This document shows, piece after piece, positions 1 through 64,000 of a stretch of DNA of 64,000 nucleotides. Made by a program: the position numbers and the translations under genes. The DNA is from Pegoplata infirma (Eukaryota; Arthropoda; Insecta; Diptera; Anthomyiidae). The stretch's first letter is position 1, and each line of letters opens with the position of its first letter. Location: assembly GCA_963921195.1 (NCBI GenBank), contig OY992539.1:210556035-210620034 (forward strand). The letters run 5' to 3'. The notes beneath the pieces are model-generated. The model did no database searches and was not told where the DNA came from. It worked only from the letters and a program-made list of their open reading frames with translations.

Positions 1-1118
1 CTACAGAAAATTTCACTCCGAAATGTATAAATTTTTGTATAGAAAATTTTACTCTGAATTGTATAGAATTTTCTATAGAAAACTGTACTGTATAAAATTT
101 TCTAAAGACAAATTTGCTCCGACATGTATAAAATTGTCTATAGAAAAATTTACACCGAAATGTTTAAAATTTTTTAATGCTATATTTTCTTTAGAACATT
201 TTACTCCGAAATGTATAAAATTTTTTATAGTAAATTTTACTCCGAAAAGTATACAATTTTCTATAGAAAATTTTACTCCGAAATGTATAAAATTTTCTAT
301 AGAAAATTTTACTCTTAAATGTATAAAATTGTCTCTAGAAACTTTTACTCCGAAATGTATAAAATTTTCTATAGAAAATTTTACTCCGAAAATTTTTATT
401 TTACTCCGAAATGTATAAACTTTTTCTATAGAAAACTTCACTCCGAAATGTATAAAATTGTCTCTAGAATTTTTTCTCCGAAATGTATAAAATTTTCTAA
501 GATAAATTTTACTCCGAAATGTATAACATTTTCTTTAGAAAATTTTACTTCGAAATGTATAAAATTGTCTATAAAAAATTTTACTCCGAATGTATTAAAT
601 TTTCTGTAAAAAATTTTACTCCGAAATGTATAAAATTTTCTATAAAAAATTTTTGTCCGAAATGTATAAAATTTTCTATAGAAAATTTTACTTCTCAATT
701 TATATAATTTTCTATAAAAAATGTTACTCCGAAAATTTTTATTTTACTCCGAAATGTATAAAATTGTCTTAAGAAAATTTTACTCCGAAATGTATAAAAC
801 TTTCTATTGAAAACTTACCTCAGAAAAGTATAAAATTTTCAGTAGAAAATTTTACTCCGAAATGTATAAAATTTTCTGTAAAAAATTTTACTCCGAAATG
901 TATAAAATTTCCTATAGAAAATTTTTGTCCGAAGAAAATTTTACTCCAAAATTTATAAAATTTTATATAGAAAATTTTACTTCGAAATGTATGAAAGTTT
1001 CTATAGAAAATGTATAATATTTTGCTCGGAAATGTATAAAATTTTCTATAGAAAATTTCGCTCCGAAATGTATAAAATTTTCTATAAGAAATTTTACTCC
1101 GAAATGTATAAAAATTAA
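1..1118. repeat. Degenerate 36-bp minisatellite, 'ACTCCGAAATGTAT' spacer family
   Basis: About 30 diverged units. Each has the palindromic core A4T4-CTATAG-A4T4 (22 bp) followed by a 14-bp spacer close to ACTCCGAAATGTAT. Many units have substitutions or small indels, and two carry an extra 'tttttattttactccgaa' piece. The array runs off the left edge. Open frames across it arise because 36 is a multiple of 3 and the unit has few stops; they are not genes. Confidence 0.93.
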
Positions 1119-2004
1119 CCATTCTGTGCTCTTGGGACTAAAATTATAAAACTGTTAAAATATTTCAAAGAATGCTGCCACCCTAACTTAAATATTTTGC
1201 CCTTATCCAACCATATAGATAATTTGTGTATTGAAGGCAGCAGTATATTCATAAAACTTTATGGCAATTTTGTAAATGGGAAAACTTTTTTTTTTTAAGC
1301 AGCTTCCAAAAATTTTGTAAGCCACATTGTTAACAATGAATGCTGCATTAACTAAAAGCAGCAATATTACTTATTTCTATTTTTTGTTCCAAAACCTAAG
1401 AAATTCATATTCCCCCAGCCTCGCCCTTATCCACACACCTGTAATCTCTTAAAATGCATTCACTTGTAAGTTAAGTTGAAAACAGTGAACACAATACTCT
1501 AAGATTTGACTTTATATAATACAAAAAACGTTAAAAGTTTTTAATTTTGTATATTGTTTTCTCCGTTGCAATGAAAAATTCCTCGAAAACTATTTTACAC
1601 CCAAGACAATGCTGGAAATAATGGTTTTATGCGAAACGAAACGACGACAGATGTATATGCTACAGGGAAAAAACACAAAGATGGTTAAAAGGAATTTTTA
1701 TTATTTTTTTCTTCTTTTTTTTTAATTTCTATATTGTTGAAAAAGAATTTATGATGGTTTATACAATGAAAAGTTCGTTAGACTGAAATGTAAAGAAAAG
1801 TTTTATAGTCATATAACGCACACATACACACATAGTTTTATGGTAAAACTTTTAAAGTTTATTTGAATAACAAGTTGAGGGAAATGGGTTAAGTAACGGT
1901 TGAGTTTTTGGTGAACAATATGGCAACATTGTGCACAGCGTAAAAGTAACAACCTGTTGTTAATGGTAACCAGAACTTAATTTTAACCCAAACAATGTCT
2001 ATGC
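1119..2004. other. Gene-free AT-rich spacer
   Basis: No coding region, splice-supported exon or transposon end was recognised. It separates two 36-bp arrays. Its last 85 bases (1921-1965) carry two motifs, TGGCAACATTGT and TAACAACCTGTTGTTAATG, that recur exactly at 6974-7028 upstream of the CFAP157-like gene. Confidence 0.6.
1921..1965 (+). repeat. Left copy of a direct repeat flanking the 36-bp array
   Basis: TGGCAACATTGT (1921-1932) and TAACAACCTGTTGTTAATG (1947-1965) are separated by 14 bases. Both recur identically, in the same order and strand, at 6974-6985 and 7010-7028 on the other side of the array, with a 24-base separation there. Confidence 0.75.
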
Positions 2005-5000
2005 CTTTTTTTCTATTGAAAATTTTATATAAATCGCAATAAAATTTTCTATAGAAAATTTTATATAAATCGCAATAAAATTTTCTATAGAAAATTTTAT
2101 ATAAATCGCAATAAAATTTTCTATAGAAAATTTTATATAAATCGCAATAAAATTTTCTATAGAAAATTTTATATAAATCGCAATAAAATTTTCTATAGAA
2201 AATTTTATATAAATCGCAATAAAATTTTCTATAGAAAATTTTATATAAATCGCAATAAAATTTTCTATAGAAAATTTTATATAAATCGCAATAAAATTTT
2301 CTATAGAAAATTTTATATAAATCGCAATAAAATTTTCTATAGAAAATTTTATATAAATCGCAATAAAATTTTCTATAGAAAATTTTATATAAATCGCAAT
2401 AAAATTTTCTATAGAAAATTTTATATAAATCGCAATAAAATTTTCTATAGAAAATTTTATATAAATCGCAATAAAATTTTCTATAGAAAATTTTATATAA
2501 ATCGCAATAAAATTTTCTATAGAAAATTTTATATAAATCGCAATAAAATTTTCTATAGAAAATTTTATATAAATCGCAATAAAATTTTCTATAGAAAATT
2601 TTATATAAATCGCAATAAAATTTTCTATAGAAAATTTTATATAAATCGCAATAAAATTTTCTATAGAAAATTTTATATAAATCGCAATAAAATTTTCTAT
2701 AGAAAATTTTATATAAATCGCAAAAAAATTTTCTATAGAAAATTTTATATAAATCGCAATAAAATTTTCTATAGAAAATTTTATATAAATCGCAATAAAA
2801 TTTTCTATAGAAAATTTTATATAAATCGCAATAAAATTTTCTATAGAAAATTTTATATAAATCGCAATAAAATTTTCTATAGAAAATTTTATATAAATCG
2901 CAATAAAATTTTCTATAGAAAATTTTATATAAATCGCAATAAAATTTTCTATAGAAAATTTTATATAAATCGCAATAAAATTTTCTATAGAAAATTTTAT
3001 ATAAATCGCAATAAAATTTTCTATAGAAAATTTTATATAAATCGCAATAAAATTTTCTATAGAAAATTTTATATAAATCGCAATAAAATTTTCTATAGAA
3101 AATTTTATATAAATCGCAATAAAATTTTCTATAGAAAATTTTATATAAATCGCAATAAAATTTTCTATAGAAAATTTTATATAAATCGCAATAAAATTTT
3201 CTATAGAAAATTTTATATAAATCGCAATAAAATTTTCTATAGAAAATTTTATATAAATCGCAATAAAATTTTCTATAGAAAATTTTATATAAATCGCAAT
3301 AAAATTTTCTATAGAAAATTTTATATAAATCGCAATAAAATTTTCTATAGAAAATTTTATATAAATCGCAATAAAATTTTCTATAGAAAATTTTATATAA
3401 ATCGCAATAAAATTTTCTATAGAAAATTTTATATAAATCGCAAAAAAATTTTCTATAGAAAATTTTATATAAATCGCAATAAAATTTTCTATAGAAAATT
3501 TTATATAAATCGCAATAAAATTTTCTATAGAAAATTTTATATAAATCGCAATAAAATTTTCTATAGAAAATTTTATATAAATCGCAATAAAATTTTCTAT
3601 AGAAAATTTTATATAAATCGCAATAAAATTTTCTATAGAAAATTTTATATAAATCGCAATAAAATTTTCTATAGAAAATTTTATATAAATCGCAATAAAA
3701 TTTTCTATAGAAAATTTTATATAAATCGCAATAAAATTTTCTATAGAAAATTTTATATAAATCGCAATAAAATTTTCTATAGAAAATTTTATATAAATCG
3801 CAATAAAATTTTCTATAGAAAATTTTATATAAATCGCAATAAAATTTTCTATAGAAAATTTTATATAAATCGCAATAAAATTTTCTATAGAAAATTTTAT
3901 ATAAATCGCAATAAAATTTTCTATAGAAAATTTTATATAAATCGCAATAAAATTTTCTATAGAAAATTTTATATAAATCGCAATAAAATTTTCTATAGAA
4001 AATTTTATATAAATCGCAATAAAATTTTCTATAGAAAATTTTATATAAATCGCAATAAAATTTTCTATAGAAAATTTTATATAAATCGCAATAAAATTTT
4101 CTATAGAAAATTTTATATAAATCGCAATAAAATTTTCTATAGAAAATTTTATATAAATCGCAATAAAATTTTCTATAGAAAATTTTATATAAATCGCAAT
4201 AAAATTTTCTATAGAAAATTTTATATAAATCGCAATAAAATTTTCTATAGAAAATTTTATATAAATCGCAATAAAATTTTCTATAGAAAATTTTATATAA
4301 ATCGCAATAAAATTTTCTATAGAAAATTTTATATAAATCGCAATAAAATTTTCTATAGAAAATTTTCTATAAATCGCAATAAAATTTTCTATAGAAAATT
4401 TTATATAAATCGCAATAAAATTTTCTATAGAAAATTGTATATAAATCGCAATAAAATTTTCTATAGAAAATTTTATATAAATCGCAATAAAATTTTCTAT
4501 AGAAAATTTTATATAAATCACAATAAAATTTTCTATAGAAAATTTTATATAAATCGCAATAAAATTTTCTATAGAAAATTGTATATAAATCGCAATAAAA
4601 TTTTCTATAGAAAATTTTATATAAATCGCAATAAAATTTTCTATAGAAAATTTTATATAAATCGCAATATAATTTTCTATAGAAAATTTTATATAAATCG
4701 CAATAAAATTTTCTATAGAAAATTTTATATAAATCGCAATAAAATTTTCTATAGAAAATTTTATATAAATCGCAATAAAATTTTCTATAGAAAATTTTAT
4801 ATAAATCGCAATAAAATTTTCTATAGAAAATTTTATATAAATCGCAATAAAATTTTCTATAGAAAATTTTCTATAAATCGCAATAAAATTTTCTATAGAA
4901 AATTTTATATAAATCGCAATAAAATTTTCTATAGAAAATTTTCTATAAATCGCAATAAAATTTTCTATAGAAAATTTTATATAAATCGCAATAAAATTTT

Positions 5001-6922
5001 CTATAGAAAATTTTATATAAATCGCAATAAAATTTTCTATAGAAAATTTTATATAAATCGCAATAAAATTTTCTATAGAAAATTTTATATAAATCGCAAT
5101 AAAATTTTCTATAGAAAATTTTATATAAATCGCAATAAAATTTTCTATAGAAAATTTTATATAAATCGCAATAAAATTTTCTATAGAAAATTTTATATAA
5201 ATCGCAATAAAATTTTCTATAGAAAATTTTATATAAATCGCAATAAAATTTTCTATAGAAAATTTTATATAAATCGCAATAAAATTTTCTATAGAAAATT
5301 TTATATAAATCGCAATAAAATTTTCTATAGAAAATTTTATATAAATCGCAATAAAATTTTCTATAGAAAATTTTATATAAATCGCAATAAAATTTTCTAT
5401 AGAAAATTTTATATAAATCGCAATAAAATTTTCTATAGAAAATTTTATATAAATCACAATAAAATTTTCTATAGAAAATTTTATATAAATCGCAATAAAA
5501 TTTTCTATAGAAAATTTTATATAAATCGCAATAAAATTTTCTATAGAAAATTTTATATAAATCGCAATAAAATTTTCTATAGAAAATTTTATATAAATCG
5601 CAATAAAATTTTCTATAGAAAATTTTATATAAATCGCAATAAAATTTTCTATAGAAAATTTTATATAAATCGCAATAAAATTTTCTATAGAAAATTTTAT
5701 ATAAATCGCAATAAAATTTTCTATAGAAAATTTTATATAAATCGCAATAAAATTTTCTATAGAAAATTTTATATAAATCGCAATAAAATTTTCTATAGAA
5801 AATTTTATATAAATCGCAATAAAATTTTCTATAGAAAATTTTATATAAATCGCAATAAAATTTTCTATAGAAAATTTTATATAAATCGCAATAAAATTTT
5901 CTATAGAAAGTTTTATATAAATCGCAATAAAATTTTCTATAGAAAATTTTATATAAATCGCAATAAAATTTTCTATAGAAAATTTTATATAAATCGCAAT
6001 AAAATTTTCTATAGAAAATTTTATATAAATCGCAATAAAATTTTCTATAGAAAATTTTATATAAATCGCAATAAAATTTTCTATAGAAAATTTTATATAA
6101 ATCGCAATAAAATTTTCTATAGAAAATTTTATATAAATCGCAATAAAATTTTCTATAGAAAATTTTATATAAATCGCAATAAAATTTTCTATAGAAAATT
6201 TTATATAAATCGCAATAAAATTTTCTATAGAAAATTTTATATAAATCGCAATAAAATTTTCTATAGAAAATTTTATATAAATCGCAATAAAATTTTCTAT
6301 AGAAAATTTTATATAAATCGCAATAAAATTTTCTATAGAAAATTTTATATAAATCGCAATAAAATTTTCTATAGAAAATTTTATATAAATCGCAATAAAA
6401 TTTTCTATAGAAAATTTTATATAAATCGCTATAAAATTTTCTATAGAAAATTTTATATAAATCGCAATAAAATTTTCTATAGAAAATTTTATATAAATCG
6501 CAATAAAATTTTCTATAGAAAATTTTATATAAATCGCAATAAAATTTTCTATAGAAAATTTTATATAAATCGCAATAAAATTTTCTATAGAAAATTTTAT
6601 ATAAATCGCAATAAAATTTTCTATAGAAAATTTTATATAAATCGCAATAAAATTTTCTATAGAAAATTTTATATAAATCGCAATAAAATTTTCTATAGAA
6701 AATTTTATATAAATCGCAATAAAATTTTCTATAGAAAATTTTATATAAATCGCAATAAAATTTTCTTAAGAAAATTTTCTATAAATCGCAATAAAATTTT
6801 CTTAAGAAAATTTTCTATAAATCGCAATAAAATTTTCTATAGAAAATTTTCTATAAATCGCAATAAAATTTTCTATAGAAAATTTTCTATAAATCGCAAT
6901 AAAATTTTCTATAGAAAATTTT
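2005..6922. repeat. 4.9-kb homogeneous 36-bp minisatellite, about 136 copies
   Basis: The unit is 36 bp: a perfect 22-bp palindrome A4T4-CTATAG-A4T4 plus the 14-bp spacer ATATAAATCGCAAT. Most copies are identical over kilobases. Variants include CAAAAAAATT at about 2721 and 3441 (720 bp, 20 units apart), a C-TATAAATCG spacer start near 4368, 4869 and 4941, and GTATATAAAT near 4437 and 4578. The right edge (6765-6922) collects divergent units, including two with CTTAAG in the core. Homogeneous centre and decayed edges fit unequal exchange. The unit is 12 codons and stop-free in some frames, which gives very long open frames on both strands that are not genes. Confidence 0.98.
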
Positions 6923-6973
6923 ACTACGAAATTTGTCTAAAAACTACTTTCATGGGTTAATTTGTTTTCTTAT

Positions 6974-7028
6974 TGGCAACATTGTTTAGATTTTCTAACT
7001 TAGTGAAAATAACAACCTGTTGTTAATG
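6974..7028 (+). promoter_or_regulatory. Candidate promoter-proximal element of the CFAP157-like gene
   Basis: Right-hand copy of the paired motifs TGGCAACATTGT (6974-6985) and TAACAACCTGTTGTTAATG (7010-7028), ending 110 bases before the ATG at 7139. The second motif contains a near-palindrome, AACAACCTGTTGTT. Exact retention in two otherwise diverged copies 5 kb apart, next to a gene start, suggests function. That role is inferred, and no TATA box or initiator was identified with confidence. Confidence 0.35.
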
Positions 7029-7138
7029 ACAACTAAAAAATTTTTAATAAACAAAAGTTTAATCAATAAATATAAATAACAAAAATTTTGTTAAAAATTA
7101 CCAGAAGTCTTTTGTAACTTTATAATTAAATATTAAAA

Positions 7139-8989
7139 ATGAGTGCTAAAGAGGGTAAAGGCAAAAAAGGTGGCAAAGGCAAGTCAAAAAAGAGTAAAAA
7201 AGTTGATCCCAATAAATTAAATGCAGTAGATAAAACTTTTTATGAATTAACCATAACGGATCTAAATCAAAAATTGGCACGCCTGAGAACCCATTTGGCA
7301 GCACTAGATGAAACAAATCATAATTTGACAGAGAAACTTAAAATTGTTGAAGAGGATCGTACTGATGTGGCGGCTCATTTAGAGAAAACTTTAGCCGAGA
7401 GAACTGATACCATAAATGAGTTAGAAGAGCGGCTGGTAGAGATAACAAAGGTACGTAATAAAGAGAAATTACAAGCTGAAGAGCATATTAAAGATTTGGA
7501 GAACAAATATAAATCTATGCATGATCAATTGACTTCAGAGATAAAGCTTTTAAATGGTAAATTAAATTCTCTTGATGAATTTCGTATACAACGTGATGTA
7601 TTGTTGGCAAAATTTGATGATCAAGAAACTCAATTGAAAGAAAAAGATCGTTCTCATAAGGAAGCTTTATATGATCTAGAACAAAGAGCAGTGGTAGAAA
7701 AAGATGCTCTAAAAAAAGAAGTCGAAGCTAAACTATTACAAGTATCCGAGGATTTTACCAGATCTAGTGAGATACGTAATGCTGGCTATACCAGACGTTT
7801 AATAAGAGAAAATATAGCTTTACAAAAAGAAATCGATATGTTGGTACTTTCACAGATAAAAATGCAACAAGATTTTAATGAACATGTTACGAAAAATAAA
7901 GAAATGTCTGAACAATATACAGCCCTGGATCAATTAAAAAATCAATTAATTAGATCAGCTCAAAATAAGATCAGAATAATTGAGAAACTTACTGAGAACT
8001 ATGAACATTTGAAAGCTAAGTACACAGAAGTTATAAAATATCGTAATCTCTATGAGAATATAACAAAAAGAGATGTATGTGATAAATTCACCTTCAATGA
8101 AATGTCTAAGAAATTACGTGTTTTAGGACAAAAAATTGAGAGTTTAAAATTGGAAAAAAATCGTTTGATCTCCATGCATGAACAACATGAAAAAGAAATT
8201 TTAAAATTAAGAGAGGTAATACAACAAATTAAATTTACTGTGCAAGTAGCCATTAATGCTATACAAGATGAGAAATTATTTAAAAACCCACCCTCTCATT
8301 TACCATCAGCAAGTGAGAGAGAAGAAAATGCTTTAGATGATACAGCTATGAGAAAATTAAAAAGACATGATTTACTTACCGAACTTATGGATATAGTAAG
8401 CAGTCATTCAGATCGTTTACCGGATACACCCTCTTTACAAACAATATCACATTCTCAGTCTTCGGTATATCGCCGTGGTAAAATGGGTTTCTTGCCTCGT
8501 ACCGGCTCTTCGTTAATGGAAATTTTTAAACGTGAGGCACAAAGACTTTCTACCACAGAAATAACAGCTCCCCCGGTTGTGCTTCAATCACAAGATAGTA
8601 AAATAATACCCAAAAATCGTGCCAAAGAGGCTGGATCTATAATCGATGTAGAATTAGGATCCACACTTATAGTATCATCTTCCCAAGAAGAAGAGGTAGT
8701 ACAAATGGATGAAGAACCTGACGATATGGGTGAAGAAGGTTCAAGTAGTGATGTACCAACGGCTTCGGAACAAAAGATTGAGGATCAAGGTGCCACTGCT
8801 TCAACTTCAAAACGTAGTATGGTTGAAGAAGGTGATGAACAATCATCTATTCAATCTCTTGATATCTCTAAAAGAACACAGGATTCAACGGAAACTCAAT
8901 CTCGGGGTTCTCGTGTTTCGCGTATGTCAAGACAGCAGAGTTTACCACAAATTGATACGGAGGAGTTTTCAATTAATATGTTTTATTAA
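7139..8989 (+). CDS. CFAP157-like axonemal coiled-coil protein
   Basis: Single uninterrupted 616-residue frame. The ATG is in a favourable insect context (TTAAAA before it) and follows an in-frame stop-rich leader. Residues 1-22 are almost all K, G and S. Residues 35-380 are predicted coiled coil, heptad-rich in E, K, L and Q. The C-terminal 230 residues are low-complexity, rich in S, T and E. The order of a Lys/Gly-rich start, a helix beginning 'Dxx-FYELTITDLNQKLARL', a 'LNGKLNSLDEFRIQRD' stretch and a later 'YTRRLIRENIALQKEI' stretch matches my recollection of CFAP157, a ciliary/sperm flagellar protein; known vertebrate members are around 500 residues. Such proteins act at the basal body and axoneme, and a testis role in a fly is expected but not shown here. 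It may be nested in an intron of the CUB gene on the same strand. Another axonemal coiled-coil family remains possible. Confidence 0.7.
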   Translation: MSAKEGKGKKGGKGKSKKSKKVDPNKLNAVDKTFYELTITDLNQKLARLRTHLAALDETNHNLTEKLKIVEEDRTDVAAHLEKTLAERTDTINELEERLVEITKVRNKEKLQAEEHIKDLENKYKSMHDQLTSEIKLLNGKLNSLDEFRIQRDVLLAKFDDQETQLKEKDRSHKEALYDLEQRAVVEKDALKKEVEAKLLQVSEDFTRSSEIRNAGYTRRLIRENIALQKEIDMLVLSQIKMQQDFNEHVTKNKEMSEQYTALDQLKNQLIRSAQNKIRIIEKLTENYEHLKAKYTEVIKYRNLYENITKRDVCDKFTFNEMSKKLRVLGQKIESLKLEKNRLISMHEQHEKEILKLREVIQQIKFTVQVAINAIQDEKLFKNPPSHLPSASEREENALDDTAMRKLKRHDLLTELMDIVSSHSDRLPDTPSLQTISHSQSSVYRRGKMGFLPRTGSSLMEIFKREAQRLSTTEITAPPVVLQSQDSKIIPKNRAKEAGSIIDVELGSTLIVSSSQEEEVVQMDEEPDDMGEEGSSSDVPTASEQKIEDQGATASTSKRSMVEEGDEQSSIQSLDISKRTQDSTETQSRGSRVSRMSRQQSLPQIDTEEFSINMFY

Positions 8990-9026
8990 ATATTTATAAA
9001 ATTTTTAATTAAATGTATTTTTTTGT

Positions 9027-9032
9027 AATAAA
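9027..9032 (+). terminator. Poly(A) signal AATAAA of the CFAP157-like gene
   Basis: AATAAA lies 38 bases after the stop codon, followed by a T-rich stretch; a second AATAAA is at 9051-9056. This implies a very short 3' UTR and a transcript that ends before the CUB exon at 9604. Confidence 0.6.
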
Positions 9033-9603
9033 GCTTTTGGAAAATTTTTTAATAAAACGTATTTGCATTTTAGTAAAGATTAGAACTATAAATATATAAA
9101 GCTCGGCCAAATATATAGTACTCGATCTAAACCGAAAAAATTTAGCAGATGACAGAAACTTTTAAGGGACATTTTTTGAATGTTAAATTTGAAGCCAAAA
9201 TACTTTCGAATGATTCTGAATATCGAATTGAAGATCGAGGTGGAAATTAAGATACAATTTTACAATTTTTACAGTAAAGTTAAAAAAAGTTTGACATCTG
9301 AACCGTAAAATTGTGGCTTTACTTCATTTTTGGTCTGAAATTTAACTTCAGAGTCGTTTTCTGTCGACCTTTCAAAGCTAAATTTTGTTAGAACTTCGAT
9401 TTTGCACAAATTCCTATGATTGCCCCTACAATTTTTTTTTAGAGTGTAGTCAAACTAAAAAAATATGTATTAAAGACTACAAAAAGACTTTTGTAGCTAC
9501 AAAGCTACAAATGAAAAGCTTTTTTTATACTAAAAATAGTTGCAGCCGTTTAATTTAAAAACTTTGATAAACTATTATTTCTCTCTCTCCCGATTTATTT
9601 CAG
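9033..9603. other. Intergenic/intronic sequence before the first visible CUB exon
   Basis: No gene seen. A fragment near 9096-9120 (GCTCGGCCAAATATATAG) resembles the 3' tail of the DINE-1-like element at 61.8-62.6 kb. The last 25 bases form a pyrimidine-rich tract ending in TTTCAG, the acceptor of the next exon. Confidence 0.5.
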
Positions 9604-9834
9604 GGTCACTCAGTACAAACTGAAAAATGTGGCAAAACTATTTCTGACACTTGGGATTGTATCTATGAGACCAGTGGTTCTGTATTTAGTAAACTAAATC
9701 GTACCGATGTTAGTCAAGAAATTGGACCAGGTTGCCGTTGTGGCTGTATTGTACATTTGGGAATGTCTAAACCAAAACGTATTATAGCTGGAGCTACACA
9801 AAGTTGTCCGGGTAGATCATTTTGGTTGATACAG
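9604..9834 (+). CDS. CUB-domain transmembrane protein, exon (first visible)
   Basis: Exon of 231 bases between a TTTCAG acceptor and a GTAAGT donor, reading without stops in phase 0 for 77 residues. It is rich in cysteines (EKCGK, WDC, a GCRCGC cluster, QSCPG), has one N-glycosylation site (NRT), and ends in FWLIQ, the start of the central beta-strands of a CUB domain. CUB domains are extracellular protein-binding modules. Together with the next five exons it gives an 805-residue C-terminal portion. The signal peptide and any earlier domains must lie in upstream exons that were not found here. I do not recognise the specific family member, so no symbol is given. Confidence 0.8.
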
Positions 9835-10030
9835 GTAAGTGATAAAAAAATATATTTTTTTAAATAAAACTAAGACAACAATGAATTCTAATTTCCATAA
9901 AAAATTATTTCTACACTCAAAATAAATTCTCTGTCCAATCAGCAGAAAAATCTGCTGAAAATACACCCATTTTGAGCCATATGAGAAATCTGCTGATTTT
10001 AGCAGACACGGTTTGCTAAATATCTGTCAT

Positions 10031-10105
10031 AAGAGCCAGCCAGCATCGAACTCGCCACCTTCCGATTTGAAAATACACTTCTTAACCACTACGCTACGGA
10101 AGCTT
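10031..10105 (-). ncRNA. tRNA-like segment, probable SINE remnant
   Basis: On the minus strand there is an A-box-like TAGCGTAGTGG followed about 35 bases later by a B-box-like GAGTTCGATGC, the order and spacing of a tRNA-type internal promoter. The two ends do not pair as an acceptor stem and no clean anticodon arm is visible, so this is not a functional tRNA. A tRNA-derived SINE inserted in the surrounding TIR element is the simplest reading. An open frame on the plus strand here is incidental. Confidence 0.5.
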
Positions 10106-10139
10106 ATACTTTTATCTGGTGTTTTAGTTATTAACACAC

Positions 10140-10300
10140 ATGGTGTTGTTCGACAGCAGAGAAATCAGATTTTAGCAGAAATATCTGCTGATTTTAGCAG
10201 AAAAATCTGCTGATTTTAGCAGAACAATCTGCTGATTTGAGCTGAATAAGCTGCTGATTTCAGCAGAGCAATCTGCTGATTTCAGCAGAACAATCTGTTC
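10140..10300. repeat. About 21-bp palindromic tandem repeat (TCTGCTGATTTCAGCAGA)
   Basis: Seven to eight units of roughly 21 bases, each a hairpin with TCTGCTGA and its complement TCAGCAGA (or TTAGCAGA). Earlier units occur at 9940-10012 on the other side of the tRNA-like segment, so the SINE-like piece appears to split the array. Confidence 0.8.
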
Positions 10301-10516
10301 TGCTTTTTTTTATATAAAAAAATTTCTTGAAAAAATAATGAAATTCAGCAAACAAAATTAGTATAAACATAGAAAAATGTCTGTTATTTTCTTAAACTGA
10401 ATGACAGAGATTTTAGTGAAAATATCCTTCTCAGCAGAACAATCTGCTAAAAGATTGCTAATTCAAATTGAAAGTCGTTTTACAGATTTTTTGACAGAGT
10501 TTTTCTTTTGAGTGTA

Positions 10517-13118
10517 TAAATAATTACGTATGCTCAATTTCGGAGTATATTTTTATAGAATTTTTTCCCGAAATCCCTCTTATTTAAATAGAAAACTTAA
10601 TTTTAAAATAAATATTTACTTCATTTTGCTTTAAAGTAATAAAATATTCTACAGAAAATTTACTCAATCTCTAAGTAAAATTTTCAAACAGATTTTTTTA
10701 ACAATTCGGAATAAAAATTTCTATAGAAAATTTTATACATTTTGCAGTAAAATTTTCACATTTATTGCGTTATTTCGGAATAAAATAAAAACAAATTATT
10801 TTCTATAGAAAATTTTATACATTTTGAGTAAACATTTTCATATAAAAGTTATTTATTCCGAAATTATTTTACTCCGAAATAATGTTAATTTTGTATTTTA
10901 CTCCGAAAAATGTTCTGTCAAAAAATTGTTAACTCCGAATGGTATTAAATTTTCTATAAAAAATTTCCTCCAAAATAATAAAATTTTTTACAAAAAATTT
11001 TACTCCGAAATAATAGAATTTTTTTACAAAAATTTTACTTCGAAATAGATAGAATTTTCTACAAAAACGTACTCCGAAATGAACACAATTATCAATATAA
11101 AATTTTACTCCGAAAATGTATAAAATTTTCTGCTATTTTTTTTTTATACTCCGAAATTGATAGAATTTTCTTACAGAAATTTTACTTTGAAATAGATAGA
11201 ATTTTCTACTCCGAAATGAACACAATTATCAATATAAAATTTTACTCCGAAAATGTATAAAATTTTCTACTATTTTTTTTATAGGGATATTTTTTTTATA
11301 TGGATATAAAATTTTACTCCGAAATTAATAGAATATTGTTACAAAAATTTTACTTCGAAATGTATAGAATTTTCTACAAACGTACTCCGGAATAAACAGA
11401 ATTATCCATATAAAAATTTACTCCGAAAATGGATAAAATTTTCTAAATTTTTTTTTATTCCGAAAGTGGATAAACATTTTTTATTAAAAAATTTTACTCC
11501 GAAATATATAAATATATAAAATTTTCTAATAAAAAAATTTTACTCCGACATTAATAAGATTTTCTATTAAAAACTTTTACTCTTTAATGGATAAAATTTT
11601 GTGTTGAAAAATGTTATACCAAATTGAATAAAATATTCCATAGAAATTTTTTTGTAAATTTTACTCCGAATTCTGTAGACAATTTTACACCAAATGAAGT
11701 GAATTTTCATTGAAAATCTTCTTTTTTACTTCTAAATAAAGTAAATTTATCTATTTTTCTCCGAAACTGGTAACAATTTGTATAGAATTTTAAATAGAAA
11801 ATTGAATACATTTTGTAGTAAAATTTTACGAAATGGATAAAATTGTTCATAGAAAATTTTACTCTGAATTTTCCATAGAAAATTTTACTCAGAAAATAGA
11901 TAAACCTTTCTATGAAATTTTTACTCCGAAATTGGATTAAAGTTTGTATGAAGTTTTCAGTCCGACAATGTATAAAATTTTTTATGAAATTTTTACTCCG
12001 AAAATGGATAAAATTTTGTTTGAAGTTTTTACTCCGAAACTGGATAAAAATTTATATTAAAAAATGTTACTCCGAAATGGATAAAATATTCTATTTTAAA
12101 ATTTTACTACGAAATGGATAAAATTTTCTATTGAAAAATTTTTTACTGAATTGAAAAAAAATTTCTATAGAAAATTTCTTTGTTAATTTTATCCATTTCG
12201 GAGTAAATTTTTTTAATAGAAAATTTTATCCATTTTCGAAGTAAAAACTTTAACTTCATCCAATTTCGGAGTAAGAATTTCATAGAAAGGTTTATCCAAT
12301 TTCAGAGTAAAATTTTGTACGGAAAACTTTATCCATTTTGGAAAATTTTACTAAGAAATGTAAGTATAAAATTTTCTATATCAAATTCTATAAAAAATGT
12401 TATCAGTTTCGGACAAAAATAGACAATTTACTTCATAAAGGAGCAAAATAAAATTTTTTTACTTCATTTGGTGTAAAATTGTCTACAGAAATTTAAATAG
12501 AATTTCGAGTAAAATATACAAAGAAAATTTCTATAGAATATTTTATTCCATTAAGGAACAAAAGTTTTCTATAGAATATTTTATTCAATTAAGGAGCAAA
12601 AGTTTTCAAAAGAAAAATTTATCCATTTTCGGAGTAAAATTTTTTAATAGAAAATTTTATTCATTTTCGAAGTAAAATTTTTTAATAGAAAATTTTATTA
12701 ATTTTCGAAGTAAAAACTTCATAGAAAATTTTATTTATTTTCGAAGTTTATTTTTTTATGGAAAATTTTTTTTCATTTCGGAGTAAAATTTTTTTTGTAG
12801 AAAATTCTATCCATTTCGGAGTTAAATTTTCTTTAGAAAACTCTATCCATTTCGGAATAAAATTTTCCCTTGAAAATTCTATCCATTTCGGAGTAAAATT
12901 TTTTGTAGAAAATTTTATTAATTTAGGAGTAAAATTTGTTATAGAAAATTTTATACAATTCGGAGTTATAAAATTTTAGACTGAAAATTTTTTCTCGGAA
13001 AGGTTTTAGGAGTTATACAATTCTCGATAAAAAATTTTTTCTCCGAAAGGCTTTATTTACATATTTTAAAGAACATTTTACTATAAATATATTTTCATAG
13101 AAAATTTTACTCTGAATT
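10517..13118. repeat. Diverged 36-bp minisatellite with an orientation switch near 12.18 kb
   Basis: From about 10.86 to 12.12 kb, decayed cores (TTTTCTATAGAAAA and variants) carry spacers reading ACTCCGAAATGGAT. From about 12.18 to 12.97 kb the spacers read as the inverse (ATCCATTTCGGAGT). The palindromic core cannot show orientation, so only the spacer reveals the flip. No gene is present. The last unit (to about 13118) abuts the LINE. Confidence 0.85.
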
Positions 13119-13132
13119 GTACAAATACAAGT

Positions 13133-13999
13133 TTGCACAGTTTGACAACTGATCTGGAGAAACAATTTGAGGAACATAGTCGTACCTTTGAGCGGCAGGT
13201 TTATGCAAGTATTGCAGCACTTGATGCGAAAATGGTTGAACTATTTGATAAGTTCCGTACAGAACAAATTAAAGTTGTGGAAAATATAAAAAATGATGTG
13301 GCTCATAACTATAATATGTTGAAGCAGGTTGATACTGAGGCTTGTAGGCGGGTGTTGAATTTGGAAAGTCAGAACAACATCCTACAGAGACGTTTAAATA
13401 GATCCAATATAGTAATTAAGGGTCTGTCCAAAAACATAAAGGACCTTAGGAAACTGTTTCTTAAAATTTCTTCATTGTGTAATATACCTTTATCGAATTC
13501 TGATATACAGCACATCACGTACTTTAGTAGCGGTAACGCAGTATTAGTTAAACTAAATTCTGTACAAACCCGAGATGAAATTATGAGTAGTTTTTCCCAG
13601 CTTAAATTTCTGAAAAAGAAGGATATTGAGGGTGGTAATTCGGAAGCAAAAATACTTCTTCATGACCATTTTACACGCGCCGCAGGATATCTTGTTGGCA
13701 TATGTATGAAATTACGAGAAAATAAACAAATTTTAAGGTACAAATTTATAAATACCGACGTTCCTAAAGTAATGATATCGTTTCCAAATAATGTTCAAAA
13801 AGTTCTAAATACTGAACAATGTTTGGATATGTTGGATAACTTTGTTTTTGATGATAACGTTAATGATACCCCTCTTGATGGGTCGGCATGTCGAGTCAAT
13901 CGAAGTCCTGAAAACTTGAGTGTGGGTGTGTCTAATGGTGGTTATAATTATCCCCCCTGTAGACGGTCGTTGGATGAAGCGGAATTAGATCATATTTAA
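13133..13999 (+). CDS. LINE ORF1 protein (5' incomplete)
   Basis: Open frame of 288 residues with no ATG at its left end (it enters from the truncation point); stop TAA at 13997. Residues 1-90 are helical and charged (probable coiled coil for trimerisation). A stretch at about 91-170 beginning SNIVIKGLSK has the pattern of an RRM-like RNA-binding domain, and about 175-250 fits a C-terminal domain of L1/CR1-type ORF1 proteins (KILLHDHFTRAA, then LRENKQILRYKF). No CCHC zinc knuckle is visible, which differs from classical Jockey gag proteins. ORF1 proteins bind element RNA. Assignment rests on position before ORF2 and on general pattern. Confidence 0.75.
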   Translation: MHSLTTDLEKQFEEHSRTFERQVYASIAALDAKMVELFDKFRTEQIKVVENIKNDVAHNYNMLKQVDTEACRRVLNLESQNNILQRRLNRSNIVIKGLSKNIKDLRKLFLKISSLCNIPLSNSDIQHITYFSSGNAVLVKLNSVQTRDEIMSSFSQLKFLKKKDIEGGNSEAKILLHDHFTRAAGYLVGICMKLRENKQILRYKFINTDVPKVMISFPNNVQKVLNTEQCLDMLDNFVFDDNVNDTPLDGSACRVNRSPENLSVGVSNGGYNYPPCRRSLDEAELDHI

Positions 14000-14188
14000 G
14001 TATTTATGTGTCTTAAATTATTATTCTTTTTTATATAAATCAATATTTTGCTTAGCAAATATGCTTTAATGATTATTGTCAGATTATAATTATTGTCTTT
14101 TTGAAAACTGTGATTTTAGTCAACTTTTTTTTGCAATTTTAATTGCTATTACATATTAATTTAAACTTTTTTTTTTATATTATTTTAA

Positions 14189-14357
14189 ATGATTTTAAAT
14201 TCCAATTTGGGTACCGTGGTTAGCGATAGTTCATATTTGGAATCTCAATTGCGTCTTTATGCCAATAATTTAAATGTTGGACATATTAATATTCAAAGTT
14301 TTAAACTTGGCAGTTCATCAAGTAAATTGGATGAGTTAATTAATGCTCTTGGTAATG
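14189..14357 (+). pseudogene. LINE ORF2, N-terminal fragment (start of endonuclease)
   Basis: An ATG at 14189 opens a frame whose residues 31-37 read GHINIQS, the first conserved strand of APE-type LINE endonucleases, followed by KLDEL. It is interrupted at 14358 by a TIR element. Dropping 14358-15013 (656 bases: the element plus one TG) brings the two parts of ORF2 into the same frame, which supports a precise insertion. Confidence 0.8.
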
Positions 14358-15011
14358 CACAGAAAGAAATAAAAAAAAAATTTGAGTAAATTTTTAATAC
14401 TATTGAGTAAAAAATTACTCAATTTTCCACCAGTAAACGATTTAATAGTATTGAGTAAATTTTTAATAAAAATTTATTAAATGTTTGCCAAAAAAATTTG
14501 AGTAAATTTTTAATTGACACTATTAAGTGCAGGAACAGAACAAGAAGCACCACCTTTTAAAAACAGAACAAGTTTTATTTCACATCGGCGCCGGCCACCG
14601 GTTTAATCTGCCAAACCGTATGGAAAAAGTCGTGCCGGGCTTATTCTGTTTCTACTCAAAAAAAACAAAGTTTAAAAAAATTTCATATTTTTTTACAAAG
14701 AAAAAAAACATGTTTTTTCAAACTTTACCAAATATATTTTTGTCTTAAAGACATAAAAAAATTTTATAAATATGATTACAAACTTTCATGTATATATACA
14801 AAAAACTATAAACTAAACGAGAATTAAAAAAACTAAGAAAATTCCAAAAAAAATTAAAAAAGCTATTAAATTCTTATTAAATTATTTACTCAATTTGTTT
14901 TTAAATTTTTGAGTAAATTTTTAATTGCGTCAATTAAAAAATTACTCAAAACTTTTTTTAAATTTAAACAAGTGATTACTCAAATTATTTTTCCCCATAT
15001 TTTTTTCTGTG
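14358..15011. mobile_element. Small TIR element (CACAGAAA ends) inserted in LINE ORF2
   Basis: Left end CACAGAAAGAAAT and right end TTTTTTCTGTG are inverse, with TG on both outer sides (14356-14357 and 15012-15013). Subterminal TTTGAGTAA appears inverted near both ends (about 14381 on the left, TTACTCAAA near 14975). The interior is AT-rich with repeated TTGAGTAAATTTTTAAT in both orientations. A short open frame at 14527-14748 has no recognised homology. Similar ends and TG flanks occur at 21474-21721. Confidence 0.72.
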
Positions 15012-15015
15012 TGGG

Positions 15016-17670
15016 TTGTTTGACGTAGTGGGAATAACGGAAACCTGGTTAAAGGGAGATCTTTCTTCAAATATTGTTAATTATCCCGGGTATGTTTTAT
15101 GTCGTAATGACCGGCCTAATCGTAGAGGGGGCGGTGTTGCCTTCTATGTATCAAGTAAAATAAAGTTTAAAATTGTTTACATTGGTAATGATTATGGATT
15201 AGTTGAATCTCTTTTTATTGAGATTAATAATTTTGGTCGTAAAATTTTAATTGGTGTGGTATACTTTCCTCGTGGGGCTAAGAAACATTTAAAAAAGTTT
15301 GAAACGAAAGTTTCTGATATTTTAGTGAAATATAATAATGTAGTTATTGTTGGAGATTTCAACAATAATATGTTTAACATTTTCTGCGCCCATCGTATGA
15401 GGGTAATGTGCAACAGATTGAATTTAACTTGTCATCATAATTCCTTACCCACGCATCTTTTTGTGAAATCTGGCAGAACCTCATTAATTGATTTTTTTTT
15501 AGTATCTCCGTCCATGTCTGTCCGTCAGTCTGGGCAAATGCAATTTCCTGGAATTTCGCGACATTCTTTTATTTATGCATCTTTTGATGTACAAATAAAT
15601 AATGTTAATGAAGTTGTTGAATATTATGACTATAATAATGTTGATATGATTTGTTTGGAGAGAATTGCGGCATCTTGCAGCTTTGAAAGCGTTCTTAATT
15701 CTGCTAGCGTTGATGAACAAGCAGAAATTTTATTTACCTTTTTATGTAACATGCATAATGCTGTTCCTTTGAGGAAAAAAAAAGTAAATAAAGTTGATGA
15801 TAATTCTTGGATTAATTCTAATGAGGTTAGGAGTGCTTTGGCACTTCGTGATGCTGCGTATCAACTTTACCTTACTGAAATGACTCGTCCTAATTGGAGA
15901 AAGTTTTGTCGTTTCAGAAATCATGCCAAAACGGTGATGCGTAATGCAAAACGCAGGGCGCATGCAAAAATTTTTGAAGGTAAAACTTCCAAGCAGATCT
16001 GGAATACATTACGTTCAAATGGGTTTGGAGATGACATGTCTTTGGTGGATGAAATCGATGTTGAAGCTTTAAATCAGTATTTTGTATCTAATCAAGAAGA
16101 TGATTTAACAGATGATATTAACCTCAATGGGGTAGAAGGGTTTTCATTTCGATCGGTTGACATCAATGAATTAATTATTGCTGTGGAATCTGTTAAGACA
16201 AATGCTATTGGATGTGATGGTATTCCGATAAAATTTCTAAAATTGGTTTTTCCTTATGTTGGATATTTTTTTTTACATTTTGTCAACACGATTATTACTA
16301 CTTCTACCTTCCCGTCTGGTTGGAAAATTGGTAGAATAGTTCCTATTAAAAAGACGGGTGAGTCTGTTGATATGGAAAACTTGCGTCCTATATCTATACT
16401 GCCAGCTCTCTCGAAGGTTGTTGAAATTCTGCTAAAGAATCAGCTTCTTGCGCACATAAGTGGTAATTCATTATTAAGTAATTGTCAATATGGATTTAGA
16501 TGTGGTAGAAATACAACATCACTTCTCTTGGGAGTAACTGATACTATTCGTCAGTCTCTTAGTAGAAAACGTCTTAACGTACTTTTATCTATTGATCTTA
16601 CAAAAGCCTTTGACAAGGTAAATCATACAATTTTATTAACCAAGCTTATTCGCAATTTTGGACTCTCGTCTACGGCATGCAAACTTATTTCATCTTATCT
16701 CAGTGATAGACGTCAGTACGTTTCTATTGGTAGTAGGGTTTCGGGTGTTTTACCGGTTAAAAGTGGGGTGCCTCAAGGATCAGTCCTTGGGCCTTTACTT
16801 TTTAATATGTATATCAACGATATTTTCATGGATTTCAATATGACGTCATGTTTACCATTTGCTTACGCAGATGATTTAATGTTTTTATTTAGTGGTGAGA
16901 GACAGTTTGAGGATGTTTTGCAACAAATGATAAATTTTTGCATTTCCAATTTATCAAACTGGATGGTGCGTAATCGACTTTGTATTAATGCTCTTAAAAC
17001 AAAGGCTATGTTTTTTGGTTCTTCTGTTCCAAACTTAGATATTATTATTCATGGTACGAGAGTTGAATTTGTGGACCAAATGTACTGTCTGGGCTTATGG
17101 TTAGATAATAAATTAAAATTTGAAAGACATATTAATTTCGTTACTTCTAGAGTTAATTGTTCATTACGTAGACTTTATAACGTCAACTTATGCTTACCAA
17201 TGCATATCAAAGTTATGATTATTCATTCATTGGTTATGCCTATATTTTTATATGGTATTGAAGTATATACTGGCACACTTGGGTGTCATATGAAGAAACT
17301 TTTAGTACTGTTCAATAGAGTTATGCGATATCTATACTGCTTAAGATTTCGAAATCATGTATCAACGTATGTTGCGAAGTTTTTGGGCTGTTCATTTGAT
17401 AACTATGTGAAAATAAGGCTTTTACTCTGCTTTTACAATATGTTTAAAAGGGGAACTATTGAATATTTGCTTTCATTTTTTTCATTTAGTCGATCTACAC
17501 GTAATTGTCAAATTTTGATTCCTAAGCTAACTTCCCTAGTGGAAAGATCTTTTCATGTAAGAGTTGCACGAATTTTCAATAAATTACCAGAAAATTTAAA
17601 ATCTTTTGAGTTTTCTAATTCTACTTACAAACGTAAATTGTTGAAGCACATTCAGAGGAATGAGATGTAA
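15016..17670 (+). pseudogene. LINE ORF2: endonuclease and reverse transcriptase (N-terminus separated by insertion)
   Basis: 884 residues without a stop. The endonuclease part shows ITETWL (7-12), GDFNNN (113-118), SLIDF (156-160) and SRHSF (181-185; SDH-like position). The reverse transcriptase shows LRPISILPALSKVVE, QYGFR, LTKAFDKVNH (about 530), GVPQGSVLGPLLFN (about 584-597) and catalytic YADD (617-620). All key reverse transcriptase residues are present. The enzyme would nick target DNA and prime cDNA synthesis. The separation from its N-terminal 56 residues by the 656-base insertion makes this copy non-functional as it stands. Confidence 0.93.
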
Positions 17671-17999
17671 GTTTATTTTTTGGACTATTTTATTATGGCT
17701 TAGACCACAAATGTTATTGAGATTGTTTATATTGTTGTTAATATTTCTACCCGGTACCCTTTAGCTTTTTTTACATTTAAATTATTTCAATTGCCATTTT
17801 ATTTTTGATTTAAAATTATTTTTTTTATATTAAAAAAAAAAAATGTACTTAATTATTTTTAGATATTTATTATATATGCATATTCTTTTATTTGTTTGTT
17901 AAGTAGTATGTTTTGAGTTGTATTTTTAAACCATATATGGCCCTCTGGGCTCGGTTTTTGTGTAACATTGATTAAATAAATAAAATAAATAAATAAATA

Positions 18000-18174
18000 T
18001 CACAGCCCTACAAAAAAAAACAAAGGTTCTGACCCAGAAACTAGATCCCATAATTTCTATTTACTGTGATCTCCTGAATTCCATTTCGCCATTAGTATTG
18101 TAATCAATTCTTACTCTGAAATAAAAATATATATATATTTTTTTTAAATTATTTTCTAATAATTTAATTCTATT
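18000..18174. other. Spacer after the LINE
   Basis: No gene or transposon end seen between the LINE tail and the next 36-bp units. Confidence 0.5.
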
Positions 18175-18290
18175 TTTCTATAGAAAATTTTATTACGATT
18201 TTGTATAAAATTTTCTATAGAAAATTTTATTCCGATTTTGTATAAAATTTTCTATAGAAAGTTTTATTCCGATTTTGTATAAAATTTTTT
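18175..18290. repeat. Short 36-bp-family array, 'ATTCCGATTTTGTAT' spacer
   Basis: Three units with the CTATAG palindromic core and a spacer that is one base longer than usual (15 bp), so the period here is about 37. Confidence 0.85.
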
Positions 18291-18599
18291 CCAAGTTTTT
18301 TTTTTTTTTTAAAAAAAGTTGTGAAAAATAAAAAAAAACGAAAATTTATTTTTATTTTTTGGAAAAAAAAACTTTGAAAATTTTTGAGAGATAAAAAAAA
18401 TAAAATTTACTACTTTAAATAACTGTTACTACATTACAGCACTTTTTTGTTAGTTATTCAAAAAAACGACTTGAAATAACTAACAAAAATAGTTGTTTGA
18501 TATTTTTCATACAAAAGCAACTGACTTTGTAGTTGAAAACAACTAACTACTGTAAAATATACAAACAACTTACATGTAGTAACTTACATAATTTTCTGA
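18291..18599. other. AT-rich gap between 36-bp arrays
   Basis: Homopolymeric T and A runs, then 18440-18590 with repeated AGTTGTTTG / CAACTGACTT / AACAACTAAC words in both orientations, possibly a decayed inverted-repeat element. No coding potential. Confidence 0.45.
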
Positions 18600-18960
18600 G
18601 TGTATAGAAAATTTTATTCCAATTTGTATAAAATTTTCTATAGAACATTTTATTCCGAATTGTATAAAATTTTCTATAGAAACTTTTATTCCGATTTGTA
18701 TAAAATTTTCTATAGAAAATTTTATTCCGATTTGTATAAAATTTTTTATAGAAAATTTTATTCCGATTTGTATAAAATTTTCTATAGAAAATTTCATTTC
18801 GTTTTGTATAAATTTTTCTTTAGAAAATTTTCTTCTGATTTTGTATAAAATTTTTCTATAGTAAATTTTATTCCGTTTTGTATAAAATTTTCTATAAACA
18901 ATTTTATCTCGATTGTATAAAATTTGTATAAAAATTTTTTTATTAACTTTTGTTAAGATA
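18600..18960. repeat. 36-bp-family array, 'ATTCCGATTTGTAT' spacer
   Basis: About ten units of palindromic core plus a 14-bp spacer ATTCCGATTTGTAT, with later units diverging (for example TTCGTTTTGTAT). Open frames on both strands follow from the 12-codon period. Confidence 0.9.
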
Positions 18961-19439
18961 TTTTTTTGCATTAATTTTTTTTCTATTCGAATTAAAATAT
19001 CCTACACCTTTTGGCTTCCTAAAGAAAAATTGGTCGATTTATTAAAGGTCACAAAATCCAATAAAAATAAATTGGGAGTAAAATGTTTGCAATCCAATAC
19101 GTGTCACCGAAATTACTATTATAACCACACATTCAAATAGACACTCTAATATTGACAATGGTTCATACACAAACTACCTTAGCAAATTCAAAAATCCTTA
19201 CCTACACATTGACAAGAAAAAAGTTTTAACTACTACAAACAAATAACTATAAAAAAGGACCTCTTTCACATCAATAGATAAGTTAAAGTGAAGTTTGTGT
19301 GTTGGCTTTAAGGGTGCAATGACACTCCAGTATATAAAAAACATACCGAGTAAAAAAAGTTTATATATAATTATAAAAAATAAATAATTTGATAGAATTA
19401 TATTATTATATCCAATTTTAGTAAAATTTGAAATTTTAT

Positions 19440-20360
19440 TCCGATTTTCTATAAATTTTTGTTTAGAAAATTTTGTTCCGTTTTGTATAAAATTTTCTAT
19501 AGAAAATTTTATTCCGTTTTGTATAAAATTTTCTATAGAAAATTTTATTCCGTTTTGTATAAAATTTTCTATAGAAAATTTTATTCCGTTTTGTATAAAA
19601 TTTTCTATAGAAAATTTTATTCCGTTTTGTATAAAATTTTCTATAGAAAATTTTATTCCGTTTTGTATAAAATTTTCTATAGAAAATTTTATTCCATTTT
19701 GTATAAAATTTTCTATAGAAAATTTTATTCCGTTTTGTATAAAATTTTCTATAGAAAATTTTATTCCGTTTTGTATAAATTTTTCTATAGAAAATTTTAT
19801 TCCGTTTTGTATAAATTTTTCTATAGAAAATTTTATTCCGTTTTGTATAAAATTTTCGACAGAAAATTTTATTCCGTTTTGTATAAAATTTTCGACAGAA
19901 AATTTTATTCCGTTTTGTATAAAATTTTCTATCGAAAATTTTAATCCGTTTTGTATAAAATTTTCTATCGAAAATTTTAATCCGTTTTGTATAAAATTTT
20001 CTATAGAAAATTTTATTCCGTTTTGTATAAAATTTTCTATAGAAAATTTTATTCCGTTTTGTATAAAATTTTCTATAGAAAATTTAATTCCGTTTTGTAT
20101 TAAGTTTTCTATAGAAAATTTAATTCCGTTTTGTATTAAGTTTTCTATAGAAAATTTTAATCCGTTTTGTATAAAATTTTCTATAGAAAATTTTATTCCG
20201 TTTTGTATAAAATTTTCTATAGAAAATTTTATTCCGTTTTGTATAAAATTTTCTATAGAAAATTTTTTATTATTTTATATTATTTTAAAATTTTTTGTAT
20301 AAAATATTCTATAGAAAATTTTATTCCGTTTTGTATAAAATTTTCTATAGGAATAAAATT
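19440..20360. repeat. 36-bp-family array, 'ATTCCGTTTTGTAT' spacer, about 25 copies
   Basis: The period is exactly 36. The core is the same 22-bp palindrome as in the 2-7 kb array but the spacer is ATTCCGTTTTGTAT. Local variants come in adjacent pairs (two units with CGACAG, two with CTATCG, two with TTAAGTTTTCTATAG), which is a sign of unit-by-unit duplication. Confidence 0.96.
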
Positions 20361-21473
20361 TTTTATACGAGTATATAACTTTTTTAGTCGGGTCTACAAA
20401 ACTTATTGTAAGGTTTGAAATTTTTATTTTGTATATGGAGTAGATGAAAGTAATGATAGTCAAGGATAATACTTAGGTAGGCGTATATATCTCTGTTTTA
20501 GTAGATAGATAAAGTTGTAAAGGTTTGAGACACATTGAAATTTTGACTTTGTATGAGTTCAATATAATGTGAAGTATAAAACACTGTTTCAAAGGTTTTT
20601 AAGACAAGGACACTTTTACAGGTTTTAGGACTTTTTTGGGTTTTTAGGAATTTGTGTTTATAAAAAATATTGTTAGATTCTGAGATATTCGTCTTTAAGA
20701 ATAAATCTAAGGTTCTGAAATATATTTTTTATAAAAAATAGAATCTAAGACTCTGAGATATCATTCTTAGATTCAGAGTTATAATTTTCTCTCTCTACTC
20801 TGAGAAATCATTCTTGAAAAAAATCGCAGATTCTGAGACGTTTTCGGTGTAAGTTTCTTCTGGAATAATTCTCAAATTTCGAGATATTTTTGAAATTTTG
20901 GATTTTTTTTTTGGAAACGGTTTAAAATGTACAACTTTTAAGTTCAATGAAAATGATTGCAATGAAAGTAGTAATGTAATTTAAAGTAAATTTTGTCGTT
21001 TACACAATGTAAATCCTTTATAATAGAATAGAACATAATACATAGAAATAGTAGAGAATAAGGACTATTGACAAGAATGTTTAGGTCAATTTTACTTGAA
21101 AGCAGTAATGCCGATAATAAAATGGCTATAAGTACACAGAGACAAATTTGTTATTGAAAAAAAAAAAAAAAAAATCAATTAATTTTTTAATTGATTTAGT
21201 TAAAAAAAATAATCAATTTTGGAACGGTAAAAAAATAATCTCTTACTCGCAGCTGTTTGAAAAATATGTTTTTGTTTTTTTAAATTCCAAATAAATATTG
21301 ATTAATTTTATTAATTAAGTCAATTAAAAACTTAATTAAATATTTTTTTATCTAAAAAATTTTAATCATGACTTTTTTTGATTGAAATTATTAAAATTGA
21401 CCATATTTTTACAAAATGATTAGTATTTTTGAAATTCCAAAAATTTTTTTACAAAAATTTTAATAACGACCTG
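20361..21473. repeat. Intronic AT-rich DNA with decayed TCTGAGA repeats
   Basis: 20640-20900 holds scattered TTCTGAGATATT / AGATTCTGAG words, a decayed relative of the 35-bp array at 37.6-38.9 kb. 21150-21420 contains AATTAATT-type inverted repeats. No gene seen. Confidence 0.6.
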
Positions 21474-21721
21474 CACACAGAAAAAAAAGTTTCCAATCGA
21501 ATTGATCAGTTGTATCAACTCAAAATTCGGTTGCTGTCACTATATTTGGCTTTGACAACCAAATTTTTTAGTTGCCCCAATTAAAATAGAGTTATGACCG
21601 CCGAAAATGAGTTGTGACTACCGATAGTCAACTGTGACGACCTCTATACAAAAGTTCCAACCAATTTTGTGTTGCTATAACTGACTTTCAGTTGGAAATC
21701 GTTAAATTCGTTTTCTGTGTG
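21474..21721. mobile_element. 248-bp TIR element with CACACAG ends
   Basis: Left CACACAGAAAA and right TTTTCTGTGTG are exact inverses, flanked by TG on both sides (21472-21473, 21722-21723). Subterminal GTTTCCAATCG on the left has an imperfect inverse, AGTTGGAAATCG, on the right. No coding capacity. Ends and flanks resemble those of the element at 14358-15011. Confidence 0.65.
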
Positions 21722-22967
21722 TGTTCTTTCTGTGTAAAAAATCCCTACTGGTAGACATTTTTAAAGTGTTCTTGATGAGTTTTAGTAATTTCTTTTTTTT
21801 CTTTTCTTTAGTTTTCCTATAAAATGGCAAATAACTATAAGTAAAGTGAGTTAAATAAAATAAAATAACAAAAAAAGAATTCTTGAAATTTAATAAAGAG
21901 TACTTGAAGTTCTTATTCTTTTAATCTATTAATATTTTTTGCTTTATTTTTATTTACATCCTTTGGTATAGTAAAATGTTGTTCTTGTCATATTGTTTAA
22001 TATGAAATATGAACTATTAAATGTAAGGCATTTAGCAGCAAATGTCTTACAATTAGAAGAAAACTTACCATTAGTTATTTTCACATTATATGAAACCAGT
22101 CAATGTTAACAGATAATTTCACTAAAAAAATCTGAGATCAGTTTTCTGCTATAAATTAGGTAAATTTCAACGAAATCCTATTATGTGTGTACTGCTAAAA
22201 ATTAAAAGTGGAATTGCAGAGATTTACTTAGAGTCTGTCTTTCGACTGGCCCCGACTTGGGCGCCATTTTATGTCATGAAGTATTCTCTAAACATTTTAA
22301 ACCAATATAAAAATGACAAAATTAAGATTAACATTCCAACGAAAACATCGGGGAAACGACTGTACGCTTGAGCGTCCTTGAAGAAACCTTCAGGTCTAGA
22401 AAGACGACCATTTCTTCTGCTTTTATTTGCTGTTTTAGATCCAGTAATGAATATTTTTTTAAGTTATTTTATTATTATTTTCAAGATTACAGTTACCTGT
22501 GTTCTAAAAAGTCTTACAGTAAATCCAGCAACGGCTGTTTTATTACTTTCGTCTTTGATTTTTCAGTTATCCTGTTCTGATTAAATAAGACCGGCCAAAT
22601 GAATCGTAATTTAGTGTTAATCGGTTTGTTTGCAGTTTTAAATTTGGCGAGACTGTCTAACTTGGCGGTTGTTTCTGTGCTTCCGCTTTGCGATTCAAAG
22701 TCAGGCCCTATACTGGGCACCATTTTCTCTCAAATTATGTTTTACCAATTTATCTCTATGTTTATATGGAATTAAAATAGCAAAACTACCGAAACCACGG
22801 CCTTCGAATTAGAAATTTCTTTGCTATTTGTGTAATTTAAGTTAAAAATTAGTTAAAATTTTCCAACTTTGATGACCGGCCCCTTATTGGGTGCCATTTT
22901 CTTAAAAATTCTGTTCATCAATTTATCTGAGTTTATTTACCCAAACTGAAAGGAGGAAAACTTCTTT
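21722..22967. other. Intronic DNA with GGGCGCCATTTT-family copies
   Basis: No gene. Copies of a dispersed repeat occur at about 22237-22270, 22685-22727 and 22871-22900, each reading GGCCC..(T)GGG(C/T)(G/A)CCATTTT with flanking similarity (AATTTATCT..GTTTAT downstream). Confidence 0.6.
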
Positions 22968-23311
22968 CATCGTGTCTATATTTGAAAACTACCATTACCA
23001 TCACGATGTCAATTAAATGTCACATTTGACGTTTACAAATACCAAACTTGATGGTAAGCAATGGTTAGCAATTAAATGTTTCTTTTGGAGATATTCGTTT
23101 TTTGCTTGTGTTATCTTTTTGTTTATTTATCTGGAAAAACAAATGTCAAAAGAATAATGACCACCCATTTTGACACCTTATTGCGTGCAATACGTGGAGT
23201 CTACTTCGCATCATTGTATTTAATTACAAAAGACTATCCAGTGTCCACACAAGCATTAACTATAGTTTTTGACGTATGCTGGTAATGGTAGTTGCTCATA
23301 TAGACACGGTG
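22968..23311. mobile_element. 344-bp inverted-repeat element
   Basis: The left terminus (CATCGTGTCTATAT, then ACTACCATTACCA) and right terminus (TGGTAATGGTAGT, then ATATAGACACGGTG) are inverse over about 40 bases with a few mismatches. No target duplication was recognised and no transposase is encoded. Confidence 0.55.
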
Positions 23312-23608
23312 TTACTAAAAAATGCTTAAATTCTTTCTGAATCTTATTTTTTTCTCGAAAAAATGCGTTTTATAAAAATGTTGTATAGAAAAAGTGTCTT
23401 TGAATGGCGGAGGTTACTGTGTTTCGCCTTTGCGATTTGAAATTGGGAACCTGTTTGGCCTTGAATTGCTTCTATTTTGTTCTATTCATGTATTTTAATC
23501 TCTTTGTATACCTGTACCAAAGTTTTTTTAAAGTTAAAGCCAAATTAATCCCTCAAAACCTAAACCGCGGTATTCGAGTTTAATGAAAATTATTTGAAAT
23601 ATACACAG

Positions 23609-24337
23609 TAGCGCGTCCCGAATTCGGCTTTTTTTGGAATTTGAAAATGCTTGCCCCCTCAAAAGATGTAGACTTAGGACCCTTTTACGAGAAAAATAAC
23701 AAAAAAAGTTTTAGACAAAAAACCAGTTGGCTACCAGCGGCTAAAGACTGCAATCTCAGTGCATTTTGAAAAAACTTTTTTTTTTTTGTTTTTTAAAAAG
23801 TTGATGCCAAAAAGTGCGCAATATACATAGAGTAGATTTCAGGAAAAATATTTATAAAATTTCCACTGAGTAATTTTGGTGCAACGTTGCATTTTAAAGA
23901 TGAAAAGTGTTTACTTAATTTTTTTTTATTTTTTCTTTTAAGCTAAATTGGTCTTAAAAGCTGCGCAAAATATACCACATTCGTTAAATATGTGTCAAAA
24001 CAGATTTTGAGACTACTTTAGCTTAAAAGAAAGAAAAAGTAAAAACTAAGTACAACTTTTCATCTTTGAGATGCAACGCTGCACCAAAATTACTCCATGG
24101 AAATTTTATTAATATTTTTCCTGGAATGAACTCTATATTGCTCAACTTTTGGCGTCAAATTTTTGGAAAACAAAAAAAAAATTTTTTTTCAAAATGCACT
24201 AAGATTGCAATCTTTAGCTGCTGGTAGCCAACTGGTTTTTTGTCCAAACATTTTTTTGTTATTTTTCCCGTAAAAGGGTCATAAATCCCTATCGTTTGAG
24301 GGGGCAAGCTAAAAATATTTGAATTCGGGACGCGCTA
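23609..24337. mobile_element. hAT-like foldback element with 8-bp target duplication
   Basis: The ends TAGCGCGTCCCGAATTC and its exact inverse are flanked by the identical 8-mer ATACACAG (23601-23608 and 24338-24345). The arms are inverse for about 350 bases on each side, so nearly the whole 729-bp element folds back. An 8-bp duplication and TAG-type ends are typical of hAT elements. No transposase; it would need one supplied in trans. Confidence 0.85.
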
Positions 24338-24429
24338 ATACACAGTTTATAGTCTGGCCCCAAGCTGGGCGCCATTTTCTGGAAAATACTGTTAATAAAT
24401 TGTTATATCAATTTCTATACCCAATTTCA

Positions 24430-26720
24430 TACCAGAAATTGTCTCAGAATCTTTAATTAAATGTTTAGAATCTATGACTTTTTCTATATCTTAGATTCTG
24501 AAACATTTTTTTTTATATAAAAAAATCTCAGATTCTAAAAAAATTTTATATATAAACAAAAATCTCCAATTGTAAGACATCTTTCCTATAAAAAACAAGT
24601 GAGAGTGTTAAATTCGGCTGTGCCAAATCGTATTTGCCCTCTAAAACGTAAAAAAACTAAAAACAAATTGTCAGGGGCGTTTTTTGGGTGGGGCGTATCG
24701 GCGGAAGGCGTTAAGGAACACTTTCCCCTCGCGATAAATGTTGGCAAATCAATTTTTTTTTTATATCTACGCCCACAAAAGAGGTCGACCCAAAAAATTA
24801 AACTTTTTTAGTTTAGTTCTTTAAAGGGGAACTTCTTTTAACCTGATCCGATTTTTACCCATTTCCCCGAGTAAAAATAAACATATATTACAATACATAA
24901 CTTGATACAAACATAACAAATTATATATGATTATACATCCGTGAGATATTTTCTAAATTTTTCTAATGCAGTCATATGTAGTAATATATAATTTAATCAT
25001 GATTCGGATTAAATGGTGTACGATTGATATAACTGTATGAAATAATATGAGGGTCAATACAAAATTTGTTTTTCTGTATAATTAAATATAAAATAATATA
25101 TATCTTCTTCTGTTTCATATATAACTTTAAATGTTTCCAATTAACCCAAAATTTTCTAAGTTTTTAAGGCAAAGTATAAGAAACTTTTCAAATGTTCCTA
25201 AACATTTTCTTGTTAGGGTTATGTATATCACCTATCTGGTTCGAAGCGTACCCAAACAATTTTCTTGTTTAGAAAATTATATATTTGGTGAATGTATCGT
25301 TGACCTGTGGTGTATCTCACCCAAAACCAAAAAAACACCAAGATTTTATATGTTTTTATACAATTAGATCTAATTGGATCCACTGAAATATGGCAATGTC
25401 TGGTCAAAACTCGGATGAAATCGAATCATATTTTATACACGTTGATCTTTTTTAATGCAAAAACATCCACCATTATTCGGATTAAATTGCGTATAAATAT
25501 ATATTGTGTTATATATCATTATATATTGCACCATATAAAAATTTTTACTCGGGTCATGCCAAACTGTAGGAGTCTAGCTCATGTCTCCACAGACGAACGG
25601 ACGGACATTCACAGAACGTCTTAGAATCGATCATTGATCACTAACATATATAATTTATGGGCTCCCTGACCGATATTTCGATACACCCATACTTTGGTTG
25701 GAAGATATGAAAATGTCTCCGAATCTGAGACTTTAATATACGGAAAATGTCTCAGGATCTGAGAATCTGAGACTATATACGAAAAATTTTTCTATATACG
25801 AAAAATTTTTCAAAATCTGATACTATTTTTATTTTAGAAAAATGTCACAGAATCTGAAACTTTTTTATTAAGGTAAGATGGCTTACAATAGAGTTTTTTT
25901 TATGCATGTAAATTGTCTCAGAATCTGAGAATTTTTCTATATAAGAAAAATATTTTAGAATCTGATACTTTTTCTATATAGGAAAAATGTCTTAGAATCT
26001 AAGACATTTTTAAATTGCGCTTTGGGATTTCAAGTCGGTAACCTGATGTCTCAGAATCTGAGACTTTTTCTATATACGAAAAATGTCTCAGACTTTTTCG
26101 ATGTACGAAAAAAATATATACGAAAAATGTCTCAGAATCTGAGACTTTTTCTATACAAAAAATTTCACAGAATCTGAGACTTTATCTAAGTATGTACGAA
26201 AAGTTAACCAGAATCTGAAGCTATTTCTATATTGAAAAAATCACAGAATCTAAGACTTTTTTATGCCTACAATTGGAGATTTTTTTATATATGATCTCGG
26301 ATTCTGAGAATTTTCCTATGTGAGAAATATGTTGTAGAATCTTTTTCCCTTTCGCGATTTGAATTCGGGAACCTGATGTCTTAGAATCTAAGACTTTGTT
26401 ATATACGAAAATTTTCTCAGAACCTGAGACGTTTTCTGTACAAAAAATTATACGAAAAATGTCTCAAAATCTGATACTTTTTCTATATAGAAAATCTTTC
26501 TCAGAATCTGAAGCTATTTCTATATTTGAAAAATGTCTTTGAATCTGAGACTTTTGCCATATAAGAGAAATGTTTCAGAATCTGAGACTTTCTATGTTAA
26601 AAAGATGTTATGCAATCGGAGATTTTTTTTAATATATAAAAACTGTCTCAGAATCTTAGAATTTGTCTATATAAGAAAAATGTTTTAGAATCTGAGACTT
26701 TTTCTATATTGGAAAAATGA
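24430..26720. repeat. Decayed TCTCAGAATCTGAGAC / TATATACGAAAAATG repeats
   Basis: Dense at 25700-26720 and sparse at 24430-24570. Units alternate a TCTCAGAATCTGAGAC hairpin with TTTTTCTATATACGAAAAATG, with irregular spacing. The same two words, in more regular form, make the 35-bp array at 37.6-38.9 kb. 24825-25540 also holds diverged AT-rich repeats (CGGATTAAAT appears twice). No gene was seen in the stretch. Confidence 0.75.
25555..25690 (-). mobile_element. DINE-1/INE-1-like fragment (minus orientation)
   Basis: GACGAACGGACGGACATT followed by ATCGATCATTGATCA and ATATATAAT is the inverse order of the conserved head of the element at 61.8 kb. Only a fragment remains. Confidence 0.45.
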
Positions 26721-28426
26721 TACTTTTGCTGTAGACTTTTTTTTGAATCCCCTTTGTGACTTGAAGTTGGGAACCTAATTTGGCCCTAAATAAAATGTCT
26801 TTAAATATCAAAGCTGATTTTTAATGGAATAACTATGGTTTTTGAATTTGTCGCTTGTTTCTGTATTTGCTATTTAAAGTCGGGCTCCTACGTGGGCGCC
26901 AATTGCTTTAAAATTCAGTTTATCACTACTCTGTCTGGATTTATACAATTTAATTAATATTTGAAAAGCTTCCAACTATAAATTGTTTAAATTTTAACAA
27001 ATTGTGTTGTTCTTTTTGAAATTAGTTGATTTATAGCAGTTTCAAATCATTCTGTTTTCACTTTTTCTGAATTTCTGCTCTCTCTTACTATTAATTGGGT
27101 AAATTTTATCTGTTGATTTGTTCTTAAATGCCCTATATATTGTTGTAAATTATTCCCTTAGACCATTCTTGTATTTTGGATTATACTAATATTATTTTTT
27201 CCTTCCTTACTCTATCTTCTGCTTCTTTTTTTGAGCTGTTTCATGCTGTTTTGTATTTTTGTTATTTTAATTTATTATAAAGAAATTTCAATGGTATGCC
27301 ATTCATTTATTCATCCATACAATGTGTACCAGTTAGTTACTCTCCAGGGATCAATAGTTTATTTATGGGGGCTTTAGATAGTTTTTTTGGGGGAGATTAT
27401 TAAAGATTTATGAAAAAGGAGTTTAGTTTTTTTTATTGAAAAATAACTAAGATATTTTGGAGATTATAAATAAATTCATATTTTATTTCAATTTATTTTA
27501 TTGAAATAAATTGTGTAGACAAATCAGTTTAAATTGATTGAAATACACAGGAATTTTTGAAATTGATTTTTACTGCATTTATTTTAAAACAGGTTGCTTT
27601 GATATTTTTTATATAGAATACTTTTTTTTAACTAGTTTTTATGAATTAAAATTTGAGAAATAAAATATTTTGAGCCAGTTTTAGAACTAAACTGACATAG
27701 TCTGGGACTCTCTAATTAAACGAAGAATGGTTTTCAACTACAAATTGGGTAAAATTCAATTTCAAGTATACGAAATTGATGTAAATTGATTAAAATAATT
27801 TTAAAGCAAATGGCGCCCAACCAAGGGCCCGACTTCAAATTGGGTAAAATTCAATTAATTTCAATTACGCAAATCGAATATTTTTTTCGAAATGAAACCA
27901 GTTTTATACAATACAATTGCACTTTGATTTTTGAAAGTAATTTCATCACTTATTTCAAATCCGTACAGAATTGAGTCTGTGACATGCCCCTTTATTAGAG
28001 TGTAGAAATTTAATTCATGAAAAAATGGCGCCCAATCAAGGGCTCAAGTTCAATTTGGCGAAATTTCAACTGATTTTAATTATAAATTAACACTATGTTT
28101 AAATTTACGTCCCCCTTTAAATTAAAGTCTAGCACAGGTTCTATGCAAGTAAAAATTCTTCCACACTCATTGTCAGTGTTTTGTAACCAAACATTTTGGT
28201 AGAATTCCAATAATTTTAATTTTTCATCTATATTTTTTCTATTATTGTTCGGATGATCCTTAATAAGGTGAATTCAATTTAATTTCCATTGACATCATAA
28301 CTCCAGCTGTGTACATTAGCCATCTTTTGGGAGGAAAATGCATTGTTTGGAAAAACAGCACACACATACAATCACTCCTGACTAAAATTAATCTTTTTCT
28401 CATACAATCGTAATGTGCGTTTTTTT

Positions 28427-28447
28427 CTGTGTGTGTGTGTGTGTGTC
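28427..28447. repeat. (GT)n microsatellite
   Basis: About ten GT repeats following TTTTTTCTGT. Confidence 0.95.
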
Positions 28448-28778
28448 TGTCATAAATACACAATTATCTCAGGAGCAGGAAACCGGAATTAACACTGCCA
28501 AAGTTTTATCAGAAAATGTTGTGTTTGCAATTGATGGCATTGATGTTGATGACTATGATGGAATTCAATATTGAAATTATTGCTATTTTGTTCATACATT
28601 TCAGTTTCAGCGTATTAATGCCCTACACTACAAAACAGACATCAACAGACGATTGTAGAAGACGTTGGGGTATCTAGGGCAGCACTAGGCAAGAAACAAC
28701 TATCACTTCTAGAATGACAGCACTTCAAGATTTGAGGCTCAGCCCCTGTTTGGGCGCCATTTTTATTCACACTTGTCA

Positions 28779-28960
28779 TTCCGTCTGTAGCGCATTGATA
28801 TTTGTCTTTGATCCCATTAGTGTATATATTATAGATTAGTTATCGATTTGTGAATGTCCGTGTGTCCCTCCGTCCGTCCGTCTGTCTGTGGAGGACACGA
28901 TCAGGTCCAAAATAAAAGTCACTTTTGAAGTGACTAAGAATACTTTCATATGATAATAGC
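28779..28960 (+). mobile_element. DINE-1/INE-1-like fragment (plus orientation)
   Basis: TTGTCATTCCGTCTGTAGC, then TGATCCCATTAGTGTATATAT and the GTCCGTCCGTCTGTCTGT run match, in order, the head of the element at 61.8 kb. It directly abuts a GGGCGCCATTTT-family copy. Confidence 0.55.
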
Positions 28961-29319
28961 GCGATAAGTGCTTTGGATTGTCGTAGACCTTCCGGATTCC
29001 CCACATTATTAATTTCAACACATTGTTTAATTCTAGTTGAAATCAATGGAAATTTACTCGAATTGAAGTCGTGCCCCTGATTGGGCGCCATTTTATCCTA
29101 ATTTCTTAAAGGCTTCATCCAATGAAATGGGGTCTTATATGACACATTTAAATTAAAACTTCCTAAATTCCATAAAATATTTTATTAAAAAAATCGTAGT
29201 GTGTCAACAAAAGTCGTTCTTTACCTTTTCTACCTTGTTATTGTTTATCCCAAAAATACCAAACACATAAAAAACATCTCATTTATCACATCTATCCATT
29301 CTTTCATCTATTTTTACAG

Positions 29320-29650
29320 GTTGATGGCGAGGAGAATATATCATTACAGTTAAACTTTTTACGTTTACCCTGTGCTACGCAATACATCAAAATACGTGAT
29401 GGACCATCATTATCATCCACACTGCTTATTGAAATGCAAGGTGGTTCTATAGGAGCGGGTGGTGTTGGAGGTGGTAGTGCCGGTGTAGGTGGCGTGAATA
29501 ATGTAAACTTACCTGTTCTTTTGGAATCGAGTGGAGCACAATTATTATTGGAATTCTATGCAGGTGAAGAGGTTAATATAACCAATAATACCGAAATACA
29601 TACTGGTTTAATATGCACCGGTGGATTTTTGGCAAATGTAGAACAAATTA
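29320..29650 (+). CDS. CUB-domain transmembrane protein, exon encoding the rest of the CUB domain
   Basis: 331 bases between TTTTTACAG and GTGAGT, continuing in phase from the exon at 9834. It encodes VDGEENISLQLNF, then YIKIRDGPSLSSTLL and AQLLLEFY, the conserved core strands of a CUB domain. A glycine/valine-rich insert of about 25 residues (GGSIGAGGVGGG and following) lies between the DG-S strand and the last strand, an unusual loop expansion. N-glycosylation sites are NIS, NIT and NNT. The exon ends one base into a codon. Confidence 0.88.
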
Positions 29651-29715
29651 GTGAGTATTTAAAGGGAGAAACTAATAATTATGAGTTAAATAATTGTCAT
29701 ATTTATTCTTTTTAG

Positions 29716-29880
29716 TTAAAAATTCTTCTGAAACCTCGCAAACATTATTAGCTGCCACTAGGTTATCCGTAAAAAGTCGTGCATTTTTACAAAAACCTAA
29801 AATTAAATCAAAATTTACTTTGGTACATCTGAGTGCTGTAATATTTGCTAGTATTATTATATTTATTAGTGCTTTATTAG
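29716..29880 (+). CDS. CUB-domain transmembrane protein, exon with the membrane segment
   Basis: 165 bases after a 65-base intron (GTGAGT...TTTTAG). It encodes a juxtamembrane stalk with an NSS glycosylation site and many K/R residues, then a hydrophobic run (FTLVHLSAVIFASIIIFIS) that crosses into the next exon: residues about 221-246 of the visible protein. Basic residues follow on the inner side (VRYRKYH), so the C-terminus is predicted to be cytoplasmic. Confidence 0.9.
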
Positions 29881-29941
29881 GTAAGTGTTTTTTTTCAAAC
29901 TTCATTCTTTTTTACCAAAATTAAATTTGGCCCTTTTCCAG

Positions 29942-30227
29942 GCGCCCAATATATGGTACGTTATCGTAAATATCATTTAGCTGTTACCCGCCGTCAAGAT
30001 GAGGGCTCTCGTTTACATACCCCTCATGCTTCAATGAGTTCTTTACAAAGTCCTCCTTCACGTGCTGTATCCACGACAACTCTCATTTCTGAAGTCATTT
30101 ATATGGTAAAAATGCGTCCCAAACATCAACTGAGACATTCTATATTGCGTGAGAGTATAGATGCAGAAAATTTAGCTAGAGAAACCGAAATTAATGAGTC
30201 CACAGTTAAGGAACCAATGGTTAAGTG
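29942..30227 (+). CDS. CUB-domain transmembrane protein, cytoplasmic exon 1
   Basis: 286 bases after a 61-base intron (GTAAGT...TTCCAG). It completes the membrane segment and begins a basic, Ser/Thr-rich cytoplasmic region (MVRYRKYHLAVTRRQDEGSR; later LRESIDAENLARETE). It ends two bases into a codon at a GTGAGT donor. The next exon supplies the third base (TG plus C), so the phase is consistent across the 5.8-kb intron. Confidence 0.88.
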
Positions 30228-30319
30228 GTGAGTCGGTATAGATTTTTTGGAAACTATTTAAAAGTTATAAATTATAATAAATTAAAAATTATAAATTTAA
30301 GACTAACAATAGTTAATTA

Positions 30320-31500
30320 AAAACTTATTTAAAAGCTTTTGTCGCTGTTTTACAAACAAAAAATAAAAGCTTTAATTTTAGTTTTGACTTAAAGAAAACT
30401 TAGTTAAAGCTTACGCATTTAATAAAAGGTTATAAATTATTTGTCGTAAAGAATTTTTTCTGATTGAAAGCTTTTATATAAGTTATGTATGAATCATTGG
30501 TGTAGAGCTTTAATCTAAGTTTTAAGAATTTTTGCTTTAAGTTAAGTAAAAACTTAATTAAAAGCTTTATTTTTTGTTTTGAAAAATTTATGAAACATTT
30601 TTGAAAAGAAATATTTAAAGATTTTGATTAAAAGCTTATATCTTAGTTAGTTTTTTAAATCTTGTTTTTTTAATCTTAGTTTTGAAAAGCTTTGATCTTA
30701 GTTAATTAAAAGCTTTTTTCGCTGTTTTATACAAAAAAAATATGAAAAGCTTTAATTTAATTTTAGCCTTTACTTAAAGGAAACTTAGTTAAAGCGTTTG
30801 GATTTAAAAAAAGGTTATGAATTATTTCCCGTAAAGAAATTTTTTCTGATTTTAAGCATTTATCTAAGTTATTTATAAGTCATTGGTGAAGAGATTTAAT
30901 CTTAGTTTTGAGGAGTTTTGCTTAAGTAAAAACTTAGTAAAAAGCTTTGGTCTTTGTTTTGAAAAAAAACGTATAAAACATTTTTGATAAGAAATATTTA
31001 AAGATTTTGATTAAAAGCTTATATCTTAGTTAGTTTTTTAAATCTTATTTTTTTTTTTTAATTTTAGTTTTGGAAAGCTTTGATCTTAGTTAATTAAAAG
31101 CTGTGGTCGCTGTTTTACAAAAAAAAAAAATGAAAAGCTTTAATTTAATTTCAGCCGTGACTTAAAGAAAACTTAGTTAAAGCTTTTGCATTTAATAAAA
31201 GGTTATAAATTATTTGCCGTAAAGAAATTTTTTCTGATTTAAAGCATTTATCTAAGTTATGTATGAGTCATTGGTGAAGAGCTTTAATCTTAGTTTTGAG
31301 AAGTTTTGCTTTTAGTTAAGTAAAAACTTAATTAAAAGCTTTCGTTTTTGCTTTGAAAAAAATTTATGAAACATTTTTGAAAATAAATATTTAAAGATTT
31401 TTATTGAAAGCTTATATCTTAGTTATGTAAAGTATTATAGAAAGCTTAACTAGTACTTTTGAAAAGCTCTGTTGTTAGTTAAGTTATAAAATTTTAATTA
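30320..31500. repeat. About 380-bp tandem repeat, three copies, rich in AAAGCTTT
   Basis: The landmark TCGCTGTTTTA occurs near 30343, 30718 and 31105, each followed by GAAAAGCTTTAATTT, GGTTATAAATTATTT and GTAAAGAA in the same order. Decayed relatives (AAAGCTTTAAT, GAGACATTCTGATT) continue at 31500-31720 and 33470-34700 in the same intron. Confidence 0.8.
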
Positions 31501-31727
31501 AATGTTTTGACTTTAAAAAGCTTTATTTTTTGTTTTCTATATTCTGAGACATTCTGATTGAAAGCTTGAAATTTTTAACTATGTAATAAATTTAATAAAA
31601 AGCTTTATCTAAGCCCGCTTTTCTAAAAATTAATTAACATACAAAAATGAGAAAAAAAAATTACCGAATTTTTGAAAATAAATATTCCAAGATTTTGATT
31701 AAAAGTTTTTGACTTAGATATGTACAG

Positions 31728-33461
31728 TAGAGTGACTCAAAAAAAAAGTTGATGATGTACCCCCCTCAAAATTAACTTTGACATGTTTTATGAAGATTTC
31801 CAAAATATTTGGGCTCTAGCGATAATCTCCCGTGAGCTAAACCGCGTCAAAAAAGGGTCCAAAAATGGTATTTTTCATGAATATAAAATCCAGAAATTTT
31901 TTTTTTGTCCAATGAATGACCAAATATAATAGATATTTAGGAATTCTTTGATTCTGCATTAAAACATTTTAAAAATCTAACCACAGACTCGAGATAAAGA
32001 GATGTTTATGTCAGTTTTTTGATGCTTTTCAATTCGATTTTACTAAAAACTTTGATAACTTTGTTATTTTTTGTCCGATTTTCACTTCTAATACATCGTT
32101 AGAAAGGTGCTGACCACCGCTTGGGATTTTAGTCAAAAATTAACCCTTAACTGTACTGTCTTACTTTTTTATAACATTTACTTCGACATCATTAAAAAAC
32201 ATTTTATAACCACAAAAAGCATATCTTTGTGCAGGAAACACGTTTAATTAATATATTTGGCCACAATTAATTTAACCCATGCATGACCAAAATATTTTGG
32301 CAAAAATTTTTAAAAAAGTTTTTGCGGAAATTATTGAAAGCTAGCAGAAATACTTTAAAAAAATAAAATAAAAAAGGTTTTTGCGTTTTTTGCACGAATA
32401 TATGCGATTAAGACCAAAATTTGTTTATATATTATTTTTAAAATTAATTTGCACATACAAATTTCGAAAAAAAATTTGACCGGGAATGTGGTACACGTAA
32501 TAATTATTTGATATTTATAAGGACGTCTATATAAACAAAAACCTTATTTAATTATATTTTTTAAAGTATTACAACTAGCTTTCAATGATTTCCGCAAAAA
32601 CTTTTTTAAAAATGTTTGCCAAAATATTTTGATCATGCATGGGTTAAATTAATTGTGGCCAAATATAATAATTAAACGTGTTTCCTGCAAAAAGATATGT
32701 TTTTTGTGGTTATATAATGGGCTTTTAATGATGTCGAAGTAAATGTTATAAAAAATTAAGACAGTGCAGTTAAGGGTTAATTATTGACTAAAATAAACAA
32801 AACCTTGTTTAATTTTTTTAAAGTATTACAACTAGCTTTCAATAATTTCCGCAAAAAATTTTATAAAAATGTTTGCCAAAATATTTTGATCATGCATGGG
32901 TTAAATTAATTGCGGCCAGATATATTAATTAAACGTGTTTCCTGCACAAAGATATGCTTTTTGTGGTTATAAAACGGTTTTAAATGATGTCGAAGTAAAT
33001 GTTATAAAAAAGTTAGGCAGTGCAGTTAAGGGTTAATTTTTGACTAAAATCCCAAGCGGTGGTCAAAACCTTTCTAACGATGTATTATAAGTGAAAATCG
33101 GACAAAAAATACCAAAGTTATTTAAGTTCTCATTAAAATCGAATTGAAAAGCATCAAAAACCTGACGTAAACATCTCGCTATCTCGAGTCTGTGGTTGGA
33201 TTTTTAAAATGTTTTAATGTAGAATCAAAGAATTCCTCAATATCTATTATATTTGGTCATTCATTGGACAAAAAAAAAATTACTGATTTTTTTATTCATG
33301 AAAAATACCATTTTTGGACCCTTTTTTGACGCGGTTTAGCTCACGGGAGATTATCGCTAGAGCCCAAATATTTTGGGAATCTTCATAAAACATGTCAAAG
33401 TTAATTTTGAGGGGGGTACAACTTGAACTTTTTTTTTGCCCATGTAAGGTGAGTCGGTCTA
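31728..33461. mobile_element. 1.73-kb hAT-like foldback with 8-bp target duplication
   Basis: Left end TAGAGTGACTC and right end GAGTCGGTCTA are flanked by the identical 8-mer ATGTACAG (31720-31727, 33462-33469). The arms are inverse for hundreds of bases (for example CCCGTGAGCTAAACCGCGTC on the left and GACGCGGTTTAGCTCACGGG on the right). The middle holds repeats of an AACCCATGCATGA..AAAATATTTTGG..CTAGCTTTCAA segment. A related uninterrupted sequence at about 34060-34095 (GATATGTAAAGTATTTAGTG) acts as a paralogous empty site. No transposase. Confidence 0.85.
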
Positions 33462-33469
33462 ATGTACAG

Positions 33470-34719
33470 TATTTAATGAAAAGCTTAAATAGTATTTTCG
33501 AAAAGCTTTGATCCAGTTAAAGTAAAATAATTTTTAATTGAATGATTTGACTTATTAATAAGCTTTCTTCTTTGTTTTCTATTAAACTTCTGAGACATTC
33601 TGATTGAAAGTTTAATGTTTTCAGATATGTTAAAAATTTAATGAAAAGCTTTAAGCTGAGGGCGCTATATCAAAAAAGTTATACACATAAAAAATGTAAA
33701 AATGAAAATTTCCGAATTTTTCGAAAATAAATAATCCAAGATTTTGATTAAAAGTTTTTATATTAGTTATATTAAGTATTTAATGGAAAGCTTAAATAGT
33801 AGTTTCGAAAAGCTTTGATGTACTTAAGTAATAGAATTTTAATTGAATATTTTGACTTACAATTAGTAAGAAAAAGCTTTTTTCTTTGTTTTCTATGAAA
33901 ATTTTGAGACATTCTGATTAGGTGCTTAATACTTATAGTTATGTGAAAAATTTAATGAAAAGCTTTAATTTGAGGCCGCTATTCCAAAAAAAGTTATTTA
34001 CATAAATAATGTGAAAATGAAAATTTCCGAAAATTAATATTCTAAGATTTTGAAAAGTTTTTAATTTAGATATGTAAAGTATTTAGTGAAAAGTTTTAAT
34101 AGTGTTTTCGAAAAGCTTTTTTCTTTGTTTTCTAAAAAAATTCTGAGACATTCTGATTAGGTGCTTAATACTTATAGTTATGTGAAAAATTGAATGAAAA
34201 GCTTTAATCTGAGGCCGCCATTCCAAAAAAGTTATTTACATTAATAATGTTAAAATGAAATTTTCCGAATTTTTCGAAAATAAATATTCCAAGATTTTGA
34301 AAAGTTTTTAACTCAGATATGTAAATTATTTAGTGAAAAGCTTTAATAGTGTTTTCCAAAAGCTTTATTCTAGTCATGATAATATAATTTTTAATTCAAT
34401 GTTTTGACTTTGGTAATAAGCTTTCTTCTTTGTTTTCTATTAAACTTCTGAGACATTCTGATTGAAAGCTTTATACATATTTTTAGTTATGTGAAAAATT
34501 TAATGAAAAGTTTTTGTCTGAAGCCACTAGTTAGTCATACAATTTTAATTAAATGTTTTCACTTAGTTTTCTATAAAACTTCTAAGACTTTCTGATTAAA
34601 AGCTTTATATTTTTGTTATGTGAAATATTTAATGAAATGCTTTAATCTAAGTTTTGGAAAGATTTAATCATAGTTAAACGCATTTTTTTTTTTTTAAGTT
34701 TAGTTCTGACTTTAAATAA
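33470..34719. repeat. Diverged AAGCTTT-rich repeats
   Basis: Three to four decayed copies of a roughly 280-300-bp unit with GAGACATTCTGATT, AATTTAATGAAAAGCTTTAAT and TTCTTTGTTTTCTAT in order. No coding potential. Confidence 0.7.
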
Positions 34720-35934
34720 CACTGCGGAACACTAAAAAATAAACAAGAGTTACGACCATCATTTCTATATATTTCGGACATGCTGATTCGAATGGCGTAC
34801 TCCGTTTTTCGATGTATGGTACAGTTTTCTTGCAAAATGTCGTTAAAGATTTGCTGATTTCGAGCCAGTTTTTCAACAAAAAAATTTGCAAAGTTAATGA
34901 TTTATAAATTTTATGGCATGGAAAACAAAGATATGACTTGTAGCAATATTTCTTATGCCAATTTGGTTTAAAGCTTTTCATCTTAAGCCCTTAAATTCGC
35001 GAATTTATTGATTTTTTGAGGTTTTCGCGAAATTAACCGCCAAGTTGGTCTTTGATTAAGAACTTGCTTTTAGTGAATCAAAAAGGCATCCCTAACAATA
35101 CGAATAGTGGACAAAAAACAGCTATGTTATATGGACCATCGTGATGAAAATCGCGAAAACCGTTTTTTTGTATATGCCAGCATCACTTTACGAGATGATT
35201 TAAGACTCCACCTTTTAGTATATAATGTGGGATTCTTAAACAATTAACTGACCAAACATTTGGCCAAAAAAGTTTTTATTTGCAAAAGTTATCTTAACAA
35301 AAACTATTATTTCAGTGTTAACCCTACAATAATTATAGTTTTTGTTAAGATAACTTTTGCAAATGAAAACTTTTTTGGCCAAATTTTTGGTCAGTTAATT
35401 GTTTAAGAATCCCACATTATATACTAAAATATGGAGTCTTAAATCATCTCGTAAAGTGATGCTGGCATATACAAAAAAACGGTTTTTCGCGATTTTCATC
35501 ATGATGGTCCATATAACATAGCTGTTTTTTGTCCACTATTCGTATTGTTAGGGATGCCTTTTTGATTCACTAAAAGCAAGTTCTTAATCAAAGACCAACT
35601 TGGCGGTTAATTTCGCGAAAACCTCAAAAAATCAATAAATTCGCGAATTTAAGGGCTTAAGATGAAAAGCTTTAAACCAAATTGGCATAAGAAATATTGC
35701 TACAAGTCATATCTTTATTTTCCATGCCATACAATTTAAAAATCATTAACTTTGCAAATTTTTTTGTTGAAAAACTGGCTCGAAATCAGCAAATCTTTAA
35801 CGACATTTTGCAAGAAAACTGTACCATACATCGAAAAACGGAGTACGCCATTCGATTCAGCATGTCCGAAATATATAGAAATGATGGTCGTACCTCTTGT
35901 TTTCTAAAATAGTGGTCACTTTTGTCACGCAGTG
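34720..35934. mobile_element. Foldback element copy 1 (TAA duplication, Harbinger-type)
   Basis: The ends CACTGCGGAACACTAAAAAA and the inverse of CACTGCGTGACAAAAG are flanked by TAA on both sides. The arms are inverse for about 550 bases. A second copy in the opposite orientation lies at 57830-59035. A 3-bp TAA/TTA duplication fits the PIF/Harbinger superfamily. No transposase; weak open frames on the arms mirror each other and are incidental. Confidence 0.85.
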
Positions 35935-35988
35935 TAATTTATTTAGGCTTGAAAAAACTATTTAAAAAATAATTATTTATCTTTTTAG

Positions 35989-36391
35989 CGTTGAAGAGTT
36001 TGGCAGCAATGGTTCCATAGTTACGCTACGCAATGAAATCATATCACCTACCACCGAAAGTATAAGTCGATCTCCTTCCACCGAAGAAGTTATGTCAGGT
36101 ACAGCCAATGAATCTGCTATAGATGAAGAAAATCCGGGAACTTGTGCTACACTAACGCGTAAAGATAGTGGTAAAGACACGGAAAGTATTATATCATCGG
36201 GCATGTCTTCAATATGTAACAGTCCGCCAAGGAATACAAAACGTTTTAGTAAATATTCTGAGCGTTACGATGCGTCAACATTAAAAATTACCAACTCCTC
36301 TATGGAAGAGAAAACAGACTGTGAATCATTGAAATCAATAGTGGCTAGAAGAACAACTAGAGCCAGATGTGCTAGTGTTAATTTAACGAAT
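35989..36391 (+). CDS. CUB-domain transmembrane protein, cytoplasmic exon 2
   Basis: 403 bases between CTTTTTAG and GTAAGT, starting with the last base of a codon shared with 30227. It encodes an acidic, Ser/Thr-rich stretch (EIISPTTESISRSPSTEEV, later DSGKDTESIISSGMSS and RRTTRARCASVNLTN). Many SP, TP and RxxS/T sites suggest phosphorylation. No folded domain is recognised. Confidence 0.87.
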
Positions 36392-36449
36392 GTAAGTTTA
36401 AAAAAAAAAAGCTTTAAGCTTTCTTTTTTATTTTCAATTTTATTTTTAG

Positions 36450-37451
36450 GGTTGCTATTCTCCGGCTGCTAGTATTGTTAGCTCAGCTACTATACGTAGC
36501 ACAAATCCCAAAGAGAGTAAAGAGAAACAAAATCGCAAAAGACTGTTAGCACGTCCCGGCTCAGAATTCTCTTTGGGTACTCAAGAAGATTTTGAATTGG
36601 ATTATTATGATTATAATGTAACCAATGCGGGAGCAGCACCTGGATCATATTTAGGCATGGATCCTGCTTATCTTATATGGATACCACCATTTGATGATAT
36701 ACCCGATTCACCAGAACGGGATGAAGATAAAACACCGGAACCTGCACAAGAACCAGATGAGACTCAACCTATGTATGAGGAAATTAAAATGCCTAAATAT
36801 GGTCATTATTTATCACCGCACAGTAATACCAACTCTAGTAATAATACCACCAATACTTCACCAACTTCAGATGAACTTTCTCCCTTAAACAGTAACTTTC
36901 AATCGAAAGTTACCACACCCAGTGAAACTGATTTAAAAAATTGTCTTATCAAAAAAGCCATATCGTCCAATACAAATAATTCCTCTAAACAAACCACTCC
37001 ATATCTAACGCGTAAAAAGCGCAAACAACAAAAACAACAATCGAAATCTACACTTTCGTTGGAAACCCAAAAAGAGTCCATACCCCTGCAAGACTTCAAT
37101 TTAACAAAGTCGGCGCGTAACTTAACACAAAGGCAGGAAAATCATGAATCATCCCTAGAGCCAGTTATACAAGAAACTGATTCAATGTCTGGATCTTATA
37201 TAGAAAAAGAAACATCAGTGGTAAAGTCTCCTAGTGATTTACAAAATTATCTAGCTTTAGATGATATACAATTTGCTGATGAAAGTGAAAGTGATCATGA
37301 TGTTTCGCTGGGGAGTAGCAAGGGACAGGAGAGGAGAATGTCTGGAAAAGAGATGGTATCTGAAGAATGTAAGTTGTTGAAGACAATGAGAAGGGTGAGT
37401 ACAGTTGTGGCACAAAATAAAGCACAAACTGTTAAGAGAACACAAGTGTAA
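36450..37451 (+). CDS. CUB-domain transmembrane protein, last coding exon
   Basis: 1002 bases after a 58-base intron, ending at TAA 37449-37451, 333 residues. It opens with GCYSPAASIVSS and contains a striking aromatic/proline motif (ELDYYDYN, then YLGMDPAYLIWIPPFDDIPD), a proline/acidic run, poly-Asn/Ser/Thr tracts and a basic TRKKRKQQKQQ patch. The YYDYN/YLIWIPPFDD segment looks the most conserved and could be a protein-binding motif. The summed phase of the six exons (2418 bases) is an exact multiple of three, which supports the model. Confidence 0.88.
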   Translation, partial: GCYSPAASIVSSATIRSTNPKESKEKQNRKRLLARPGSEFSLGTQEDFELDYYDYNVTNAGAAPGSYLGMDPAYLIWIPPFDDIPDSPERDEDKTPEPAQEPDETQPMYEEIKMPKYGHYLSPHSNTNSSNNTTNTSPTSDELSPLNSNFQSKVTTPSETDLKNCLIKKAISSNTNNSSKQTTPYLTRKKRKQQKQQSKSTLSLETQKESIPLQDFNLTKSARNLTQRQENHESSLEPVIQETDSMSGSYIEKETSVVKSPSDLQNYLALDDIQFADESESDHDVSLGSSKGQERRMSGKEMVSEECKLLKTMRRVSTVVAQNKAQTVKRTQV

Positions 37452-37506
37452 ATGTAATGGTGGAAGAGAAAAAAAAAGATATAAACAGAGAAAAGCTTTT
37501 TTATAT

Positions 37507-37512
37507 AATAAA
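37507..37512 (+). terminator. Candidate poly(A) signal of the CUB gene
   Basis: AATAAA 56 bases after the stop, just upstream of the inserted TIR element at 37528. Alternatives are AATAAA at 38915-38920 and 39164-39169. If a later one is used, the whole 35-bp palindromic array lies in the 3' UTR. Confidence 0.4.
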
Positions 37513-37527
37513 AAAAAGCTTTAAATA

Positions 37528-38878
37528 CGAGGGTTGTTGGAAAATTTAAATGAAGGATTTTTGGCATAGAATTTTTCTTACAGAAAAAGTTTCCGAATCT
37601 ACGACATTTTTCCTATAGAAAAGTCTCAGATATTGAGACCTTTTTTTATAGAAAAAGCTTCAGAAACTTAGATATATTTCCTATGGAAAAAGTCTCACAA
37701 TCTAAGACATTTTTTCAATAGAAAAAGTCTCAGGATTTGAGAAATTTTTCCTATAGAAAAAGTTTTAAAATCTGAAACATTTTTCTAATAAAAAAAGTCT
37801 CAGAATCTAAGACATTTTTTCTAGAGAAAGTGTCAGAATCTGAGACATTTTTTTTATAGAAAAAGTCTCAGAATCTGAGACATTTTTCCTATAGAAAAGT
37901 ATCAGAATCTAAAACATTTTTCGTATAGAAAAAGTCTCAGAATCTGAGACATTTTTTCTATAGAAAGTCTTAGAATCTGAGACATTTTTCCTATAGAAAA
38001 AGTCTCAGAATCTGGGACATTTTTCGTATAGAAAAAGTCTCAGAATCTGAGACATTTTTCCTATAGACAAAGTCTTAGAATCTGAAACATTTTTCCTATA
38101 GAAAAAGTCTCAGAATCTGAAACATTTTTCCTTTAGAAAAAGTCTCAGATTCTGAGACATTTTTCCTATAGAAAAAGTCTCAGATTCTGAGACATTTTTC
38201 CTATAGAAAAAGTCTCAGATTCTGAGATATTTTTCCTATAGAAAAAGTCTCAGATTCTGAGACATTTTTCCTATAGAAAAAGTCTCAGATTCTGAGACAT
38301 TTTTCCTATAGAAAAAGTCTCAGATTCTGAGACATTTTTCCTATAGAAAAAGTCTCAGATTCTGAGACATTTTTCCTATAGAAAAAGTCTCAGATTCTGA
38401 GACATTTTTCCTATAGAAAAAGTCTCAGATTCTAAGACATTTTTCCTATAGAAAAAGTCTCAGATTCTGAGACATTTTTCCTATAGAAAAAGTCTCAGAT
38501 TCTGAGACATTTTTCCTATAGAAAAAGTCTCAGATTCTGAGACATTTTTCCTATAGAAAAAGTCTCAGATTCTGAGACATTTTTCCTATAGAAAAAGTCT
38601 CAGATTCTGAGACATTTTTCCTATAGAAAAAGTCTCAGATTCTGAGACATTTTTCCTATAGAAAAAGTCTCAGATTCTGAGACATTTTTCCTATAGAAAA
38701 AGTCTCAGATTCTGAGACATTTTTCCTGTAGAAAAAGTCTCAGATTCTGAGACATTTTTCCTATAGAAAAAGTCTCAGATTCTGAGACATTTTTCCTATA
38801 GAAAAAGTCTGAGATTCTAAGACATTTTTCCTATAGAAAAAGTCTCGGAAAAAAGTCGTCTTATTTTCACAACCCTCG
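37528..38878. mobile_element. TA-flanked TIR element filled with a 35-bp minisatellite
   Basis: Left CGAGGGTTGT and right ACAACCCTCG are exact inverses, each bordered by TA (37526-37527, 38879-38880), as for mariner-type insertions. The interior, from about 37575 to 38850, is almost entirely a 35-bp tandem repeat, leaving only about 40 bases of non-repeat sequence at each end. No transposase. Confidence 0.8.
37575..38850. repeat. 35-bp palindromic minisatellite, about 36 copies
   Basis: The unit combines the hairpin GTCTCAGATTCTGAGAC (perfect 8-bp arms, one central base) with TTTTTCCTATAGAAAAA. Left-hand units are diverged and of variable length. From about 38130 to 38800 units are nearly identical. 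The left units mostly read TCTCAGAATCTGAGAC and the homogenised right block reads TCTCAGATTCTGAGAC, so one variant has spread. Confidence 0.95.
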
Positions 38879-38880
38879 TA

Positions 38881-40983
38881 AAAGCTTTTAAAAAGCTTTC
38901 TGAGAAAGTTTTAAAATAAATTGTTTGAATTTTAAGGAAAATGTAGTATTTAAGTGTGGAAGTTTATAAAAAAAAAACCCAATTGTAAATATTAAAGCAC
39001 CAAAATCTTTAAAAAAATACATAAAAATTACTTAAAACATAAGTCCAACATTTCAAATGCATGTAAAAGCTGTGAGTTTTAATGTATGAAATTTTTGTAT
39101 ATGAAAATCTTTTGTTTTGATTTTTAATAAGTAGAGTTTTTTTTATTTTTATTTCATATTATAAATAAAGTTTCAGATTCCCTATTTAAAAAAATATATA
39201 TTTAAATATATATCTTTAGAAAAAAACTCTGTACCTCCTTTAAAAAAAAACTCTAGTATCTTATTAACACATTTTTTTCTATAAGTGTATTTACAAAAAA
39301 TATGGCAACCATATAGAAATTTATTTATAAAAAAAAAAAACTATAAAATATCAAAATTTGAATGCAAATATTAAAAAAAAAAAAAAATCTGTTAAAAATA
39401 ACTTTTAAAAAGCTTTTTTAAGAGTTTTTTTTGTTTGATAATTTTTTGAAAATTAAAAAAATTTTTAAAAAAAGCTTTTAAAAGCTTTCTATTATAAAAG
39501 CTTTTAAAAGAATTTTATTGAAAAAACTTGTTATTAAAAAAAGCTCGTTAAAAGTTTTTTATTTAAAAACTTATGGAAAGCTTTTTATTTAAAAACTTAT
39601 GGAAAGCTCTTAATTAAAAACACTTATTAAAAGCTTTTTATTAAAAAGAATATTAAAAGCTTTTTATTAAAAAAAAACTTATTAAAAGCTTTTTTTGAAA
39701 AAGCTTATTAAAAGCTTTTTATTGAAAAAGCTTTTTATTGAAAAAAAAAACTTTTTATTTAATTTTTATTTTTTAAATGAAAAAGGAATTGTTAAACAAA
39801 AACTTTTAAAAGATTTTCAAAAAAGTTATTTTTATACAGATTTTATTATATAAAGACTTTGATTTGTGGTATATTTTACGCTTATTTCGACATAAATCTT
39901 ACCCTCCAAAAATCTCGATTTAATTTAAAATTATTTATTCTTTTTCTTTAATTATTTTTTTAAGTTTCAAAATTAGTTAAAATGAAATTTTAGCGGCCTT
40001 GTGATTTTTTTTTTATATAATTATTTTAATTTATTAAAAAAATTACCAAATTTTAACACATTCTAGTCAATTTTACTTTAATTTTTTTTCGTTTTTAAAT
40101 TTGCAAATAATTTATAAAATTGTCTTTAGTATTTAAGTATGATTATTTTTAATTGAAGTATCTCGTTTTAATTCTAACTGCAATATTTGTTTTTAACGAA
40201 TAAGTTTTTTTTATTAAGTAAGTCTTTTTAAAAGTACATTGTATTTATGTAAGTTATTATCAAAATGCTACTTCTCGTATATTGAACACAAATATATTAT
40301 ATGTATTTATAAAAAAAATTGATACCAAATATAATGTAATACCAAGAAATTGATAATATATGTTTAGATGAAACATATTTATATATACTTACATAAGTTG
40401 TATATAATTGAAAAAAAAAAATTAAACTTGAATAAAAAATTATTGATAAATATAATTAAAATCTATAACGAAACCCATTTTATTTCTAATATGTATTTTG
40501 AAACCGCTAATAGCAAAGTTTTGCTATTTTCTTGGAGAATACTTTCCCCTGATTTCCAAAAAAGAGTTTTACTACTCTCTTGCAGGTGGCTGCAGTGAAG
40601 GTAAGTTAAAATACATATATTTAGAACAAAATTAACAGTTTCTAAAAATGGAATGAATATTGTTATGCTGGCAATACTTTCACAAAATTCTAGCAGTGAT
40701 GGTTGTTGTCATTGCTACAATATTAAAATATTTTCTAAAACTGGCAAGACTAAATACAATTTATAGTCTGGCAATGCGCTGTTCTTAAAAACCAGATAAT
40801 TTTTTTTTGCTGGCAATATTTTTGAAAAATTCTAGCAGTGATGGTTGTTGTCTTTGCTAAAAAAAAATTATACACCCAGAAAAATAAGTTTCCAAACGAA
40901 TTTCTCAATTATAATGCATTTAATGATTAAAAAACGTAGAAAAGCCTCTTCTTTCCAAGAATGTGAAGATATTTTTTAAAGCG
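38881..40983. other. AT-rich intergenic DNA
   Basis: 39380-39780 is a run of AAAAGCTTTT / TTTTAAAAGC palindromic words. Other parts are A/T homopolymer-rich. 40630-40870 contains repeated TCTAGCAGTGATGGTTGTTG and CTGGCAA words that lead into the higher-order repeat. No gene recognised. Confidence 0.6.
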
Positions 40984-43900
40984 TTATATCTCGGGCAGTA
41001 TTGAATCGACATGACTCCAATTGGTCTTAAATGAAAACTAGACGATTAGAGATGTTATTTTGTTACAAAAAATGTAAACATCGCTAAAGTAGTTACAAAG
41101 ATATATCAATCTAAAGAAAAATATCTGGCAGCACTGGTAAATAAATGTCTGGCAACTCTGACGTTAAAAGCTTAAATATTCCTCAAAGCATGCTCTACAA
41201 ATCTATGAAAGAATTTTTGAGATCAGTCTAATAGTTTCTGAGATATAACGATTTAAAGAATTAAAAAACGTAGAAAAGCCTCTTTTTATCGAGGGTGTAA
41301 AGATATTGTTTAAAGCGTTATATTTCAGAAACTATTGTACCGAAATGACTCCAATCGGTTTTAAATGAAAGCAGGAAGATTATAGATGTTATTTAATAAA
41401 AAATATGTAGACATTGCTTAAGTAGTTACTGAGATATAGTAGTTTTAAAGGAAAGATCTGGCAGCACTGGCAATTAAACTGTCTGGCAACTCCGGTGAAC
41501 AAAATTTTAAGTTTCCTTAAACTTCGCTCTATAAGCTCATGTAAACATTTTTGTAATCGGTCCAATAGTTTCTGAAATATAACGATTTTAACATTTTTTA
41601 AATATGAAATACCCCTTGCTAGTCGATTCTGAACGCCTGGTGTTTCGCAAAAATTTTTGAAAAATTTCAATTTTTTTCGGCTCAACTTATTTTTACAGAT
41701 ATTTTGAAAAATGTTGTATTTCGGAGACTAACGCACCGATTTTAAAGCTTCTTGGATGAGATTGAAGAGGAAATCTTAAGGAATCTGAAAATTTTGTTCA
41801 CCAGAGTTGCCAGACTAAAATTATCAGTGCTGCCAGATCATTTATTTGAAGTTGCTGTAAATTGATAACCACTTAACCGAATTCATCGAAAACGACAGAA
41901 AATTAAAGTTACAAGTTATAGCTTTCGTTTCGTACCAATTTTGAAAAATTCGGATAAGTGGTTTCCGAGATATAGCGATTTGAAAATTCGAAACCATAAA
42001 AAAGCTTTTACAGGCTGATGACATAAACATATTTTTAAAAGTGTTATATCTCGGAAACTATTGCTCCAAAATGAATAAAATTGGTCTTAAATGAAAGCTA
42101 GAAGATTACACTGTGCTACAAAAGACCAAAAATAATTTATGCAGGGGTTCCCATATGATAATTCGGGTTGGTTGGAGTCCATAGAGTACTGATATACTCA
42201 TAGTTTTTCTGGATCACTTCGTTAAGTACGTTTTTTATTGGCAAATGTGTTGAAAAACGGAAATTCTTAAATTACAATTTTAAAAAATTATTACTTTGTT
42301 AGTTTGCAACCGATTTTCGATTTTATGGATTTGTTTTAAAGGTATAGGTCTTACCTTTCAAACAAAACAAAAATATTACAAATCGATCAAGAATTGGCTG
42401 AGCTACGATCGCTTAAGTAAAAAAAAAACGTATTTTTTGAATAATTTGTCATATTCTTTACACTCTAAGTTGAAATTGCATCATTAAACAATTTTTTTTA
42501 ATTTTTTGTAAAAAAGTATTGTAAAGTAGCTTTCCAAAACACCAAAAAACATAACAATCGGTTTAAAAATGAATGAGTTATACTAAGTTTTGTGATAGGG
42601 CATTTTTAATTTTTTTCAGAAACGCTTGTAATTTAAGCATTATTCATAAATCTTGTTACTAGTAGTAATTTTATGCGCATATGCATATAAACTAGAGATG
42701 GGAACGTAATTAGATTTGTGCGTGATTCACACATGATCAGAAGTGAGCGTGATTGAAAATTTATTTTTCTCACGTGGTTGTTAGTGAGTGTCAGTGTGAG
42801 TAGAATAAAAAAATGGGCGTGTCAGTTACTTCCAAATCCTTTTTATAATTTTTTGGGTTTGTTTAAAAAATATCAGTGTTACTTCTTAAACAAAAAAATA
42901 TTGTGAATCGGTTGAAAACTGGCTAAGGTGCGCTTGTTTAAGTAAAAAACCTTTTTTGAAGAGTTATACCTGCAACATTTTTATGACAAAAAACATTTGA
43001 CATTTTTGAAACGAAATTGGTAAAATTGTGGGATCATTTGATGGAAATTTTACCTGTTTATAAATATACGTATGAGGCATTCCACACCAAATGTTCAGCG
43101 AAAAAAAAACATGTGAACCGTAAATTTTTAAATGGGTTGTATGGATAGCCATGTGAGGCATTCCACACCAACTGTTCCACTACAGAAAAACCATAGTGGT
43201 TTCAATGGGATATCATTTGCAAAGTATTCGCTCTTAGGGTACTTATAAATAACAAAAATAAAATTTAAGTTTTTTTCAAAAAGTGGGCCTTGTAGGCGTG
43301 GTCAAATATTAAAAATATCAAACTTTTTTGCCTGAGTATTTATTCACGATCACGCACGCTAATGAAAGAAAAAAAATATTCAAGCACGATATTTTATTTT
43401 ACTCACGCTCACGTGAAAATCGTGACCGTAACTTATTTTTTTCTACTCACGTGTGCGTGAATGAGCGTGAGCAAAATAAAATATCGTGCGTGACTAAATT
43501 TTTTCTTTCATAAGCGTGCGTAATCGTTATTAAAAACTCACTCACGCTACCATCGCCTCTTAAATTATTTTTTAAGTATTGATATTACTCATACGCACAC
43601 GTTTTAAATACCATTAATGTATAAAATAAGCGTGTTGCAATTTTTGAATTTAGATTTTTCGAAAACAAGGCAAAACACATCTCTAAAAATTTCAGATCAG
43701 ATAGAAAATTCCTTTATTATTATTTTTATTTTTTTTGATAAATAAAGTTTAAGTTTAAATTTAAAAAATTCAGAACTTCTTCTGAAAATGTTCCAATTTT
43801 CATTTTCTTAGCTTTTATTGATAGCCCATTCAGCTTCTATTGATAGCCCATTCAAAAATCTATAAACAGCTTTTGTCTTTAAGACTTTACTGTGTTTCAT

Positions 43901-46900
43901 TTAATTTGCATAAATATTGAAGTAAAGATCCTCAGGCAAAAAAGTTAGATATTTTCAATTTTTGACCACGCCTACAAGGCCCACTTTTTGAAAAAACTTA
44001 AATTTTATTTTTGTTATTTAATAGTACCCTAAGAGCGAATACTTTGAAAATGATTTCATATTGACACGACACAACTCTTTTTTTTTGCTGAACATTTGGT
44101 GTGGAATGCCTCATATAAGAAAATTACGTTTTTGAAAATTACGTTTTTGGTTGTTAAAATTAAGAAAATTACGTTTTTGGTTGTTAAATTTTTCAAAAAC
44201 TGGGCTTAGGAGGCGTGGTCAAATATTGGAAAAATGGTCAAGTTTTTGTCAAGTTGCCTTGTTTAAATATATATAAAATAAAAACGAAATGCACCAAAAT
44301 CTCAAAAATTTACATTCTTGTATAGTTTTGTATCGGCTATCGATTAAAATTTTTTTGGAAAATTTTCAGAACCCGTTTTGAAATTTTCCATTTTTTAAAA
44401 AAGTCAATTCATAAAAAATCCGGCCACTTTTGTTTTTTTTTTGTAATTTTTTTTTTAAAGATTAGATGTTTGTCTAGCAAGATTTTTTTAAAAATTAAGA
44501 AAATCTATAAGAAAAAAAAATTACGAAGAAAAAAAAGTAATTTTTCTGATTTTCAAAATAAATTTTAAAAATTTAAAATAGTTTTTGAAAAAAATTAATT
44601 TCAATTTGTGTTTTTGCTAATTTATGCCAAAATATGCAATAATATGCACTTAAAAGTTCGAAATAGTAGGCACCATATATGCATTTAAAATCAAAATATG
44701 CAAAAATATGTATTTTCACCAAAATATGCAAAATATGCGAAAACAAATCGATGCCATTTAATGCAAATCTCTTGATTCGGAAAGATAATTGGTCGATATC
44801 GTTTTTAGGCTTTCGACAAAAAACATGCATTTGCATGGAAATCTCACCCATGGAAATCTCACTTTTTTACCCGGGACCCATTGAAAAATTTTATATTTAT
44901 AAACAGGTAAAATTTCCATCAAATGATCCCACAATTTTAGCAATTTCGTTTTAAAAAAATATGTTTGCAAGCGCACAGCTTTTTCTGTCATAAAAATGTT
45001 GCAGGTATAACTCTTCAAAAAAGGTTTTTTACTTAAACAAGCGCACCTTAGCCTGTTTTTAACCTATTCTCAATATTTTTTTGTTTAAGAAGTAACACTG
45101 ATATTTTTTAAACAAACCCAAAAAATTATAAATAGGGTTTGGGAGTAACTGACACGCCCATTTTTTTATTCCACTCACACTGACACTCACTAACAACCAC
45201 GTGAGTAAAATTAATTTTCAATCACGCTTACTTCTGATCATGTGTGAATCACGCACAAATCTAATTACGTTCCCATCTCTTGTTTATATGCATATGCGCA
45301 TAAAATTACTACTAGTAACAAGATTTATGAATAATGCTTGAATTACAAGCGTTTCTGAAAAAAATTAAAAATGTCCTATCACAAAACTTAGCATAACTCA
45401 TTCATTTTTTAACCGATTGTTATGTTTTTTGGTGTTTTGGAAAGCCACTTTACTATACTTTTTTACAAAAAATTCAAAAAAATTGTTTAATGATTCACTT
45501 TCAACTTAGAGTGTAAAGAATATGACAAATTTTTCAAAAAATTCGGTTTTCTTTTACTTAAGCGATCGTAGCTCAGCCAATTCTTGATTGATTTTTAATA
45601 TTTTTGTTTTGTTTGAAAGGTAAGACCTATACCTTTAAAACAAATCCATAAAATCGAAAATCGGTTGCAAACTAACAAAGTAATAATTTTTTAAAATTGT
45701 AATTTAAGAATTTCCGTTTTCCAACACATTTGCCAATAAAAAACGTACTTAACGAAGTGATCCAGAAAAACTATGAGTATATCAGTACTCTATGGACTCC
45801 AACCAACCCGAATTTTTATATGAGAACCCCTGCATATTTTTGGTGTAGCACAGTGTTATAGATGTTATTTTATTAAACAAATTTCAACAATACTGAAGTA
45901 GTTACTTAGATATTCGAGTTTTAAAGAAAACATCTGGCAGCACTGGTAAATAAATATCTGGCAACCCTGACATTAAAAACTCAAATATTTCTCAAAGCAT
46001 GCTCTACAAATCCATGAAAGAATTTTTAAAATCGGTCTAATAGTTTCTGAGATAAAGCGATTTAAAGAATTAAAAAACGTAGAAAAGCCTCTTTTTATCG
46101 AGGGTGTAAATACACCGTTTAAAGCGTTATATTTCAGGAACTATTGTACCGAAATGACTCCAATTGGTCTTAAATGAAAGCTAGAAGCTTATAGATGTTA
46201 TTTAATAAAAAATATGTAGACATTGCTTAAGTAGTTACTGAGATATAGCAGTTTTAAAGGAAATATCTGGCAGCACTGGCAATTAAACTGTCTGGCAACT
46301 CTGGTGAAAAAAATTTTAAGATTCCTTAAACTTCGCTCTATAAGATCATGTAAACATTTTTGAAATCGGTCCAATAGTTTCTGAAAAATAACGATTTTAA
46401 CATTTTTTAGATATGAAATACCCTTGCTAGTCGATTCTGCGCGCCTGGTGTTTCACAAAAATTTTTGAAAAATTTCAAATTTTTTTTCGGCTTAACTTAT
46501 TTTTCCAGATATTTTTAAAAATGTTGTATTTCGGAGACTATTGCACCGATTTTAAAGCTTCTTGGATGAGATTGAAGAGGAAATCTTAAGGAATCTGAAA
46601 ATTTTATTCACCAGAGTTGCCAGACTAAAATTATCAGTGTTGCCAGATCATTTATTTAAAGTTGCTGTAATTTGATAACCACTCAACTGAATTCATCGAA
46701 AACAACAGCAAATTAAAGCTACAAGTTATAGCTTTCGTTTCGTACCAATTTTGAAATAATCGGATAAGTAGTTTTCGAGATATAGCGATTTAAAAATTCG
46801 AAACCATACAAAAGCCCTTACAGGCTGATGACATAAATATATTTTTAAAAGTGCTATATCTCGGAAACTATTGCTCCAAAATGAACCCAATTGGTCTTAA

Positions 46901-49900
46901 ATGAAAGATAGAAGATTATAGATGTTATTTTATTAAAAAAATGTAAACATTGCTCAAGTAGTTACTGAGATATATAAATTTAAAGAAAAAGATCTGGCAG
47001 CACTGGTAAATAAATGTCTGGCAACTCTGACTCCCAAGCTTAAATATTCTTCAACTCATGCTCTACAAATCTGTAAAAGAATTTTTGAGATCGGTCCAAT
47101 AGTTTCTGAGATATAACGATATAAATAATTAAAAAACGTAGAAAAGCCTCCTCTTATCGCGGAAATAAGGAAATTGTTTAAAGCGTTATATTTCAGAAAC
47201 TATTGTACCGAAATGACTCCAATTGGTCTTAAATGAAAGCTAGAAGCTTATAGATGTTATTTAAAAAAAATATGTAGACATTGCTTAAGTAGTTACTGAG
47301 ATATAGCAGTTTTAAAGGAAAGATCTGGCAGCACTGGCAATTAAACTGTCTGGCAACTCTGGTGAAAAAAATTTTAAAATTCCTTAAACTTCGCTCTATA
47401 AGCTTATGTAAACATTTTTGAAATCGGTCCAATAGTTTCTGAAATATAACGATTTTAACATTTTTTAAATATGAAATACCCCTTGCTAGTCGATTCTGCG
47501 CGCCTGGTGTTTCACAAAAATTTTTGAAAAATTTCAAATTTTTTTTCGGCTCAACTTATTTTTTACAGATATTTTTAAAAATGTTGTATTTCGGAGACTA
47601 TTGCACCGATTTTAAAGCTTCTTGGATAAGATTGAAGAGGAAATCTTAAGGAATCTGAAAATTTTATTCACCAGAGTTGCCAGACTAAAATTATCAGTGT
47701 TGCCAGATAATTTATTTAAAGTTGCTGTAAATTGATAACCACTTAACCGAATTCATCGAAAACGACAGCAAATTAAAGCTACAAGTTATAGCTTTCATTT
47801 CGTACCAATTTTGAAATAATCGGATAAGTAGTTTCCGAGTTATAGCGATTTGAAAATTCGAAATCATACAAAAGCCCTTACAGGCTGATGACATAAATAT
47901 ATTTTTAAAAGTGTTATATCTCGGAAACTATTGCTTCAAAATGAATAAAATTGGTGTCAAATGAAAGCTCGAAGATTATAGATGTTATTTTATTAAACAA
48001 ATTTCAACAACACTGTAGTAGTTACTTAGATATTCGAGTTTTAAAGAAAACATCTGGCAGCACTGGTAAATAAATATCTGGCAACACTGACATTAAAAGC
48101 TCAAATATTTCTTAAAGCATGCTCTACAAATCTCTGAAAGAGTTTTTAAAATCGGTCTAATAGTTTCTGAGATATAGCGATTTTAAGGATAAAAAAACGT
48201 AGAAAAGAATCTTTTTTCCAAGAATTAAAGATATTTTTTAATGCGTTATATCTCGGGCAATTGAACCGACATGACTCCAATTGGTCTTAAATGAAAGCTA
48301 CAAGATTAAAAATGTTATTTTGTTAAAAAAATGGAAACATCGCTAAAGTATTTACTAAGATATATCAATTTAAAGAAAAAGATCTGGCAGCACTGGTAAA
48401 TGAATGTCTGGCAACTCTGACGTCAAAAGCTTAAATATTCCTCAAAGCATGCTCTACAAATCTATGAAAAAATTTTTGAGATCGGTCCAATAGTTTCTGA
48501 GATATAACGATTTAAAGAATTAAAAAACGTAGAAAAGCCTCTTTTTATCGAGGGTGTACGGAAATTGTTTAAAGCGTTATATTTCAGAAACTATTGTACC
48601 GAAATGACTCCAATTGGTCTTAAATGAAAGCTAGAAGCTTATAGATGTTATTTAATAAAAAATATGTATACATTGCTTAAGAAGTTACTGAGATATAGCA
48701 GTTTTAAAGGAAAGATCTGGCAGCACTGGCAACTAAAAACAGCCTGGCAACTCTGGTGAAAAAAATTTAAGATTCCTTAAACTTCGCTCTATAAGCTCAT
48801 GTAAACATTTTTGAAATCGGTCCAATAGTTTCTGAAATCTAACGATTTTAACATTTTTTAAATATGAAATACCCCTTGCTAGTCGATTCTGCGCGCCTGG
48901 TGTTTCACAAAAATTTTAGAAAAATTTCAAATTTTTTTTCGGCTCAACTTTTTTTCCAGATATTTTTTTAAATGTTGTATTTCGGAGACTATCGCACCGA
49001 TTTTAAAGCTTCTTGGATGAGATTGAAGAGGAAATCTTAAGGAATCTGAAAATTTTATTCACCAGAGTTGCCAGACTAAAATTATCAGTGTTGCCAGATA
49101 ATTCATTTAAAGTTGCTATAATTTGATAACCACTTAACCGAATTCATCGAAAACGACAGCAAATTAAAGCTACAAGTTATAGCTTTCGTTTCGTACCAAT
49201 TTTAAAATAATCGGATAAGTAGTTTTCGAGATATAGCGATTTGAAAATTCGAAACCATACAAAAGCCCTTACAGACTGATGACATAAATATATTTTTAAA
49301 AGTGTTATATCTCGGAAACTATTGCTCCAAAATGAATAAAATTGGTCTCAAATGAAAGCTAGAAGCTTATAGATGTTATTTTATTAAACAAATTTTAACA
49401 ACACAAAAGTAGTTACTTAGATATTCGAGTTTTAAAGAAAACATCTGGCAGCACTGGTAACTAAATATCTGGCAACCCTGACGTCAAAAGCTCAAATATT
49501 CCTCAAAGCATGCTCTACAAATCTATGAAAGAATCTTTGAGATCGGTCCAATAGTTTCTGAGATATAACGATTTAAGGAATTAAAAAACGTAGAAAAGCC
49601 TCTTTTTATCGAGGGTGTAAAGATATTGTTTAAAGCGTTATATTTCAGAAACTATTGTACCGAAATGACTCCAATTGGTCTTAAATGAAAGCTAGAAGCT
49701 TATAGATGTTATTTAATAAAAAATATGTAGACATTGCTTAAGTAGTTACTGAGATATAGCAGTTTTAAAGTAAAGATCTGGCAGCACTGGCAATTAAACT
49801 GTCTGGCAACTCTGGTGAAAAAAAATTTAAGATTCCTTAAATTTCGCTCTATAAGCTCATGTAAACATTTTTGAAATCGGTCCAATAGTTTCTGAAATAT

Positions 49901-52900
49901 AACGATTTTAAAATTTTTTAGATATGAAATACCCCTTGCTAGTCGATTCTGCGCGCCTGGTGTTTCACAAAAATTTTTGAAAAATTTCAAATTTTTTTTC
50001 GGCTCAACTTATTTTTTTACAGATATTTTTAAAAATGTTGTATTTCGGAGACTATTGCACCGATTTTAAAGCTTCTTGGATGAGATTGAAGAGGAAATCT
50101 TAAGGAATCTGAAAATTTTGTTCACCAGAGTTGCCAGACTAAAATTATTAGTGCTGCCAGATCATTTATTTAAAGTTGTTGTAAATTGATAACCACTTAA
50201 CCGAATTCATCGAAAAAGACAGCAAATTAAAGCTACAAGTTATAGCTTTCATTTCGTACCAATTTTGAAATAATCGGATAATTAGTTTTCGGGATATAGT
50301 GATTTGAAAATTCGAAATCACACAAAAGCTCTTACAGGCTGGTGGCATTAATATACTTTTAAAAGTGTAATATCTCGGAAACTATTGCTCCAAAATGAAT
50401 AAAATTGGTCTCAAATGAAAGCTAGAAGATTATAGATTTTATTTTAAAAAAAAATTTCAACAACACCAAAGTAGTTACTGAGATATTCGAGTTTTAAAGA
50501 AAACATCTGGCAGCACTGGTAAATAAATATCTGGCAACCATGTCATTAAGAGCTCAAATATTTCTTAAAGTGTGCTCTACAAGTAACTTAGATATTCCAG
50601 TTTAAAGAAAACATCTGGCAGCACTGGTAAATATATGTCTGGCAACTCTGACGTTAAAAGCTTAAATATTCCTCAAAGCATGCTCTACAAATCTGTGAAA
50701 GAATTTTTGAGATCGGTCCAATAGTTTCTGAGATATAACGATTTAAAAAATGAAAACACGTAGAAAGCCACTTCTTATCGAGGGTGTAAGGAAATTGTTT
50801 AAAGCGTTATATGTCAGAAACTATTGTACGGAAATGACTCCAATGGGTCTTAAATGAAAGCTAGAAGATTATAGATGTTATTTAATAAAAAATATGTAGA
50901 TATTGCTTAAGTAGTTTCTGAGATATAGCAGTTTTAAAGGAAAGATCTGGCAGCACTGGCAATTAAACTGTCTGGCAACTCTGGTAAAAAAATTTTTAAG
51001 ATTCCTTAAACATCGCTCTATAAGCTCATGTAAACATTTTTGAAATCGGTCCAATAGTTTCTGAAATATAACGATTTTAACATTTTTTAGATATGAAATA
51101 CCCCTTGCTAGTCGATTCTGCGCGCCTGGTGTTTCACAAAAATTTTTGAAAAATTTCAAATTTTTTTTCGGATCAACTTATTTTTACAGATATTTTAAAA
51201 AATGTTGTATTTCGGAGACTATCGCACCGATTTTAAAGCTTCTTGGATGAGATTGAAGAAGAAATCTTAAGGAATCTGAAAATTTTATTCACCAGAGTTG
51301 CCAGACTAAAATTATCAGTGTTGCCAGATAATTTATTTAAAGTTGCTGTAATTTGATAACCACTTATCCGAATTCATCGAAAACGGCAGCAAATTAAAGC
51401 TACAAGTTATAGCTTTCATTTCGTACCAATTTTGAAATAATCGGATAAGTAGTTTTCGAGATATAGTGATTTGAAAATTCGAAACCATACAAAATCCCTT
51501 ACAGGCTGATGACATAAATATATTTTTAAAAGTGTTATATCTCGGAAACTATTGCACCAAAATGAATAAAATTGGTCTCAAATGAAAGCGAGAAGATTAT
51601 AGATGTTATTTTATTAAACAAATTTTAACAACACTAAAGTAGTTACTTAGATATTCGAGTTTTAAAGAAAACATCTGGCAGCACTGGTAAATAAATATCT
51701 GGCAACCCTGACATTAAAAGCTCAAATATTTCTCAAAGCATGCTCTACAAATCCATGAAAGAATTTTTAAAATCGGCATAATAGTTTCTGAGATATAGCG
51801 ATTTTAGGGAATAAAAAACGTAGAAAAGCCTCTTCTTTCTAAGAATGTATAGATTTTTTTAAGCGTTATATCTCGGCCAGTATTGAACCGACATGACTCC
51901 AATTGGTCTTAAATAAAAGCTAGAAGATTAGAGATGTTATTTTGTTAAAAAAATTAAAAATCGCTTAAGTAGTTACTCAGATATATCAATTTAAAGAAAA
52001 AGATCTGGCAGCACTGGTAAATGAATGTCTGGCAACTCTGACGTTAAAAGCTTAAATATTCCTCAAAGCATGCTCTACAAATCTATGAAAGAATTTTTGA
52101 GATCGGTCCAGTAGTTTCTGAGATATAACGATTTAAAGAATTAAAAAACGTAGAAAAGCCTCTTTTTATCGAGGGTGTAAAGATATTGTTTAAAGCGTTA
52201 TATTTCAGAAACTATTGTACCGAAATGACTCCAATTGGTCTTAAATGAAAGCTAGAAGCTTATAGATGTTATTTAATAAAAAATATGTAGACATTGCTTA
52301 AGTAGTTACTGAGATATAGCAGTTTTAAAGGAAAGATCTGGCAGCACTGGCAATTAAACTGTCTGGCAACTCTGATGAAAAAAATTTTAAGATTCCTTAA
52401 ACTTCGCTCTATAAGCTCATGTAAACATTTTTGAAATCGGTCCAATAGTTTCTGAAATATAACGATTTTAACATTTTTTAGATATGAAATACCCCTTGCT
52501 AGTCGATTCTGCGCGCCTGGTGTTTCACAAAAATTTTTGAAAAAATTCAATTTTTTTTCGGCTCAACTTATTTTTTTACAGATATTTTTAAAAATGTTGT
52601 ATTTCGGAGACTATTGCACCGATTTTAAAGCTTCTTGGATGAGATTGAAGAGGAAATCTTAAGGAATCTGAAAATTTTATTCACCAGAGTTGCCAGACTA
52701 AAATTATCAGTGTTGCCAGATCATTTATTTAAAGTTGCTGTAATTTGATAACCACTCAACTGAATTCATCGAAAACAACAGCAAATTAAAGCTACAAGTT
52801 ATAGCTTTCGTTTCGTACCAATTTTGAAATAATCGGATAAGTAGTTTTCGAGATATAGCGATTTAAAAATTCGAAACCATACAAAAGCCCTTACAGGCTG

Positions 52901-54720
52901 ATGACATAAATATATTTTTAAAAGTGCTATATCTCGGAAACTATTGCTCCAAAATGAACCCAATTGGTCTTAAATGAAAGATAGAAGATTATAGATGTTA
53001 TTTTATTAAAAAAATGTAAACATTGCTCAAGTAGTTACTGAGATATATAAATTTAAAGAAAAAGATCTGGCAGCACTGGTAAATAAATGTCTGGCAACTC
53101 TGACTTCCAAGCTTAAATATTCTTCAACTCATGCTCTACAAATCTGTAAAAGAATTTTTGAGATCGGTCCAATAGTTTCTGAGATCTAACGATTTAAAGA
53201 ATTAAGAAAACGTAGAAAAGCCTCTTTTAATCGAGGGTGTAAAGATATATTTTAAAGCGTTATATCTCGGGCAGTATTGAACCGACATGACTCCAATTGG
53301 TCTTAAATGAAAGCTAGAAGATTAGAGATGTTATTTTGTTAAAAAAATTGAGACATCGCTAAAGTATTTACTTAGATATATCAATTTAAAGAAAAGATCT
53401 GGCAGCACTGGTTAATTAATGTCTGGCAACTCTGACGTTAAAAGCTTAAATATTCCTCAAAGCATGCTCTACAAATCTATGAAAGAATTTTTGAGATCGG
53501 TCCAATAGTTTCTGAGATATAACGATTTAAAGAATTAAAAAACGTAAGTAGAAAAGCCTCTTTTTATCGAGGGTGTAAAGATATTGTTTAAAGCGTTATA
53601 TTTCAGAAACTATTGTACCGAAATGACTCCAATTGGTCTTAAATGAAAGCTAGAAGCTTATAGATGTTATTTAATAAAAAATATGTAGACATTGCTTAAG
53701 TAGTTACTGAGATATAGCAGGTTTAAAGGAAAGATCTGGCAGCACTGGCAATTAAACTGTCTGGCAACTCTAGTGAAAAAAATTTTAAGATTCCTTAAAC
53801 TTCGCTCTATAAGCTCATGTAAACATTTTTGAAATCGGTCCAATAGTTTCTGAAATATAACGATTTTAACATTTTTTAGATATGAAATACCCCTTGCTAG
53901 TCGATTCTGTGCGCCTGGTGTTTCACAAAAATTTTTGAAAAATTTCAAATTTTTTTTCGGCTCAACTTATTTTTTTACAGATATTTTTAAAAATGTTGTA
54001 TTTCGGAGACTATTGCACCGATTTTAAAGCTTCTTGGATGAGATTGAAGAGGAAATCTTAAGGAATCTGAAAATTTTATTCACCAGAGTTGCCAGACGAA
54101 AATTATCAGTGTTGCCAGATAATTTATTTAAAGTTGCTGTAATTTGATAACCACTTAACCGAATTCATCGAAAACGACAGCAAATTAAAGCTACAAGTTA
54201 TAGCTTTCGTTTCGTACCAATTTTGAAATAATCGGATAAGTAGTTTTCGAGATATAGTGATTTGAAAATTCGAAACCATACAAAAGCCCTTACAGGCGGA
54301 TGACATAAATATATTTTTAAAAGTGTTATATCTCGGAAAGTGTTATATTGCTGCAAAATGAATAAAATTGGTCTCAAATGAAAGCTAGAAGATTATAGAT
54401 GTTATTTTATTAAACAAATTTCAGTTTAAAAAAACATCTGGTAGCACTGGTAAATGAATGTCTGGCGTTATATCTCAACAACTAGTGAACGAAAATGACT
54501 CCAATTAGTCTTAAATGAAAGATAAAAGTTTATAGATGTTATTTTATTAAAAAAAATTAGAGATCGCTAACGTAGTTACTTAGAAATTGCTATTTAAATA
54601 AAATGTCTGGCAATTCTGGCACTAAAGCTAAAATATTCCTTAAAGCATGCTTTACAAATACATAAAAGAATATTTAAAATCAGTCTAATAGTTTATCAGA
54701 TATAACGATTTAAAAACCTT
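40984..54720. repeat. Higher-order repeat of four monomer types (A-B-C-D)
   Basis: Monomers start with variants of GTTATATCTCGGAAACTATTG. Type A (TTTCAGAAACTATTGTACC) at 41318, 46124, 47183, 48574, 49634, 50805, 52196 and 53595. Type B (GTATTTCGGAGACTATTGCA) at 41714, 46523, 47583, 48973, 50037, 51205, 52598 and 53995. Type C (CTCGGAAACTATTGCTCC) at 42043, 46853, 47913, 49304, 50365, 51535, 52926 and 54327. Type D (TATCTCGGGCAGTATTGAA) at 40984, 48243, 51865 and 53258, and a partial one near 54470. A to B is about 400 bases and the other steps about 330. Nearly every monomer carries TCTGGCAGCACTGG and CTGGCAACTCTG. Open frames of 60 and 93 codons on the minus strand recur because the DNA recurs. 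Confidence 0.92.
42109..45855. mobile_element. 3.75-kb foldback element with TTA duplication
   Basis: The ends CACTGTGCTACA and TGTAGCACAGTG are flanked by TTA (42106-42108, 45856-45858). The arms are inverse for well over 1 kb (left GGGTTGGTTGGAGTCC, right GGACTCCAACCAACCC, continuing inward). It sits in a type C monomer: removing 3750 bases leaves 331 bases to the next A monomer, the normal step, and the sister monomers read GAAGATTATAGATGTT without the element. The CACTG ends and TTA site fit a PIF/Harbinger-type non-autonomous element. The interior includes a smaller palindrome of CACGCTCACG words (43330-43560). No transposase. Confidence 0.9.
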
Positions 54721-55523
54721 TCATTGCATTAACTTGAAATTTTTATATATTTTTTTTTATTATTTCGATATTGTAAATCTTACGTTAAATAAAACTCTAC
54801 TTTTTTAAATATTTTTAAGAACAAACATTTATTTAGTATATATATTTTTGTAGATCCGATTTCTTAAGAAAGGAATGTTTTTGACCTAAAAAAAATAATA
54901 AAATTGTAGAGAGGATAAAAAAATATTATAGAAAATAATTTATTTTATAAGAGTATTATGTTAGGTGCACTTTAGAAGAGATTTTAAGTGTATGAGTATT
55001 TTTTTTATAAATATTATAATTTAAGATAATTAAGGGCGGTTTTAAACATAATGTATGTAATATAATTGAGGTTAATTTTGATTAATGATAAATAATTTTA
55101 AAGTCAATTCTTAAATTGTGTGGAAATATCTTAACCTCAAATTTTATATAGAAATTTTACATAAATTTTGTTATTTTGAGTATTTCAACAATTTTCGAAT
55201 TTAGACGATATATGTTTAACGGAAATTTATAACTTTTTTTTATAACATTATTATAATTTAATATATGTATGTATTTTTTTCAAAAACTATATTATTTTTA
55301 ACATTTATGATTAATGCTTAACGTTTTAATCTAAGAGAATTGTTCCCATTTGGTTTTATAGTTTTTATTTATGAAACTTATTATTTTTACTTAAATTTTA
55401 TGCATTTTATTTAAATAATTTTAATTAAAAATTTTAGCTAAATTTAAAATATATTTTTTTTATAAATTTTATAAATATTTTTAAGTTTTTTTAATTGAAA
55501 TTTTAAAGATAGTAAATATATGA
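54721..55523. other. AT-rich intergenic DNA
   Basis: No gene, array or transposon end seen. Confidence 0.5.
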
Positions 55524-56955
55524 ATGATATAAAAACCATATCTGACTAAGGCTAAGTTGTAATTAAAACCAAAAACAAGTTTAAAGGCGCATTTAAACGG
55601 CAGAGAAAACAGCTAAATTTAAAGTAAAACACAACCCTGTATGCTCTTTGGAACATAAATCTTTCTTTTTGATCTCCTAAGAGAAAATAGTTTGTTTGTT
55701 GTTTTTGTTCAATGTGTGAGAGCATGTATGTAGGTGTGAAAGCACATTTTATAAGTGTGATTTCTGGTCAAATGAACTCCAGTCAAATTAAAAGAAAAAA
55801 ATATATCTAAAAACAAATCTAGTTTGAAATATCTGTTATATACCTTCTTATCTAGCATATATTAGTAGTTTAAAGAGGTGTTATTTACTTTAAATCTATC
55901 AAATGTCTACCCCGCTTCAATGCGCCCTAAGAGTTTTTCTTTACGAAAAATTATTCTTCTTTTCTAGCATATATTTGTAGTTTAAAGAGGTGTTATTTAC
56001 TTTAAATCCATCAAATTTCTACCCCGCTTAAATGCGCCTTAAGAATTCTTCTTTACGAAAAATGTCTCAAAATTTTTCTGTATGAAAAATATCTAGAATA
56101 TGAGAATTTTTCAATATGAATAATGTCTAAGAATCTGGAATCTGAGTTTAGTCCGCCAATTAGTTTAGAAAAATCAGTTTTTAGCTTTATGGTAAAAGAT
56201 ATTTTGAAATAATTTTGTTTTTTATTAAAAATCTTAACTAGTTTGGCTTGTTTTTTTTAGCAATAAGCGTTTAGAGTTAAATGATATAAAAACCATATCT
56301 GACTAAGGCTAAGTTGTAATTAAAACCAAAAACAAGTTTAAAGGCGCGTTTAAACGGCAGAGAAAACAGCTAAATTTAAAGTAAAACACAAACCTGAATG
56401 CCTCTTTGGAACATAAATCTTTCTCTTTGATCTCCTAAGAGAAAATAGTTTTTTTGTTGTTTTTGTTCAATGTGTGAGCGCATGTAGGTAAGAAATCACA
56501 TTTCATAAGTATGAGAGCATTCGCACATGTGCAGTGTTTTGCAGATTTCTGGCCAAATGAGCTCCACTCAAATTAAAATAAAAGAAAGATATCTAAAAAC
56601 GAATCTAGCTTAAAATATCTACATATTATATACCTTATTATCATATATTTGTAGTTTTAAAGAGGTGTTATTTACTTTAAATCTATCAAATTTCTACCCC
56701 GCTTAAATGCGCCCTAAGAGTTTTTCTTTACGAAAAATGTCAGAATTTTTCTGTATGAAAAATATCTGGAATATGAGAATTTTTCAATATGAATATTATC
56801 TCAGAATCTGGAATCTGAGTTTAGTCCCCCAATTAGTTTAGAAAAATCAGTTTTTAGCTTTATGGTAAAAGATATTTTGAAATAATTTCGTTTTTAATTA
56901 AAAATCTTAACTAGTTTGGCTTGTTTTTTTTTAGCAATAAGCGTTTAGAGTTTTT
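55524..56955. repeat. Tandem duplication, 757-bp and 675-bp copies
   Basis: Copy 1 (55524-56280) and copy 2 (56281-56955) both start ATGATATAAAAACCATATCT and end AGCAATAAGCGTTTAGAGTT. Copy 1 has an internal duplication of about 115 bases (TAGTTTAAAGAGGTGTTATT at about 55866 and 55978) that copy 2 lacks, which accounts for most of the length difference. Within each copy AGGCGCATTTAAACGG and an inverse CCGCTTAAATGCGCC form terminal-inverted-repeat-like ends. Confidence 0.88.
55586..56041. mobile_element. Possible TIR element inside the duplication
   Basis: AGGCGCATTTAAACGG on the left and CCGCTTAAATGCGCCT on the right are inverse with one mismatch, bordered by TAA on both sides. A second copy sits in the second duplication unit (about 56343-56715). 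No coding capacity; the ends are approximate. Confidence 0.45.
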
Positions 56956-57153
56956 TTTTTTTTATTAATTTAGTTTTAGTAATTAAAAATATTTTAAAAA
57001 TTAATTTTAATAGTTTTAAAGTTAATTAAATTAATATATAATTACAAAAATTTGTTAAAGTCTAACTAAATTTTAAAATAAATAATGGACGGAAAAAGAG
57101 AGAGATATAAAAATAACAAAAAAAATTAATTTACTAGTAAAAAAGAAACTTCG

Positions 57154-59215
57154 TTGTTTATGTTTAGGAACAAACTGATAATAATAATAAGAAGAAAATC
57201 TAGTAGATTTGAAAATTTTGGGTACTTTGTAACAAAACGGAAAAGATTTGCAGGATTTTTTGAATTTTTAGAAATGTTTGTAATAGGTTTTTGTTGGGAC
57301 CAGTTATTGAATATTATTAGAAATGTAGGTTATGCTTGGGACCAGAATAAGGAAAATAATAATTATAAAATCTTGTAGATTTGTTTATCTTAAGGAACAA
57401 AATGATATTAATAATAAGAAAATCGGGTAGATTTAAAAAATCTGGGTACTTTGTAACAAAACGGAAAAGATTTGCGGAAGTTTTTGAATTTTTAAAAATA
57501 TTTGTAATAGGTTTTTATTGGGACCACTTTTTAAGTTTTTAGAAATGTTCGTAACGGATTTTTATTGGGAACAGAAAAAAAGTTTATAATAATTATAAAA
57601 TATTGTAGATTTGTTTATGTTAAGAAACAAAATGATAATAATAACTATAAAATCTAGTAGATTTGATTTTAGTACTTTGCAACAAATCGGAAAATATTTG
57701 CAGGAGTTTTTGAATTTTTACAAAATGTTCGTAATAGGTTTTTATTGGGATCAGTTTTTGAGTTTTTAGAAATGTTCGTAATAGGTTTTGACTGAAACCA
57801 GAAAAAAAGATAATAATAACACTGCGTGACAAAACTAACCACTATTTTAGAAAACAAGAGGTACGACCATCATTTCTATATATTTCGGACATGCTGAATC
57901 GAATGGCGTACTCCGTTTTTCGATGTATGGTACAGTTTTCTTGCAAAATGTCATTAAAGATTGGATGATTTTCAGCTGCTTTTTTAACAAACAAATTTCC
58001 AAAGCTAACGATTTTTAAATGCTATGGCATGGAAAACAAAGATATAACTTGTAGCAATATTTCTAATGTAAATTTGGTTTAAAGCTTTTCATCTTAAGCC
58101 CTTAAAATCGCGGATTTCTTAATTTTTTTACGTTTTCGCGAAATTAACCCCTAAATTGGTCTCTGATAAAAAAATTGCATTTTGTGGATCATAAAGGTAC
58201 CCATGACACTACGAATAGTGAACAAAAAACATATATGTTATGTGGACCATCATGATGAAAATCGCGAAAAACCGTTTTTTTGTATATGGCAGCATCACTT
58301 TACGAGATGATTTAAGGCCCCATCTTTTAGTATATAATGTGGGAACCTTAAATAATGAACTGGCCCAAAATTTGTCCAAAAAAGTTTTTATTTGCAAAAG
58401 TTATCTTAACAAAAACTATAATTATTGCATGGAAAACACTGAAATATTAGTTTTTGTTAAGATAACTTTTGCAAATGAAAACTTTTTTGGCCAAATTTTT
58501 GGTGAGTTAGTTGTTTAAGGTTACCACATTATATACTAAAAGATGGAGCCTTAAATCACCTCGTAAAGTAATGCTGCCATATACAAAAAAACGTTTTTTC
58601 GTGATTTTCATCATGATGGTCCATATAATATAGCTGTTTTTTCCCACTATTCGTATTGTTAGGTATGCCTTTTTGATTCACTAAAAGCAAGTTTTTTATC
58701 AAAGTACAATATGGTTGTTAATTTCGCGAAAACATTAAAAAATTGAGAAATTCGCGAATTTAATGACTTAAGATGAAAAGCTTTAAACCAAATTTGCATA
58801 AGAAATATTGTTACAAGTCATATCTTTGTTTTCCATGCCATAAAATTTATAAATCATTAACTTTGCAAAATTTTTTTGTTAAAAAACTGTCTCTAAATCA
58901 ACAAATCTTTAACGACATTTTGCAAGCAAACTGTACCATACATCGAAAAACGGAGTACGCCATTCGAATCAGCATGTCCGAAATATATGGAAATGATGGT
59001 CGTAATTCTTGTTTATTTTTTAGTATTCCGCAGTGTAATTATAAAATCTTGTGGATTCGGAAAATCTGGGTATTTTGTAAGAAAACGGAAAAGATTTGCG
59101 GGAGTTTTTGAATTTTTAGAAATATTTGTAATAGGTTTTGATTGGGACCAATTTTTGATTTTTTAGAAATGTTCGTAATATGTTTTGATTGGGATCAGAA
59201 GAGAAGGAAAGTATA
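57154..59215. repeat. About 228-bp tandem repeat, four copies, split by a foldback element
   Basis: Copies begin near 57166, 57392 and 57623 (AGGAACAAAATGATA..). The fourth resumes at 59036 after the insertion (TAATTATAAAATCTTGTGG). Shared words are AACGGAAAAGATTTGC and TTCGTAATAGGTTTT. Decayed relatives of the latter occur at about 61285, 61745 and 62612. Open frames here are short and not conserved. Confidence 0.85.
57830..59035. mobile_element. Foldback element copy 2 (TAA duplication, Harbinger-type)
   Basis: Same element as 34720-35934 in opposite orientation: the CACTGCGTGACAAAAC end is on the left here and the inverse of CACTGCGGAATACTAAAAAA on the right. It is flanked by TAA on each side, and the neighbouring tandem unit (GATAATAATAACTATAAAAT at about 57632) shows the empty site. 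Confidence 0.87.
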
Positions 59216-61794
59216 TCATTAGTAGACCAAACCCCCCGAAGTGTTTTGAAAACTCAGCTCGAGTTATTTTTTTCATGTCCCACTGAAGTTTTCAATTTCT
59301 TTTAAAGGTGTTTGATTGCACAAAACGTGTTTAAAGTTTTCAATTGAAAATTATTTTCTTTTGAAAAATGTCATATAAAATGTGATAGTTGCGTAAGAGT
59401 GGCAAACTGTGATATTATTTTTTAACCTGTGTTTTTAATTTATTTTTTTGTTTTAAATGTTTTGTGTTTTATGTAAAATGTATAAATTTATAATTTAATG
59501 TGAGAAGAAGTTAAAAATTTACAAAACCCCTGAGGATGTCAACAAATAATTGACGATACGTTGGAAGAAATCCATTTATTTTATAAGCGGCAGTGTTTTT
59601 GTATGACAAATAAGTTCTAATTTTGATCGTACGGGCATTTTTTTATTATCCTAGGCCTAAAACTTATGTGGTACAAATTTGAGATCAATCGGATTAAATT
59701 TACCCGTGGCACCTGGCGATCAAAATTTTGGACTTTGGAAAATTAGAAAAAATAAAATAAAAATGTCTTGCGACACATATTTATAATTATTCAACGGTTT
59801 TCGAGATATTGTTATTTGAAATTTAAAAAAAATTCCGGTTTTCCTACGCTCAAGATTTTTTTTCCAAAGGTCTCAAAATTTATTTTCCTTGACCCTTTCA
59901 TAGAGTATGAGACGATATTTTATTTAAACTTAAGTTTAGCCAAATCCGATCATTTTAACCTGTGGGTGCTAAAATTTTGACGCGATCAAAATTTTGGATT
60001 TTTGGAAAATGTCCCCAAAAATTTTTGATTTTTGAAAAAAAATAGAAATAAAAATACATTATTTTGGCATGCTGACTGAATACGAATTAGAAAAAATTTC
60101 TGAAATCGGTCAAGCGGTTTTCGAGTTTATAATCTGTCAAGAAATTTTCAAAAATAGCGGGTTTTCCCAATATTCAAGAAATTTTGTGTAACAAATTTAT
60201 TTTTTTCCATTGACTCCCTTCATAAAGCATGATACAAACTTTCACTTAAACATAAATTGGACCAATTCAAAACATTTTAACCCATTGTGATCTTCGATCA
60301 ATATTTAAAGTTTTAGGTGAAAATTTTCTAAAATACCAAAACCTTGATCAAGGGCCGTCACGGGTTAAAATAATCAGATTTGGCTCCAATTTATTTTAAA
60401 TGAAAATTTATCACAAGCTTTTTGAAGGGTCAAGGAAAAAAATTTAGAGATTTTTTTTTAGCGATCGAATGAAGCCCGTCATTTTTTGCAAATTTCAATT
60501 GGCGATATCTCGAAAACCGTTAGACCGATTTTAAAAAACTTTTTATATATCACCTTTTCTATCAAACAGCACGAGAAAATGGGTATTTTTTGACCAGGTG
60601 TCTTCAGATTTTTTTCATATTGTGTATAATGATACCCCTATGGAGCCATTTAAACGTTCCCATTTATAGTTTTATTAAATTCCAAAAACTCGTGATTTTA
60701 TTCGCGATTTTCGGTTTTTTTAAAAATCACGCAAAAATGAAAAAGTGGTGTAGTTTAAAGATCTATAACTTCTTAAGTAAATATCGAATTTTTTTATTTG
60801 AAATTAAAAGCTAAAGTCCTCTACTTTTAACGGAAAAGTTAAAAAAAAATTTGTCATTAAAAAATGCATTATAAATGCAAATGCATTTTTGGAGTGCATT
60901 TTCGTCAACTTTTACCCCTTTTAATTTTTTTTTTTAGTTTTAGGTCTAGTAGAATCAAAATTTGCCTGAAGAATTGAAAAATTTAAAGTTGAAGAAAAAA
61001 TGCAACTAAAAAAAGGACTCGAGCTAAATTTTCAAAATCCTTCGGGGATACTGGTTAACTAATAATTTTTTTTGGTCCCATTGAAAATTGCACAGTGTCA
61101 TGAGACTAAAAAAAATTTCGGGTACTTTTTAGAAAAAAGCCTCTTTTTAACTTAATGGAAAATTTTTGCTGGAGTTTGTAAAATTAAGTATAGTTCGTAA
61201 TAGGTTTTAATTATGGACCAAAAAAAATCCGGTTTTGTTTTTTTTGAAAAGTGGAAGTTATTCCAGAGTTTGAATTTTTATAAATGTTTGTAATAGGTTT
61301 TGTTGAGAAGGCTTTGAAAAATTTTCTATTACACTGTTTAACACGAAAATGTAATTGGCTTGAGGCAAAAAAATTCAAGTACCCCAATAGTTCACTAAAA
61401 CCCCCAAAGGATTTGGGTCACGTACTACCAGTTTTTCTTTTATGGCCCACTGAAATTTTTTCAAAGGCTTGCGGAATAAGTAAAGTAAATGATGTAAATA
61501 TTTATATTTCTGAGCTAAGTAATGTGCTTAGATGTCTTTAGTAAAATTTTATGGTGCTTCTTTTCATAGGACTTATTAGCCCTCTATCGCTAATTTGAAG
61601 GGGTAATTTAAGTACTTTTTCAAAAACTGTCACAGAAGTACACTAAAGCGTGCATTTAGGGTTAAAATGTTCTGCGACAAATTTCACAAATCATTTTAAT
61701 TTGATTTAAGAAAAAATTCACCACAAATTGAACTTTTATAAATGTTCGTAATAGGTTTTGATGAAGAAATTTTTTAATTTAGTTTAGTTTTTTT
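59216..61794. other. Gene-free DNA with diverged repeats
   Basis: 59660-60540 holds three or four decayed segments with CGATCAAAATTTTGGA, TTTTCGAGATAT and AATCCGATCATTTTAACC. 59228-59310 and 61386-61470 resemble one another (CCCCCGAAG / CCCCCAAAGG, later CCCACTGAA). An 85-codon open frame at 61284-61541 has no recognised features. No gene is supported. Confidence 0.5.
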
Positions 61795-62590
61795 TATACC
61801 CTCCACTCTAGTGATAGAGGGTATTTATAAGTTTGTCATTCCGTTTGTAACACCTCGAAATATTGGTCTAAGACCCCATAAAGTATATATATTCATGATC
61901 CTCGTTCGATTCTAAGACTATCTAGCGATGTCCGTCCGTCCGTCTGTCTGATGAAAAGAAGCTAACTTTTGAAAGAGACTCCTAAAGTTTGGCATATATG
62001 TTGGGCATTTACCAGGTCAGGTTGGTATTCCAATCTAGCGAAATCGGTCCAGTGGTTCAAAAGTTATGAGCAAAAGAGTGAATTTCGGAAAGGGTTTTTC
62101 GTGAATTTAAGAGATAAAAACACGATAACTTTCTAAAGGCAATTCTGAGGATGCTGAAGCTTGGCATACATATTTTTCGTTCCCCTGGGCTAGTTCATAT
62201 TGAATTTCAGCCAATTCGGTTTAGTGGTTCAAAAGTTATTAGCAAAACCGTAAATTTCAGATTCGCTTCACCTTAAATTCACGTGTTGAAAACCCGTTAA
62301 ACATGTTTTAAAAACATTGGTAAGTCACAAAAATATTTTACAACGCATTTTGATCACTTAAAAATATTTTTACACAAAGACAAAAAAAATATACACTCAA
62401 AAAAATTTTACACTCAAAAAAAAAATTTTTTTTTCAAAAATTACTAAAAAAAAGTTTTTTTTACACAAAATAAAATAATTCTGATCAAAAATGTTATTTT
62501 TTCACGTTAGAAAATTTACTATCACTTTAAAAGGGCATTGGGGAGGGTATTTATAGATTCGGCCAAGTCGAATTTAACTTTCTACTTGTT
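61795..62590 (+). mobile_element. DINE-1/INE-1-like interspersed element
   Basis: Begins TATACCCTCCACTCTAGTGA, with a short hairpin ending in GAGGGTATT. It continues TTTGTCATTCCGTTTGTAAC, CCCATAAAGTATATATATTC and the GTCCGTCCGTCCGTCTGTCT run, and ends with GGAGGGTATTTATAGATTCG, GCCAAGTCGAA and a TTTCTACTTGTT terminus. This order is that of the Helitron-derived DINE-1/INE-1 elements abundant in flies. It appears near full length and is non-coding. The assignment is from remembered family structure. Confidence 0.72.
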
Positions 62591-63303
62591 TATTTTAAAG
62601 ACTTTATTAAAGTTCGTAATAGGTTTTAATTAGAAAACTTTTAATTTTTGTTCAACCATTTTAAACAATCAACTGTTATCTGTGACCTTGCAAAATATTT
62701 CAGTTGTTCAAAACTTTCACAAACAAAATTTGCTTTCGAAACAACAAAACTTTTCCAAATTTTATAAAAATATTCAAACAACAGAATTTTTAAAGGTTAG
62801 TCTTATATATCAACATTAGTCAAATTCTAAAAATATTTTTTCTCTGTTTTGAAAAAAAAAAATTAAAATAAAATAACTAAAAATAAGAATTTTAAAATAC
62901 ACAAAGATCGTAGATTTAAAATTTGTTATTTAAAAAGTAATCATAGTCTATTACTTAAGTAATTAAATCAATCAAAAAATTAATCAATATGGAAATTTTT
63001 AACGAACACTCAATTATTTGTTTAATTGTCTACAATTAATAAAGTTGTACTAGTGAATATTTTTTTAATTGATTCAATTACACAAGTAATTGACTTAAAT
63101 TTTTTTTCAACAACAATTTTAGTAAAATTTGTATCTGTTAATTTTTTTCCTGTGTTTTAACTGAAAAATATTACCTTTTTATAAATTTGTTTTGTTTAGT
63201 TTCATTATGAGTATTTAAAGCTTAAAAAAAGTTTTTTTTTTGTTTTTAAGAGTATTTTTTAACTTAAAATTTTTTAAATCAATTAATTTTGTTGCAAGAT
63301 TAT
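62591..63303. other. Downstream flank of the rdgC-type gene
   Basis: AT-rich; probably includes the 3' UTR of the minus-strand gene. No clear AATAAA (TTTATT on the plus strand) was found close to the stop. 62930-63120 has AATTAATT / TTGATTGAATT inverted words. Confidence 0.45.
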
Positions 63304-63428
63304 TTAACGTTGTAGTGTATTTGACTCACAATCATTAGGATCTATGTCGGCATCACAATCTTCATCGACTGAGGGTAAACGCTGTTTCTTAAGTTCAGCT
63401 TCAGCCAATGCTACAGAAGTACTGTGTT
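63304..63428 (-). CDS. rdgC: rdgC/PPEF-type phosphatase, last coding exon
   Basis: 125 bases on the minus strand after an acceptor CCAAAG, ending at TAA (63306-63304). It encodes a 40-residue tail, KHSTSVALAEAELKKQRLPS followed by an acidic stretch (DEDCDADIDPND) and CESNTLQR. It has no domain of its own; the phase (one base carried over from 63529) joins it to the EF-hand exon. Confidence 0.75.
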
Positions 63429-63528
63429 CTTTGGAAGAAAAAAATATATTTTTTTATTTTTATTATGAAAATTAGAAAATTTAGCACATATTTTGGATTA
63501 AACCCCCTAAAAACTTCAATAAACTTAC

Positions 63529-63789
63529 TTCTTTCCCCCTTCCTTTGTTTCTTATCCTCATCTGTACTTGCACCATCTTTTCCTGTTGTAGATGCTCTTC
63601 TACCACCACTATTTTTAGCTTGCTCACATAACCGGAATGCTTCTAAGAATTCATTGAGATCAACTAAACCATCTTTATTTAAATCCATCATACGACACAT
63701 ATCGAGCAATTTTTCACGGGTATTTGTGCCGGGTAAGTGTTTTTCGAGTAAGTCACAGGCATCACTAAATTCATTGAGGGTTATGCAAC
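63529..63789 (-). CDS. rdgC: rdgC/PPEF-type Ser/Thr phosphatase, EF-hand exon
   Basis: 261 bases on the minus strand between TTCCAG (acceptor, at 63790-63795) and GTAAGT (donor, at 63528-63523). It begins in the second half of one EF-hand loop (GCITLNEFSDA), then carries a complete EF hand, DLNKDGLVDLNE, followed by FLEAFRLCEQ. That pairing of EF hands and the NEFLEAFRL ending is characteristic of the C-terminus of PPEF phosphatases, of which fly rdgC (retinal degeneration C) is the founding member. That enzyme dephosphorylates rhodopsin in photoreceptors and is calcium/calmodulin regulated. A charged Ser/Thr/Lys linker (GRRASTTGKDGAST and on) follows. The catalytic domain lies beyond the right edge, so phosphatase activity is inferred from the tail only. 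Confidence 0.85.
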
Positions 63790-64000
63790 CTGGAAAAATA
63801 ATATTTTTGAAATAAAAATAAAAAAAGTTAAAAAAAAAATCAAAATCGCTTCGGCCTAAAAAGCATGGTTTTCAAAGAGTTTAAGGGCAGGGGATGTTTT
63901 AAATGGATTTTTTTATTTTTCACATTCGGTCTAAAACTGTTAACAAATTTTATATGTGTTATACACATGAAGTGAGTAAAAACACACAATAAGTGTAAAA
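63790..64000 (-). other. Intron of the rdgC-type gene (incomplete)
   Basis: No further exon is visible up to the window edge; the next upstream exon, ending in the first half of the EF loop, must lie beyond 64000. Confidence 0.6.

What the first reader, a model, noticed from the sequence alone, without database searches (positions are those of the whole stretch)
1..20360. Minisatellite super-family with a constant 22-bp palindrome and a swappable 14-bp spacer
At least five arrays in this window (1-1.1, 2.0-6.9, 10.9-13.1, 18.6-18.9 and 19.4-20.4 kb) share the core A4T4-CTATAG-A4T4 and an exact 36-bp period, while the 14-bp spacer is array-specific: ACTCCGAAATGTAT, ATATAAATCGCAAT, ATTCCGATTTGTAT or ATTCCGTTTTGTAT. 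Core conservation despite spacer turnover suggests that the palindrome itself is selected or drives spread, for example by cruciform extrusion, replication slippage, or binding of a dimeric protein. The repeated structure is seen directly; the mechanism is inferred.
Basis: partly seen in the sequence, partly recalled or inferred. Interest (0 to 1): 0.8.

Follow-up and report, generated by a model that had tools for sequence, protein, structure and literature searches.

The report
Palindrome-cored minisatellites in fly introns
A short DNA palindrome is repeated in tandem at many places in a fly genome; in this window one local version of the repeat has multiplied, and at places flipped direction, in and around the introns of a single gene, which looks like a self-expanding repeat rather than a selected control element.

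Summary
The arrays and the 22-bp palindrome AAAATTTTCTATAGAAAATTTT are real: 148 exact copies in the window, 4930 in the 1.38-Gb assembly, reversed control 0. "Array-specific swapped spacers" is wrong inside the window. The 2.0-6.9 kb array is the same 36-bp unit inverted: its spacer read backwards differs from the 18.6-kb array's at 2 of 14 bases. Exact matches to a pattern covering the window's spacers lie only in 24 kb, beside a TSP1 exon and a CFAP157 gene.

The same core sits beside other spacers: a second palindrome GTTATCGATATATCGATAAC (period 47) and shorter forms (periods 39, 33). A relative with spacer GTCTCAGATTCTGAGAC fills 5% of a hand-placed 200-kb sample.

Selection on the core is not supported: within arrays, core and spacer diverge about equally once base composition is allowed for. 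Best reading: a dispersed two-palindrome minisatellite whose second palindrome shortens or decays, followed by local re-amplification and orientation flips at palindromes. No recurrent terminal repeats were found at the few loci examined. The flip mechanism is inferred.

The parts
1..1115 (+). Array A1, 36-bp unit core+ACTCCGAAATGTAT, degenerate; continues left of the window (L034 about 3290-4535)
   Evidence: 27 of 27 units +; 54 of 54 units + including the upstream part
2009..6923 (-). Array A2, about 136 copies, 99% alike, same unit INVERTED (spacer ATTGCGATTTATAT read on the - strand)
   Evidence: 136 units -
6919..6940 (+). Right edge of A2: one unit of the A1-like type in the opposite (+) orientation (ACTACGAAATTTGT); the switch lies at an intact core
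10906..12165 (+). Array A3 left arm, degenerate units, mostly + orientation
12185..13140 (-). Array A3 right arm, mostly - orientation; imperfect inverted repeat of the left arm (68% of columns)
18174..18288 (+). Array A4, period 37 (spacer ATTCCGATTTTGTAT)
18603..18938 (+). Array A5, spacer ATTCCGATTTGTAT (with ATTCCGAATTGTAT and ATTCCGTTTTGTAT copies)
19431..20349 (+). Array A6, spacer ATTCCGTTTTGTAT
20340..20366 (-). Right edge of A6: inverted half unit (CTATAG followed by GAATAAAATTTT), an orientation switch
25700..26720 (-). Degenerate array of the related B family (TTTTTC(C)TATAGAAAAA plus GTCTCAGATTCTGAGAC, period about 37 here)
37571..38846 (+). B-family array, period 35, 94.5% alike
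7139..8989 (+). CFAP157 gene (one exon) between arrays A2 and A3; context, not part of the repeat
   Evidence: best named match Cochliomyia hominivorax, 71% over 97%
9604..9834 (+). Probable next exon of the host gene after the upstream TSP1 exon (assignment inferred; no Pfam match)
   Evidence: no family; TSP1 exon L034:3041-3169

Best explanation
These arrays are the local branch of a dispersed minisatellite family in a large (1.38 Gb) calyptrate-type fly genome. The most complete unit alternates two palindromes, AAAATTTTCTATAGAAAATTTT and GTTATCGATATATCGATAAC (period 47). At single loci the second palindrome has been truncated or has decayed (spacers of 17, 11 and, in this window, 14 bp) while the first stayed readable. 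The shortened unit was then re-amplified locally, probably by unequal exchange or replication slippage, giving more homogeneous arrays with a local spacer type and older variants at the edges. Orientation switches in the window's arrays lie at or next to a palindromic core. They are best explained by hairpin or cruciform-associated strand or template switching, which leaves no scar because the core reads the same both ways. The core is shared because of descent, not because it is kept by purifying selection. In this window the family multiplied through what appear to be the introns of one TSP1-domain gene.

Shown: the arrays, orientations, local spacer, genome-wide core and second palindrome, the similarity of the 47/39 spacers, the shared TTGTTATCGA of the 33 spacer, older units at edges of A0 and of the period-39 arrays, and near-equal divergence. 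Inferred: the direction of truncation, descent of the 36-bp spacer from the 47-bp unit, the intron assignment, and the exchange and template-switch steps.
For: Core 4930 exact copies, reversed control 0. Second palindrome 2811, control 0. All 174 exact matches of the 36-bp spacer pattern lie at C4:210552791-210576374: 25 forward upstream, 28 forward and 121 reverse in the window (the reversed control had 1). Period-39 spacers align to the period-47 spacer (shuffle p 0.0005 and 0.001). Period-33 spacer TTGTTATCGAC read in L035. S47-like units at the left edge of the period-39 array L007 and at the two outer edges of the L012/L013 pair. A0 has ACTCCGAAATGTAT at both edges and ATTCCGAATTGTAT in the middle. 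Near-equal divergence. Duplicated variants not significantly rarer in core than in spacer (34 of 251 against 38 of 211, p 0.20, seven arrays). Opposite orientations in A2/A3/A6, L012/L013 and L026. Hairpin energies: core -4.8 kcal/mol, z -3.3; period-47 unit two hairpins, z -5.4.
Against: The window's 36-bp spacer is not significantly alignable to the 39/47 spacers (12 comparisons, shuffle p 0.03-0.70), so its descent from the second palindrome is a guess; it could be an acquired spacer. Some arrays show the core slower: A/T sites in L005 (p 8e-6), B2 (p 4e-4) and A0 (p 0.025), although B2 and A0 mix two spacer variants. Locus L012 carries period-47 and period-39 arrays about 1 kb apart, and the period-39 arrays there mix TTTACGAT and TTTTCGAT spacers, so 'one spacer per locus' is not strict. 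Among 13 minisatellite families in the 200-kb sample, palindromic units are not over-represented (2 of 13 at p at most 0.05, combined p 0.22), so palindromes are not shown to be a general driver here. No general excess of compensatory core changes.
Confidence: 0.6

Rival explanations
1. Foldback-type DNA transposons: the arrays are tandem-repeat-bearing long terminal inverted repeats, moved by a transposase acting in trans, as in Tetris or FB elements. Single arrays are remnants of such elements.
For: Inverted array pairs: A3, L012/L013 arrays of about 4 kb and 2.9 kb in opposite orientation with about 1.8 kb between, L026 B arrays of opposite orientation. The B2 array lies inside a 12-bp inverted end pair TACGAGGGTTGT / ACAACCCTCGTA with TA at both ends (window 37526 and 38880). 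Some Drosophila foldback-like elements carry tandem repeats in their inverted arms (PMC4079207, abstract and named sections read; PMC4168063, passages read).
Against: At C1:18.47 Mb the 15 longest inverted matches shown cover only the arrays, not the flanks. The TACGAGGG end is absent at the other B arrays examined; in L001-L033 its only other occurrence is L027:267, outside that array. No target-site duplication was recognised by eye; no systematic search was made. A0, A1, A4 and A5 are all-plus, and A6 has only an inverted half unit at its edge.
Confidence: 0.2
2. The core is a selected protein-binding site (dimeric protein), and spacers are free to change.
For: Exact core shared by loci with unrelated spacers. 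The second palindrome contains TATCGATA, which resembles the DRE/BEAF CGATA motifs of Drosophila (recalled, not tested).
Against: No core-specific constraint inside the window arrays tested. The central CTATAG diverges more than the A4T4 tracts in all six arrays or arms tested. Only 3 of roughly 33 units in the window part of A1 and none in A3 keep an exact core.
Confidence: 0.07
3. Module capture: the core is an active seed that acquires unrelated flanking DNA as a new spacer and amplifies it, so that spacers are truly swapped between loci.
For: 36-bp spacer and the B spacer are not significantly alignable to the 47-bp spacer. L008 shows short CGAAAGT/TGATAGT-like spacers.
Against: Periods 47, 39 and 33 form a shortening series of one spacer. 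Spacer and core diverge together within arrays. B has a different, only partly matching core, so it need not share descent.
Confidence: 0.13

Closest known systems
36TR repeats inside pDv elements of Drosophila virilis (and the related pvB370 satellite)
   Same: 36-bp tandem units in a fly genome with array-size variation among copies (PMC6922343, passages read)
   Different: pDv repeats lie inside a described transposable element; no element termini were found here. Sequence identity was not tested (unit sequence not at hand).
Tetris foldback element / TIR-220 repeats of D. virilis
   Same: Tandem repeats in inverted pairs that also exist as long homogeneous arrays (PMC4079207: abstract, section 10 and first part of the discussion read)
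   Different: About 220-bp units within terminal repeats with 8-10 bp target duplications; here 33-47 bp palindromic units, no recognised termini or duplications
Galileo element of D. willistoni, longest copy
   Same: Inverted arms containing direct tandem repeats (PMC4168063, passages read; a single copy there)
   Different: About 140-bp repeats, P-superfamily element, 7-8 bp target duplications
Ordinary dispersed minisatellites evolving by slippage or unequal exchange
   Same: Homogeneous middle, divergent edges, local variants (A0)
   Different: Two-palindrome unit, shortening series and orientation switches at the palindrome

Membership tests
Minisatellite | Tandem head-to-tail units of roughly 10-100 bp | tested here: met
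Foldback transposon (FB, Tetris, Galileo-like) | Long inverted repeats containing tandem repeats | tested here: met
   A3 and L012/L013; A0, A1, A4, A5 all in one direction
Foldback transposon (FB, Tetris, Galileo-like) | Shared terminal sequence at element ends | tested here: not met
   The 15 longest inverted matches limited to arrays at C1:18.47 Mb; TACGAGGG end only at window B2 among L001-L033 arrays. Only a few loci examined.
Foldback transposon (FB, Tetris, Galileo-like) | Target-site duplications | tested here: inconclusive
   TA on both sides at B2 only, by eye; no systematic search
Foldback transposon (FB, Tetris, Galileo-like) | Transposase source in the genome | not tested
   The genome search answered only four times
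pDv/36TR | 36-bp period | tested here: met
   (this locus; 33, 39, 47 elsewhere)
pDv/36TR | Unit sequence identity with D. virilis 36TR | not testable with these tools
   unit sequence not seen in the passages read; Drosophila genomes not held
Protein-binding array under selection | Core columns constrained relative to spacer | tested here: not met
   a small effect at other loci (A/T OR 0.90, p 0.004) and in B2 and A0
   Met for the 36-bp spacer: all 174 exact matches in 24 kb. L012 holds period-47 and period-39 arrays close together. Not tested for the 39 and 33 spacers: searches unanswered

The most novel reading that the evidence does not exclude
Palindromic hairpins act as portable amplification seeds. 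A two-hairpin unit spreads through the genome; when one hairpin is destroyed at a locus the remaining single-hairpin unit becomes able to run out into long, homogeneous, local arrays, written in either direction by hairpin-primed template switching. This would link loss of one palindrome to array expansion. In line with it, the five loci read with intact double palindromes are degenerate (about 72-85% alike, gaps left out: L005, L006, L009, L010 and the L012 left part), while truncated-spacer arrays are 95-99% alike (L007, L012/L013, L035, A2). Against it: A1 and A3, of the truncated 36-bp type, are degenerate too, and the two-hairpin B arrays L016 and L026a are 98% alike.
Probability: 0.12. 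Interest if true: 0.75.

Novelty: new variant of a known kind. Interest (0 to 1): 0.45.

Why it matters
Here one genome holds what looks like a graded series of one two-palindrome unit, a local branch confined to 24 kb round one gene, and a related family filling about 5% of a small sample. That makes the question 'do hairpin-forming units seed, flip and expand tandem arrays?' testable by comparison of loci and of sister species. It also warns that a palindromic core hides array orientation, so that an inverted array can look like a new spacer.

Tried and rejected
Selection on the core: tested, mostly not supported. Compensatory changes keeping the palindrome: doubles 3 in A1 (expected 2.6), 18 in A3 (expected 19.3), 1 in A5+A6 (0.5) and 2 in A2 (0.04; CTTAAG in two nearby units): no general excess. 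Palindromes as a general driver of minisatellites: not supported. Array translations as bait for relatives in the protein database: 6313 candidates, none at E up to 0.001, and 1628 candidates, none at E up to 10, although a calibration against other window arrays showed that such matches can score. Core in viral contigs: 0 (the tool notes that the window's own genome may be left out). Rfam at gathering threshold and tRNA: none. PMC for the sequences: two unrelated papers for TTTTCTATAGAAAA, none for six longer strings. Keyword searches showed no paper on these arrays among the titles and abstracts listed; lists were capped, so that is not proof of absence. B2's mariner-like ends as a common carrier: not found at the other B arrays examined. 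The 20 sample stretches were at fixed round coordinates on the four largest contigs, chosen by hand, not drawn at random. The flank comparison was cut in display; only the shown part was used. L008 and L011 were left out of the divergence tests (too few or too degenerate units), as was A4.
Full report
WHAT WAS CHECKED. The window is 64 kb at C4:210556035-210620034 of a 1.384-Gb assembly with 813 contigs. It is AT-rich. The single-exon gene at 7139-8989 encodes CFAP157; its best named relative is Cochliomyia hominivorax at 71% identity, with Stomoxys and Musca species at 61-63%, so the host is a calyptrate-type fly (inference). An upstream exon (L034:3041-3169) is a thrombospondin type 1 domain (Pfam E 3.4e-10), and window 9604-9834 looks like a following exon (inferred; no Pfam match). 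A reverse-transcriptase element lies at 13.1-18.0 kb.

THE ARRAYS. The 22-bp core is a perfect palindrome. Exact copies: 3 in A1, 130 in A2, 0 in A3, 1 in A4, 1 in A5 and 13 in A6. Spacing of exactly 36 between neighbouring cores with at most 3 mismatches holds for 135 of 135 (A2), 22 of 23 (A6), 6 of 7 (A5), 13 of 18 (A1) and 1 of 8 (A3).

ONE SPACER, NOT FOUR. Because the core is palindromic, the direction of an array can be read only from the spacer. Reading the A2 spacer backwards gives ATTGCGATTTATAT, two differences from A5's ATTCCGATTTGTAT, three from A6's and five from A1's; the forward comparison with A5 gives 8. A1, A5 and A6 differ by 1, 3 and 4. In the alignment test the pairs among these four score at p up to 0.003, except A1 with A2 (p 0.056). 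An upstream array A0 supplies an intermediate, ATTCCGAATTGTAT, with the A1 type at both its edges, which is what local amplification from the middle of an array gives. Scanning both orientations yields 293 units in A0-A6: A0 37 plus; A1 54 plus; A2 136 minus and one plus at its right edge; A3 17 plus and 13 minus; A4 3, A5 7 and A6 25 plus. Two further weak matches in the scanned range fell outside these groups. In the rest of the window the same scan gave about as many weak matches as Markov sequences do (9 listed beyond 20.4 kb against 4-6, unmerged, several of the 9 being one other satellite).

ORIENTATION SWITCHES. A2 ends, across an intact core, in an A1-like unit of opposite direction. 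A6 ends with an inverted half unit after a last CTATAG. A3 is an imperfect inverted repeat with its switch next to a core at 12.16-12.19 kb. Outside the window, C1:18.47 Mb has two arrays of about 4 and 2.9 kb in opposite direction with about 1.8 kb between them, and L026 has B-family arrays of opposite direction.

GENOME-WIDE. Exact core: 4930 places, reversed control 0. Pattern TTTTAYTSCGWWWTRTATAAAA, which covers the window's spacers: 53 forward and 121 reverse in the whole genome, control 1 and 0. The window has 28 and 121 and the remaining 25 forward are listed just upstream, so all 174 lie within 24 kb. Copies with further differences elsewhere are not excluded. Eight clusters (nine stretches) on C1, from the first 100 listed rows of core places, were fetched. 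Five (L005, L006, L009, L010, L012 left part) carry period-47 arrays of about 95-115 copies with a palindromic spacer. L007 and L012/L013 carry period-39 arrays of 75, 101 and 74 copies. L011 holds scattered degenerate S47-like units and L008 short other spacers. A further locus, L035, has period 33 with TTGTTATCGAC. The second palindrome has 2811 exact places, control 0. Core followed by G plus C, G or T: 317 forward and 327 reverse, the 100 listed running along C1 and into C2.

SAMPLE. Twenty 10-kb stretches at hand-chosen round coordinates on C1-C4 contain no S36 or S47 match, but 10197 bp of B-type repeat in 8 of 20 (nhmmer). Tandem Repeats Finder shows consensus units of this type in 7 of 20, one of them (L031) degraded and not among the 8. 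TTTTCTATAGAAAA with up to one mismatch occurs 122 times there, in 7 of 20 stretches, against 0-5 for 12 shuffled palindromes (two of them identical).

IS THE CORE SELECTED? Raw mismatch rates in core and spacer do not differ in the six window arrays or arms tested (p 0.11-0.70). At the other loci the spacer is faster at p up to 0.05 in six of eight arrays (down to 2e-9), not significantly in L010 (p 0.21), and slower in the L012 left part (p 0.02). G and C columns tend to be faster and spacers hold more of them. Split by base class, the pooled odds ratio (core against spacer) over 14 arrays is 0.93 at A/T (p 0.028) and 1.16 at G/C sites (p 0.028); window alone 1.38 (p 0.026) and 1.74 (p 0.0065); other loci 0.90 (p 0.004) and 1.10 (p 0.17). 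Single arrays that depart at A/T sites: core slower in L005 (p 8e-6), faster in A3 left arm (p 0.0035) and L012 left part (p 0.016). Six further arrays (A/T sites): core slower in B2 (p 4e-4) and A0 (p 0.025), no significant difference in L035 (p 0.065), L016 (p 0.12) and two in L026. Variants that were duplicated into neighbours make up 34 of 251 in the core and 38 of 211 in the spacer (p 0.20, seven arrays). There is at most a small core effect, not the strong constraint that the finding proposed.

HOW IT PROBABLY WORKS. The 47, 39 and 33 spacers share TTGTTATCG/CTGTTATCG and shorten from a palindrome to half of it; the left edge of L007 and the outer edges of the L012/L013 pair still carry 47-like units. 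I infer truncation of the second palindrome, followed by local re-amplification. The 36-bp spacer of the window fits by size, and A5's shares CGATTT with L007's, but the similarity is not significant (p 0.03-0.70 over 12 comparisons). A single strand of the core folds into a 9-bp stem (-4.8 kcal/mol), the 47-bp unit into two hairpins (-11.2) and the B unit into two (-8.5); hairpins would explain direction switches, but this was not shown.

AGAINST COMPETING IDEAS. Foldback transposons explain inverted pairs, and B2 in the window does have 12-bp inverted ends with TA on both sides, but such ends do not recur at the other arrays examined; target duplications were looked for by eye only. Palindromicity is not general among the 13 minisatellite families of the sample.

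LIMITS. The genome search answered four times only. Whether the 39- and 33-bp spacers are also confined to their loci, genome-wide flanks and sister species could not be tested. Letters from the genome were capped. L012 shows that two spacer lengths can lie about 1 kb apart.

Noticed in passing
window 37526-38880: B-family array lies inside a 12-bp inverted pair TACGAGGGTTGT / ACAACCCTCGTA, TA on both sides, possibly a mariner-like MITE (name recalled).
   Followed up: partly
L014-L033 (20 sample stretches): B-family repeat (two palindromes, period 35) covers 5.1% of 200 kb; if typical, tens of Mb of the genome.
   Followed up: partly
L017 5408-9159, L025 2844-4139: A 21-bp minisatellite (ATGTATTTTAAAATTGTCCAA) in opposite-direction array pairs at two loci.
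   Followed up: no
L015 8347-9282, L024 6681-7621: 162-bp tandem duplications that look like inverted pairs, same family at two loci.
   Followed up: no
window 40901-53866: 330-334-bp tandem repeats at 40.9-41.6, 47.9-48.9, 51.5-52.5 and 52.9-53.9 kb, TTTAAAGCGTTATATCTCAGAAAC type.
   Followed up: no
window 1940-1984 and 7003-7044: Direct repeat (80%) on both sides of array A2 (AACAACCTGTTGTTAATG), next to the CFAP157 start; perhaps a duplicated promoter piece.
   Followed up: no
window 31735-33450 and 34770-35900: Two large inverted repeats seen by eye.
   Followed up: no
window 14352-15010 and 21476-21725: Two MITE-like inserts with CACAGAAA..TTTCTGTG-type ends seen by eye, the first inside the LINE.
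   Followed up: no
G000 C1: In the 100 listed places, core+G places are dense at 14-90 Mb and 179-320 Mb of C1, with one place between 89.5 and 179 Mb.
   Followed up: no
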